Below, one piece after another: positions 1-64,000 of a stretch of 64,000 bases of DNA (position 1 is the stretch's first letter; each line of letters begins with the position of its first letter). The position numbers and the translations under genes are program-made. Below the pieces are notes generated by a model. The model was not told the DNA's origin. It saw nothing but the letters and a program-made list of their open reading frames with translations, and made no database searches. The DNA is from Ulota crispa (Eukaryota > Streptophyta > Bryopsida > Orthotrichales > Orthotrichaceae): contig OY987244.1 of NCBI GenBank assembly GCA_963920765.1, positions 24,036,358 to 24,100,357 of the forward strand. The letters run 5' to 3'.

Positions 1-1488
1 AGAGTACATTTGGTGAGGTGAGCGGTTTTAGAGCCTGCGCGATTTATGAGCAGACTACCTTATTATTCAAAAATCATGGTAGGTTTGAGGTATCATAGGA
101 CGAAGGAAAACGTTAATCTTGGAAGTTTCTAGGCTTGAGATACCTCGATTATACCCGCCCAAAACTGGTCCAGGCTGAGCCGAGGTCCTCGGGCAGGTTC
201 GGGCCTAACCCGCTCTGTCAGACCTACATTAGTGGTTCGGTTGATGGCTCGGAAGAGGTTCGGCATATTTGAGCTCTGAACGTCTCCTCTCCCGCCTTTC
301 GTCTGTTCAGTTCACAACTCGCGGCATTTCTTCAGCGTGGTTACCACTTTAAGTTGAGAATTTGTGAGAAGGTTTGGACGGAGCTGGAGATCGCGGTCTC
401 CGTGTAGAGAACTTTGGAATCGGGCTGAAAATTGAGCTGAAAATTGAGCCTATCGAGCACGAATTTGCGGGTTTTTTCGAAATCTTCTGGCCAGGCAAGT
501 CTTTTGCGGTGATTTGTGAGGAAGAATGTGTGATTTGGTGTTTGTTACGTGTGATTAGGTGCTTACCTTGTACCTGATGGTGTTTCTTCTAAGATCTTTC
601 TCTTTTGCGAGCTGAAGTTTCGCTGAATTTTTTCCATTTTGTGATTTTTTTCTTGAAGTAATGAGATTATTATGGATGACTTTGTCTCTTGACCTGAAAC
701 GAATATTCTCCTTGTTTTCTTGTGTTTTAAGTGCGGTGATGCAAGAGATCCGTTGAAAGGTCTGAACACGTTGTGGAGCCATTGTTAGTTTACTATTTGG
801 TGTGGATGAGATTTGTTGTATTTCTTTGCTTCTGGCTAATGTTGAAGACTCGGCAAGTTACAATAACATGTCTCACTCGTAGTGACGGAAAACGGCGATT
901 GAGGCCTTCTACATCAATCAATTTGAATGTTTTTTCAAAATTTTCCAGTTGCATCTGAAAAGTTACAGCTGAAGAACAGAAGGTGTTAAGAATGACTGAG
1001 TAAACGCAAAGCCATTTCGTAAGAATGCAGCTTAAAATTTTCGAATATGGAACATTCAACCGTTATTCATAGTAATGGTCTCATTTCGTACTTTTTTCTC
1101 TGTGAGATGTTCGAAGTGTTTGAATTGCAGTTGCTAATGGTTTCTTTCAAGTTTCTTCGCTGAGAGTGTGTGAGCACCTTCAGTCTGTCTGACATTCATT
1201 TCCGGTGATTTACAAACCAGGCCTAATGAAACGAGTAGCTTAAATTAGCCGATGTATTTCTTAACCGAATCTACGCCAGGTGGAATGTCATAGGTACAAA
1301 GAATTCAGCTTAACGTTTGTATACACACGTCCAGCCACGGATACTTTTAACATCGATTGAATATGTTAACAACGGAAGTGTGTTTAGGTGCGTTGAATCA
1401 TTTGTCAAGAGAAGTTGAGTGCTATGCATTTCAGTAATTAATTGTATTCACTTTATGAAATGCAGGTGAGGCAGGGCCGGAAGGAGTC
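1..1488 (+). promoter_or_regulatory. Upstream and 5' leader region of MSH7
   Basis: No convincing coding frame is seen; short open stretches lack any recognised similarity. The region is less AT-rich than the deserts, as expected for a promoter and 5' leader. A splice-acceptor-like site (atgcag followed by gtgaggcagg) lies about 25 bases before the MSH7 ATG at 1489, so the leader may contain an intron. The transcription start cannot be placed by eye. Confidence 0.4.
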
Positions 1489-4400
1489 ATGGCTCAGCAA
1501 CGAAACCTGTTTTCCTTTTTCAAAAAGGGTGCAGAGACGCTATCTAGAGGTAGCCCCTTGGATACATCCCAGCAAGATGTTGATGGGAAGAAACAAGCAA
1601 ACTACATAGAGTTGACAGTACAACCAATGGATGCTGCTGTAGGAGGCACTTGCTATGCCGACGAGAAAAACCGTGCAAATAGTGGTTCACCGTCTTCCAG
1701 GCAAGACAAACACTTTCCCCTCATAAAATGCGAGTCCTCTGCAATTGCTACTGACATTCCGAATACTTCCGGTGCAGATGGTTATCATGGACCGTCTTTT
1801 CTTTGGTAGCTCTGTTAACTTTCCTAGAATGCTGGTTAATTCGTTGGAAGTTGGCGCTTTCTGTCGATGATTCTTTAATTAGATTCTGCTCGAAGACGTT
1901 AGCTATCAGATTTCTGGTTTTACCACACTTAGAATTTTTGTCATCTACCTGAGATCAATGTGCTGGGAGTCTTGGGCTGAGTTAAACTTGTGCTTCTGCA
2001 GTCAAAGTCTCGAGGCTTCTCCACTCAAGAATTCAAAGGAGGCGTTATGGCTTAAGTTTAAGCCTCCAGTTTCTGATTCAAATGCTGCAAAGTCAAAACC
2101 ATATGTCCCACGATTTAAGCGCGTCCAGGATGAAGTGCCTGAAGGGCATTCTTCTGGTAAAATTTGCGACTTGAGTTCTGATCCAAATAAAAGGAGAAAA
2201 CTCATGGATGCGTTAGGAGTGGAGGAAGGGCCTACACAGGGAGGTAAATGGGCTGCTGCTCAGGCCAAATTTGATTGGCTGCTGCCCAGCAAGATAAAAG
2301 ATGCCAAGGGGAGGAGGCCTGACCACCCTCTCTATGATAAGAGAACGCTGTATATCCCACCTGATGTCTTGACGAAAATGACGGCTTCACAAAGGCAGTA
2401 CTGGACTGCCAAGAGCAAGTATATGGATACCGTGCTTTTCTTCAAAGTGGTAAGTAATTATTATTTTCGGTCATGATGTCATTGCTTTCTGCAACTTGTA
2501 CCAATTGATTCATTTTTCGTCAATCAAGACTGTTTAAATAATGAAACTAATGACCGTTATGGTGTTTGTCGCAAAAAATTGCAGGGTAAGTTCTACGAGC
2601 TTTATGAAGTTGATGCAGAGATTGGACAGAAGGAAATGGACTGGAAACTTACTCTTAGTGGCGTCGGAAAATGTAGACAGGTTGGCATCGCTGCCTGCAT
2701 CACTTTTCTATGCTTCTTTTAGGCCTTGGTTCTCCAAATTATACGCTGATGTTAACTGTGTTAGATTTCACGGTTCTAATATCAAGAAAAAGAAATGTGT
2801 CTTGTGTTGCGTTTAGGGCTCCGTAGTATTGCAAAAATGGTTCTGCAGTCATCTGCGATTTTTTGCTGGCATTGTTTTAATTTCTACCTGGTCGTAGTCT
2901 TGTTCGATGTGTAGACGCCGTGGCTGGCTCGGTCTAGTTTGTTTGCTTTCGATGTTCATTGCTTGTCTCCATCTTGTAGCATGCTGTCCGTTGGAATATG
3001 AGACTTCGTTATTTCAACACGTTCGCAAATTCTTTTGTGACAGGTTGGTGTTCCGGAAAGCGGAATTGATGATGCTGTTCAGAAGCTGGTGGCCCGAGGG
3101 TGAGTTGCCGATTGGAAATTAACATTGCATGAGGTTATGTACTCATGCCGTTTCTATGTTAGTTTAATGCATGTTCTAAATCTCGTTCTATTGTGACATT
3201 TTTCTAGGTACAAGGTGGGGAGAGTAGAACAACTTGAGACTTCTGAGCAGGCTAAGCAGCGTGGAGGTGGGGTAAGTGAAGCAATCCAGGTCTTAGAAAG
3301 CGTTCTTGAAGCTGCAACATTGGAAGCTATTTAGCAGTGGAAATATCGTGGCCTATCTCATAAATGCAACAATGCAAATACCAGCCAAACTATTATCCTT
3401 TTAGTTCATTTCGTACGGCTTTGCTGCGTTTGTCTGTCTGAAGCCTTGAGTTTTACGAATATAGAGGGAATAAGCCTTCTTTATCGTCATTTAAGTGCTC
3501 CTCAGAAAATGATGCATTACATGTTGCAAGTGCTGTGAAGAGGTCAGGCGTGTCTTTTTCATAATCTGATGGCTATCACGCTGTTTCGCAGATGGTTCAG
3601 CGTGATCTTACCCACGTCATTACTCCTTCGACAAGGCTGGATGGAAACTTGCGTCCTGAAGCTGTTCACCTTCTTGCTTTGAGGGAGGTATGGTCATCCT
3701 TACAGATATTAGTCTAAAAGCTGCATCTCCTTGAAAATTGAATATCGGTATTATACTGAGTATTCCTGCTTCGATGAGGGTCTTTTTGATGGTCTTGATG
3801 TTCAGCACAGTACCTCCTATTTATGGTCATCTGACCTTACTCCTTGACAGGATGCTTTGGATACGTCCCAAGCTGGTGCGTTGAGCCAAGGGTCAGTGGC
3901 AATAGGGTTTGCCTTTGTGGATGCTGCTGCTGGCAAGTTTTACGTCGGAAATATGAACGATGATTGCTCACGTGCAGCATTGGAGTCTCTTCTAACTCAG
4001 GTCCTATATTGTGTACACATTTTTTCAATGTAACTTTCAATTCGTTGTGACCGTCTGTCTCATTTTCAACTTCTTATGGCATGCATCACTTTGTGTCACT
4101 CATTGATGTGCTCTTCATTCTATAATTGGAAGACTGACAAATTGCACGTTGCTTTGCAGGTTGCTCCTCAAGAAATTCTCTATGAATTAGGAGGTATTGC
4201 ACTACACTAAATCGCACGCTCTCTTAAAAATGCGGTGTTGCGTATCTAATACTCACTGGTCTTTTGTGCTTTCGGTGGAGCCAATAAACATTAACTCTTG
4301 TGATTGCTGTTGCAGCTATCTCCAGTGATACATTGAAGGTGCTTTCGCATCGTACCACCCCAGGTAGCGTCTCTAAACATTTTTATTTAGTTATAGCATC

Positions 4401-7400
4401 ACTTTGTAATGATATTATTGTGAACTACGGTGACTTACCTCGTCATTGTTTACAGCCCGGCATCCAGTAATGGTAACGCCTCTGACGGACGAATTCCAAG
4501 AGGCAAATCAAGCGATGAAGCTCATCAAGGATAAGAATTACTTTCGCTCAGGGGGTCCCTCAGAAGGTCTTAGAAGCTTATGGCCAGAAGCTCTGGAGTC
4601 TTTATCCAACAAGCATCTGGCTGCCAGTGCCCTTGGAGCCCTTGTTGCTCATTTGACACGGATGAAAGTACGAAACTTTTCCCAATTCAGCACGATTTGG
4701 AGAAGATGCTTGAGCTTGTTGCCTATCTTGGCCTTCACAATCCGGCGTCAGATCATTTTGCAGTAACCTGCTGCAAATTGAAAAACTGCTCAAATGGGTT
4801 TCTAAACTACGACTGTGTAATGGTTGGGACAGGTGAACATGGAGCTGTTACCAAATGGTGTTCTTCTCTCTTATGAAGTATTTCGAGGTTCATTAAGACT
4901 GGATGGCCAATCTATTGCAAACCTTGAACTTCTCGAGAATAATGATGATGGAGGACGAGCAGGTCAGGGAGTAACCTTTAACAGGATTCTATTGTAGCTC
5001 TTGCGTATCCACTGAAATTTATGCTCTCTTGTCGTATGTTCTAATCATCTGTTAGAACAAGGGAGCGGTCCAGCCCTTGGTAGCATACCAGCTGCTTTAG
5101 GTGATGCTGATTCCTACTTTATCCCGCTTTTGTCAGTGTTGCTTATTGTAAAGATTCATCAACATTTATTTTCTTCCAATGGCCCATGCCTGGTGATCTG
5201 TGGTGTTCCGAGTCATGGGACATTCAGGTGTGTCAAGCGTTGTTTGTTACATCTGGTGTTGATGACTTGATGCTTGTTCATCTTCAGGTACACTGCTTAA
5301 TTATTTGGATGGCTGCGTGTCCAAGTTTGGGAAGCGTATGCTAAGAAGGTGGATCTGCCACCCTTTACAAAATGTAGTGGAACTTGATGACCGCCTAGAT
5401 ACAGTGGAGGAGTTGTCTAAACGTGAGGAGATGGCTTGCTCAATAAGCGCGGACTTGCGTGTGCTGCCTGATCTGGAAAGATTGGTTGCCCGGGTCAGAG
5501 GACTTGCAGGATCTCCAAACTTAGGAGTTATTCCTATGGCTGCTAAAAAAGTACATCAGCGGCGGGTTAGGATTTCTTCCAATCAATCAGTAGTTTCTTC
5601 TATGTGTGATACGTATGTCTTGAATGCAATTTTGTTTTTAAAACGTAGACTTTATTTGTTTTGAAACCTCTTCTCAACTAATCAACGTTCATTACACATA
5701 ACTCGCAACTGTTATGTGATGTGGCATTTGTGTGACATGTCATACTACTCTGAACTTCCTCATTTTCTACTCATTTTACATCTTTCCTTCACATGTGACT
5801 TCGCATCTTCTATTATGACAGATGAAAACTTTTGGAGAAGCCGTTCTAGCACTGCGGGGAGCTTTTGAGGTACTAGCGAAACTGAAGTCGAGTGAAGATC
5901 GACTTGGCCCTCCGAAAGCATCCATCTTGCAGGCTGCAATGGCTTTGGGTGACAGGAGTGCTGCATTGGATACCCTGGAAGCTATTGAGAGTTGCATAGA
6001 TCGAAGCTCAGGCGCCTTGACTCTACACTCTCTGGTGGGAGCTAACATCCAGGAGCAATTGTAGTGATCGCAAGATGAAAGTGCAATAATTGTCTTAATA
6101 GCTTGTTTTTGTTTTATTACTTTTAAGTTCCTGGGAAGAACCTCAGGTTTGTTTTTGTTTGGCTAAGTATTTGTTCTAAATAGCGACTAAAAGCAAAACT
6201 CATGCTGCGTTTTTATTTTCTCCTCAGGGAGGGGCTACAGATGATGATAACGGTTGCGACAGTGATGACCAGTCTGCCCTGGAGAAAGAAGCAGAGAATT
6301 TGACAAAGCTTATGCTTAGGTTCAATGAACACAGTGAGCTATGGCAAGCGGCAGTGGAGACTCTTGCGCGACTCGATGTCTTGATCAGCTTTGCTGCAGT
6401 CTCAAGAACTGCAGCAGGACCTACATGTCGACCACAGTTTGTTCAAAATAATAGAAGTGGCCTTGGAGGTTCTATTCTTGATATTAAAGGCCTCTGGCAT
6501 CCTTATGGTTCTGGTGGTAATGGAGGTGCAATTGTTCCTAATGATGTGGAACTCGGAACAAATGGGCGGGATATGTTTGTCAACCCTAGAACGATTCTCT
6601 TGACGGGCCCCAACATGGGTGGCAAGTCTACATTATTGAGGGCTACATGCCTGGCTGTCATAATGGCTCAGGTACATCGTTAGAGTAGCCTTCTATCTAC
6701 AAAAACTCATTAATTGCATGTTGATAGAAAACTTTGCTAGATACTCTGATTTATTTCTAATCTCGGAGGCTGTCTATGTAGCTTGGCTGTTTTGTACCCG
6801 GGGAGTCGTGCTTACTGTCGCCAGTGGACATCATCTTCACACGACTTGGTGCCAATGACCGTATCATGGAAGGACAAAGTGAGTATCCACTGTCTAGCTT
6901 TGTTGTGGCGGAGGTGGCTTTTGCATATATTTCATATTAGCAAGAATCTAGTTGTCTTGCGTGTTTAGAGATTTGTTCTGCAGGTCTTGGTGGATTTTTG
7001 AGCTTGATCCATTTGTATGCGATAAGAATTAATATTACACATGCCATGTCTAATTTTAAAGGTGCTAACAGAGGTGTTTATTTTTTTCTGTTGTTATTTT
7101 GTTAAACATTTCTGCTTGTTGTGTACGTGGAGTTTGCCAAGCGTTTCCTGGTTCCTTTGCGAAGGATTCCTTTTACTACAACTGTCTCGACAACGTATTG
7201 CCATATTTGTTTATCTTATGAGGCGTACACTTCGTTGCAGGTACATTCATGCTGGAATGTATAGAAGCTGCTTCTGTCTTGAGGCATGCAACAAACAACT
7301 CTCTGGTCGTATTGGATGAGCTTGGTCGTGGAACTTCGACATTTGATGGCTATGCCATTGCATACGCTGTAAGATGAATCTTTCTTGACGGCTGATATTG

Positions 7401-8047
7401 TCTGAAATAACTCATTGCAGCGTTTTCGGAGACCTTTCTCTAAGCATCATCCATTTCAAGTCTACGCGCTCAGTTCTGTCCTGAGTAACATTTTTACTGG
7501 CAGTTGAGGTTTCATTTTACGTAAACCTATATTGGATATTGATTATTGGTTATTAGACGTAAATTCTAAGTTCTACTTGCTAAACTGGTTTCAGGTACTT
7601 CGGCACGTTGTTGATACCTTGGATTGCCGGCTACTCTTTGCTACGCATTATCATGCGTTGACTACTGAGTTTGCATCCCATCCTTCAGTTGCACTTCGGC
7701 ATATGGCATGTGCTTTGCTAGAGAATAAAAATGGGAAGTCCATTGGCGAACAAGAGCTTGTGTTCTTGTACAAACTAAAAGAGGGAGTTTGTCACCAGAG
7801 TTATGGGCTTCAAGTTGCGACCCTTGCAGGGCTTCCGCCGTCTCTGATTCACTCGGCTGAACGTGCAAGTAATTCAATAAGAGAAAAAATATCTGCCGCC
7901 TTTGATGCTGCTCTTGTGAAGGAGGGCTTGCCTCATCTGCACATGCAGTGGTTTTCAGCTCTCACCGAGGCCTTTACCTTTGATGTTGACGACATGATGG
8001 AAACATTCATTTGTATTCGGGAGGAAATGCGCCGATCATCTGTTTGA
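1489..8047 (+). CDS. MSH7: DNA mismatch repair protein MSH7 (plant MutS homologue, MSH6-related)
   Basis: Plant-specific MutS protein. In the family it pairs with MSH2 (MutS-gamma) and recognises mainly base-base mismatches in the nucleus. Eighteen exons keep phase: 1489-1805, 2002-2449, 2585-2680, 3044-3099, 3208-3271, 3592-3687, 3851-4000, 4160-4193, 4316-4363, 4456-4667, 4833-4962, 5056-5100, 5288-5565, 5822-6034, 6228-6671, 6782-6878, 7241-7368, 7595-8047 (about 1,102 aa). A PCNA-binding box QRNLFSFF is at residues 4-11. There is no PWWP/Tudor domain, which favours MSH7 over MSH6. The mismatch-contact motif GKFYE is at about 256-260, Walker [10 protein letters not shown] at about 856-864, Walker [16 protein letters not shown] with D935/E936, and then FATHYH. 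The 15-residue exon 5056-5100 and the end of exon 14 are the least certain parts. The segment before the first MutS domain closely resembles what I remember of Arabidopsis MSH7. Confidence 0.93.
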
Positions 8048-9342
8048 GGGTTTCTCGAAATCGATCAAGAGTATCATGTACGATGAATCTGACGCATAGA
8101 AGACGACCTGATGTTCAATTGGTTTTGTAGCAATTTTGGGATTGCTAGGCTGGTAGTCTTTCTAAATATCTGCTCCTGGGTGGAGATTTTAAGAGTTTTC
8201 AGTTAGTATTTCCAAGTTTCCATCTCCAGCGGGCCTACTCTGATTTCCTAGCTGACCCTTAGGTGAACAACTTGGAAATGTTCACGTGAGGATGAGGTTA
8301 GATATTCCATGGGATGAGTAACTACGCCACCAAAACCTACCTGGAATTTTGGACCGCTATATTTCTGGTAGGCGGATTATCCTACTTAGACTCAGTCTTG
8401 TACGTATCACTTGGTCAAAACTAACATAGTGAAATTTTTGCTTTTGCACCGGATTCTTCTTGCATGAGAGACTTGAACTGCGTTTCACCTGTTTGCCTTA
8501 TTGGACACGAGCCGGTGTACTACCACTTCTGCTGGATATGTGACTATTTTGCCTGCGATGTGATGCAATTATATGGTACGGGATCAGATGCTTAATAGCC
8601 TTGTAGAGGCTCTTCATATTGACGAAATAGAATTAGCGTATAATTCTAGCTATGCAGATCGGCTCTTACAATTTTCATTGAACTTGTTTTCTTTCATATT
8701 TTTTCATATATGGAATGTTTTCAGTGATAATAGAGTTGTCTCTTGCAAAAGCAAGTGCCTATTAAGAGATCATGGCAACGTCTTTGTTTGCGGAGCTCAA
8801 GTGCTTGTTGATCCCTTTTCTTGGAGATAAGCATTTGTGCAGGTATTGGGAATGAGTTTTCACGAGCTCAGGATTTTGCAGTCTTCAGCAGTGACGGAGG
8901 TAATTGCGTATGACGACATTGCGACATGCACTTCCTGTTGTCGGTGGATTTTTATTGAATTAGCGCATGTTGTCTCTATAGGTTTCGGGAAATGTAGGAT
9001 CGTATGGTTTGTCTCAAGGTTGTTAGACGATTTGGCAGCTAAACTCTTTTCAAGGTTGGAAGCAGTAGTAGTAGCAGAGAGTGGTCGCTCTAACTCCAGT
9101 TATCCACTCAAGCAGAAAACATTGGTGCTTATCGTAACAAACAGGAATCTCCCATGTTTTGCTAGTAAGACGGGATGTTCCTCTGTCAATGACGTTATTG
9201 TCCACCTCCAAGAGGTGAGTAAAAAGTATGAATGATTGGATGTTCATCTTTGCGCTTCCAATAGTGGAGACTAACCTTCCTCTTATTTGAAAGAATCAAA
9301 ACTAGATGGGCTTCGGTAGTTCAATGTTGATTGCCAAGGCAG
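8048..9342. other. Intergenic 3' flank of MSH7, no gene recognised
   Basis: This contains the MSH7 3' UTR and flank. Two short open frames (8573-8830 and 8837-9235, + strand) have no recognisable domain, lack typical splice context and are treated as chance ORFs. Confidence 0.5.
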
Positions 9343-9344
9343 TA

Positions 9345-9935
9345 GTGGGTGTCAAACTTCAGTGTCTTCAACCAAATAACTTTGGCAAGGTTCACCCCCT
9401 TAACCACTTTTGCAAGGTATTAGGTGTGATAATTTTATCACTCACCTTTAGAGGTGGGTGATAAACTAGTTATGACTTTTGTTTATAAAAAAGTTATCAA
9501 GTGATCTTGTAGCTCTTTTAGTAAGCTAACCTTGTTGCTACTAATCATACTACTAAAATCACAATTACCTTTGTAATAACACATCCTAACCTCTTTAATG
9601 TCACACCTCAACTTTGTGTGATATCATAGATACAATCATTGTGACCTTAGTAATATCATATTTTGACCTCTATAATATCACATACAATCATTGTGACCTT
9701 AGTAATATCACATTTTGGCCTCTATAATATCACATCCTAACCTCTTTAATATCACATCTCAACTTTGTGTGAAGGAGTTATGCAAGGGAAGCCACTAGAG
9801 TTATCAAGTGATTTGTGAAGTTTGTAAGGATGACAACTTTGCGGATTGTTGAATGAGCAACTATCTCGTAACTTTGATTGAATTGCAAGATAAAGTTATT
9901 CAAAAATCACCAAAAATCAAAGGTTTGACACCCAC
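9345..9935. mobile_element. 591-bp non-autonomous TIR element with TA target duplication
   Basis: The ends are perfect 13-bp inverted repeats (GTGGGTGTCAAAC at the left and its complement at the right). TA dinucleotides flank both sides at 9343-9344 and 9936-9937. No coding capacity is visible. The middle contains a 52-bp tandem repeat (about 9631-9734) and a second dispersed pair (about 9580-9625 and 9727-9772), both built from phrases like atcacatcctaacctc. The TA duplication suggests Tc1/mariner-type mobilisation, but the family is not established. Confidence 0.75.
9631..9734. repeat. 52-bp tandem repeat, two units, inside the 9345 element
   Basis: Two consecutive 52-bp units starting at 9631 and 9683 (tacaatcattgtgacc...) differ at only a couple of positions. 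They lie in the internal region of the TIR element. Confidence 0.8.
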
Positions 9936-10667
9936 TAGTAGATTGTCCTTGCATGCACATTGTTTGACTATAAATCGAACACGGAGCCTTCACTCAGTAC
10001 CTCCACTTTGCTTGGAATCACAGTATTTGACATGAATTTCCAAAAGCTTCATTAGGATGGAGTACTGCATGCTAATATTCTAGCAACCTAGGCTTATAGA
10101 GCATTTCTCTTAGACATAAAAAGTATTTGTTGCAGCACAAGAATATCCATTGATTCTTGTATTATAGTGACATTATAGGCAACTTTCCTTGTGCCGAGAA
10201 AGCACATGAATATCTAAATGATTACCGGAGTTGCTAAAGTACGTTCTACACATTGTCAATCAAAAGTTTCACCAAGTGAAGGGAGTAGGATGGCCTTCTT
10301 TGTCAAGGAATCCTTGGACGTATTGATACAAATATATTTGTTGTTATCCATATTATGACTATTGGAAAGCTCTTAGCAATACTTTTCCAACAGTATGTAC
10401 CATGCTCATTTGAAACTAAAACAATATTATAATATGACCTATTGCACTTACATGCAAGCTACATTCAATTATTGAACTTGGCAAAGTTTACAATAATCTT
10501 GAACTACTTAGAGCACGTGTTTTGTCCATAAATCAAAATAATCAAGTTTGTCAACTACTTGCACTTCCACATATTGGTATTGATGCAAACCTGATTTTAA
10601 ATGCCCTTTATCAAAAATGACTATACGTGGAAATTTGCTCATAACAATATTGAACACTTCAACTTAA

Positions 10668-10893
10668 CCCTTAAAAGATCATAGGGAATAGTATACAAGT
10701 GGACGTATAATTATCATTTGCTACTAATAAGAAATTTTAATTTGGGATCTCAAGTATCTCACTAGAACTGCATTGATCTATTCTCCAACTTCTTTGTTGA
10801 TCTCATATGTAGTAGAGGTGTGGATCCATTCCAAATACAAGAAAAACACCCCATATTGTATTGGCCGCAAAGGGCCTTTAGGTCGTTTAAGGG
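10668..10893. mobile_element. 226-bp TTAA-flanked (piggyBac-like) MITE
   Basis: TTAA occurs at both borders (10664-10667 and 10894-10897). The ends are imperfect inverted repeats, CCCTTAAAAGATC at the left and CCCTTAAACGACC read inward from the right (2 mismatches in 13). There is no coding capacity. TTAA duplication with CCC-starting termini is the piggyBac signature; class assignment is an inference from the ends only. Confidence 0.6.
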
Positions 10894-11377
10894 TTAAGTT
10901 ATTGGTACCAAATGGTCTCTTGACTATTCTTTCTTGTGCATTGTTTTGATTTTCACCTATAATAGAAGATAGAGGTTTGGTTCTTGTCTTGTGGGATACT
11001 TCTAAACCAAGAATGCTAACCAAGGATTGTATTAATGTTAGAGCATCCCTAATCCAACACTCTAAACAACCTATTAAATATATTACTATCCTTTACTTGG
11101 TGTAAAACCAAAACTTGTGATTACTATCATTGAAAGTGTATACAAAAACTCTTTAAATATACAAAATAATATATGGAATTGAAAATTGGACAATAAAAAC
11201 AAAGCCCTTTGAAAGTATGTAAGTATATTCAAAATTATTTGTACTTAATTTTTTATTGAACAAGGGCCAATGCAAATCTAATTATAGATTAAATTTCTTC
11301 AAGCTTTCCAATATTCAATTATTAAACTCCTAACTTGCTAATCAGATTTACTGTGCATTATATTTATCTATTTATCT

Positions 11378-11796
11378 ATGGGGATTGATATGTCTACCAC
11401 ACCCTTTCAGCTATTTGACCACACCCTTGGGTAAATTTTAGATTTCTACCATCAAATAGTTGACTTTGAGAATTTGGAATTCAAGTTTGGACTTAGAGAC
11501 ACTAGTTTTGCCTAGAACCATAACAAAAGGTTGTAATTGAACAACACCCAATGGAAAAGCTTAGCTTGGGGGAAAAGTATTACTTCTACTTTTGTTTATA
11601 AAAAAAGATAAGCCTTTTCATTGGATACGTGTTGTTCAATTAGAACCTTTCTATGATTCTAGACAAAATCATGGTCTCTAAGTTCAAATCTAAATTCAAA
11701 ATTCTTAAATTCAGCTTTATAATGGTAGAAATCTTAAAATTTATCCCAAGGGGGTTTGCAAATATCAACCCCCGGTGTGCATATATCAATTCCCTA
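11378..11796. mobile_element. Fold-back element, about 420 bp, with long imperfect inverted arms
   Basis: Most of the left half (from GGGGATTGATATGTC) reappears inverted in the right half (ending ATATATCAATTCCCTA). The arms are about 190 bp, with matching internal phrases such as GATTTCTACCAT, ACTTAGAGAC and AATTGAACAACAC. No open frame is supported. The RNA or single strand would form a long stem. Confidence 0.7.
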
Positions 11797-11920
11797 AAAG
11801 TATAGCAAGATATTATATATCCCCTCCACAAGCACTTTTTTCAAATCAAAAATACCAATTCATCAAAAATACCAATTCATCAAAAATGTTAGCACATTGT
11901 TTTCATTTCACCCCGCATTT

Positions 11921-12021
11921 CACTAGAAGAAAACCGCGTTAGAATCTGCGTTGGAAACAAGGAACTCAACAAAAACTACAGTACATGAAAACTTAGATTC
12001 TAACGCAATTTTCTACTAGAC
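11921..12021. mobile_element. 101-bp mini fold-back with CACTA-like end
   Basis: The left end, CACTAGAAGAAAACCGCG, is mirrored by the right end (inward reading GTCTAGTAGAAAATTGCG), with GTTAGAATCT shared by both arms. The left terminus resembles CACTA-superfamily ends (CACTA followed by AGAAAA), but the right terminus is imperfect and no 3-bp target duplication is clear. Confidence 0.45.
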
Positions 12022-14344
12022 ATTGTTTAATTTAACAAAAAACAAAAAAACAAAGTATTTGCAAATGAATGATGAATGCATCTAGTGAGTGGATATCTTG
12101 TTAGTAGCATGAATTGCAATCAATAAATTTTGCTTTCTTAAAGAAAAATCATTGCAAAGAGTAAGTCCCACACAAGTAGTTGCAACAAGCAAGTCTATGA
12201 ACCACTTTTGCACTTTGTTTTAAGGTTCAATTTTTCATAACAAAATTTAGAGCCTCAAGCAAAAATCAGGTGTGATTTTGCTACATTGCTCAATCATTTA
12301 CACTATTGAAACATACATTTTTTGCTCTATGCTAGAGGTAGCAATTTTTTTCAAAAAATTCGTATACAAAAAAGTCAAAGGAAGTTTGGCAACGATTGCA
12401 TCCTTCATGCTCAACTATATCTCAAGCCATGCTCCATTGGTATTAGTGTTCAAAAGTTACTCAAGTAGGAACCTTTTAAAGAACAAAATGAGGTGTTCAT
12501 CTTTGTAGTATGATCATTCTAAGGAATTTATCAACAATCTAATTGTTCACATGACATCAACAAAACTTTCAAAACTATTGAAAATATTTTTAGGAAATAG
12601 AAAAGTGTACATACTATTTATATGGACAAACAATGTTTTTTGTCCATATTATACTTCCTCTATTTTCTCAATGCCAATCTCAACTTTGGCACAAGCTTAT
12701 TAATTAACACATACTTGCAATTCTCTAGCCTACTTTTGAAGACAAATTTAATCTTAAACCAAATTTTCAAATACAAGTTGAAATATCAATGATTTTGCCT
12801 AATCAAAATGAGATTTTTAGTTGCATAGGACCTATAGGATAAACAATTGTTGTTGTTGAGACCCTTCATCAAAGTTTGCAATAACTACAAATTAGTATAC
12901 TCTTTCCCAAACATACACATACTAGAATATCATGTAAAATTCAATGCAAAAACTAAAAATTGATTCATGTGTATATCAATTCTAGATGTTATCATCTTTT
13001 GGAAAAATGTCTTTAGAGCCTCAATGAAAATTAGTCAAATAGAAATGAACTATAGTTTCTCATTCATATTAAAGTATAGTAATATCACAAAAGCAACTAC
13101 TGAAGTACCTCAAAAGCTTGTGTTGACTTGTCATGTCAGGATTGTCTTTTTTTGCCACATAAATTTTAGACCATATCTAAGCATAACCAAGTTTTACAAC
13201 ATATGGTATAACAAATTTGAAAAAGAACTCAGAATCCCAATCTTGCTCTTATGCAATCAAAAATGAAAAAAAAATCAAATTTTTTTATATTTTGTTTATT
13301 TGTAAGCTTGATTGTTGCCAAAACCACACTTCCACTAGTTTCCTTCATCACCATGTTTGAAATATAGAGATTCTTGAAGCTTGAGTTTTGTGCCTTAAAA
13401 TACAAGTATTAAATTATTGGGATGTTTTTAGGCTCAAAAAAATCCCAATGGCAAACACATACTTTCAACAATCAATGGTTGAAATAGAAGGCTTCATTTT
13501 CATATGGACTAAGCAATTGCGTTTAGCACCTGTTCATAAGATTAGAGTTACAATAAATATTATAATTATTAAGAAAAATGTGTGATCTGAAACATAAAAT
13601 CTCGTGTACTTGACTAATTCTTTTTGTCAATCACTTTTTATTAAACCTAAGTATGATAGTGTATAATAAAAGTTTACAAAATCCCAAAAATAGAAACCAA
13701 ATAATAAATAAACTTTGATGGCAAATGTTTTGTTAAGTCATTTCTAAGAGAATTATTTGTGTTTGTGATGTTTTTCTAAAACCCAAACATGACAATAATA
13801 CGATGAATGTTAACACAACACAAAGTTGTAATTAATCAATCCCTCAAAGATTTTAGCAATTTTAAAATCAAAACTACTAGAAAATTTAACTCATTAGAAA
13901 AACGTAAACTACTAATTTTTTAAATTTGTTTTTCCACATCCGACCATACAATTTTGAAACCAATTGACTTGCAACCTAAACAATTTTTTATTGATTCTAG
14001 AGCCTTCCCATGATCAAAATCATAGGGTTTAACCATAAGATTTTATAATTATTTTGCAATGAAAAAAAAAGGAAAAAACTAGTTTCAAGGGCTTGTGCAC
14101 TTGTATCTAGTGACTCTTGGGACTATGCGGCACAAGTATTAAGATTATGTGTGAAAAAAACAAAACAAGTTGTATATCCCTATCATGGTGATAATGGGTT
14201 ATTTGCAAAGATGGACTAGCAATTCCATCACATAAAGAATGGGTTTTGAATGGTGGAAAAAGATAACATTCTTATATTTTGGAAGATTAAAACAGTATGC
14301 TTCAAATTTGTAATCTGATAATTTTCAATTATGAAAAGAAAAAC

Positions 14345-14407
<63 letters not shown>

Positions 14408-16232
14408 GTTAATATTTATATTTATATTGCATGAAGTCTTAGAAGCTTTTGAAATTGGATAATTTCTTTTCTTTTTTGGAAACTACCTAAAAGCAAAGCA
14501 CTTGTTATCAAAAGCTCACAAGTTTGTTCTGTGTAGTTATGGACATTGCAATTTTTGAGAATATTTTACATGGGTATGTTGAGAGCATATGTGAAAATTT
14601 TCAAACCAATTGGACATTTTGTGGCTGCTTTATTTTCAATTATAAAATGAAATCACATTGTCATAACCATGTGCAAGTTCAATTAATAATTCAAAAGTTG
14701 AATATTATTCTTCACAATTGGATGCCCAAAACTTTTATATTGCCAATAGACAATGTTTGATCTATTAGGGGTTTAATAAGCTACTCCCTTATTACTCCCT
14801 TATTAATTCAATGAACTTTTGTAACTCTGTGGAAGAAAATGAAAATGCAAATGAATATATTTTGCGTGCTTCTGTGATCAAATTTAAAAGATTTTTGGCC
14901 TCTCATTATTGTTTGGCACAATACAAGTAAATAAATAAACTTAACAAATATTAAATTTGGTTTAGACTATGAAATTTGGGTAACACTCGTCTTAGTTACA
15001 ATGGAATACACTATGTGATTGATTCATCACCAAGCATTTAACCTGTCCATGACTTTGTGTTCAGTTCTTTTGATGTGGTTATGACAAAGCAACAAATATT
15101 GTGACAAAGAGATAAAAAATTTGATACTGGATTCACATTATTATTTTTTGCTGATATTTATATTAGAATTTCTTCCATAGAAAATGGAAGCCTCACAACA
15201 CTCTTATTAATCATACATACACAAAACTATCCCCTATTTATCTCGCTATTTATGTTCCTAAGATTTTGCTAATGATGCTTTCAAAAATTTGATTAAGAAC
15301 TTATTTTAATTTTTACTAATGGTTTTAAAAGTAATTTTTAGAAATTCTAGTTAAAAGATTTTGTGACCACAAATTTTCCAAAATTCAATAGTGTATTCAA
15401 ATGAAAGTCAATCACATGCTAAAATCAATTCTTTTTAAGTTGCATAGAGTTGGATTGAAGTGATTATTGCTAGGATTTTTTTTAATATACTTCACATATT
15501 TTTTTATACATCCATACCTCAATTTTAATTGAAAAATTGTACACCAAAAATCCTCTAGGCAAATCAACTTTTGTTGATTTACGATATTTGATTTTCCTCT
15601 TGACTCCAGTTAAAGTTGATGGTTTGCAAGAATTTACTTTTAAGACTTTTTTTGGTCAATATCCTAATTGTACATAAATATGCCAAAAATCCAAAACAAA
15701 TAAAATGAAAAAGGTATTAAATACATGTACAAATTAAAATATCTACAAAAATAGTTTTAATAGGGAATTTTTTTTGAAAATATTCTTATTGGAATTAACT
15801 GTTACTATATTTATATGGACCCATTTAAAACTTGAAGTATTCTTGCAAATCACACCATGAACATCAAGTTTGTAGTATTCTTTTTCATGTTTGATATAAT
15901 TAAAAATCCTACACTGAGTTGATTTCCTATATTAAGCATCAATCTTTAATTATCTAAAAAAACCCTTGACATATTCACCAATATATAATAATTAGAAACA
16001 ACAATTATTTGTTACAATAATCATATCAAATCAAATACTTAGTCTGAGATTTGATTATCACATTTTTAATCTAAAATATATTTAAGGTTATTACATTCAT
16101 TAACTTACTTGCAAATCAAAATGTTTTTGATTTTTCTTTTCTTTTATCATCTTCTTTAGTCTTTAGTTGGCGTCAAGGATCCTACCAACTGGTAATAGAA
16201 ATCAACACATTCATAGTAGATAATTATATGAT
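12022..16232. other. AT-rich gene desert, nothing recognised
   Basis: Both strands were read. There are only short chance ORFs (for example 12272-12508, 12967-13266, 14524-14760), all of low-complexity AT-rich composition with no domain, plus one microsatellite listed separately. Confidence 0.55.
14346..14406. repeat. (TA)n microsatellite with interspersed CA/ca steps
   Basis: An uninterrupted run of TA dinucleotides with occasional TACATA interruptions, seen directly. Confidence 0.95.
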
Positions 16233-17057
16233 TTATTTTTTGTTTGTAATATTGTCTATCAACAAAATGCCACTATTAGGTTCCATCCCATCTTTTGAAG
16301 GATCAACACCTATGATTTCTTTATTTTTACATAAATGAGTAGATTCTATGTTTGAAGAAATCATGCCATCTAATTTTGATTTTGATTTTGAAGATTTGGA
16401 CTTTGGACAACCAAAACATCCACATGCCTTCTTTTTTTTATTTTTGACTTTGTTGTCCTTTATTTCTTTTGTTCCAATCTTTCCAAGGTTGGTTTTCCTT
16501 TTTAGCATCAAAATCTTAATCCTATGCAAAACTGTTGAACCTTGTTTTCTATCAGTAATAGCCACATTAAATTTCATGTCTTTCACTTTGATTATTTTAG
16601 TGACATTTTTTTCTCCTTCCATCACAATAATTATACCTTCATTGTTTTCATCAATGATACTTTTACCATGCCCTTCTTGAATTTTTTTTCTTGACATTTT
16701 TCTTCTATAGCAATTGCACTTGCATTTTGATTTTTCTTTGTCTTTGAGAGATTTTGCTGTTGTGGTTGAATCACTTATATTTTTTGGTGGTGAAATGTTG
16801 TCTTTTATTTTTTTTGGAGAAGGATCATGATATTCACAAGCATATGGATTAGAACTTGACTTTGGATTTGATTTTTGAAATTTCCAAATCTTGGGTTGAG
16901 GTTTTGATTTTATAGAGCTGGCTTTAGTTTGTTTTAGCAAAGCGCCATTAGATATAATTCCATCATTGGATTTAGTCACATCATTGGAATCTTCATTTCC
17001 AATAGCAAAAGATGTACTATCTATTGGAGGGTTGTTGTCATGAAGATTTCTATGCAT
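16233..17057 (-). CDS. Unrecognised Lys/Ser-rich protein with clustered cysteines (274 aa open frame)
   Basis: I do not recognise this protein. The frame is open for 274 codons in very AT-rich DNA, which is long for chance. It is rich in Lys, Ser, Asn and Ile. Two compact cysteine clusters are visible, KCKCNCYRRK near residue 115 and ACGCFGCPKSK near residue 215, each followed by basic residues, as in short metal-binding or nuclear basic segments. The ATG at 17057 is simply the first in frame; the frame could be an exon of a longer gene together with the minus-strand coding region at 17,869-19,880. A 606-bp TIR element (17,219-17,824) lies between them. Function unknown. Confidence 0.45.
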   Translation of the reverse strand: MHRNLHDNNPPIDSTSFAIGNEDSNDVTKSNDGIISNGALLKQTKASSIKSKPQPKIWKFQKSNPKSSSNPYACEYHDPSPKKIKDNISPPKNISDSTTTAKSLKDKEKSKCKCNCYRRKMSRKKIQEGHGKSIIDENNEGIIIVMEGEKNVTKIIKVKDMKFNVAITDRKQGSTVLHRIKILMLKRKTNLGKIGTKEIKDNKVKNKKKKACGCFGCPKSKSSKSKSKLDGMISSNIESTHLCKNKEIIGVDPSKDGMEPNSGILLIDNITNKK

Positions 17058-17218
17058 GTCACCATTTACATCAACATAAGTAACATGATATTAAACAAAT
17101 AAAAATAAATGAAAGTTATTTTATTTATGACCAAGAACCACTATAGTACACATAATTTTATTTAACGTACATGTACATCTTAAATGCCTAAGCCTTTGGA
17201 TTTGATTTATGATACCAA

Positions 17219-17824
17219 GGTGAAAGCACACTATGGTTGTACAAATTTGTAGTCACGGCACAATTTTTGCATAGGATGGAAGTTTGGAGTGAATTTTACT
17301 ATAGTTGTGGTCACATTTTTAAGAAAAAATAAATTTTATGGAGTCTTATATCTCATGTGTATTGCAAATTGCAAAACTAAACTTGATTTGCATCTATTAA
17401 TTTAATGTGTAAAATACAAACATGAAAATTTTATACTGTCACAATTTAGCTATACCTTGTTTGTACTTTTTTGGTCAAGTTTTGGATTTGATTCTTGCAA
17501 TTCAAAGAGCTAAATTCAATGTCCTAATGTTTAGGCACTATACTTTAGCATTTAATTTGGGTTTATAATTATTTATAAGAAACTATCCTTGTAAATGTTT
17601 GATTTGAGTACAAGGCCCAAAAAGTGGCTTTAAAATGTTTTTATTTATTTTTTGATTTAGAAATCTACAAGAAGGCCTTTTGATTCAGATGGGCCACCAT
17701 TGCATTTTGGTTTAAATTTTCATTTTGGCTCCATTTAGGTCCAAAATGTGAAAATTTTGTACTAAATGTGTACATTTTGTACCAATTTTTGGACCTTGGG
17801 GGGTGACCATAGTATGCTTTCACC
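17219..17824. mobile_element. 606-bp TIR element between two minus-strand coding segments
   Basis: The left end GGTGAAAGCACACTATGGT (17,219-17,237) is mirrored at the right end (17,802-17,824; inward reading GGTGAAAGCATACTATGGT, one difference). No coding capacity is seen. No clear target-site duplication could be read, so the superfamily is open. It separates the 274-aa frame from the SP/TP-rich frame on the same strand. Confidence 0.6.
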
Positions 17825-17868
17825 CACCATTTATCCCATTGAAGATTTGAAATATAAGAATCTATAAC

Positions 17869-19880
17869 CTACATTGTTTTAAGAACTTGACTTGATTTAA
17901 CATGATATTGTTGTGGTTCTTCATTTTTTGAAATTGCTGGTGTTATTTGAGTTGATCTTGGTGTAGTAAATGGTGAACAAAATAATGGTGACATAAAAGG
18001 TGGTGATTGTTTAGGTGATTTTGACTTTCTTGATAATAACAGTGGAGGTATATCTTGAACAATAAAATCTGCAATTCTTTTGTGCTCAAGTACTTTTTTT
18101 GGAATAGTTTCATGTGGTTTTGAAGCATCACCACAAGGCATTCCAAAACAAGATTGAGACAAAGAATAACTTGATTTGGTACTTTGCTTATTTGATTGTG
18201 ATCTTGAAGAATATTTTTGTACTGGTCGAGGACAAGCTTCTTTATCTCGAGAACAATATCTTGGTGTTGGAGGTAAACTATCTCTTTCAACATCATCATA
18301 ATGTGCATTAGGAGATGGCATAATCCATGGTTGTGAATGTTTGGCGTTTGGTTTATAAACAAATGTTTTTACTGGCTTAAGACTCTTTGGATTTGTATAA
18401 TTTCTTGAACTTGGTGGCGTGGACTTTCTATCTCTAATACACCTTGGAGTTTGAGGAGGAGTGGATTGAGGACTTTTTGAAGTAGGTGTTGCTCTTTTTA
18501 CTTGTTTCTTTTTTCTTTTTTTAATAGGAGTTTTGACTTTACTAGTTTTCAATATAGGTGTTGCTTTTGTCCAAGGAGATTGCGACCTTGGAGTCTTTAT
18601 AGGTTGCATCTCATCTATAGATTTAGGTGAATCAAATTGATGAGCTTTGCAATGCTCATCTGATAATTTTAATTGAAAATTTGGTACACTTGTAATCTTC
18701 ATCTTATCACCGGGGTCATTTTTCTTAAGAGAAACATTAGAAACTTTTGCTAGCTCATGCGATTTACAATGCTCATCTAATAGTTTTGATTGGAAATTTG
18801 GTATAGTAGTACTCTTTGTCTTCTCTCCAATATTGGTTTTCTTATGAGAAGCATTAGATTCTTTTTCAATCTCATGTGATTCACAATGTTTATCATTAGA
18901 TGCATTTGATGAATTTGATAAGTTGCTTCTATGGGTTGTGGTGCCTTTTTTTGATAAAGCTACATCCCATGATTCTTTTTCAAACTTTTGTTGAGTTTCT
19001 TTTTCAAAATTTTGATGAATTTGATAAGTTGCTTCTATGGGTTGTGGTGCCTTTTTTTGATAAAGCTACATCCCATGATTCTTTTTCAAACTTTTGTTGA
19101 GTTTCTTTTTCAAAATTTTGATGAGTTTTCAAGTGTGTGTCTAGTAAAGTCCCATTTGCAAGATTTCTTGCAGGTGCTCCATTTTTTTTAAATGATTCAT
19201 TTTTCATATTTTTCTTATATTTATTCAACATTTGACTATTTGTACCTTTTTGTATATTGTTTCTAGGAGATGGTGATCTAGAACGTTCACATCGTGACAA
19301 AATTGGCTTCAAGGCTTTTGATCCATTTTTGATGTTTTTGATTTAAAAAGTCTTCAATTCACTTTTATTATTTAAAATTGGACTTTTGCATGATGATGGA
19401 TCTTGCAATAAATAGTATCTTTTATTTTTTTTATTTTTGTTTCATTATTTTGAATTGAATCATAGAATTCTTCATCTAAATGCGAATTGATAGAATGCAA
19501 AGATTTTGTATCAGAATGATCATCATCTTCTACAGAAATTGTTGAAATTAAAATATTTGTAGCATCTATTGAAGCATCTACTAATTTAACATGTTTTAAT
19601 GTAAGGGTGGCAAGAACTTTTGAATCAGTATTTGTTGTTGTATGTGAAAATTGTATTTTTCTTAATGTTGGATCAGTGTTGGTATCTTTAACTAGCGTTT
19701 CTAAATGATCTGTGTATCCTTGGCAGTGGTTTTCAAATGATTGGTATTAATATCTTTAATTAGGGTAGTCACAAAGTCTATATTGGTTGTTATTGTATCT
19801 TTACCAAGAGTGTTGTAAGAGAGCATATTGGTATCCGCATCAACTTGGTTTGGTCTTTTTAATTGACATTCTTCAGACAT
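17869..19880 (-). pseudogene. Unrecognised S/T-P-rich basic protein gene, disrupted
   Basis: Not recognised. Reading from an ATG at 19,880 the minus strand stays protein-like for about 2 kb, but the frame is broken. There is a one-base shift near 19,705 (phrases KDxNT on both sides), a shift in an A-rich run near 19,420-19,430, an in-frame TAA near 19,345, and a 106-bp tandem duplication (18,911-19,122) that shifts the frame because 106 is not a multiple of three. Downstream, 18,702-17,869 is an intact 277-codon frame that actually extends open upstream to about 18,915. It contains a degenerate repeat (VPNFQLKLSDEHCKAH / IPNFQSKLLDEHCKSH) and many SP/TP sites within basic stretches (KTPRSQSP, RKSTPPSSR). 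The composition suggests a phosphorylated nuclear or cytoskeletal protein, an inference only. Unrecognised introns could explain some of the breaks. Confidence 0.5.
18911..19122. repeat. 106-bp perfect-looking tandem duplication
   Basis: The segment starting gaatttgataagttgcttc at 18,911 recurs at 19,017 with no difference that I can see, period 106 bp. It duplicates the coding phrase SKKGTTTHRSNLSNSS on the minus strand and shifts the reading frame by one. Confidence 0.9.
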
Positions 19881-22800
19881 TATGGAATATCTAATTTTGA
19901 TAATCTTCACATTGTGCCAATATTCAAAAGTCAAAATATTAATACATGTAATGAACATATGCAAATTCCAAGCCTAGTAGATTTATTGTATGGATAGTTT
20001 TTCTTATTATGAAATACAACATTTAATATAATCAATATGTAACATATAGTTATTAGATCTATAACATGTCAATATATTTGGAAAATAAAATTTCCAAATA
20101 AATATTGTTTAGATACTTGGCGTAATCATGCAAAACATTAAAATCAATAGTGTACTATACATATGGTTTCTAAAACTTATTGCCAAAGTTATTGAGAAAC
20201 AACAATATAAATCTAGAACATTATCTTGTGTAATGAAGTTTGTTTTTTGCAAAATACTTATTTAATAAATATACAAAAACAACAATCCTCATACATAAAA
20301 ATCAGCAAATATATATCTATACATGCATACACCAAGGCAATTTTTTTAATAAAAACTTAAAACATAAAACAACAAAAAAATGTTACATACTTGTTGAGAT
20401 CAAAGTTGGAAAACCTTTAGAAATTATAATTCTAATTTACTTCAAAAAAATTCAATAATTAACATCAATTTTTCTAAAAATTGATTCAACTCATGAGAAA
20501 TATCCAATCCAAAAACTTGCTACAAAAATTGTACAATATCCACAATTTTGTATAGATCTTTGGGCGTCTTGTTTTGAAATTGATTTGAAAACAATCTTTA
20601 ATAAAGTGATTTATAACAATAAGTATCAAATTTTAAAATAAATCAATGCAATAACAAAAACTTGATATTTTTATTATCTACACAAAACTACATTTCACCA
20701 TCACAATTCTTGAAAATCTCCAATGATGCAAAAGATTATAGATGAATGGTTTCTTTCTTGAATAACTCATTGTCATAAAGTATCAATTTTGTATCCTAAA
20801 ATATATTGTAATATTGTTTGCAAGGTCTATGATTGTTATTTAATTCATTCAATTACAACTACAATGGTTGTACATTGCATAATTTATATTTGTACTTTTT
20901 TGTGGTACATTTCATAGTGAGAGATTGTAACTCATATTAGTACTCTTTTAAAGTTTTAATGTTATATTCAATTTATGGAAGTCAAATTAGTATATTTTAT
21001 TAGAATCTAGTTGCACATAAAACCATTGGTTTTTTTTTTTGTCTTATGTGTTTTAAAGATCTCTAATCACAACATTTTTCAGGAAAATTTTAAGATATAA
21101 ATAGGTTTTCAAACAAATACTTTCAAAGGACAAATAAATTTCTCAAATAGATGTATTTTTAAGTTCTATACCCACAACTCAAGTGCATACTCTTTTCAAT
21201 CAAACTTACATAGAAATAATTTCTAACATTAATTTGTTTTTTCAATTTGGTAAATTGTTTCATTACATTTATTTCTATTTGCATTATACAATAGATTTGG
21301 GAGAATGCACAATAAAAGCCATTGGTATGGTTGGATACTTTAAAAAAAATTATGAATCCTAACTCCTAATTCAAATATACTAACCAAATTAAAAACGTGA
21401 TCAATATGTATACCAAATCTAAAACTTTGAAACAAAATTTAGTTTTTGAATGACTAAATACATTTGTATATGATGGATTTCAATTATAAGACATGCTTGG
21501 ACTATCCCAATTTGTAAATTTTAGTATGTTGTTCAAAATTACACAAATGATGTCTTCTCATGATTTACAATTAAAAATAAATTATTTTTGTTCTCTTAAT
21601 GCATCTAAACTATACCTATTAATTTTAGAGTAACATTTCTTTAAATGACCAAAACTCTATAATTCACATATTAGAGCAAAGATTCTCAAAAGATTCTAAA
21701 TTAAAATTTTGGCCACATAGAAACAAAATATTAAAACACAAATAATTGTTCTATATTGAAACATTACTTATCTATATTTTTTATGCTTACAAAATAATTA
21801 TTCAAATTTTATAATTGTCTTGTCACTTTGTAACTACTACATTTAAGGAACCCTACAATTTTTTTCACTTGGCTTCAAGATATATTTCCTCATTTCATAA
21901 AGCATATTTGTTAAATCACATCAGATAGTTAAACTTTATGGTACTCCAAAGTATGTATTCAAGTTGCTTCAAACTTGTTCCAACTTATTCCAAGCACCAT
22001 CTATTACAAAATCATGTCAAAATGTTTTATGATATAAAATAATATTAGATATAATTGACTTAAAGTAATTTCTAAAACATTTAGGTGTTTCTTCAATGTT
22101 TCTATTTTATGATTTTGCCTCTAATAATTTATTGGGTAATTTTGAAATGTGAGGGGATAAGAGAATCAAAACAATATTTAATAGGGTTTTGACCAATCAA
22201 AAAAATAAGTGCTAAGTCATTTCAAACACCATAACGCAAAGGTATTTGTATGACACATTATGGTAAAAGGAGCACACCTTTAACGTGGCTTTTCACAATC
22301 CAACAATAGTTCTTTTGCACAATATGATGGATTGCATGTGAAAGACCAATTTAAAAAAAAAAAAAACAATAACAAATACATTAGTACAATACAAGAGTTT
22401 ACAAAAACAACAAAAACTGCCAAAAGATGACAACTTTTGATCTAATAAAAAGCCATTTAAAGTTTGATTTTTTGATCCAGTTTTCATTTGTATTTCTATT
22501 GCCTTGGTTTGATTCTATTTTTCTAAAATCAAAATTATCAAGAAACTTACTTTATAGCAAAACACTTGCAAAAAGAAAGAAAATACACCACAAGTTAACT
22601 AATATGGATTAGTTTTTGTTAATATTTAAGCAATAGACCTCTTACTATCCTACATGCAAATCATAAACTATTTTTTTGTAATGATGCAACAAGCTTTGGA
22701 AATAAAACACACATTATTTTCAAGAGATTTGGATTACGGGCTAGTAAATGGTTCACCGAGGTGGTTGAATAGACAATTGAATTTCTACCTACGTAGATTC

Positions 22801-22998
22801 AAGCACTTGAAATCACGCAAGAATTTTTTGTTAGGTAAGGGCATAGATGCAACCTTGCAAGGGCTTTGATGTCACAACATGATTCTAGCATGAAGAACCA
22901 CCCCACTTGATCCAATCTTGCCTAATGTGACAACTATGGTTGTAAGTTGCTGTATGTTGCAATTGCAAGCAGTGTAAGCGGAAACATGGGGTTGGATG
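19881..22998. other. AT-rich gene desert, nothing recognised
   Basis: Only short AT-rich chance ORFs are present (for example 20,240-20,458; 22,293-22,487; 22,654-22,869). No TIR pair, RNA gene or conserved domain was seen. Confidence 0.5.
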
Positions 22999-23000
22999 TA

Positions 23001-24583
23001 TAGTGACGAACAAAACCGAGTATTCAAATAGAGAACTCAAGTTTAACTAGAGTTATATGACACTTGATAACATGAATTGTTAAAGTGAATGATAGAAGTG
23101 CAAAAACAACTTGTTCCACTCATGTGTGTGAAAACAAAAGGTGGAAAAGTGATAAAGTGCTTTAGAACCAAGAGTTTGAACCACTTAGGGTTTTAGTACT
23201 CAGTATTGTTCAAAGCCGTCCGTCGCACTTCAAAATTTGTTTCTGTGAGTGTTTGCGCTTGTTCTGGAGAGGTTGTTGGTGTGTTGCAATTCTATGCCTG
23301 TGGACTTTGTGGGGATAGTGAGGGTTTTCTATTGTTTGAGTATGGCTCTTGTAATTGAGATGAAGAGAACCGTTGCCTTGTCTCAACTTCGGAGCGGTCT
23401 GTTGATACGGAAAGTAGCTGTTTCAATTGGTATGAGTCAATCGTGGGTGGCTCAATTGCAAAAGGAGATTGCTAGAGAGGTGGAGAAACAAAAAGGAAAG
23501 TGTCCAAAGCATCTTAATGCGAGAGAGAGGCGACGTTGTGCAATCCTACTCACTGAAGGTTGTCTTGGAATTGCGTCAAAGACAACAAAACAATTTCAAA
23601 GCGAGACAAGTAAAATTGTGTCTGACATTATTGTGAGGCGCGCTTTGAGAGGTGAAGGTTTGGCTGCATGTGTGCAACAAAAAAAACATTTTTTGGCACG
23701 GACACGTTTTGGCACGTTTGAGGTTTGCTCAAAGGAATGCAAACTGGACAACTCATGATTGCAAACGTGTTATCTTTAGTGATGAGACAAAGATAAATAG
23801 GTTCTATTCATATGGTAGGTCCTGGTGTTGGATTAGAAATGGAGAGCATGTTCAACTGCAGCATCTTTGTCAAACAGTGAAACACAGTGGCGGACATATC
23901 ATGATTTGAGGTTGTATGATAGCATTTGGACTTGGAGCTTGGTATAGGATTGAAGGTATTATGGATCAACATAAGTACAAATTTATTTTAGAAAACTTTT
24001 TGTGGTCTACAATTCGGCATTATAGTATGGATCCAAGCAACTTAGTGTTTCAGCAGGATAATGATCCAAAACACACAAGCAAGTTGGTGCAGGAATGGTT
24101 TAAATTGCAACCATTTGAGCTTCTCCAGTGGCCTGCTCAATCTCCAGACTTGAATTCCATAGAGCATTTCTGGGCTTTTTTGAAACGGCAATTGAATGAG
24201 TTTTCTACGCCTCCAAGAGGAATTGAAGAATTGTGGGAGCGTGTGTGTACAATTTTCTCAAGTTATAGTTAGGAGGATTGCTTAACATTGTATGAAAGCA
24301 TGCCGCAAAGAATTGTTGTTGTATTAGTTGCTAAAGGCTATTGGACAGATTATTGAAGTTCAAAAAATAAGTTGAACAATATTGAGTACTTGTATACATT
24401 TGTAGATTATAGGTTGTAAGAAATTATATATTTATTAATTTGATTTATGGTTTTGCATACATGTTCACAACTCTATTTGCTTATGAATACAATTTATAAC
24501 TCTAAAAAATGTTATGTAGATTGTTTGTAATTGTATTTTGAAGTTCACTTCTTGAAAATAGTACTCAGTTTTGTTTGTCACTG
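23001..24583 (+). mobile_element. Tc1-type DNA transposon, copy 1 (1,583 bp)
   Basis: It is flanked by TA (22,999-23,000 and 24,584-24,585). The right terminus reads inward CAGTGACAAACAAAACTGAG; the left terminus has the same sequence with a few changes (TAGTGACGAACAAAACCGAG), including a mutated first base. It carries a broken DD34E transposase in + orientation. It is the same length as copy 2 (57,592-59,174, opposite strand) and differs from it at only a few bases by eye, so the two are products of recent transposition. Confidence 0.93.
23342..24272 (+). pseudogene. Tc1/mariner (DD34E) transposase, frameshift and in-frame stop
   Basis: Cut-and-paste transposase of the Tc1 group. The N-terminal DNA-binding helix-turn-helix is visible (QLRSGLLIRKVAVSIGMSQSW). 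The catalytic core shows the first Asp in VIFSDETKI, the second in FQQDNDPKHTSK, and the Glu in SPDLNSIEHFW, with 34 residues between the second D and E. Two lesions are present. A shift lies around the A8 run at 23,679-23,686, after which the frame moves to HVLARLRFAQRNANWT. A TGA at 23,907-23,909 sits where the family has Trp (MIWGCM). The ATG at 23,342 is chosen because the helix-turn-helix follows directly; an upstream non-ATG extension to 23,249 is open. Not functional as read by the standard code. Confidence 0.9.
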
Positions 24584-24585
24584 TA

Positions 24586-24637
24586 CATGCATCATTTTTT
24601 TTGAATTCCCGCCTTTGAATTGTGTTGAATCACAACT

Positions 24638-24671
<34 letters not shown>

Positions 24672-27568
24672 CGTGCAAATTCATCGCAATGTTCATAAAG
24701 CAGCTTGGCTTGTTTTTTAGAAAGTAACACAAATTTTGAAAACAAAGACGAAAACGAGTGCATGTTGTCGTATACTTTGCTGTATGTCAACATTCTCAAA
24801 TGCTATCTCCTAGTGTATGTTATTGGGTAGAGCGCGCCTTGAAAAGACATATGGTATCTAGCTACAATTGTGCGTCGGTAACAAAGAATTGTTGTCAGTC
24901 TTCAATCTTCACTCTTGAATCTTTAATTTTCTGTCTTTTGTTGGCCTATCATGTAATTGGTTTTAGGGGTATAATGGTCAATGTAGGGATAAGAGTCCAT
25001 AAGATACGGGACGGGTATAATGGGATAGCAGACACGAGCTGCCGTTCAAATGATGAGACCTTAAAATCAAACTTATGATCTGTTGGCTAAAACTTCAGAT
25101 CATGAGAATATAGCAAGTCTTGATCATATGGGTAATAAATTACACTTTGTCATCACAATAATAAATGGAGTTAAGTTTGGTTTAATCCAAACTACTTGCA
25201 ACAAAGTTTATAAAATAGAATGAAAATTAAATGACAAACAAGCCTCCAAAACCGGTTAGGAATAACAAAATTACATCTTACATATACATAAAAAACAAAC
25301 TTAAAATATTTCTTTTGAAATCTTCGTATCTTCATATCTTCAAATCTTCAAGTCTTAAGGTCTTCAAGTTTTCATAATTTAAAAAATACAATGGGAAAAA
25401 TCACAATCAATAATTCCTAGAAAGGTTGCGACCTTCTATTTAGTATCACAGATGGCTCAAAAATCCAAATGTGAAATATAATAGCATTTTGGAAAACCCT
25501 TCTAATAAACTAACATCCATCTAAATTTCAGCTCATTCTAAACTATCATCTAAAGGTTATGCGGGTTCAAAGTACAGGCTCTTCTTCATCCTTGCAAATC
25601 AAACACTGCCTTTTTAAAACTCTATAACTTTTGTTCTACACATCATCTATACAAATGTGATATCAATTTAGAAAAATGACACCATTTGTTACAATTCATA
25701 AAAATTTCACTACAAACTAAAATTATATCCAAAATTTTTAGTCAATCAAAATTTGAGTCTCAATTTTTTAAAGAGTACCCAACTTCCTAACTTCTATACA
25801 ATATAACTCTTTTAAAAAAATTCCAAATAAAATGTTTGATGATAATTTAGAAAGCTATGACAAGATTTACTACTTTTAAAAGTTTTAGAAAAAAAATTTA
25901 TATTGTCCAAAAGTAGTAGCTCCTCAAAAATTTGGCCTTCTCCCAACAAAAAGGCAATCCACCTCTAATTCTTCACATCTCCATAACTTTCTCTTTTAAG
26001 CTTCAAATTACAAAATTAGAATTTTTTTAGAAAGATAAAACTAAAACAAATATTCCCTCCAAATCTTGTTAAAAAATGAAATACAGATTGTAAATTATAG
26101 CTTGTCAAACTTTCAGCTTTTCTTCATAGTTTGGTTTTTTAACACCAAAATTCAAACACTCATAACTTTTGCATCTCAATTCCAAATCAAACTTGCAAAT
26201 TCATTTTGGAAAGGTAATCACACAAGGAAAAATTGCTCTAAATTTCACTTTAAAATATTATATACTTAAACAAATTTCTCACATCAAAGTTTCAAATTTT
26301 TCCTCCACTTCCAACCAGTACTCATACACTAAATTCCAACATATTAAAAAATCTTCCCTCTTACATTTTGACCCTATCTAAGATAAAATAGTGGAGTACA
26401 TCAGCCCATACACCTCTCCATTATAACTCATCATAGATGCCAAACTCATTCTTCTTTTATACTTTTCTAACCTACTTTTAAATCCTTAGTACTTTTATTT
26501 AAATAAAAGCAAAATATATGAGCTTCCAAAATACTTAGATAAACATATAAAAAAGAATAAATACAAAATAAACACCACAGTAAAGTGGCCACGTGCCCTA
26601 ATCAGCATATAATAGTGTCAAACGTTTATTTTTAGTCGCCAAGTCGTAAACTTGGTTGGCTAAAGAAGCAGTCGTTTTTTGCCGTCTGCCAATCCAAATT
26701 CAAACCTAATTGAACTCGTCGAGCGGTGATGGCGGCCCACGGCTTGACAATTAGTGAGGCAAGAAATTGGACATGTCAACTCGCTACCTACCCTCTGAGT
26801 TGTACATAGAAAAGACAGCGCAACGCTCTAAAATTTATGGCCGCTGCACTGTCACCAAATTGTGGTTCATACCACTACCACATTTTTTTTCTCAATTGTT
26901 GATTTATTGAAATCAACACCAATATAGATAAATAACGTGTATTTATATGATAAAGACATCTCCATCAAGACAAAGTCGGCCGCAAGCGGAGACGCTTTGT
27001 GATTTTGACGGCGTATTTAAGTAACAGCATCTTTTGTGCGCTCTTAAAGAAATCTAAAGAAGAGTACGGTTTGAGCGGCAAAAGAGAATTGCAAATTGCG
27101 TGTGGCTCTGATGTTTTCGAGCATTTCTTGTAGTAGTTGCAAGTCAAGAGTACACAATATTGTTAAGAAAAAGTTTATATGTGCACAATCTTTAAAGTTT
27201 ATTCATGGAAACAACTTTGTAGGCTGCTGTGAAGTCTTGCTCTTATTTTTTATTTTTTCAACAGACCTCAAACGGCACTGACTAAGAAACAATCATAAAT
27301 GTTTTATTTACAATAAGAAAATGCACATTGTTAAAGGTTTCTCATTGACATAAAGATTTCAAAGTATACTATTTCTATTTTTAATTACCATACCCTCTTG
27401 CACTATCATGGAGAATTATTTTGCACATGAAATGTGCACTAATTATTACTTTAACTTTGAAAATTTAAAAATATGCAAATTTGAAGCTTGAAATTTTTTT
27501 TTGTTTTAAACACTTTATTTTTTAAAGGATTAGTTTTTTTGACAGTCTCCAGTGGTTATATAAGTAAA
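24586..27568. other. AT-rich intergenic desert
   Basis: No gene is recognised. A T31 tract is listed separately. A short run of cttc-rich near-repeats (about 25,318-25,372, units like atcttcaaatcttcaag) and a slightly GC-richer patch (about 26,600-26,860) are the only texture; the patch has no coding signal that I can read. Confidence 0.5.
24641..24671. repeat. T31 homopolymer tract
   Basis: Thirty-one consecutive T residues seen directly, about 60 bp beyond the right end of Tc1 copy 1. Confidence 0.95.
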
Positions 27569-27569
27569 G

Positions 27570-28839
27570 TAGGAATACCCATTCTTGTGAGGGTCCCCAT
27601 AACCATCACCTCTGAAATCTTGAAAAATTTATGGAAGTAATTAGATGTAATGACAAAGATGTATAACTCAAGGACATGAAACCTTGGTGTTGGTTATGGG
27701 TGCGCTTGTAATTTGCTCTTTAAGAATTCATAATTTGTTCTCACAGTATTCAAATAATACATTGGAAAGTGCAAACTCATTATTTTTTTGTTACTAATAG
27801 GATCATATAATTTCCTAGATGTTTATTAACCCCTAAAGGACCAAGTGGTTGTTCAACAGCCACTTGAGAACTTGGGTAGAGTCATATGAAGTCAATTTTT
27901 ATTGAATGGTCTCTAAATTGTTACACAAAGTGTAAATATGTATCCCGTAAGTAGAGATGTAATGTTTTCCCCAATCGAATGCCCGGTTCAAAAGTTATGT
28001 TACCCAAAAGAATTTGTGCAGCTCAAGCAGCTTGGGCATCTTTGGAGAATCTTATGGTAAAACTCTCATCAACTTTTGAAGTTTGGCAAGTATGTAACTA
28101 AAAATACATAATGTACAATTGTCAAAAAATAATAATAATTGAACTCTTACATTACATTTAGAAGGGAGTCAAATTTTGGTAACTATATTCAGGTAGTTTC
28201 AAGAAAAAAAAAAATTCCTCTAACTTCAAAGTCTATTATCTTTCAATTTATAAATTCAAAACTCTTGAATTTTTTTTTCACATATTCCAAATGATTGTCT
28301 CTAACTTTTTGCCATTTAGATTTCAAAGAAAAGACTTCCTCATTGCACAAAAAATCATGAAAGAATGACTAGTGTATTGCCAATTCAATAAACCTCCTTG
28401 CACTGCATGGTGATTTAGAATAAGCTAGATTCTATCTTTGCATCTAAAAATTTTCATGAGTGAACCTAACATCATATACTTGTGAATAGTCAAAAAACTC
28501 AAATTTGTGTAGTGCAAAAATTTTACTTTAGGAAGGCTCAAAGTCTTTTGACCTTGTTTTGCTAGAATGAAAAAAAGCTATTTTTCTCACTTCAAATGTT
28601 ATATTCTTACAATCCGCGCGGTTAAATGGGCTGAATTTTTTTTGCACACAGTAACTTATCTATTTGACACACTTTTATACGATTGGAATTGAGAATACAG
28701 ATATTTATTTTCGATTTTGGGCAATGCACTAAAAGCTAGCAGTTTCTAATATTTTTTCTCAAAAAACACCCTTGATCCTTTAGGGGTTAATAATCATTAT
28801 GTTCAAAACCCTTAAACTCACGCTTATGGGTGTTCCTGC
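27570..28839. mobile_element. Small TIR element (S family, copy 1) split by a TTAA element
   Basis: The outer ends are related inverted repeats (left TAGGAATACCCAT; right, inward, CAGGAACACCCAT). The internal sequence matches the element at 61,029-61,333 almost throughout (for example tccccataaccatcacctttga, ttatgggtgc, aataatacatt, gttcaaaaccctta). It is interrupted at 27,830 by 957 bp of unrelated DNA bordered by TTAA. Without the insertion it would be about 310 bp, like the other copy. Confidence 0.75.
27830..28786. mobile_element. 957-bp TTAA-flanked (piggyBac-like) element nested in the S-family copy
   Basis: TTAA lies at both borders (27,826-27,829 and 28,787-28,790). Terminal repeats are CCCCTAAAGGACCAAG at the left and CCCCTAAAGGATCAAG read inward from the right, one mismatch in 16. 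The uninterrupted copy at 61,029-61,333 reads gtttaTTGAtactcatcatg where this one reads gtttaTTAA[element]TTAAtaatcattatg, showing precise insertion with duplication of four bases. No transposase frame is present, so it is non-autonomous. Confidence 0.85.
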
Positions 28840-30338
28840 CTTACCCAATTTACAAATGAGATGAATTTTTGTTTTTCTAACCATAAATTTACTAATAAAT
28901 AGATTTTACTCTTGAATGTATAAGCAGATTTGTTTATAATTTTACAAAGTTCTTCTGTTGTCAAATTCTACACGTAATGCTTTTCTAACTATGTAAGCTT
29001 ATAAAATAAAATGAAAATTATAGCTTTAACCTTTTGCTTGATGTTTTGAACCCAAAAAATTGAAAAAATAAAAGGCTACTTCAATCAAAGGTACACTTCA
29101 TTGACAATTTTGTTAGGTATTTAGAATTTCTACAAATGTTCTAATGGAGGTCAAGAAATATTGTATTAAAATCTTTTGTACAAAATAGACCCCTGGACAT
29201 AGACACGTTACAAAATGCAAACTAAAGCAAAGCCACGTATAAAAACAAAGCACAAAAAAACCAAAAAATAAAGATTTGAGACTTGTGGTGGTTTAAATTT
29301 TTATTTACAATAAACTTCTTGATATCTAAAATTGGAATAAAATGAAATAAGTTTACCTACGTTTCAATAGTACTAATTTATCAATTGAGTAATTTGCAAT
29401 ATAAAATCCTTGCACTTATATATTTACAAAATTTCATATTCATCACATGATATTCTTATAAACCTCAAATTTTATGCATTCATAATTATATTGTCTAAGA
29501 TTTTAAAGGTTTTCCAATTTAAGTATAAAGACGTTTTCAGATTTCAGGATCTTAATATTTCAAAACTCCCAAATCAAAAAAAAATGTGGCATTGGTGGTA
29601 CAAAAAAAAAAAATTGCTTTATTTTTGTATTCCATTTGTTTTTATGCACATTGTAAAGCTCCCAGTAACCATCTACCTATATAACAGAATTCAATTCACC
29701 TCTTGGCGATATTCATGGGTAAAAATCTCACCTCTTGGTGATCCTTTTAAAGAACGGGTAGAAAACTCATGGGTAAAAACAAAACATGTTTTGTTGCATG
29801 AATAAATTGGAACGTGCGGGTAAAAACAAAATTGCCTTACTACGCATGTAAATTGGATTGCGTTCGTAAAAACAGAAAAAAAAGATCCTTTCATTGCGTG
29901 GGTAAAAAAAATGGATCCTTTTACTGCAAAAATTTAAAATTTAAAATTGTTTTATTATATGGTTAAAGAACAAAAAACATTTTACTATGTGAGAAACATT
30001 TGTGGAATTGGGCTTGAAATTATTTTGCTTCTCGTTGGACCGACAGGTATCTATACTAGTTTCATGATAACAATATTCAAATTTTTATGTCACAATTAAA
30101 ACAAAAATACTACATTTTAAATTTTGCATAACGTATGAAATAAATAATACTTTATTTGTTATCTTTTTTATACTATCAAAAATATTCCCATATTTTGCAC
30201 ATTATGTTGAAATTGGTCACTTGTAGTTCAAGTCCAAAGCATGGATCTGCCACGTCTGTCTTTGAATTTTGTAAGCTATATTTTATTAGAACTTCTGTTT
30301 GTCTTGTAGCCTTGCTTAGCTTAGTGCCACTTCACTAC
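28840..30338. other. AT-rich intergenic stretch with scattered GGGTAAAAA phrases
   Basis: No gene. Between about 29,710 and 29,920 the phrase gggtaaaaa recurs several times at irregular 40-60 bp spacing, often preceded by catg or gcg, like a decayed minisatellite. The open frame at 29,410-29,805 overlaps it and is considered chance. Confidence 0.4.
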
Positions 30339-30340
30339 TA

Positions 30341-30998
30341 CTCCCTCTGTCCCATTATAAAGCTCCAAAAAACTTCTCCATGAGTGATTAACTATATTTT
30401 TAGTCATTATGCTAGTGACTAATGCATTCTAGAATCAATATACCACCTACCAAATATTTGCAAAATTTCAAGTTGTTATGTTGCTGTTTAGACACCCAAA
30501 TTCCATGCAAAAAGTACCATATTTGTGCATAGTTTGTGAAGGCTGCCGGCTCCTCATTATTTTTGTCTTTGTACTAATGATACATACTTTCTAGAGTCAC
30601 TATACCATATACCAAATGTGTGCAAAATCTCCAACTTTGATGTTGTTGTTTGGGCACCCAAATTCCATGCAAAAAATACCATATTTGTACATGTTGCTAG
30701 CTCCTCATTATTGATGATTTAAAAAATTAATAGCAACAATGGTACCTTATATGGGCAAAGCCAAGCTTGTTAGGAGAGGAATGCTCTTAAATTGCTTAAC
30801 CCCTCACCGCCTGCGGTTGTCAAATAAGTTGGGAATCAGGGCCAACAATGTCTGCTTGGGCAATGAGGGGTTAACTTGCCCCCATGAGGTCTTTGGACAT
30901 GACAAATGCTTTCTTAGCAATTGAAATTAGCAAAAGGGAGCTTTTTAGTGGGACAAGAACTATGCCTAATTTGGAGCTTTATATTGGGACAGACGGAG
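30341..30998. mobile_element. Stowaway-like TIR element (658 bp)
   Basis: It is flanked by TA (30,339-30,340 and 30,999-31,000). The termini form a 29-bp inverted repeat with two mismatches, beginning CTCCCTCTGTCCCATTATAA at the left and CTCCGTCTGTCCCAATATAA inward from the right. This matches the classic plant Stowaway/mariner-MITE end (CTCCCTCCGTCCC). The interior holds two diverged tandem units of about 140 bp (about 30,420-30,560 and 30,590-30,715; shared phrase cacccaaattccatgcaaaa). A 71-bp TTAA-bordered insert lies at 30,800-30,870. No transposase is present. Confidence 0.88.
30800..30870. mobile_element. 71-bp TTAA-flanked micro-element inside the Stowaway copy
   Basis: The borders TTAA (30,796-30,799; 30,871-30,874) enclose ends CCCCTCACCGCC and, inward from the right, CCCCTCATTGCC. 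These match the ends of the larger element at 32,040-32,661, so this is probably an internally deleted relative. Length 71 bp, no coding. Confidence 0.65.
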
Positions 30999-31130
30999 TA
31001 CAAGCCTGGGCTTTGTGAAGATTAGGTTGAGTGAAATAAGACTAAATACAACACAATTTAACTTGTGAAGCGAGGGAATGTGGATTGGGCATTCAAGCTT
31101 CAATCTTAAATTGCCAACAACCAAGTTTAA

Positions 31131-31162
31131 TCTATATGTATATATGTATACATATGTATACA

Positions 31163-31199
<37 letters not shown>

Positions 31200-31206
31200 A
31201 TATGTA

Positions 31207-31237
<31 letters not shown>

Positions 31238-31269
31238 ATATGTATATATGTATATATATATATATAAAT
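31131..31269. repeat. (TA)n / (TATG)n microsatellite
   Basis: An extended run of tatata and tatatgta units seen directly, immediately left of dispersed repeat R copy 1. Confidence 0.95.
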
Positions 31270-31289
31270 ATATAAAAGAATATATTGGG

Positions 31290-31717
31290 TTAAGGTTATG
31301 GTAAAGCTGCTAATTTTAAAGAGGGAGTATTGTGGTGTAACTTCAAGTGCCTTGTTAACTATATAAGTCTAGTGATCTAATTGGCTGAGAAAAAGTGTTG
31401 TGGTGGGACTATTAGTCACCCATTATACTTTATTATTAACTACCACAAGAGTCATGACGGCGCTCATTTTTATTGGTTGCGAGAGTGTCATGGTGCAACT
31501 TCTAGTGAGAAGTTTGTCCATTTGGTGAAGGATCAATATGGGAGAGAGGGGTACAACATAAAATGGTTTATAGTGAGGCTATACTTTGAATCAAGTTCCT
31601 TGTGTTTGTGAGTTAGTTGGTCACTCATGGTTTAAATTTTTAAATTGGCCACAATTTGTGATAAGATTGCTTTTGCAAAATTTTCTTATTATAGGGATAT
31701 TTTTGTTCCCTCTGTAG
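31290..31717. repeat. Dispersed repeat R, copy 1
   Basis: About 430 bp that is clearly similar to 40,420-40,810 in the same orientation (shared phrases such as attttattattaa, gagtgtcatggtgcaactt, aaattggccaca, tgataagattgct). Both copies follow a (TA)n tract. Copy 1 is cut on the right by the fold-back element at 31,718. Coding capacity is not evident; the 76-codon frame at 31,381-31,611 is not recognised. Confidence 0.75.
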
Positions 31718-33230
31718 GTACAATCGGATACAACAATCTTACCAACCGTCTTTTTCAGGCTTTTAGCCATTGAGTTTTTTGGTAAAACATGGTGTACATT
31801 TGGTAAATTTTTGTCAATTTTTTTTTATCATTGTATCCTTATACAATTCCAAACAAGCATATCAAAGTCAATTCCCAAAACTATAAAATTTCAATTTTTG
31901 GTGAATAAGTTTAAGAAATTCATGGTTTTATATGATAATTGATTGAAAAACATTGGTGATGAATTTTTGAGATTTAATTCCATGGACATGTAGGAAACAT
32001 CCACGTGCACATCATCTATGCTAAAAATAAAATCCTTAACCCCTCACCGCCCAAGGGGCCCAAATCAGGCTTTTTGAATTTTATTCAGGGATGCTCAACC
32101 TTTCTACAAGATTTTTTTAGTGATTATTATTATTTTGAAACTCTTATTGAAATCTGATTTAGCATCAAGAGTCTAATTTTGAAAATGAATTAAAGTGATT
32201 TGTCTATTTAAGATTTTGTGCAAGGGTGTCCATTGTTGAAGGCTCTTGGGATGAGCTTCAAGTACACTAGAACTTGGAGAAAAAATTACATTAAAAGTTC
32301 AATTTAAAAAATTGTAGAATAGATTTTGAGAAGCCGTAAATTGATTGGGGTTAAGCATGTTATACTTTACAGACTCATATTTTTTTGATACCCTCAATTT
32401 TAGATTTGAGATGCAAAGAGAGGATTGAAAGGTTTCAAATCACTTTCACAATTTTAACACCCTCATGATCAAACATTATAATCTTTCAATCCATAAATGA
32501 TATTGTTGTGATTTCTTTTCCTATGTAATCTATAATATGTCTACTTTGAATTTGTACGGTTGAGCTTTAGAGAAATTTGATGAGATTGATCAAAATGCCG
32601 GCATTTTGTTCACTTTCAAGCAAATTTTGAGATACTCCAAACCACCATGGGCAGTGAGGGGTTAAGTACCAAAAATTTGATCTACAAAAGATTTAGTAAA
32701 ACTAAGATAGGCCCAAAATTTTGTATAACATATATTTTTATTTTTTCACTAACTTTCATCAAGTAAAGAAAATGTCAAGTTTGGAGAAACAAACCAAGCT
32801 ACAATATTTGAGTCAAACAACAAAATTTGGTTTTCATAAAAAATTATATATTTTACAAAATTTGAGCCTATCATAAGTTTCACTGAATCTTTTGTAGATC
32901 AAATTTTGTAATACTTGAGGGGTTTATTTTTAGCATAGATGATGTGCACATGGATGTTCCCTACATGTGCATGGAATCAAATCTCAAAAATTTGACACTA
33001 ATGTTTTTCAATCAATTATCATATAAAACCATGAATTTCTCACAAAATAATTGATCACCAAAATGAAAATTTTGATTTTTAGGATCTGAAATTTGGTATG
33101 CTTATTTGGGATTGCACAAGGATGCATTGATTATCTTTTTGACAAAAAATCACCAAATATACACCACATTTCACCAAAAAACTCAATGGCTGAAAAAGAC
33201 GGTTGGTCAGATTGTTGTACCTGACTGTAC
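31718..33230. mobile_element. Long-arm fold-back element, interrupted by a TTAA element
   Basis: The outer 31,718-32,036 plus 32,666 to about 32,760 reappears inverted at about 32,860-33,230 (ends GTACAATCGGATACAACAAT and, inward from right, GTACAGTCAGGTACAACAAT). The arms are about 400 bp around a loop of about 100 bp. The left arm is split by 622 bp bordered by TTAA, which the right arm lacks. No coding frame and no unambiguous target duplication were seen. Such long inverted arms could template double-stranded RNA. Confidence 0.8.
32040..32661. mobile_element. 622-bp TTAA-flanked (piggyBac-like) element nested in the fold-back arm
   Basis: TTAA lies at 32,036-32,039 and 32,662-32,665. Ends are CCCCTCACCGCCCAAGG and, inward from the right, CCCCTCACTGCCCATGG (two mismatches in 17). 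The opposite arm of the host fold-back preserves the unoccupied site as TCAA between the same flanking phrases (ctaaaaataa on one side, aaatttgatctacaaaagat on the other). This supports exact four-base duplication. No transposase. Confidence 0.85.
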
Positions 33231-33324
33231 AATGGTTACACTTGTGCTACACATAATACGTGAATTAGTATTTCCAAAAAAATAGGAGGGTAATTGCAAT
33301 TTTGATAGAATACATGCAAGAAAC

Positions 33325-33545
33325 AATGTCCAAATTGACACGTCCAAATTGACTACAAATTTGACTAAACAGTGTCTAAATTGACACATCTGAATTGACT
33401 ACCAAATTGACTAAACATGTCCAAATTGACAAAAAATGTCCGAATTGATAAAGAAAACGTTTGAATTGACAAGTCCAAATTGATAAAAAAAACATTTGAA
33501 TTGACACATCCAAATCTACAAAAAAAGGACCAAATTGACAATAGT
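33325..33545. repeat. Degenerate minisatellite of (gtccaaattgacaaa)-like units
   Basis: The phrase aaattgac / gaattgac recurs more than ten times at 12-30 bp spacing. The opposite strand therefore reads as repeated QFGHFLSIWTCQF-like peptides, which explains the short minus-strand open frames here without requiring a gene. Confidence 0.8.
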
Positions 33546-33577
33546 TTCTTGTAGGTAGGGACAAGAATGTGCTTTTA

Positions 33578-34544
33578 TCCCTAAAGGACCAAACCCTTTT
33601 TTTAACAACATAGCGATTTTGGGCAGGTACCTGTGATTAGAGCTTTTCATCATATTTTAGGCTGAAATTTTGATAGAATATGGGAACATGGTTTATCTTT
33701 CATATGCACTAAATTTCATGACATTTGGAATTAAGAGTAAAAAGTTGTGGCCTAATATGTTGTTTTTTTCACTTGGCACGCAACTTGGGCAGATTTTTAA
33801 AAAACACTTTTTTCAAAAACAAATTTTTTAAATTAGTTTAGGAGATTTATGTGAATGTAGGAAGCTTTTAATCATCCCGTTTTGATCAACAAGATGAAAG
33901 CTATGAGGATTTTTTTTTTTTTTGCAAGCAATTATGGATTCTCTACTCTAAAATAAACTTTGAAGTCTTTTCTTTTTCTCAATTTTCATTAATTTGGAAA
34001 AGAACAAAACCAAAGGATTTAGATGGTTTATTACAACATTATGACCATTGGGATTGGCATTTTTCATTTCCATATTTAAATTCTTAACAATTTAGTGTTT
34101 TGAATCATTCTCTACTTTTTTTTACTTCAACTTTTTTCCATATGTTATACAATTCCTAATGATTTGAAACTTTTTTGACCTGTACTTTACTTAGGAGGAA
34201 TAAGGAATTTAGAGAAATACCACCCACATGACCTTTTTCCTTAGGAATTTCACTTTTTGAAGGGTAGCTGCCCAGTTTTTCCTGAGAGTTTTTCACAAAA
34301 TGTTTTTGAATATTCAAACCATTCTATCTTCCAATCCATGCGGTGAAAAACTCTGAGATTTATTCCACATCTTCTAAATATATTCTTCTACAAAATCCTA
34401 CGGTCACATATGCATAAAAATGTTCTTGTTTTCAAATTTGGCTGATGCTTAATAAAATTAAAAAGAAAAAAAAAAAAAAGAAAAAAAAAAGAAAAAGGCA
34501 GTTTTGGAGAGTTTTGGTGAAAAGTTTGCTTGGTCCTTTGGGGG
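33578..34544. mobile_element. About 967-bp TTAA-type (piggyBac-like) element
   Basis: The right border is TTAA (34,545-34,548); the left border has decayed to TTTA (33,574-33,577). Ends are TCCCTAAAGGACCAAAC and, inward from the right, CCCCCAAAGGACCAAGC, the same terminal family as 27,830-28,786 and nearly the same length, but with a diverged interior. Non-autonomous. Confidence 0.65.
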
Positions 34545-34548
34545 TTAA

Positions 34549-35933
34549 CAAGTTTGTTTGAAAAACAAACCCCATAACTTACTTCAAATTCGTGGTTCAA
34601 TCCTTCATCTTCGTCTTCCACAATAGCATTTGTCATCAGAATATTGAACAAAACCATGCATGTAACTATTAGTGTACAATTCTAACTGACATGCAGAGGG
34701 AAGCTCAAAGTCTCAGTAGTATATTGACCATCCAACGACAATATCTAGACGCAAGATTTCCAAGGCGCTTCCTGTTCTCCTCACATCCATCCACATCCAT
34801 CGATATTCATCCATCGCCCACCACATTCATCAACCAATGACCACAATCATCGAGATACAGTACTTTGTAGAAAGCGCCCGTATTCATCTAGAAATGCTCC
34901 CTCAATTATCTCGACGTCAAGAGAACTCATCCACAGAAAAGTCCAGTCTCTTCTCGTTTCAACCAACATTCGTCCAGCATAGCAATCATCGTGTCCGATA
35001 GGATGAATAAATTCATCCCACCGATCTCATTCATCTATTCGTCGTGGGTCCGGCGATGGCTGGCGGAGTGACGCTAGGAGTCCCCAATGGAGAAAGTGGC
35101 ACTTCGTCAAATCACTTTGAAACACAAGCTTCCGCCATAGATCTGCAAACCCTAAGGGGGGCTCCTCTTTTCCGCCATGCCGACTTCCTGACGACATGCC
35201 GCGCGGGCTCCTAATGGTCGCACCTACTTCTCTTTCGTAGTTTGTGCGCGCTTGTTTTTTTGCATTTGAACAATTCTCTGGAACTTTTCCGAAAAAGAAA
35301 TCCGGAAGTTTGCGAGGGTTCAGAGCGTGCATGGAGTCGTGCTAAAAGAATTGGCTGCCATTTCGACGAGGATTCAAATACTGCGAGTGGATTAGAGGTG
35401 CGCTTCCATTTGCTTTTCATTTTTTTCTCCATTTGTGGTGATTTGGAATTTTCGTATAATTTTCGTCGGGGTTTGGAGATTTACGTCGATTTCGAAGCTG
35501 TCGTTTAGAATTTGTCTCCAAATGATCATTGAATCTTTTGTTTTCCTTCTTCACTTTAATTTCCTCCAAAATTATGCCTTGTGCCGCATTGCATGTTTCA
35601 ATGTTCTTGTATCTCATCGACCTTGCTTTCTGAAAATTTGGATATGTCCTTCGCGAGATTGATCTCGGAACATTGAATTATTTCTAAAGATTTGTGCACC
35701 AAGCCGATCGCATAGTGCGGTAGGCTGAGATTGCAATGGCTGAACATCGTTTGAGAAAATATAAATACGTTCCGGATGAAGAAGCTGCCTTCTCACTTTA
35801 TCTCGTTCTTCAGCTTGATAGATGGATGTCTCTAAAATTACTGCATGTGTTTTGTGCACATTGCTTTGGTAGAGTTTGACATTTGGCTCCATGTGAAAGA
35901 TCACAGGTTTAGCGCCATAGACAGAGCAGCGGC
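34549..35933 (+). promoter_or_regulatory. Upstream region and 5' leader of the WOX gene
   Basis: Base composition changes from AT-rich desert to mixed GC at about 34,700. There are many catcc/catcga phrases at 34,780-34,860 and no conserved coding frame. The leader probably starts after about 35,000 and may be spliced; the exact start is not readable. Confidence 0.35.
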
Positions 35934-38054
35934 ATGGAATCCGAATCTCGATTAGGTCGAATGGTGGACATGACGTCGATGGGATCAGGGCTACAAGTGC
36001 AACCTGGTTCGGGTGGCGCAGCGCTTGGTCTCGGCCCTTCGTTGGAGAGTTCGTTGCCGCAACCCTTGTATACCCGTGGCTCTGGGCAGGTGAGTACTGA
36101 TTGCTAAGTACGTCAATTTAGAGAACATTATTATACCTGGAGGTTCTTCAGCAGACGCCCCTTCCCATTCTCATTCCCAGAATTGAACAACGTGATGCCC
36201 TACGTGTTCAATCCCCCTTAGCAGTACTGAGAACTGAACCACAGAATACGAGAACAAGTTCAATGTTTTGAATCCGAAAAGACGTGAAGTGGTTAAGTGT
36301 TAAATTGCTAATTCGCTCTTTTGGCCTCTGTATCTTATTAAGAGATTTGCCGTTTATTCAGCTCTCCAATGTGTATGTTTTTTAATTAGTTTAAATCATC
36401 TTTTATTGATGGATGGATGGTGTTGGCGAACTTTAATCAGGTGATGACAGAGGAGCAACTGGAAACACTACGGCGGCAAATTTCAGTGTATGCAACGATC
36501 TGCCAGCAGCTTGTTGAAATGCATAAAGCGAGTGTTTCACAGCAATCATCTCTTCCCGGTCTGTTGCAGTCCTGCTCCCACACCTAGCCAAACAACGTTG
36601 TTTTCATGTTTCCACTGTTTGCATAATATTATTTTGAAAGGGTGGTTATCTTGCAAAGCTTGACAAGTATTTTTTTAAATTTAGTTTGTATCTTGAAAGC
36701 CTTAGTGTGTGCCACCAGGCATTTTAGCAGGTGGTCAGATCGCGGCAATGGAGCAAATGACTGGAACACCTACCCACAAGTCAACAGCAAGGCAGCGATG
36801 GACACCTAGTCAGCATCAGCTGCAAATATTGGAGAAGCTGTTTGAGCAAGGCAGCGGTACTCCTAACAAGCAACGCATCAAAGAAATAACCGCTGAGCTA
36901 AGTCTGCATGGTGCAATATCAGAGACAAATGTGTACAACTGGTTCCAGAATCGCAAGGCTCGAGCCAAAAGAAAACAACAATTGGTACGAACGCTTTTCT
37001 TTACCATTTGCTGCTTCCTTGACAACTTCTTCAGTAAGGTTCGTGTATTCTTTCAGGTAGTTTTTTCTTACTGGGACGTCGTTTGCAGGTTGCGCCAAAA
37101 GACGGCGAATCTGAAGCAGACACTGATGTGGAATCGCCGAAGGAAAAGCGTACAAGACAGGAAGGTGATCAAATGCAAGATGAATCAGGCGCTGTTGGTG
37201 ATACGAATGGTGGAAGTTCTGATGGTGGAGGGAATGGGGTCCCTGAGCAAAGACCTACCAACTTTGATCAACAAGATGCAACCTCATCTGCGCTACTGCA
37301 CTCTCAGGCCGACACCAAGCCTGACATCTCATCATTTAACAGGGGCACAGGTTTTGATCCGCATAGTTTGTCCCAAGGTAATTACCAATCCTCTGTCATT
37401 GTTTGAAGAGTAGATTGATTTTATTATCTTTGAAAATATACTGAAAACAAATTGATTCTTTTGTACATGAAAATAACTCATAATTTATTGCGCAGTCAAG
37501 AAACCAATCAAAGGTGTTACATTTTTAGATTGAAAGTCATTGTAACTTGAGTAGAGTATACAGAGATTAAAATATCTTGTTGCTATCTTCAAAAAGACTG
37601 ATGTCACGGATGGCTTGGGTTGATATTGGTCAGGTGTTTCTCCCATGATGAGTTAAAGTGGCATATGCAGCAAATTTCGGAACTTCGATGTTCATGGTAA
37701 GCTCCTACATTTCCTTGTTTGACTCCCACGCAGTTCTTTGGGCAAAGCTTTCCGAGTTCTGATGCATAGTCGGCTATCTCCTTTTTGTTTTCACAACTAG
37801 AGTGTATATTGTGTAGGGCTACTGGGTTCTAGAAATGACAATATTGACATTTATTGAGCACTACAAGTTCCATTTGAGTGAATTAGTAGTACACTTTTTA
37901 CGATCTACAGTTTGAGCCACCCTTAGTCCTGCGTTCAAATTTTGTGAGTCCTTATTTTGTTTGTTTTCAACTCAAGAATGGGATTTTTTTCTGATTTGGT
38001 GTTGCAGGTTCAGGTTTAACACAGCTAAATCAGCCCATGTACTCGTCATTGTAG
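35934..38054 (+). CDS. WUSCHEL-related homeobox transcription factor, WOX13 (T1) clade
   Basis: Plant-specific homeodomain transcription factor acting in the nucleus; WOX13-type genes act in cell fate and regeneration in mosses and seed plants. Exons in phase are 35934-36089, 36441-36558, 36719-36984, 37089-37377 and 38008-38054, giving 291 aa. Exon 2 encodes the clade's conserved N-terminal segment [20 protein letters not shown] followed by CQQLVEMHK. The long WOX homeodomain spans about residues 115-180, with RQRWTP at 116-121 and helix 3 [17 protein letters not shown] at 162-178. The N-terminal segment and [15 protein letters not shown] point to WOX13. No WUS box is seen, as expected for T1. 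The tail is acidic and Ser/Gly-rich. An alternative last exon at 37,634 would end the protein at 37,656 after VSPMMS (283 aa). Confidence 0.9.
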
Positions 38055-40350
38055 GCTTGGCAGGGGACTGTACCCATCTTGGAATCAAGAAGGCTTGGAA
38101 GCTTGTAGTTCGATTAGGAATAGGATTAAGATGGATGGAGATGCGTTTCGTATTTGCATTATATCCGATGTGGTGTGCCCTGAAGGGGATTGAGCCACCC
38201 GCGGATGAAGCAGTTTTTACTTATTGCAGCAACTGTGCTCCTGCCTTGGATGTGGTATAGAGTTGGTTGGTATTCATGTATTCAGCTTGTGCTTTTTGGG
38301 ACATGTTGGGCTATGGAATACATATGCATGTATGTGGGTTGCTGAAAGGGATTAATCAGAATGTCCTGGCGTAATTAGTACGTTTCATTTTTCTCTTGCG
38401 AATTCTATATTTCCCTTCATACTCTTCTTACAGCGAAAACTTCCTTTATGTATTTGTGTTCAGTGGAATCGAATCGGTTTTGACTTTAATCACATCTTAT
38501 AGCTGCATTACAATACACAAGTACCATATCTCGAGGGCAGGGTTTGCAGAAATAACTATACAAAACAGATTTTGAAAAATGTAAGCAGCTGAAGTCAACT
38601 TTGAATAATTAGAGATAATGTTACAAAGTACAAACCGTTTGCATTCTTTACACTTGAACAACAAATATAATATAGTTGAACGCAATTACAAAAACTAAGC
38701 ACAAGTATGCCTTGCATGCACTTTGCGTCATATCTCTCTTAATTGTGATTTTTGAGGGGCCTTTTCCTCTCTCTTCCCCCTCTGTAATAGAACTTGTGAT
38801 GTTTATATAGAATTACACCATGAGAGGTAGAGAACTCATGCTTTACAAATAAATATCAACATCTTTCAATACAACAAAGATTTAAAGATATTGAACCAAT
38901 GAACTAAAATAATACTTGCGTTACACGATCAAAAACACAAAAAAATAAGAATCTGAATTCGGAGAGCAAGCATGCATTAATAACTAAGAAGTCAGACAAA
39001 TAAATCAACAACCTCTATAAAACATCAAAAAAAAAAAATCCTAGATAATAAAATCAATAAATACAAAAGAACCAAGACCACAAACTACATACCCATAAAT
39101 CAACCAATACAATGTAAAGCACAATGAAAACCATATCTACCCTAAAAGAAAAAATGCATAAAATGAAAAGTTCTCAATACCAAAAAGAAAATCGGCATTT
39201 GTGAAACTAAATGTGCTAATTAGTGGCCAAACACTATGGCTTGCATATTTAATAGAAGGATTTGAACAATTATAAAGTGAGATCAACCTACACCATTACA
39301 ACAACTTCAGCTATAAGCATTGCAAACTCTTGAACATCTATAACTAAAATCAACTTTGTAATTACAAGCAAAACAAAAAACAAAAAAAAAGGATGGAGAT
39401 TGATTGAACTTGGTTACTTACTAGTATGTAGGCACAAGCTTTGCTCCTTGTTTGCTTCAACTTACACCAAAAAGTTCTAGAAGATTTTGGAAAGGGGCAT
39501 GGAGTTAGGGAGGATTTAACTCTTCCTGCTTAATAGTGTAGATGAGACTCTTCATACTAGTTCTTGTAATGTGCTCTAAACAACTGATTACAATTGACAC
39601 TTGCAAATAATGTTGCTAAACCTTGAATTGTCATCATAATGTCCAATTCATACTTATTGATCATTTTATGAAGTTGAATTGCTGTGTATGTTGTTTTCTT
39701 TTTTATATGGACAAAAGGCTTTGTGATATAGTTCAAAATATTGGGCATGTCGCTAATGATCCTTTGCCATTTTGCAACTATGTCACAAGCTTCTAATAAA
39801 TTAGCAAAAAAATTTACAACGGTCCTTGCCTATGTTGCTAATGCATAAGTATTGGCATCATGCACTATGATAAGATTAATTCTTGTATTGAGATTTTTTG
39901 GAATAATGCTAGTCTTTGCACCTTAGTACAGCATGGCATCCACAATGTTGCACCCATTTTTTTTTGTGCCCTCATTGTCATTGGTGGCGTAGTGCTCTTC
40001 TTTTGTTTGAAAGAGTGCAGTTGAAGCTAGTTTCACTTCCTTTCAAGATGAGCAATTTCTCACTAGCCTTTACAAGAAACTATGCAATTCAATGATTGCA
40101 CATGCTATCCAATGTTTCATGCAAATCAATTGCTAATTTGCATCAAATTTGTGATTACATAGCATGTCAAGGACATACTATGTGTCCACATTACTCCAAT
40201 TGCAACTTGCCGCAAAAGGAGCACATGCAAATCAGGTCAAGTTAGGGATAACACTTGACGTGGTAGTGACCAAAGTTTAGAGTAACGTTTGCAAATTGGA
40301 AATACTCCTTGTTGAAATCCTTCTCTAACTAAAAGTCCTTACACTTTTCA

Positions 40351-40351
<1 letters not shown>

Positions 40352-40404
<53 letters not shown>
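40352..40404. repeat. (TA)n microsatellite
   Basis: A pure TA dinucleotide run immediately left of dispersed repeat R copy 2. Confidence 0.97.
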
Positions 40405-40407
<3 letters not shown>

Positions 40408-40419
40408 GAATCCCTCTAG

Positions 40420-40810
40420 TTTAGGGTTTTGGTGAAGTTGCTCATTCTAAAGAGAGAATGTTAAGGTGTAACTTCTAGTGACCCATTATATTTTATTATT
40501 AATCACCATAGGAGTCATGAAGTTGCTCATTTTGATTGGTTGAGTGAGAGTGTCATGGTGCAACTTCTAGTAACTTGTTGACCTTTTAACAAAGGACCAA
40601 CAAGGGAGAGATAGATACATGCATAAAGTGGAGAGAGATACATTCATAAAGTGGTTTACAATGTGGCTTTCCTTTGAATTAGGTTGATGGCGTTTGTGAG
40701 TTAATCAGTCATTCATAGTAAAATGTTTAAATTGGCCACATTTTATGATAAGATTGCTACATCAAAATTTGCTTATTGCAAGGATACTGTTGTTGCCTTT
40801 GTTGGAACGA
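40420..40810. repeat. Dispersed repeat R, copy 2
   Basis: Same-orientation relative of 31,290-31,717, also preceded by (TA)n. It shares gggttttggtgaagttgctcatt-type and gagtgtcatggtgcaactt phrases and the aaattggccaca...tgataagattgct block. It is not interrupted at its right end. Confidence 0.75.
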
Positions 40811-41504
40811 TAAGAGAAGACAACTAAAACTTGTCATGGAAACATAAATAAATAAAGGGAATTGCTAAAACCACACCCAAAATTGCTATCGTCACACCCC
40901 AAGAAGTACTTTGAGCACGAAATGTAAGAGTTTAATGCTGATTTTTTTTTAATTTGGATCAAAAAATTGTTTCACCTCTAAGGTTACATTCAAAAAACTT
41001 GGAGATGGTTGAATTTGAAACCAAAAATAGAAGACATTTGAATTACTTGAAGCAAAAAATACATTAAAAAAATAGCAATAATGCAATAAAAAATCAACAA
41101 GAAATTGTATTTGTTCTTTTTTCTTTCAAAGAGGTGGTAATGCTCTAATTGAATGAATGATGAACCACATGAATAAAAAAAAACATCATTAAATTCTCAA
41201 ATGTGGCGTAAGCAATTTTGAGTGTGGGTTTAGCAATTCCCACAATAAATATACAAAAATACTAACATGAGAGCATAGATATGTCTTGTAACCTCACACT
41301 TTTCAAAACGTCACTTCCCCACTCTATGAAGGGAATTCCTTATACGGTGCTCTTTCTTACCGTCCATCTTGGCTCTGGGGCCAGAACCAGTAAATTTACA
41401 TTGAAGGTTGTGCATTTCTGGTGTACCAAAGCAAAGGTGCCGCTGTAGCCGGCTCCGCTCGACAAGTCCCGCACGGCTCCGCATTCGCATATGCCTTTGA
41501 CTCA

Positions 41505-43435
41505 TCTCTTCCGCCCCTCAGCAGATACGTTTCCGCAACGCCCCCAAATCTTTCCATAATTCGTCCAGCATTTCTCTGTTTCTCGAAGACCGGATGTTCA
41601 CATGTTGGTCCTGAAACTCAAGAACTCGAGCTTGTGTTGCGAGCACAGTCCACCTCAGACGCTACAGAACAGGCCTTGTATTTTGATTTCGACTACATAG
41701 GAGGGCGCGATGTTCTGAGCGTGAGATTCTGTTCCTGCGTTTCGGGGATTTGATGGAGCATTTTACGAGGATTCCAGGAGGATGTGGTGACGGAGCGAGA
41801 TGGTGAGCGCGCTGTCGGGGTCGAGTGTGTGCCCCGCCGCATCGTCAGCTTCTGTCTTCAGACGATTCAATGCAACAGGATGCTGTGCCGCAAACGGTGA
41901 CGAGCTGGTGACCCGAGCGAGGGAGAAGATGGCGAGCTTCTCCGGCGGCAGTGTGGCGAGTGCTGTCTTCGCCGGGTCGGAGCATGCGCATCTGCGGGGC
42001 TTTGGAGCTCCAGAAAGGGTGCTGCGAAGGGCGGGAGTAGCTCTACCACGACCCGTGCCGTGGAAGCCGAACAGGGTACGGGAATTGGCCAAAACCGGCA
42101 GGAGAGAGGCGTCTTGTTTCGCGGTAGCTGGTGTGGAGGGTCGTAATTCGGAGTCCGAGAACAGGATTGAGGAGGATGGTGCGCGATCGTCGATGGGCGA
42201 AGACATCGACAGTCTGGGGAAGATGGCGGAATGCGCAGTTGAGAAGCTACTGGAGAATCTGGACGCCGGTGCAAGAACGGCGCAGACTGAGGAGACCGGG
42301 ACGAGGGACGCAGGGTTTTGGAGGCGAGTGGGAACGGCGAGCGACGCAGGAGCGGCGTTGGCGATGATTGCCGAGAGAGCTGGAGGTTCCGGCGGGGTAG
42401 CGAGCAGCGAATGCGGCAGCGTCATGGGACGGCGCATCGAAGGAGACGGTGAGCGTTGGCAAAACCCTGGAAGCAAAACCCTGGAGTGTTTGTGGTGTTG
42501 CGCAGCATGGAAATGGTAGCATGTGGAGAGGGATGGGAGGGGAATGAATGTGTGGCGTGGGTGTTGGACAGAGAAAGGATCACGTGTGGAAGGGTGGATA
42601 TGGGCGCAGCCCAACGTGAACACATACGCTACGCTGGTGCGAGGATTGGCAGCGTCGTTGCGAGTTGCAGATGCCATAGAGTTGGTGGCAGATGTTCGAC
42701 GGCGTGGAGTTCCGGCTGGAGACGAGGTAGTGTTGCCTACCGTTAGAGAACGAAACGCATTCTGTGTGGTCATATTGCATGGAGTTTTTTTGTCTCAGAA
42801 TTCGAGAACACCTCCATCTCTTCAATTGTCTTAAACTCAAGCCGTGAGAGGATGTGTCCCAAAGAACATGTTAGAGCATGAGAGTCTGTTCAACAGCTTG
42901 ATTCTCTTCGTGATTTATGAGATGGGCTCAAATTGTTACAAGCCTCTTTCAAGTATGCTATGCAATGTGTGCAGTTTGATATTTCTGAACATAAGGGTTA
43001 GACGGGGGTTGTAGATTCCTTTCGGTAGAGTTTCAAGCTGTCCCACCTGCAAAACGGCACTGGCTGGCGTCCAACCTCAACAAGGTGTCCAGGTATTCCT
43101 CAGTTCCTTATCTGTGGCAGGCGAACCTAATCTTTGCACGCATATTGCAATAGTACATCTGATAGTGAAGAACAGAACATTCTGAGAGAGCCGCCTGGGT
43201 ACCGTTAGAATCAATGAACAGTGACCAGGAAAGGGATCCAGATTGTCTATGTACGGTCTTGAGCTCATGGTGTATTTGCAGAGGCGGGTTTAGCTGAGGT
43301 TAGAACCGTGTGTTTCGTTTCATCTGGTCCTTGGTCGGTATATGTGCATGTGAGTTTTTTTTGGGTGTGCTTGCTTGCATGCCTAGCAATGGAACAATTG
43401 CTTGAAAAGCGTGCTAGGTCTTCAATATATTAGTG
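41505..43435 (+). repeat. Segmental duplicate (partner of about 49,997-52,235)
   Basis: From ctcatctcttccgcccctcagcag-like sequence in the leader through intron 3 of the PPR/zinc-ribbon gene, this block matches 49,997-52,235 in the same orientation. Similarity is lost at gctaggtcttcaat (about 43,430 and 52,220). Several deletions make this copy about 300 bp shorter. Confidence 0.9.
41800..43092 (+). pseudogene. Truncated duplicate of the PPR/zinc-ribbon gene (exons 1-3 only)
   Basis: The start and the first three exons correspond to the complete gene at 50,297: 41800-42448, 42572-42726 and 43015-43092, all in phase with conserved GT-AG sites. Compared with the full gene, exon 1 lacks two short in-frame segments (about 10 and 30 residues). 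Exon 3 keeps the CPTC half of the zinc ribbon, but the exon with the second Cys pair and everything beyond (exons 4-12) is absent before the next gene begins. The first 107 residues are identical to the full copy, although the flanking leaders differ at many positions. No frame-killing lesion exists in the retained exons, so a truncated, possibly targeted, protein of about 300 aa could still be made. Confidence 0.8.
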
Positions 43436-43973
43436 CTCTTGAAGAATATGCATTAACCGTAACACTGTTTATATTATCGTTACTTATAACATGTGATTAT
43501 AACATATGTGGGTTTATATTTAGGGAATTACTACAGCGACACCCTAAATTGCTAACGGGATACACCCTGCGACTATGAAATTTGATCATTTAGTGTTATT
43601 TTTTATTTATTCTCATTCATTCAATCGCGGCATTACCACTTCTTTGAAAGAAAAGAGGACAAATACAAATTTTTGTTGAAATATCCCACAAGAGGCTCCA
43701 AGTTCGTAGTATGGATGACTGCTGGACCAGTGCCGCCGTTTAAGTTGATCAGGGAGAGAGACGTTTATTAATCAGGTTCCTTTATGTCTGATGTGTTCTT
43801 AAACGATGCGAGTTGGCGTGGAACCCATGCTAGAGCATTTTGTTAGTGCCGGTTCTGATTGATTGGTACTATGTTTTGTACAGCCAGGGGGTCTTCTTCC
43901 AAACTATTTGACTAAACCATTAGCCACTGGCACTACCCTTAGACCTAAGTTTGCATTCCTGAATAGGAGAGGA
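43436..43973 (+). other. Short intergenic / 5' region of the DUF2232-like gene
   Basis: No coding similarity. A splice-acceptor-like tgtacag at 43,877-43,883 opens directly into the in-frame extension upstream of the ATG at 43,974, so a leader or first coding exon may lie here. No matching donor could be chosen. Confidence 0.35.
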
Positions 43974-46178
43974 ATGGGGCCATTTCTTTCAGGAGAGCGA
44001 GCAGCCTTCTGTTGTAAATCAGTAATAAATTCCGGTTCATCAGCTGGTACGACGTCGGATGACAAAACGCCTGATCCCAAAGAAGATGGCTCCATATTGA
44101 CAGGAGATGGAAGTGAGCTGCGAAACACTGTACGTTTGGTAGAATGTGCCATGCTGGCAGCCACTGCTGGCCTTGCTTACTTCCTCAGCAATCTTCTTCG
44201 GATTGAGGTAAAACAATTTCTTAGAAGTCTCCACTTAGCCAAAGCTGTGGTTCCCTGTTTTCTACAAGGTATCAGTGTTTTGCCTTCAAGTTAGCCCTAA
44301 GTGCCCAAACGAAATATCGAATCTCCACCTCGGTAGCTTCTTTTCATGAACAAATACTTTACAAGACATAATACCATCGGTTTAAAAATGTAGGACGTGA
44401 TGTCCTCTTTCTATTGGAATTATTGTTCTATTTCTTACAGCCTTTAAATGATTTATTTCTAAGTCCTATAGAATATGGAAGCGGCCACTTTTAGCCACTT
44501 AGGCATTAAGTTCTGATTAACCTCATATGTACACGTCAAAGGAAACTGCTAGAGGTCCAAAAACACCTGGTTAAGGATCAATATGATACGAGAGGCAGTA
44601 GTCGCCGTGTGAATACAATTGCTATGGTTAACCTAATAAGGGATGGCAGGCTTATTTTGGATGTTTCTTCCCCTTGCCGGTGGTTATATCGTCTATGCGT
44701 TGGGGAGCTTCTGCAGGCAGAAAGACTATGGTATGATGACTCAAACTCAAGCATTACTGTCTCCTGGAGCTCTTTCAAGTTTCTGGCATTTGAGAAAAGC
44801 TTATGAAAAACGAAGTCTGTCAAAAGTCTTCTGTAACTGAGACGTTTGTCTTCGGCGTGATGTACATTCCAGGTGGCAACAACTATGCTACTGCTTATAC
44901 TTTCGGGACCTCTGAAGGCTGCTTCTTACATGGTCTGCTATCTGCGCTTTGCAATTCGCTCTAGAACCAAAACTATTCATGTTGATACGAAGGTTTTTTG
45001 TGATTTTTGTGCGTTTATCATTTTTTCCGAATTTTTGGAAGCATTGACGAACTTATCAAGTGACAAATTGATGAATTGCAGTTAATGCATGGATTTGTGG
45101 GGCTAGCTATGGGAGCCTTCTGGAAGTAAGTTCGTTCATACATCCTTAGCTACTTAAGTCATTAGAGGAGTTGATTGTTCTTGTTTCATCGTTCTTGGAC
45201 AACAGGTGAGCTGACGCGTAGGTCTTACTTTGCAGATGGAACCTAAATTGGGGACTCTCCATAGCAGCCTGCACAGTGGTAACAGTCTTTACATCTTTTT
45301 TTTATCAAACTTTGCCTTGTAATTGGCCAATGACGAAGCCTATTCAACTTTTAATTTCTACGAACAAGGTTAAACTGGACATTATTTTCCTGGTTTTGCA
45401 GGTTAGATGTCTGGGAGCATTGGGGTTTGTACTTCTGACTTCATGGCTATTGCGGGACAATCTTCTAGCTCTGGTGAGTTTCTTCGAATCGTGTCTTTGG
45501 TCATACTTTTTATACAAGAAATTTCAAAGAATGACTTTCAGATGCGCTTTTGAATGTGCTCTCAACTGTCCCTGTACTTGCTTTCAGGTTCCTTGCTCTA
45601 AAGTTTCATTTTAAAAGATTGTACATCTGTCATCCTGCATGATTTGTGTTTTGTTCCATCCTGCTCAATATGTTGTGAAATGACTTGAATAAACTAGGAC
45701 CAGCTATAGAATTATCTTTTAATTATGACCAAGTCCAGTTTTAGTTCTAGTAACGATGGGGTTTCTCTGTCCATGAAACATTGTTTGCTCGGCTGTTGTG
45801 CAGATCACCATGAATGCTCATGCATCATTATCTTACATGTTGGCAGCTTTGGGGATCAACTTAGTCCCAACAATGCCCATGATTTACGTCGTCTTTGCCT
45901 CCTTGGTGAGTGTTTTTCTCTTGCTCATGAAACGTAAGTCGTGTGTAGGAACATGCAGGGTCTTTCTCGTCTTATTATTGTGACAAATTCTATTTTGTTG
46001 GCTCATTGCTTTTATGTTTTTACACTCATCTAATTTTTCCTGTTGGTGTTGCACGCAGCTTGTGGTAAACTGTGGCTCATTTGTTTTCCTGCTCCATGTC
46101 CTATATGCCATCTTTTTACAACGACTAGGTCTGAGGGGCTCCATCACTGTTCCAGGGTGGGTAGAACGAGCTATGTGA
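43974..46178 (+). CDS. Multi-pass membrane protein, probable DUF2232 family (plastid)
   Basis: Function unknown; the resemblance is to a plant chloroplast-type membrane protein family related to bacterial YybS/DUF2232. Exons in phase are 43974-44207, 44650-44730, 44873-44932, 45082-45125, 45236-45278, 45402-45473, 45804-45905 and 46059-46178 (251 aa from this ATG). Hydrophobic helices run through most of it: ECAMLAATAGLAYFLSNLL, FFPLPVVISS, TMLLLILSGPLKAASYM, then a GLSIAACTV/LGALGFVLLTSW pair, MLAALGINLVPTMPMIYVVF and a final helix CGSFVFLLHVLYAIFL. The conserved blocks KWNLNWGLS and ITMNAHASLSYMLAALG support the model. The residues before the first helix would be the transit peptide. The frame is open upstream to an acceptor at 43,884, so the true start may be in an earlier exon. 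It converges with the carrier gene (stops 328 bp apart). The family name is from memory. Confidence 0.7.
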
Positions 46179-46505
46179 TTCTAGTGTTATTACCAATTCA
46201 CCATTTTTTTATACCGGATTCTCAGCTCACCAAACATTCGAATAATGTGATTCTTTGACCAATAATTATTTGTTTTGTCCTCCCGTCAGTTCATTGTTGA
46301 GAGGATTATCAAGCTTTGCTTTTGTGTGCTTTGTTTTCCTTGTGTGTTTTTTATTTCCGTCAGTTGATTTCCTTGGTAAGTCATAACATTTTAGACTTGT
46401 AACGAGCGGGGGAGGAAAAACAAGGTATATCTTGATTCTTTTGCCTTGAATTAGTTGAGTTGGACTACAGGGAAGGAGGAAAATTGTTTTTTATTATCAT
46501 TAATG

Positions 46506-48999
46506 TTACTTAAGAGCCTTTTGGACAAGCTCATAGACGTAGAAACAGACAGCATTGGCCAAGACACTTCGGGCCATGGCAGGTCCAAAGCCACAGTAAA
46601 ACCCTTTCATACCCTGAGACTTGAACACCTTGCGGAATGCGTCCAACACACCGGTGTACTTAGGATTCTGGTGGTCATCAACCTGGATCATGCTCTTGAT
46701 GACATCCGCCGGGTACACGCACAACCAGAACATGGCCCCGGCCACGCCTCCCGCTACCAACAGAGACCCTGTGCTTACATTCTCCCCGGTGCCTCCTTTG
46801 GACATCAACTGCTTTGTACCTGTTTTCATATGAATAATCAAAACACCACATTGTATTTTAATCAGCCAAGAAATCTATGGATTGTAAGGTAACGTAAGGT
46901 AGCCAGGGATAGTGAGTAAGGAAGGGCTTAGTATGCACACACTGCAAATACTAGTTTGTGGATCTGGAATGGAAAAGCTTCCAATTTATTTATGAACCTT
47001 GACACAAAAACTAAAAAAGCAGATACACATCTGTAGCTGGTCAATCTTAACTCCTTCCACACCAGTTGTTTAACTTAGAGTCTCTGAAGTTGGATTTCCA
47101 GTGATGAGTTTCACAAACTCAGTGAAAAACTAAAAACCAGCTTTTCCACCCCCGGTCCACAAATCTGTACGTGCACTATACCAAGCCCTAAGGAAGTTGT
47201 AACAGTAAAGAGAGGTACACGAGCAATGGACATGCATATTTTAGTATCAGTGCCAATAAGGTGAATCCGTTCTGAAAGGAGTTCTAGTTCATGCCTAACG
47301 CTCTTAGTAATACCAAGTAAGAACATGCTTTGAGCATAACCAAATGCATAACAAGACCCTACATGAGTCCTTTGCATATTCTGAGTAATGTACAGAGAAA
47401 TGAAAGTTATGTATCAGTAGCTTAGATGGTAAGTATATCTCTTTCTTTTTTGTTAGGGTATTGTATTACTCTCATTTTTAATGCAATTTGTTTTCATTGA
47501 TTTCAATATTACCTTGATATGAACCAAAATAAGCCGCATTACCAAACACCTCTCGCAAAAATGTAGGTGACAAGCCTTTGAAAAACCCTAACAAACCTCC
47601 TTCACTTTGAAAGATTTGCATAACCACATCTAAAGAGCCAGAGTACTTGGAAGTTTGAGGAAGTTGTGTTGCTACTTGTCTCGTGGGAGCTTCCAAATCC
47701 TCCTGATTTTCTTCTTGTGGTTGTTGATGTTCTAATGCAACATGGTTCACCACTAGGGTCCTCAATCCTATATCTCCTTGAAGGTTGAGAATCTCAAAAT
47801 TAGGGTTAGGGTTGAGGATGGCCTCCATAGTAGTATTTTGTTGCGTGTCTTGATCATGTGTCTCTAGTGGTTTGTTCACTTCATCTCTTGAAGGAGAATC
47901 GAATTCCAACATTGTCCTGATTTCACACATCCAAATGCCTTACACAATATAAGGTCAAAATAACCAAATTAATTACACGGTCTAAGGTCATATACTGAAA
48001 AACTTAGAACCTTTTGCATTTTTTTCTTAGAATATGCTAGGTTTAAGAATAGTTTAATAGGCAAGGAGTTATGCTTTCAACATAAGAATGGCACAACCAA
48101 TAAGAGGATACAAATGAGATGGATCTTTTGAACCCCAGCTTTACACAACTTTCAGATTGCATGAAGATGAGTCCTCACCATAAACACAAAAACAAGTCTA
48201 TGATCATAAAACAAAAAAACAGAAAAAACAAGTTTCCAACATTGGCAATTGTTATTCACCTTTGTGAGATGTGTGACAACTTCTAATGTTGCAAGAGTCA
48301 TTGATGAGCGCAAGTGCACTAAAGAACAAGTTTTGTCCAACAATAAGAACTTCCAACAACAACTCCTGTTGCTACTCCAAAAGAACTTAGAACCCTCATA
48401 GTTTGTGCATAATTGTAGAATCCAAGTGATTCATACCTACATGCATTAGAACGCCCTTTCAATTGCTAACAGAAGCCAACAAGAAAAATTTCACAAGAAT
48501 GCAGGATATGACAATAGTACCTATCTTCATGCCTTGAATGTGGTGGAGGAGTTGCATCGGATGTTGTGAGGCTGCTGCTTTGAGCTTGAAGCCTGCACTT
48601 GATGAGCTCCGTGGGGCACGCAACAAAGGAGACGGCAACGCCAGCACCCACGCCGGCCACCATTTGCTGCCGCACGCTGAGAGTGGTGTAGGGCTGTTTC
48701 TTGTTGTGGGAGAGAAAGGCTTCCATCTGGCCCCTGGCAGTGAAGAGCACCGCGTTGAAGAGCGCCACAGCGGCCAAAGGCGCGCTGAGGCCGCGGTACA
48801 AGCCCGTGAGGCCCTCGCTGGCCATGATCTTTTTCACAGCGTCCCAGGCGCCGCTGTACTTGGGCGGTTGCTGGCTCGCCATCTGCGATTGCAGCTTCAC
48901 CTTCACTGTGTCAAACGGGTGGCCGACGAGGAGCTGCGCTATTCCGGCCATGGTGCCGGCCGTCAAATCCCTCCCCACCTCCATCAGACGACTCCTCAT
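46506..48999 (-). CDS. Mitochondrial carrier (SLC25), BOU / carnitine-acylcarnitine carrier-like, with an unusual insert
   Basis: Inner-membrane transporter of the SLC25 family. The closest remembered plant relative is BOU (A BOUT DE SOUFFLE), first named for carnitine and later linked to glutamate import for photorespiration; the substrate here is uncertain. Exons are 48999-48521, 47916-47513 and 46819-46506 (398 aa, phases 2 and 1 match). The three carrier signatures are visible: HPFDTVKVKLQSQ in repeat 1, CPTELIKCRLQAQ in repeat 2 and YPADVIKSMIQVDD in repeat 3, each followed by its YSG/YTG-type G motif. The family is usually about 300 aa. Here about 95 extra residues (rich in Q, N, E and containing NPNPNFEILNLQGDIG) sit in the matrix loop between the repeat-2 signature and KYSGSLDVVM. 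The insert is fully open and in phase. Confidence 0.88.
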
Positions 49000-50296
49000 A
49001 GCTTCACTTCATACCCTTACCCGACTTCATCTTATTCTCACGCCACCCCATTGCTCTCGGAATGGACAAAGCTCCTCGATGCCGATGCGGCCTTTGTGTG
49101 CATCCCCATGACGTCCTATACACGCCGCAGTCTACCATCATGCCCCTCACTTGGATGTTAACATGGCCATACAGTTGCGAATGCGACGATCATGCAACAG
49201 GTTTCGTGACTGCATTGAGTGAAGCAGGCCATGGTGAAGGAATTGTTGCTTCTTGACCGCTCTCTTGATGGATCATGCTCCACATGGTCGGCATACACGC
49301 GACGCTCCATCCTCTGTCGCCGTGATCGAAACCTGGGTTGCAAAAAGCATCCACCTGTTCCAATCACAGAGCATTGCATTGTATTGGATTCTTAGGTCAG
49401 ACCCTCCACGAGCACGTTTTCCATTAGGGATGCTGAAATGACCATGAACAAGCATAACAGATGATGAGCACGATGTTTCGAGAGAGATATATGTTCATGA
49501 TCCTACGATTCAAGGACTTTGCAAAAGAGTGCATCAACGATTCTGCAGATATATCGGTGAGGTGGATTTCTCATCTTGTATACCACTCATCCTGTGTGGG
49601 TTCACAATGTAAGGAATTTTGTTTCTTTCTTGATTTTCAAGCATCAATTCAACACCGCTAAGTTAAAACGAATGTGGGGTGCAAGGAACCTGATTCGCGC
49701 CGCATCCATTGTACACAAATGTCATCGTCAAAAACTTCGTCAGGGCTGAATCGCTTCATGCTTCGGCCCTACCGATCTTTGAAGGTCACCACTGCAACGC
49801 TGTCTCTTCGATTTCAAAAGGCATCTGAAGACATAACCACCTAAGCTTATTTGCCGCCACAATGGTCAATTCTCAATCTTCGCCATGGGCGCTGACGATA
49901 ATCAAGGATGACCTATGACCATTTCTCATCCACTCGATAGTGGAACACTAGATCGGGATTTCAGATTTCCAGATGTTGGATATAGCAGCAGCCAATCTCT
50001 TCCGCCCCTCGGCAGAAACGTTTCCGCGACGCCCCCAAATCTTTCCATAATTCGTCCAGCAAGGGCTTCTCTATCTCTCGATAACCGAATGTTCGCATGT
50101 TGGTTCTGAAATTCAAGGATTCGAGCTTCTGTTGCGAGCACTATCCACCTCCGAGGCTACAGAGCAAGCCTTGTATATTGATTTCGAGGGCGCGTCTGGG
50201 ATTTGGATGTTCTGGGCATGAGATTGTGTTTGTGCGTTTCAGGGATTTGATGGATCATTTTAGGATGACTTTAGAAGGATGTGGTGACGGAGCGAG
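49000..50296. promoter_or_regulatory. Divergent intergenic region between the carrier and the PPR/zinc-ribbon gene
   Basis: The two genes are transcribed away from each other, so this 1.3 kb contains both promoters. Small open frames on both strands show no conserved domain. The right 300 bp (from about 49,997) is the part shared with the duplicated copy at 41,505-41,799. Confidence 0.45.
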
Positions 50297-52235
50297 ATGG
50301 TGAGCGCGCTGTCGGGGTCGAGTGTGTGCCCCGCCGCATCGTCAGCTTCTGTCTTCAGACGATTCAATGCAACAGGATGCTGTGCCGCAAACGGTGACGA
50401 GCTGGTGACCCGAGCGAGGGAGAAGATGGCGAGCTTCTCCGGCGGCAGTGTGGCGAGTGCTGTCTTCGCCGGGTCGGAGCATGCGCATCTGCGGGGCTTT
50501 GGAGCTCCAGAAAGGGTGCTGCGAAGGGCGGGAGTAGCTCTACCACGACCCGTGCCGTGGAAGCCGAACAGGGTACGGGAATTGGCCAAAACCGGCAGGA
50601 GAGAGGCGTCTTGTTTCGCGGCAGCTGAAAAGGGTGGCACCCAGGTCGACAGTGCAGCGGAGGGTCGTAACTCCGAGTCCGAGAACAGGATCGAGGAGGA
50701 TGGGGCGCGATCGTCGATGGGCGAGGACATCGACAGTCTGGGGAAGATGGCGGAATGTGCAACCGAGAAGCTACTGGAGAATCTGGACGCTGGTGCAAGA
50801 ACGGCGCAGACTGAGGAGACCGGGGTGAGGGACGCAGGGTTTTGGAGGCGAGTGGGAACGGCGAGCGACGCAGGAGCGGCGCTGGCGATGATTGCCGAGA
50901 GAGCTGGAGGTTCTGGTGGGGTGGCGAGCAGCGAAGAGTGTTCGAAGCTGATAGTGGGTGCTCTTGCGCAAGGGAACTCGGAGCTGGCGTTCTCCGTGCT
51001 GAAAGCCATGCGCGGCAGCGTCATGGGACGGCGCATCGAAGGAGATGGTAAGACTTGCCAAAACCCTGGAAGCAAAACCCTGAAGTGTTTGTGGTGTTGC
51101 GCAGCATGGAAATGGTAGCATGTGGAGATGGATGGGAGGGGAATGAATGTGTGGCGTGGGCGTTGGACAGAGAAAGGGTCACGTGTGGAAGGGTGGCGAT
51201 GGGCGCAACCCAACGTGAACATATATGCCACACTGGTGCGAGGATTGGCAGCGTCGTTGCGAGTTGCAGATGCCATAGAACTGGTGGCAGATGTTCGACG
51301 ACGTGGAGTTCCGGCTGGAGACGAGGTAGTGTTGCCTACCGTTAGAGAGCGAAACGCATTCTGTATGGTCATATTGCATGGAGTTTGTTGTCTCAGAATC
51401 GATAAAGCTTTCCTCTCACAGAACATTCTTAAGAGGTTTATTAGTTAGCCCATCTTCCACTTCATCTGACAACATATGAAACAAAGCCTGAGATTGGTGT
51501 GCAACTACCCTACTACTTGTGCTTTTCCTCAGGAGTGCCATGTCTAGTGAGTGATCTCAGGGACTTCTCTCTGTAATTGTCTTAGACTTATAGATGGATG
51601 AGGATGTGTGCCGAAGGAGATAATAGAGCATGAGGGTCTCTTTAACACCTTGATTGTTCCTTGATTTATGAAATGGGCTCAAATTGTTACAAGCCTCTTT
51701 CAAGTATGCTATGCAGGCTTGGTTGCAATGTGTGCAGTTTGTAATTTCTCAAACATAGGGATTAGATGGGGGTTGCAGGTTCCTTTCGGTAAAGTTGTAA
51801 GCTGCCCCACTTGCAAAACGGCATTGGCCGTCGTCCAACCTCAGCAAGGTGTCCAGGTATTCCTTGATTCTCTATCTATGGCAGTGGATGTTCCAGAGTA
51901 GGAATAATTTCAATGCGAACTTAATCTTTGCACACTTATTCAAATATAAATTCTGTTTATGAAGCACAGAATATTCTGAAAGAGCTGCCTGGTTACCGTT
52001 AGAATCATTGAACCTTGAGCAGGAAAGGGATCCAGATTGTTTATGCTCGGTCTTGAGCTCATCGTCAGTTTGCAGAGGCGGGTTTGGCTGACGTTAGAAC
52101 TTTTTTTGTTTCGTTTCATGTAGTCCTTGGTTGGCATGTGTGCATGTGGGTTTTTTCTGGGTGTGCTTGCTTGAATACCTGGCAATGGTGTAAAGTGCTT
52201 GAAAAACGTGCTAGGTCTTCAATGCTTTATTGCTA
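49997..52235 (+). repeat. Segmental duplicate (partner of 41,505-43,435)
   Basis: Leader, exons 1-3 and introns 1-3 of the complete PPR/zinc-ribbon gene; see the partner block. The longest identical stretch covers the start codon and about 320 following bases. Confidence 0.9.
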
Positions 52236-55200
52236 GGGATTCGTTTGGTGCTTTTGTGTAAAGGACGCAAGGTATACAACATATTATGAACATCTTGCTA
52301 TTTTCTTCTTCAGCAAAATTTGGTTTTTCTATTCCGAGTTTGGTTTGGACGTCTCTTGAGTTTGACCTACAGAGTGCGGGGTTTGTGGGCAGGTTGCTCC
52401 ATGTGCAAAATGCCGGTACCAGTATGAATTGATGTCTGGCACGGTTGTAGATTGTGAATCGGAGGCCATTAGGTGAGTAGCTTCACTGAAAGTTCGTATG
52501 CCGAAACGTTTCTCACCTTTTCCAAGGATTATAGAAAACGGAAATGTGATGTGAATCAGACTAGTGGACTAGAAATGAGATAATCATGTCAATTTTATTG
52601 CATACGAGGCAAATGTTTTCAAAGGAAAGCATGAAGTCGTGTTCAAGTCGTGGACATAGAAGCGTAATTTGATGTTTCTGTGATTTCAAAGCACATGTCT
52701 AAATTGTTACTGAACGATATTACTCTGTCACCACTATGGCAGCATGAACATCTCTGGCTTTGAGCGAGCTTTACGAGTTTTGAGGTTGCTGAGAAGACCG
52801 GTTCCTGCAGCTGTACATTCAATAGTGGTAAGCAGTGCCACTAATATATTGATTATCTTTCGTTAGTTGCTATTACTGTGGATAGCCAGTCAGATGGCTT
52901 GACCCTCAAGTGTCCATATGGCCAAAAGTGGCTGCTTCCACATCTACAGGAGTTGACACTCTAGAAACATTGAGGAAAGCAACAAAATATACCAATATAA
53001 AGAAGAATTCTGAACTTACATATTTGAATCATAGAACTACGTTTTTGAAAAGTCGCAAGAATTGACCTTTTTACTCAGAAATGTCAGAGAATCCAGCTAT
53101 AATAAGAAATTGCTGGTGCATCAGGTCCGTGCTCCAGATGGCCTTGCGCGCACACATCGTTGTGCAACAGAAAGTGCTGATATTCCAGCTCAGGAAGGAG
53201 AGCGTGTGACCGTGATTTCAGCAGCTCCTGCAAGTGCAAGCTGTGGCATTGGTCCCTTCAGAAGCAGTACTAGAACTCCAGGGTGGAGGCCCAGTGAGCC
53301 CATGGCTGTCACGAATCATGCTACAGACCGCGTTTCCTTTCTTTCTCGGCCACCACCGAAGTCTGGAACTGGGGCAGCCATTGACGCGTCATGGTTAGTA
53401 CCTGCGGCTCTTCTCTTTGCGAGCGGCGATGCGGCCACAGCTCTTATTGACCCTGCTCTTCCTCGAGTCATTGCAATTGGAGCTGCCACGGCGTTCGCTT
53501 TGGGAAGTGCTACCAATACATTTGTTCTGCCTCGCCTGAATCAGGTGCTTTTTCCAGCTCAAATTTGCATAAAATCCAGTACATAGCTGTATGTTTGATG
53601 AATCTTAAATCATCACGTGGCAGAAGGTCTAATGGATGGTGGAGATACCTTCAACCAGTCTTCACTTTCCTGAAGGTTCTGATGTCATTTAGCGGCCAAG
53701 GAAAGCCGAGTTGGGCCTCCTTTATGTTTTTAGCAGTTTTGAGTAGGTAATATGGAAACTTTCCATTAGCCAGATTTATATATGTTTTCTTCAACACATG
53801 GAATGTTTTTCACTGAATCTGATGATATAAAATTCGGCCCAATCTTGGATATGTATGCATTCTTATCGCTTTGGAAATCTGGCTTCGTGCAGTTACCACA
53901 AAGAACGGTGGATGCTTTGACTCTTCGGCAACAGCTTCTGGCGCAACATGAGACACTGCAAGCCCGACTCCAGGGTCTGACACAAGCAGCCTCTGATGAC
54001 GTACGCAGATCGGTCTTCTCAGCAACATCGTTGTAAACTGTTTTCTTAAAAAAAGTGGAAAGGAAGTTAGAGATATGGTGTTGATGTAGTCAAAAAAAAT
54101 ATTGCTTAAATCTCGTTTTGAAGGAACCCGTCCAGGTTATTTTGACAGTGGCTGGACGAGTCTCAATCAACATGGATTGTTCAGTTTTGCAAGCTTCAAC
54201 ACAGCTAGTGTAGACATCATGCTGATAGTCTGCTCTTATTTTATATTTGTTCAGGTCAGAATGTTGGCCCGTATGTGCCAATTACAGAATAAGATGGAAG
54301 CAGTGAATGAGCCTGCATACAGGTAATCTACAATCCTATATTCTCACATAGGTTTTTAGCCTCTTAATTTGCACTATATTGAAATATGTATGACAGTACA
54401 CGAGATGCGGTTATGATTTGCTTTTAACCCCTTCAAGCAAAAATTTCAGAATTAGAGATTCCAATTGAAAGCTAGTGGTCGGTTATAGTAACTTCCAAGA
54501 TATGATTTCGGAATCTATTCATACAAAGTGCACGTTAAAATGTTGTTAGAATTAGAGCATTTTTCTTTACAAACTCACGAATGTGAACGATCCTTCATGA
54601 AGTTGACCAGACGTTAAAACTGGAGAAACAATATTTGTCTCTTTCAGTGCGCGCATGGAAAGAGTACAAAAGGCACGAGAAACCCTGGATGAACGACTTG
54701 AAGCTCGGCTGGAACTCATTTATAGCTATGCAAAGGTAATTAGTGTGCAGACCCTTTTTAAGGTCCAGCAACACAAGTTTTAGTCGTCTCACAGAGCGCT
54801 TGGGTCTTTCATTTCAACTACCTGGTTCTGTTTGTAACATGTAATTATTCTTTGCTTTATTGAAGAGTTCCACTTTCTCCTTTATCTTCCGTTTTCTTCA
54901 GAGGCATCATTAGCATGTCATTTTGTTGCTTTTTTAAGCACTTGCTCTAAAGCGTTGGGTTGTGAATGTGTAGATAGCCTCCATGATAGAGATTGAGGTG
55001 GAGATGGATATTGACGTGCTGGCTGCGGAAAGCACTGGTGCCTCTGTAAGTTTGTAACCTTGTTTTCCTTTCATAAATTCGCCACACCTAGTTGTATAAA
55101 ATTTGGTGTTTTCTCAAAATGTATGCTAACCTTATGAGAGCTCTTTCCAAAGCAGGAATCTTTCTGTCAATTTCTCCAAACAAGCTCTGCATATTAACAT

Positions 55201-55803
55201 GAGGCTTACATTATAATTGTTGCGAGTGGTGACAGGCCATAGCAGAGCAGATTGAGCGACTGATGGAAGTTGAGGATCTTCAAAAGGTAGGCTTTACCCT
55301 GCAACTCGGATTTTGGAAACTCTGGCTTGTTCTCTACTATGCTTGCTGTAGTCCTAGTTTTCCACTTCCTGGCTTCTTGTCCAATAGAGTGCAAAGGTTT
55401 GTTCCTACAGTATCAAGAAGCTCAATTGGGCCTCATGGTTTATTTAGCACTTTTTAGGAATCTTATGGAAACTGTCTGTCTCTTTTTCCTCTTTTTTTGG
55501 GTCAAAAAACATGCAATGTTAGCTGTCTGAACTTACAGGTTTCACAATATCATCAGTCAAACCGTTCATTTTAAAACCATGAAACCTTGATCCGTAAGGA
55601 TTTTAACTGTTCTCTATCTCTCGTGACTCTATTGACTAGGATTGTGATATTCTAATGTATTTACATAAGGTCCAAACCCTGAACATATCTAGAGAGTTAA
55701 TCCTGAGAAAATTCTGTGGCAGGCATGGAGGTTGCAAGCGGAGGCCAACGATGAAGTTGAGAGATTGCTACGGACAGCGCCACTACTCAACGACTCGGCC
55801 TGA
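50297..55803 (+). CDS. PPR-like / zinc-ribbon protein with C-terminal membrane and coiled-coil region (complete copy)
   Basis: Conserved plant protein of unassigned function, probably organellar. Twelve exons in exact phase: 50297-51047, 51171-51325, 51779-51856, 52393-52472, 52743-52827, 53125-53544, 53893-54000, 54255-54322, 54648-54735, 54974-55045, 55236-55286, 55723-55803 (678 aa). An Ala/Arg/Ser-rich N-terminus is typical of a transit peptide. PPR-like helices include AQPNVNIYATLVRGLAASLR around residue 270. A four-Cys zinc ribbon follows (C311-x2-C314, C332-x2-C335). Then comes a conserved block ARTHRCATESADIPAQEGER, two hydrophobic helices (about 470-520, VPAALLFASGDAATALI and IAIGAATAFALGSATNTFVL) and a long charged helical tail with RMLARMCQLQNKMEAVNEPA. 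This layout matches a family I remember from seed plants but cannot name safely. Exon 1 is GC-rich, which creates long antisense open frames (for example 50,260-51,426) that are not genes. Confidence 0.85.
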
Positions 55804-57589
55804 CCCTTTCTCCTCACAGCCAGTTCATGCCAACCTCTTCTCCAGGCCTGTCCCAATTTGCCTTGTTGACATGGTTGGGTAGTTTTGCAAAAAACCTTAG
55901 GTGGTGAACTTTGAGTGGACACCTTTGTTTGCAACGTACACGAATTGATGGAGATGGGGATGCAAAATTGCAGACATTGAATGAGTTTCTGGACGATTGG
56001 TCTAGCTCATATTGTTGCCAGGTCAGACCTGGTCACTAGTCAAATGGAGTGTTTTCATTGGAAACATGAAATTTCTAGAAAACCATGATTCATGTAATTC
56101 TGGGTGATATACTGTAGTCTTTGACAAAATGAGCGTACTTTTTAAAACACTCAACCTCCACTTGCTGGTGTCTATTACAGATTCTGTACTCTCGAGCAAT
56201 TATTTACCCTCTCACGTGAATGGGTCACTGATGACAGGAGCTATAGGACATTGTTGGTTGTATTTTGTATCTACAAGGACGCTCAGTAACAACTTCATAA
56301 ACGAGACATTATTGCTGTTTGCGATATGCAGATTGCACAGTAGAAGAAGGCGGACTTTTACAGGTAAAACTTTGGATTGAAAACCAGCAGGCTAGACGCC
56401 AAGGAGCTCTTGAAACTGGTTGCCTGAGGAGCAACCATGGAATGTAATTAATCTGCATGTAAATGGAACAACTGGGATTTTCCCACCCAATTTTTTCTCT
56501 GTCTGCCTGTCTTGGAAATCGCAAAACTGTAGGGTCGTAGGATTTGGAATCTCAATGAAAGCTTTTGCTTTTAGATTGCTTGGATAAAAAGGACCAAAGG
56601 GTGTTGTTTGTGCACCACAAGCGCGAGTTCCAGGAATTCTAAGGGTACCATTGTGTTTTTTTTAGTATGGAATTTGCATTTATGAAGAGTGGTTAGCTGC
56701 GTCCTTGGTTGAGATTTTCATATCAATTTCCTTTGAATGATCTCACAGGGTACTCAAACCGCACTGATATTTCTCAATTCTCAGCCTTCTGAGTGAATTT
56801 GGGACCAATCCATCCAAAAAGCTCCCGTTTTACAGCATCAATTGGCCAATACTTCAACTTTGCCGGATACAGCATGTTGGATCTTAAGTTTGGCCACTTA
56901 AAATACTTTAATCTTATACCCATGACATGCTGATTTTCCTCTTTATTTCAATTATGACTAGGCGGGAAGTCTAATTGTTCCTAAGTACTCCTGTTTAAGG
57001 TGTAACATTGCAATAATACACTTGTGAAACTCAAGTAGGCCAATTCAAGGAACATGAAGGGAATTTACTAGCTTTCTGTAATTTCACTTGGAAGGGGTAA
57101 AGCAACACTTTTACCCCCGCCACCTATAGTTGGCATACATCTTATAAATTCAACCGCCTTTGGTCAATTTTGGGATGCCCCCTTTATTTTTGCCCTTCTA
57201 AAGTTTTTCGATACACTTTTGCAAATAAAAATGCAATATAGTTTAGCATATCCATGGGTGGTTGAACTTGAAATAGTTAACCAACAAATTGATGGCATGG
57301 ATTTGCAATTCTTTATCATAACGTAATCTTATCAGTTTTTACAAAAAAGTTTTTGTAGACAACCAAAATCATGGCGCAATTGCTCATCTTATCATTCTAC
57401 ATCCAAAATGCAAGATAAATGAAATCAAATACGAGGGGCTAAAAAACATATTGTTGTTTTTACCATTATGAATAACACGAAAGATACTTCTCTAGATCCT
57501 AAAAAAACTAAATGAATTTAGTAGGTTTCCTCAAAAGTTCATTTCCTCTTCCAACAAGCATTTAAGATCCTCACAAAAACTGTTTGTAT
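55804..57589. other. 3' flank and intergenic DNA
   Basis: 3' UTR of the PPR/zinc-ribbon gene, then AT-rich sequence. No gene, TIR pair or RNA gene recognised. Confidence 0.5.
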
Positions 57590-57591
57590 TA

Positions 57592-59174
57592 CAGTGACAA
57601 ACAAAACTGAGTACTATTTTCAAGAAGTGAACTTCAAAATACAATTACAAACAATCTACATAACATTTTTTAGAGTTATAAATTGTATTCATAAGCAAAT
57701 AGAGTTGTGAACATGTATGCAAAACCATAAATCAAATTAATAAATATATAATTTCTTACAACCTATAATCTACAACTGTATACAAGTACTCAATATTGTT
57801 CAACTTATTTTTTGAACTTCAATAATCTGTCCAATAGCCTTTAGCAACTAATACAACAACAATTCTTTGCGGCATGCTTTCATACAATGTTAAGCAATCC
57901 TCCTAACTAAAACTTGAGAAAATTGTACACACACGCTCCCACAATTCTTCAATTCCTCTTGGAGGCGTAGAAAACTCATTCAATTGCCGTTTCAAAAAAG
58001 CCCAGAAATGCTCTATGGAATTCAAGTCTGGAGATTGAGCAGGCCACTGGAGAAGCTCAAATGGTTGCAACTTAAACCATTCCTGCACCAACTTGCTTGT
58101 GTGTTTTGGATCATTATCCTGCTGAAACACTAAGTTGCTTGGATCCATACTATAATGCCGAATTGTAGACCACAAAAAGTTTTCTAAAATAAATTTGTAC
58201 TTATGTTGATCCATAATACCTTCAATCCTATACCAAGCTCCAAGTCCAAATGCTATCATACAACCTCAAATCATGATATGTCCGCCACTGTGTTTCACTG
58301 TTTGACAAAGATGCTGCAGTTGAACATGCTCTCCATTTCTAATCCAACACCAGGACCTACCATATGAATAGAACCTATTTATCTTTGTCTCATCACTAAA
58401 GATAACACGTTTGCAATCATGAGTTGTCCAGTTTGCATTCCTTTGAGCAAACCTCAAACGTGCCAAAACGTGTCCGTGCCAAAAAATGTTTTTTTTGTTG
58501 CACACATGCAGCCAAACCTTCACCTCTCAAAGCGCGCCTCACAATAATGTCAGACACAATTTTACTTGTCTCGCTTTGAAATTGTTTTGTTGTCTTTGAC
58601 GCAATTCCAAGACAACCTTCAGTGAGTAGGATTGCACAACGTCGCCTCTCTCTCGCATTAAGATGCTTTGGACACTTTCCTTTTTGTTTCTCCACCTCTC
58701 TAGCAATCTCCTTTTGCAATTGAGCCACCCACGATTGACTCATACCAATTGAAACAGCTACTTTCCGTATCAACAGACCGCTCCGAAGTTGAGACAAGGC
58801 AACGGTTCTCTTCATCTCAATTACAAGAGCCATACTCAAACAATAGAAAACCCTCACTATCCCCACAAAGTCCACAGGCATAGAATTGCAACACACCAAC
58901 AACCTCTCCAGAACAAGCGCAAACACTCACAGAAACAAATTTTGAAGTGCGACGGACGGCTTTGAACAATACTGAGTACTAAAACCCTAAGTGGTTCAAA
59001 CTCTTGGTTCTAAAGCACTTTATCACTTTTCCACCTTTTGTTTTCACACACATGAGTGGAACAAGTTGTTTTTGCACTTCTATCATTCACTTTAACAATT
59101 CATGTTATCAAGTGTCACATAACTCTAGTTAAACTTGAGTTCTCTATTTGAATACTCGGTTTTGTTTGTCACTG
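57592..59174 (-). mobile_element. Tc1-type DNA transposon, copy 2 (1,583 bp)
   Basis: It is flanked by TA (57,590-57,591 and 59,175-59,176). The ends are intact CAGTGACAAACAAAACTGAG and, from the other side, CAGTGACAAACAAAACCGAG. It has exactly the same length as copy 1 at 23,001-24,583 and is near-identical in reverse orientation. Unlike copy 1 both terminal bases are intact. Confidence 0.94.
57903..58833 (-). pseudogene. Tc1/mariner (DD34E) transposase, same lesions as copy 1
   Basis: Mirror image of 23,342-24,272. It carries the same frameshift at the A8 run (T8 on the + strand near 58,490) and the same in-frame TGA (58,266-58,268) in place of the conserved Trp. The only protein difference I see is a Phe for Tyr near the C-terminal end (IFSSFS versus IFSSYS). 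DD34E residues are retained as in copy 1. Confidence 0.9.
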
Positions 59175-59366
59175 TAGATCCTCCATAGTTCTTTGTGGCA
59201 CTTGAAAAATTAAGAAAAATGAGACAACCAAGTATTAGTCATTCACTGAGATGCTTATAGAGTGTCATTGTACTTGCAAGGCTCTTCAATAGGGGATTTC
59301 ATATATCTCAAAAAAAACATTGAACAAATGGTCGTGAATTAGTTTTCGTTCACCAATGAATACGCT

Positions 59367-59391
59367 ATGACAACCTCCGGGAGGTTGTCAT
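59367..59391. repeat. Perfect 12-bp inverted repeat
   Basis: ATGACAACCTCC and its exact complement are separated by a single G. It is too short and tight for an element end; a possible cruciform or protein-binding palindrome. Confidence 0.7.
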
Positions 59392-59483
59392 GGCTCGTTC
59401 ACATAGTGACTTGCCCACGTTTTTCACGAATCTTATTCACGTGGACAATTTTGGTGCTGAACGGCATATTTGAAACCCCCTAA

Positions 59484-59857
59484 GAGCATCTCCTGCAGCA
59501 TGTCAAAACAACCCTGCGCTCCCTAGCTGTAACAGCTTTTGCTTTTCAAGTCTCCAACAGCACTCGATGCTTCCATGTGCAAGTCGCGGGGCCTTTAGAT
59601 TGAGCCTTGTTCCCGTCAAATCCAAGCTTTTCTCCAAGCCTCCTTCACGGTCCTTTCCAAGCATTGTTCACGCACTATTCACACACGGCCCCACTCCATA
59701 GCCAGGCATACTTGTGCAATTTGTTGTAATACAAGTGCCGGCCCTAAAACCTCCAAGGTTGCAGGAGAACTTCAAGCCTTGCCGTGAAGGTTCGCATCAT
59801 TCTCCCCATGAACCCTCATTTTTCTAAGGCTTGGAAAGCGTGCTGCAAGAGATGCCC
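59484..59857. mobile_element. Harbinger/Tourist-like MITE (374 bp)
   Basis: TAA target duplication (59,481-59,483 and 59,858-59,860). The ends are GAGCATCTCCTGCAGCATG and, inward from the right, GGGCATCTCTTGCAGCACG. A 3-bp TAA duplication with G(A/G)GCATCTC-type ends fits PIF/Harbinger. The interior is clearly GC-richer than the surrounding desert. No coding. Confidence 0.78.
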
Positions 59858-59860
59858 TAA

Positions 59861-61026
59861 TGGGCCTACATTGTCTACTAATTGATATTCATATATCTAC
59901 TATTTGGTGGAAAAAATACAATAAATGAAACATTCATTAATTTGGGAAAAACTTGATTTGAGGACTTCTGAGTTTTTACATCCACAACAAGGTATTTATC
60001 AGGAATTTATTGAATACTCTTTCAAGGACATAAATTCCAAAAATTCCAAAATTGAATTTATCCCCAACTAAATGAATATTGTCTAAGTTCTATTAGAAGA
60101 GTCTCCAAGTACATTATTATAAAGCTTCTTTCAATACAACATGTAAAGTTGCTATACAAAATTTTGCTACTAGAGAAGAAAAAGCTACTTAAAAAAAGCT
60201 TTTAAATATGTGCTCCCAAACTAGATAAAGAGAAATTTGGAACTTCACTATGTTGCATGTAAGTGTTTTTCCCTTCTAGATGTTTGAAGAATCTAAACAA
60301 GTGATTGTACATTTAAGGGGATTCTTAGTGAAGCAACCCAAATTACTACATTGAAGTTGACAACACTTGAAAAACTTGGTGTAGAGACTCGTAGGCATAC
60401 TCTAACAACAAAGTTGATGTGAAGAAAGTTCATTCTTTATCAGCCCTCTTATCAATTTGGTTTTTAAAATTTTCAAAATGCCTCTAATCTATTAGCATTT
60501 TGGGACTAGTTCTAGGAGGGTGGACTCCAATGAATTAATTAAAGTATTATTTTCCCAATTGTTTCAATGGTTTTCTAGATGCAATGCCTAACATGCGTGG
60601 TTTGTTAAAGTTTGGTGCCCAAATTTATTAAATTTGGGCGTACTTGGTATTTGCTTAATTTTAAAAGGTTTATTCAATATTGTGTGCCTACCCAATAGTA
60701 CTATCAAATCAACCCAAATAATAGAAATCGATAATCATGATAACGTTCAATACAGGGACATTATTGATTTGGCACAAATATGAAAAGTTTTTTATAGCTT
60801 TTGTCTATAATACTCAAGTATTTAGTTATGACTCTATGCAATCCTAGTACAAAAATGTTGCATTACAAAGAAATTGGACCTTAATAACATATAAATATAA
60901 CTACAAGACAAAAAAAAACTTATTAATGAGTAATTTTATTTTATTGGTTGAGATTGTGGAACTTTTGTTCTTAGTTCTCTATATTGTACAAGGGAGCACA
61001 AAAATTTAGTCTAACCTCTACTAAGG
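59861..61026. other. AT-rich desert, nothing recognised
   Basis: No ORF with a domain, no clear repeat pair. Confidence 0.5.
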
Positions 61027-61028
61027 TA

Positions 61029-61333
61029 TGTGCACCCATAAGCACCAGTGTCCCCATAACCATCACCTTTGAAAATCTTGGAAAATTTGTAGAAGTGAAT
61101 AGATGTAATGACAAGGATGTACAACATGTGAACATGAAATCTTGAAAGTGGTTATGGGTGCAATGGTGGTTTGCTCTTTAAAAAATCACAACTTATTCTC
61201 ACAATATCCAAATAATACATTTGAAAGTTCAAACTCATTATTTTTTTGTTCCTAATAGAATCCTATAATTTTCTAGCTGTTTATTGATACTCATCATGTT
61301 CAAAACCCTTAGTTTGACGCTTATGGATGTACA
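61029..61333. mobile_element. Small TIR element (S family, copy 2, uninterrupted)
   Basis: Ends TGTGCACCCATAAGC and, inward from right, TGTACATCCATAAGC, flanked by TA on both sides (61,027-61,028; 61,334-61,335). The interior matches 27,570-27,825 and 28,791-28,839, so it is the unoccupied reference for the TTAA insertion at 27,830. About 305 bp, no coding. Confidence 0.8.
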
Positions 61334-62703
61334 TATCTTAGAAACAAGTTTTTATAATAGAAATCCTTTAGTTTTTGCTTAACACTTGTAACTAATTCCT
61401 TGATTCCTATATGGATTAAAGTATTTGATTTTCTTATTGCATTAATCAAGTGACGGTTTTTTGAAGATGACATGAATATTCTACAAAACTAAAGAGACAT
61501 TTCTTCATCATAGAGGGATACAATTGTTTCATCAAAAAAAATGATTTAGGGCAGTTGCATAGTCGGTTGACCCAAAATGCGTGTCCCATTTAATTTTCAG
61601 GAAGATGTTTTGATTGTAAGGCTTATTTCTTATTGAAGAAAGAGCTTGGAAGCATCCTAAATTAGTAAATATGTTCTATAGTTGTTCATAAAACAAAATA
61701 TGTAATTAATATTTGCTAAAATTGATAATACTAGAAATAAGGGACTTTTCAATGCATATATTTGGAGTGTCCCATTCACAGCATCCTTTGAGCATTCACA
61801 ACATCCTATGAAAATGATAGACATAATATATCAATTTAGCTTTAATGCGTACATAGGGACTACATATGTGATTTAGCATCTTTTAAGTATTTCAAAAACA
61901 TGCTATAATTTTAGACAAGTGGCGTACAAGAATAGCCATGGATTATTTCGTGCCGGCTGAATGTTTAGGCGGCAATATCTAAATGATTTTAACATTTTTT
62001 TAGTTTTTTCTTTTTTCTTTTGCAAAAGTCTTCCTAATGGCTACATGAGCTTGGCTTTTTTTGTAGAATGCATGTATTTGTATAAGAAAAACAAACACTT
62101 TGTGATCCATACTCATAGAAATTTCAAAATTTTGGACTTTTTATGAGGTCTTATCTGCCGTTTTGGGTCAAATGACCATGCAAGTGCCCTTTACTTAACA
62201 TTATCCAAATTAAAGTGGGAGTAAATATTAAATTTTAACCATGTTGCCAAACAAATTCAACAATTGTCAAATAGTATGGGAAATCTCAAAATAATGTACA
62301 TAAAACTTAGCCCCGAGAGGACCAAGCCCACTTTTTTTGCAAAGAACACTCAAAACTATCATTTCTAATCATTTGATCTTGAGAAGAGAAAAATTGTTTT
62401 TCAAAAAAGAATTGTAGAATTTGCACTAGATTTATGCAAGAAGACATGGTGAAAGTTTTGTGAGGTTTGACTGTAAACTATGAGAGATATAATCATACAA
62501 AGTTAGTATAAAAGTTTTTTGACCTTTGCTAGAAAGTTTTAGGTCCTTTTGACCAAATGTTGTCGATATTTTTTGCATTGTAGGAGTTGAAGAGATTTGT
62601 TCAACACGCTCTAAATTGTGTTAGGCATAATTCCACAAGTTTTCATGACCAACATAGCTAGAAATGAAACATACTCTACATTGGCCTGCAATCCTTGCAT
62701 TAA

Positions 62704-62943
62704 CCCCTGAGTGCCTAGAGTTGAAATGAAAAAGCCTGACTTGTGCGCAATCAAAGTGCCCCTGTGGACTGAAAAATATGATCCTCAAGATCACACCATA
62801 TGAATTGTTAGTGGAAGGCATCTCCATCATGCTGGGCTCAATCAGAAGTGGTTTTACCGCACGTGCAATGAGATTATATTGGTCAAAATTGAGTTGACCG
62901 AGCTTTTTGAGAGACATCATAATGTTTCTTGAGCGCTCAAGGG
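62704..62943. mobile_element. 240-bp TTAA-flanked element
   Basis: TTAA at 62,700-62,703 and 62,944-62,947. Imperfect ends CCCCTGAGTGCCTA and, inward, CCCTTGAGCGCTCA. The minus-strand 99-codon frame at 62,621-62,920 runs across the left border and is not recognised; it is not called as a gene. Confidence 0.6.
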
Positions 62944-62948
62944 TTAAA

Positions 62949-63096
62949 TAGGAGAAAACTTTGTTGAAGCCAACATAAACTACATGATGTTTTCTTGTTT
63001 CTAATACAAAAATTTGTGTTGTTCAATGCAATTTTATGCATTAGAAGCAAGAAAACCTCATGTAGTTTATGTTAACTTCAACAAAATTTTCTTCTA
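62949..63096. repeat. Hairpin with arms of about 58 bp (possible small-RNA precursor or fold-back)
   Basis: The left arm 62,949-63,006 is the near-exact complement of 63,039-63,096 (core AACATAAACTACATGA matched by TCATGTAGTTTATGTT), with a few mismatches and a loop of about 32 nt. Size and mismatch pattern fit a plant miRNA-precursor-like stem or a tiny fold-back MITE adjoining the TTAA element. Confidence 0.7.
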
Positions 63097-63610
63097 GTAT
63101 ATTTGCAAACATGTGCTTTAAATTTACACTACATTGAGGTTTTCTGCAAACCAAATATTTGAAAGATATTTAAAATAAATAAATAAAAACCCAGCAATAG
63201 ATTGGAATATTTTAGCATTCTTGACAACCACAAAAAAAATAGAAAAAAAACTAAACTCTAGTATCTATTGCAATTCAAAGGTTGATTTATTTATTTAATA
63301 CAAAAATGTATATACCTAATACACTATTACTTTGGGTATACTCTAATGAGGGTCATGCCTTTGTTGGTTACTTTTGGGAGAGGTCAATGAAAAAGGCATG
63401 CTTGACCTACCTCTCCAACTAAAAATCCAGTAAAACCTTCCATAACTTTTTATCAATGAATTTGATTTAAAATATATTCACCCCACGTAGTCCTTGCAAA
63501 ATCTCTCTCAAAAAAAAGTTTAATGAAAATAAACAAAAAAATCCCAATGGTATAAGCTTGCCCAAAATCCATTTCGTCCCACATAGAGACATTGATCCTT
63601 GAGGGGTTAA

Positions 63611-64000
63611 ATGGGCACAATACACAAAGATTGGAAGCTCCTATTACTTACTTAGTTCTTCTACAAACTTTGCTTTAAACCACCTCTCAACACATAGTAG
63701 CTCCTTCATGACTGCTCCAAGAAATTTGAATTTATTTGGAGTCTCTTCTAAGCTCAGGTTTAATTTTTGCATCCAAATTGTGTTTAACATGTCAAACATT
63801 CTTTTGTAAGGATTTCTAGATTTAAACAAATGTTCCCTATCAAGCCGCTTATTTTGACGTTTTTGGATCAACTTTGATCATTGTGAATGTGGAAGTACAC
63901 TACTCGATGTTGACAAAACCTTGCAAAATAGTGCACAATTGAATTCTTCACAAAATCCTATTGTTACTTCTACATTAGATTGTGTGACAGCAAAGGAATT
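63611..64000. other. Window end, nothing recognised
   Basis: A minus-strand 75-codon frame (63,644-63,871) has no recognisable domain; no element end was identified. Confidence 0.4.

What the first reader, a model, noticed from the sequence alone, without database searches (positions are those of the whole stretch)
10664..63610. A family of TTAA-bordered, CCC-ended elements: piggyBac-type mobility in an apparent plant genome
Seven elements (10,668; 27,830; 30,800; 32,040; 33,578; 62,311; 62,704) have TTAA (or a 1-2 base decay) at both borders and CCC/CCCC-starting inverted repeats. TTAA duplication with such ends is the known hallmark of piggyBac transposases, which are described mainly from animals, fungi and some protists and are not an established plant group. 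All copies here lack a transposase, so an active or extinct source must lie elsewhere. At least two terminal subfamilies exist (CCCCTAAAGGACCAAG and CCCCTCACCGCCCA).
Basis: partly seen in the sequence, partly recalled or inferred. Interest (0 to 1): 0.9.

Follow-up and report, generated by a model that had tools for sequence, protein, structure and literature searches.

The report
PiggyBac transposons abundant in a moss
The seven small repeats are non-coding jumping-DNA elements of the piggyBac kind, and the moss genome they come from also holds many decayed piggyBac transposase genes, some with the same ends, which is unexpected because this group is known mainly from animals, fungi and protists.

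Summary
The window lies on chromosome 3 of an assembly whose ten checked chromosome lengths match the moss Ulota crispa. Seven inverted-repeat elements are present; five have exact TTAA at both borders, two have one decayed border. A strict terminal pattern occurs 19,542 times in the genome, its reversed control once; 3,038 of 3,614 exact 16-bp ends follow TTAA. The element at 30,796 has empty sites: 40 of 40 scored relatives of its host repeat lack it, and 12 of 12 fetched show one TTAA. The predicted source exists: 120 stretches match the piggyBac transposase family, best E 1.3e-73, none in 14 control genomes, with the DDD(D) residues in most of 30 loci and a cysteine-rich tail in 21. Three transposase-bearing elements, 5.0-6.0 kb, have such ends; for the CCCCTAAAGGACCAAG ends the coding partner is only approximate. 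So these are piggyBac MITEs with mostly decayed transposase copies elsewhere. The kind is known; the scale in a land plant is the surprise. Present mobility is untested.

The parts
10664..10897 (.). E1: non-coding TTAA-bordered element, ends CCCTTAAAAGATC / CCCTTAAACGACC
   Evidence: 34 of 39 other scored genomic copies match over exactly 1-234, identities 89-91%; 3,589 first-look candidates
27826..28790 (.). E2: non-coding element, ends CCCCTAAAGGACCAAG / CCCCTAAAGGATCAAG, exact TTAA both sides
   Evidence: 27 of 39 other scored copies match over exactly 1-965, identities 84-89%; 2,059 first-look candidates
30796..30874 (.). E3: 79-bp element, ends CCCCTCACCGCC / CCCCTCATTGCC, inserted in a Stowaway-like repeat (about 30338-31000)
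   Evidence: empty sites: 40 of 40 scored relatives of the host repeat run through the junction, 12 of 12 fetched show a single TTAA
32036..32665 (.). E4: 630-bp element, ends CCCCTCACCGCCCAAG / CCCCTCACTGCCCATG; most relatives are about 650 bp
   Evidence: 31 of 39 other scored copies match over exactly 1-630, identities 82-90%; 4,419 first-look candidates
33574..34548 (.). E5: 975-bp element, ends TCCCTAAAGGACCAAA / CCCCCAAAGGACCAAG, left border decayed to TTTA
   Evidence: partial similarity to other elements
62307..63610 (.). E6: element interrupted by E7, ends CCCCGAGAGGACCAAG / CCCCTCAAGGATCAAT, left border decayed to TTAG
   Evidence: with E7 left out, its bases 1-381 and 553-758 resemble the stretch ending at the right end in L042, a transposase-bearing locus (67% over 392 and 212 nt)
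62700..62947 (.). E7: 248-bp element nested in E6, ends CCCCTGAGTGCC / CCCTTGAGCGCT, exact TTAA both sides
   Evidence: no empty site found; weakest ends (10 of 16)

Best explanation
The seven elements are MITEs (short, non-coding, non-autonomous DNA transposons) of the piggyBac superfamily in a moss, most likely Ulota crispa. Shown: they have CC-rich inverted ends, sit at TTAA, and (directly for one) duplicate TTAA on insertion; the genome also holds piggyBac transposase genes with a DDD(D) catalytic set, three of them inside 5.0-6.0 kb elements whose ends follow the same terminal pattern (two fully, the third with one base off at each end). Inferred from the known family: the transposase made by the long elements bound the ends of long and short elements alike, cut them out with TTAA overhangs and inserted them at TTAA sites. 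Several anciently separated transposase lineages did this; most transposase copies have since decayed, with stops and D-to-N changes of the kind C-to-T mutation gives.
For: Terminal pattern 9,744 + 9,798 places against 1 + 0 for the reversed control. TTAA precedes 3,038 of 3,614 exact 16-bp ends. Relatives share E1, E2, E4 over exactly the TTAA-to-TTAA unit in 34, 27 and 31 of 39 other scored copies. Empty sites with one TTAA for E3. PF13843: 120 matched stretches, 116 of 528 candidates scored, best 1.3e-73, 0 of 14 control genomes; 110 of the 120 contain stops. The only solved relatives found by sequence are T. ni piggyBac (6x67) and piggyBat (9c0f). Complete elements: L039+L009 5,027 bp, L040+L014 5,102 bp, L043 6,010 bp. 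L009 and L018 are 90.5% identical from border to border, one base beyond at the right, with no further match outside. The ends of L009 and L014 agree with ends of E3, E4 or E7 at 12-14 of 16 bases. Catalytic positions are D in 27, 22, 26 and 25 of 30 loci. Cysteine ribbon in 21 of 30. Past purifying selection: apart from L009/L018, the 13 other closest pairs have dN 0.12-0.27 with dS 0.89 to saturated.
Against: No complete transposase-bearing copy was found with exactly the CCCCTAAAGGACCAAG end. The nearest is L042's right end CCCCTAAAGGCCCAAG (15 of 16 with E2); its left end was not found, and that right end could belong to a MITE beside the gene. Ten transposase loci were read with wider flanks (L009, L014, L018, L041-L047); a clear pair of ends was seen in three (L009, L014, L043), and L018's pair is known from its alignment to L009, its left border reading TTCA. 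L043's ends match the window's at only 11 of 16. TTAA duplication is shown by empty site for one element; the same test for E7 found none. The first 300 bp of the L014 element match only themselves in the genome, so long and short elements share mainly their termini. No present-day movement was tested.
Confidence: 0.94

Rival explanations
1. The short elements belong to another superfamily with TTAA duplications (Kolobok, recalled as having them), and share CC-rich ends with the piggyBac copies by accident.
For: TTAA duplication alone does not separate the two; for the AAAGGACC subfamily no complete coding source was located. No search for Kolobok transposases was made.
Against: Transposase-bearing piggyBac elements in the same genome carry the same terminal pattern, and the end rule in print for piggyBac, CC(C/T)T with TTAA, is met by most ends (PMC2872659 passages).
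Confidence: 0.04
2. They are PIF/Harbinger-type MITEs with three-base TTA/TAA duplications that happen to sit in TTAA.
For: PIF/Harbinger MITEs, with TAA/TTA duplications, are a plant group (PMC10004981 passage).
Against: 84% of exact ends carry all four bases TTAA, and the empty site of E3 holds one TTAA.
Confidence: 0.01
3. The transposase genes are contamination from another organism in the assembly.
For: Only that piggyBac is unusual in land plants.
Against: The 120 listed stretches all lie on C1 to C11, the chromosome-sized pieces, and the window itself holds a MutS domain V, a homeodomain and a mitochondrial carrier.
Confidence: 0.01

Closest known systems
piggyBac superfamily (T. ni piggyBac, 6x67; piggyBat of Myotis, 9c0f)
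   Same: DDD catalytic domain, C-terminal cysteine-rich stretch, CC-rich ends, TTAA target duplication
   Different: Host is a moss. Many old lineages in one genome (median protein identity 37% over all pairs of 30 domains). Complete elements of 5.0-6.0 kb are longer than the 2.23-3.52 kb of bees (PMC10140906 passages) but within the 1.23-9.51 kb of small animal genomes (PMC10813416 passages).
Coral CMITEs and AmiPB elements (Acropora)
   Same: piggyBac MITEs with TTAA; ends such as CCCCTCAGTGTCCG, and coding elements with CCCTTAGAGACCTA and CCCTTTAACGCCC, look much like the moss ends (PMC2872659 passages)
   Different: About 100 bp and an estimated 1,600 copies in one coral (same passages); here 79 to about 1,000 bp and 19,542 exact ends
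PiggyBac entries in plant literature
   Same: C-fern annotation with 1,230 PiggyBac fragments, 122 kb (PMC6890710); PiggyBac in a list of angiosperm MITE superfamilies (PMC10004981) and of plant DNA transposon superfamilies (PMC10794571); red algae as an occasional record (PMC12732532); 'plants' named in general (PMC10140906, PMC10813416). Passages only.
   Different: Those passages show no coding elements with mapped ends and empty sites, and none concerns a moss

Membership tests
piggyBac superfamily | TTAA target site, duplicated on insertion | tested here: met
   3,038 of 3,614 exact ends preceded by TTAA; E3 empty sites with a single TTAA, 12 of 12 fetched. The empty-site test of E7 gave nothing.
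piggyBac superfamily | Short inverted repeats with a CC(C/T)T end (rule as stated in PMC2872659, passages) | tested here: met
   CCC(C/T)T ends. Exceptions: E5 left TCCCT, E5 right CCCCC, E6 left CCCCG; L043 left CTCCT.
piggyBac superfamily | Transposase of family PF13843 between such ends | tested here: met
   complete elements. The seven window elements themselves are non-coding: no listed PF13843 place lies in the window, and the one open frame of at least 120 aa that overlaps them, 62621-63022, has no Pfam match.
piggyBac superfamily | Catalytic DDD(D) | tested here: met
   D in 27, 22, 26 and 25 of 30 loci; 15 of the 20 departures are D to N
piggyBac superfamily | C-terminal cysteine-rich zinc-binding domain | tested here: met
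   A permissive CxxC...C...C/H pattern about 59-69 residues after the domain in 21 of 30 loci, several read across a stop or in a shifted frame. The Pfam search PF13842 did not complete, and the L042 protein showed no such Pfam hit.
piggyBac superfamily | Excision without footprint, transposition activity | not testable with these tools
   needs an assay or strain comparison
MITE of piggyBac type | Short, non-coding, high copy, same ends and target as a coding element in the genome | tested here: met
   for the CCCCTCAC(C/T)GCC group; for the AAAGGACC group the coding partner is only approximate

The most novel reading that the evidence does not exclude
Mosses have kept many lineages of piggyBac for a very long time, and at least one copy has become, or remains, a working gene: C1:1,180,709-1,181,995 (in L041) can be read through three exons with GT-AG joins, keeps all four catalytic aspartates, shows no recognisable transposon ends, and has relatives at 57-60% identity in unnamed public assemblies. 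It may be a plant gene taken from a piggyBac transposase.
Probability: 0.2. Interest if true: 0.75.

Novelty: new member of a known kind. Interest (0 to 1): 0.6.

Why it matters
[quoted passage not shown] Here a land plant carries some 20,000 exact transposon ends, which suggests about ten thousand copies or more, and 528 candidate transposase stretches, 116 of them scored, in several old lineages. That makes it possible to ask when and how the group entered land plants, whether transfer between kingdoms was involved, and how the plant silenced it. Eight searches with piggyBac as a term, read as listings, showed no report of piggyBac amplification in a moss; most subscription papers and all preprints are outside that library. 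The genome note of the species has no occurrence of 'repeat' or 'transpos' in its main text.

Tried and rejected
Looked for ends around further transposase loci: L041, L044, L045, L046 and L047 gave no convincing pair; at L046 and L047 only right ends resembling each other (TTAACCCTTTAGCGACC, TTGACCCTTTAAGGACC) were seen. L042 gave a right end only.

Looked for a coding source of the AAAGGACC subfamily among L001-L008: L003 and L006 at first seemed long because no right end was found, but they share only 945 bp, so they are more likely MITEs of about 0.94 kb with a decayed end.

Empty site for E7: only its own two flanks apart, plus a palindrome family. The first 300 bp of the L014 element gave one place, itself.

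A weak candidate pair at 44290-44509 (14 of 20) was not counted. Three stretches folded as single-stranded DNA (the first 75 and 55 bases of E2 and E4, and the whole of E3) gave z-scores of -2.2, -0.1 and -2.4, so no case for a special hairpin is made.

The most similar proteins in the large protein database carry no organism names, so the origin of the lineages could not be traced. (a fuzzy search) timed out and was replaced.
Full report
What was given.

Where the window lies. It is G000:C3:24036358-24100357 of an assembly of 274,817,297 bases in 157 contigs. The lineage is Bryophyta, Orthotrichaceae. The window encodes a MutS domain V, a homeodomain and a mitochondrial carrier. The species name rests on these lengths, not on a sequence comparison.

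The elements. One search gives borders, flanks and end complementarity. Five of seven have exact TTAA on both sides; those at 33574 and 62307 have one changed border (TTTA, TTAG). Four pass a strict test that Markov windows pass 0.005 times on average. No listed PF13843 place lies in the window (116 of 528 candidates were scored, so the list is not exhaustive). Of the open frames of at least 120 aa one overlaps an element, 62621-63022, and it has no Pfam match; none of at least 100 aa overlaps E2 to E5.

Genome-wide. TTAACCCCTAAAGGACCAAG occurs 23,140 times with up to two mismatches and 3,038 times exactly. The bare 16-bp end occurs 3,614 times, so 84% carry exact TTAA. TTAACCCCTNANNGNCCA occurs 19,542 times, its reversed control once. 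Of the 39 other copies scored for E1, E2 and E4, 34, 27 and 31 match from the first to the last base of the unit; the rest fall short by 1 to 60 bases. The best identities are 91%, 89% and 90%, so no near-identical copy appears among those scored. Elements also meet at a shared border TTAA (TCAA in L047) in L004, L005 and L047.

Target duplication. E3 lies in a Stowaway-like repeat at about 30338-31000 with ends CTACTCCCTCTGTCCC and TACTCCGTCTGTCCC (the label is recalled from such ends). With E3 taken out and one TTAA kept, the flanks match 40 of 40 scored places (2,725 first-look candidates) as one stretch of 92-94% identity. In 12 of 12 fetched places the junction reads TGCTTAACTTG. So the insertion duplicated TTAA, and E3 arrived after this copy of the host repeat did. 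For E7 the test gave no empty site.

The source. Pfam PF13843, which contains the piggyBac transposase domain, gives 120 matched stretches, best E 1.3e-73, and nothing in 14 control genomes. Ten of the 120, at eight loci, have no stop inside. By sequence the only solved relatives found are the T. ni piggyBac and piggyBat transposases. On an alignment of the 30 fetched domains the four catalytic positions are D in 27, 22, 26 and 25 loci; 15 of the 20 departures are N. A cysteine ribbon follows in 21 of 30 (permissive pattern).

Complete coding elements. L039+L009: 5,027 bp, ends TTAACCCCTCATCGCCAAAGG and TTAACCCTTCATTGCCAATCC. L040+L014: 5,102 bp, TTAACCCTTGACCGCCCAAGG and TTAACCCTTCACCGCCTAGCC. 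L043: 6,010 bp, TTAACTCCTAAGCGCCCCAC and TTAACCCCTAAGCACCCAGC. A second copy of the first (L072+L018) is 90.5% identical over the same unit plus one base, in other surroundings; its left border has decayed to TTCA. The ends of the first two agree with ends of E3, E4 or E7 at 12-14 of 16 bases, those of L043 with the window's at 11 of 16. For the AAAGGACC ends of E2, E5 and E6 the nearest coding locus is L042, whose right end agrees with E2 at 15 of 16 and whose last 590 or so bases resemble E6 (67%); its left end was not found. I call that suggestive, not shown.

History. Between different transposase lineages amino-acid changing sites differ little while silent sites are near saturation (dN 0.12 with dS 0.89 for L012/L022, dN 0.16 with dS 2.4 for L028/L030), so the lineages were long kept functional. 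The close pair L009/L018 (dN 0.09, dS 0.15) looks like decay after insertion. Stops in the 30 domains are TAG 64, TGA 37, TAA 16. Of 91 stops at columns with a clear residue, 51 are one C-to-T step, on either strand, from codons for R, W or Q (sum). That methylation caused it is inference.

How it works. Shown: ends, target, duplication for one element, family of the transposase, similar ends of coding and non-coding elements. Inferred from the family: binding of the ends by the transposase, cut-and-paste with TTAA overhangs, mobilisation of the MITEs in trans. Not shown: activity now.

A possible gene. L041 holds a transposase that can be read without stops across three exons; several GT-AG joins fit and no start codon was set, so the exact protein is uncertain. 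Region 165-600 of one reading has 25 relatives, four at 57-60% identity.

In print (passages only, unless said). [quoted passage not shown] 12-19 bp ends with CC(C/T)T and TTAA describe the group in PMC2872659, whose coral elements have ends much like the moss ones; a fern annotation lists 122 kb of PiggyBac (PMC6890710); two reviews list PiggyBac among plant superfamilies (PMC10004981; PMC10794571). The Physcomitrium transposon paper has no occurrence of 'piggy' (PMC7466625). The eight searches with piggyBac as a term showed me no moss report. A main survey of the superfamily (Bouallegue 2017) is not held, so I could not check it.

Verdict.

Noticed in passing
L041 (C1:1177700-1184900), exons about 1391-1989, 2961-3440, 3720-4641 in one reading: A piggyBac transposase readable without stops across three exons, with all catalytic aspartates and no recognisable transposon ends; relatives P0017-P0020 at 57-60% identity in unnamed assemblies. 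Possible host gene.
   Followed up: partly
window 22994-24604 and 57571-59181: Two 1.6-kb copies, 99.2% identical and in opposite orientation, holding a DDE_3 transposase stretch (Tc1-like by eye): probably a much younger DNA transposon than the MITEs.
   Followed up: no
window 41504-43437 and 49995-52234: A duplicated block, 78-94% identical in pieces, with long overlapping open frames on both strands.
   Followed up: no
window about 30338-31000: Stowaway-like MITE with 2,725 first-look candidates in the genome, 40 of 40 scored at 92-94% identity; it hosts E3.
   Followed up: partly
L009-L038, transposase domain: Stops are mostly TAG and TGA (64 and 37 against 16 TAA) and 15 of 20 lost catalytic D became N, a C-to-T decay signature.
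   Followed up: partly
window 31718-32039 and 32915-33230: E4 sits between long inverted arms, 81% identical over 328 nt, perhaps a larger, older inverted-repeat element.
   Followed up: no
L004, L005, L047: Elements that meet head to head at one shared border TTAA (TCAA in L047), as if a border had served as the next target.
   Followed up: no
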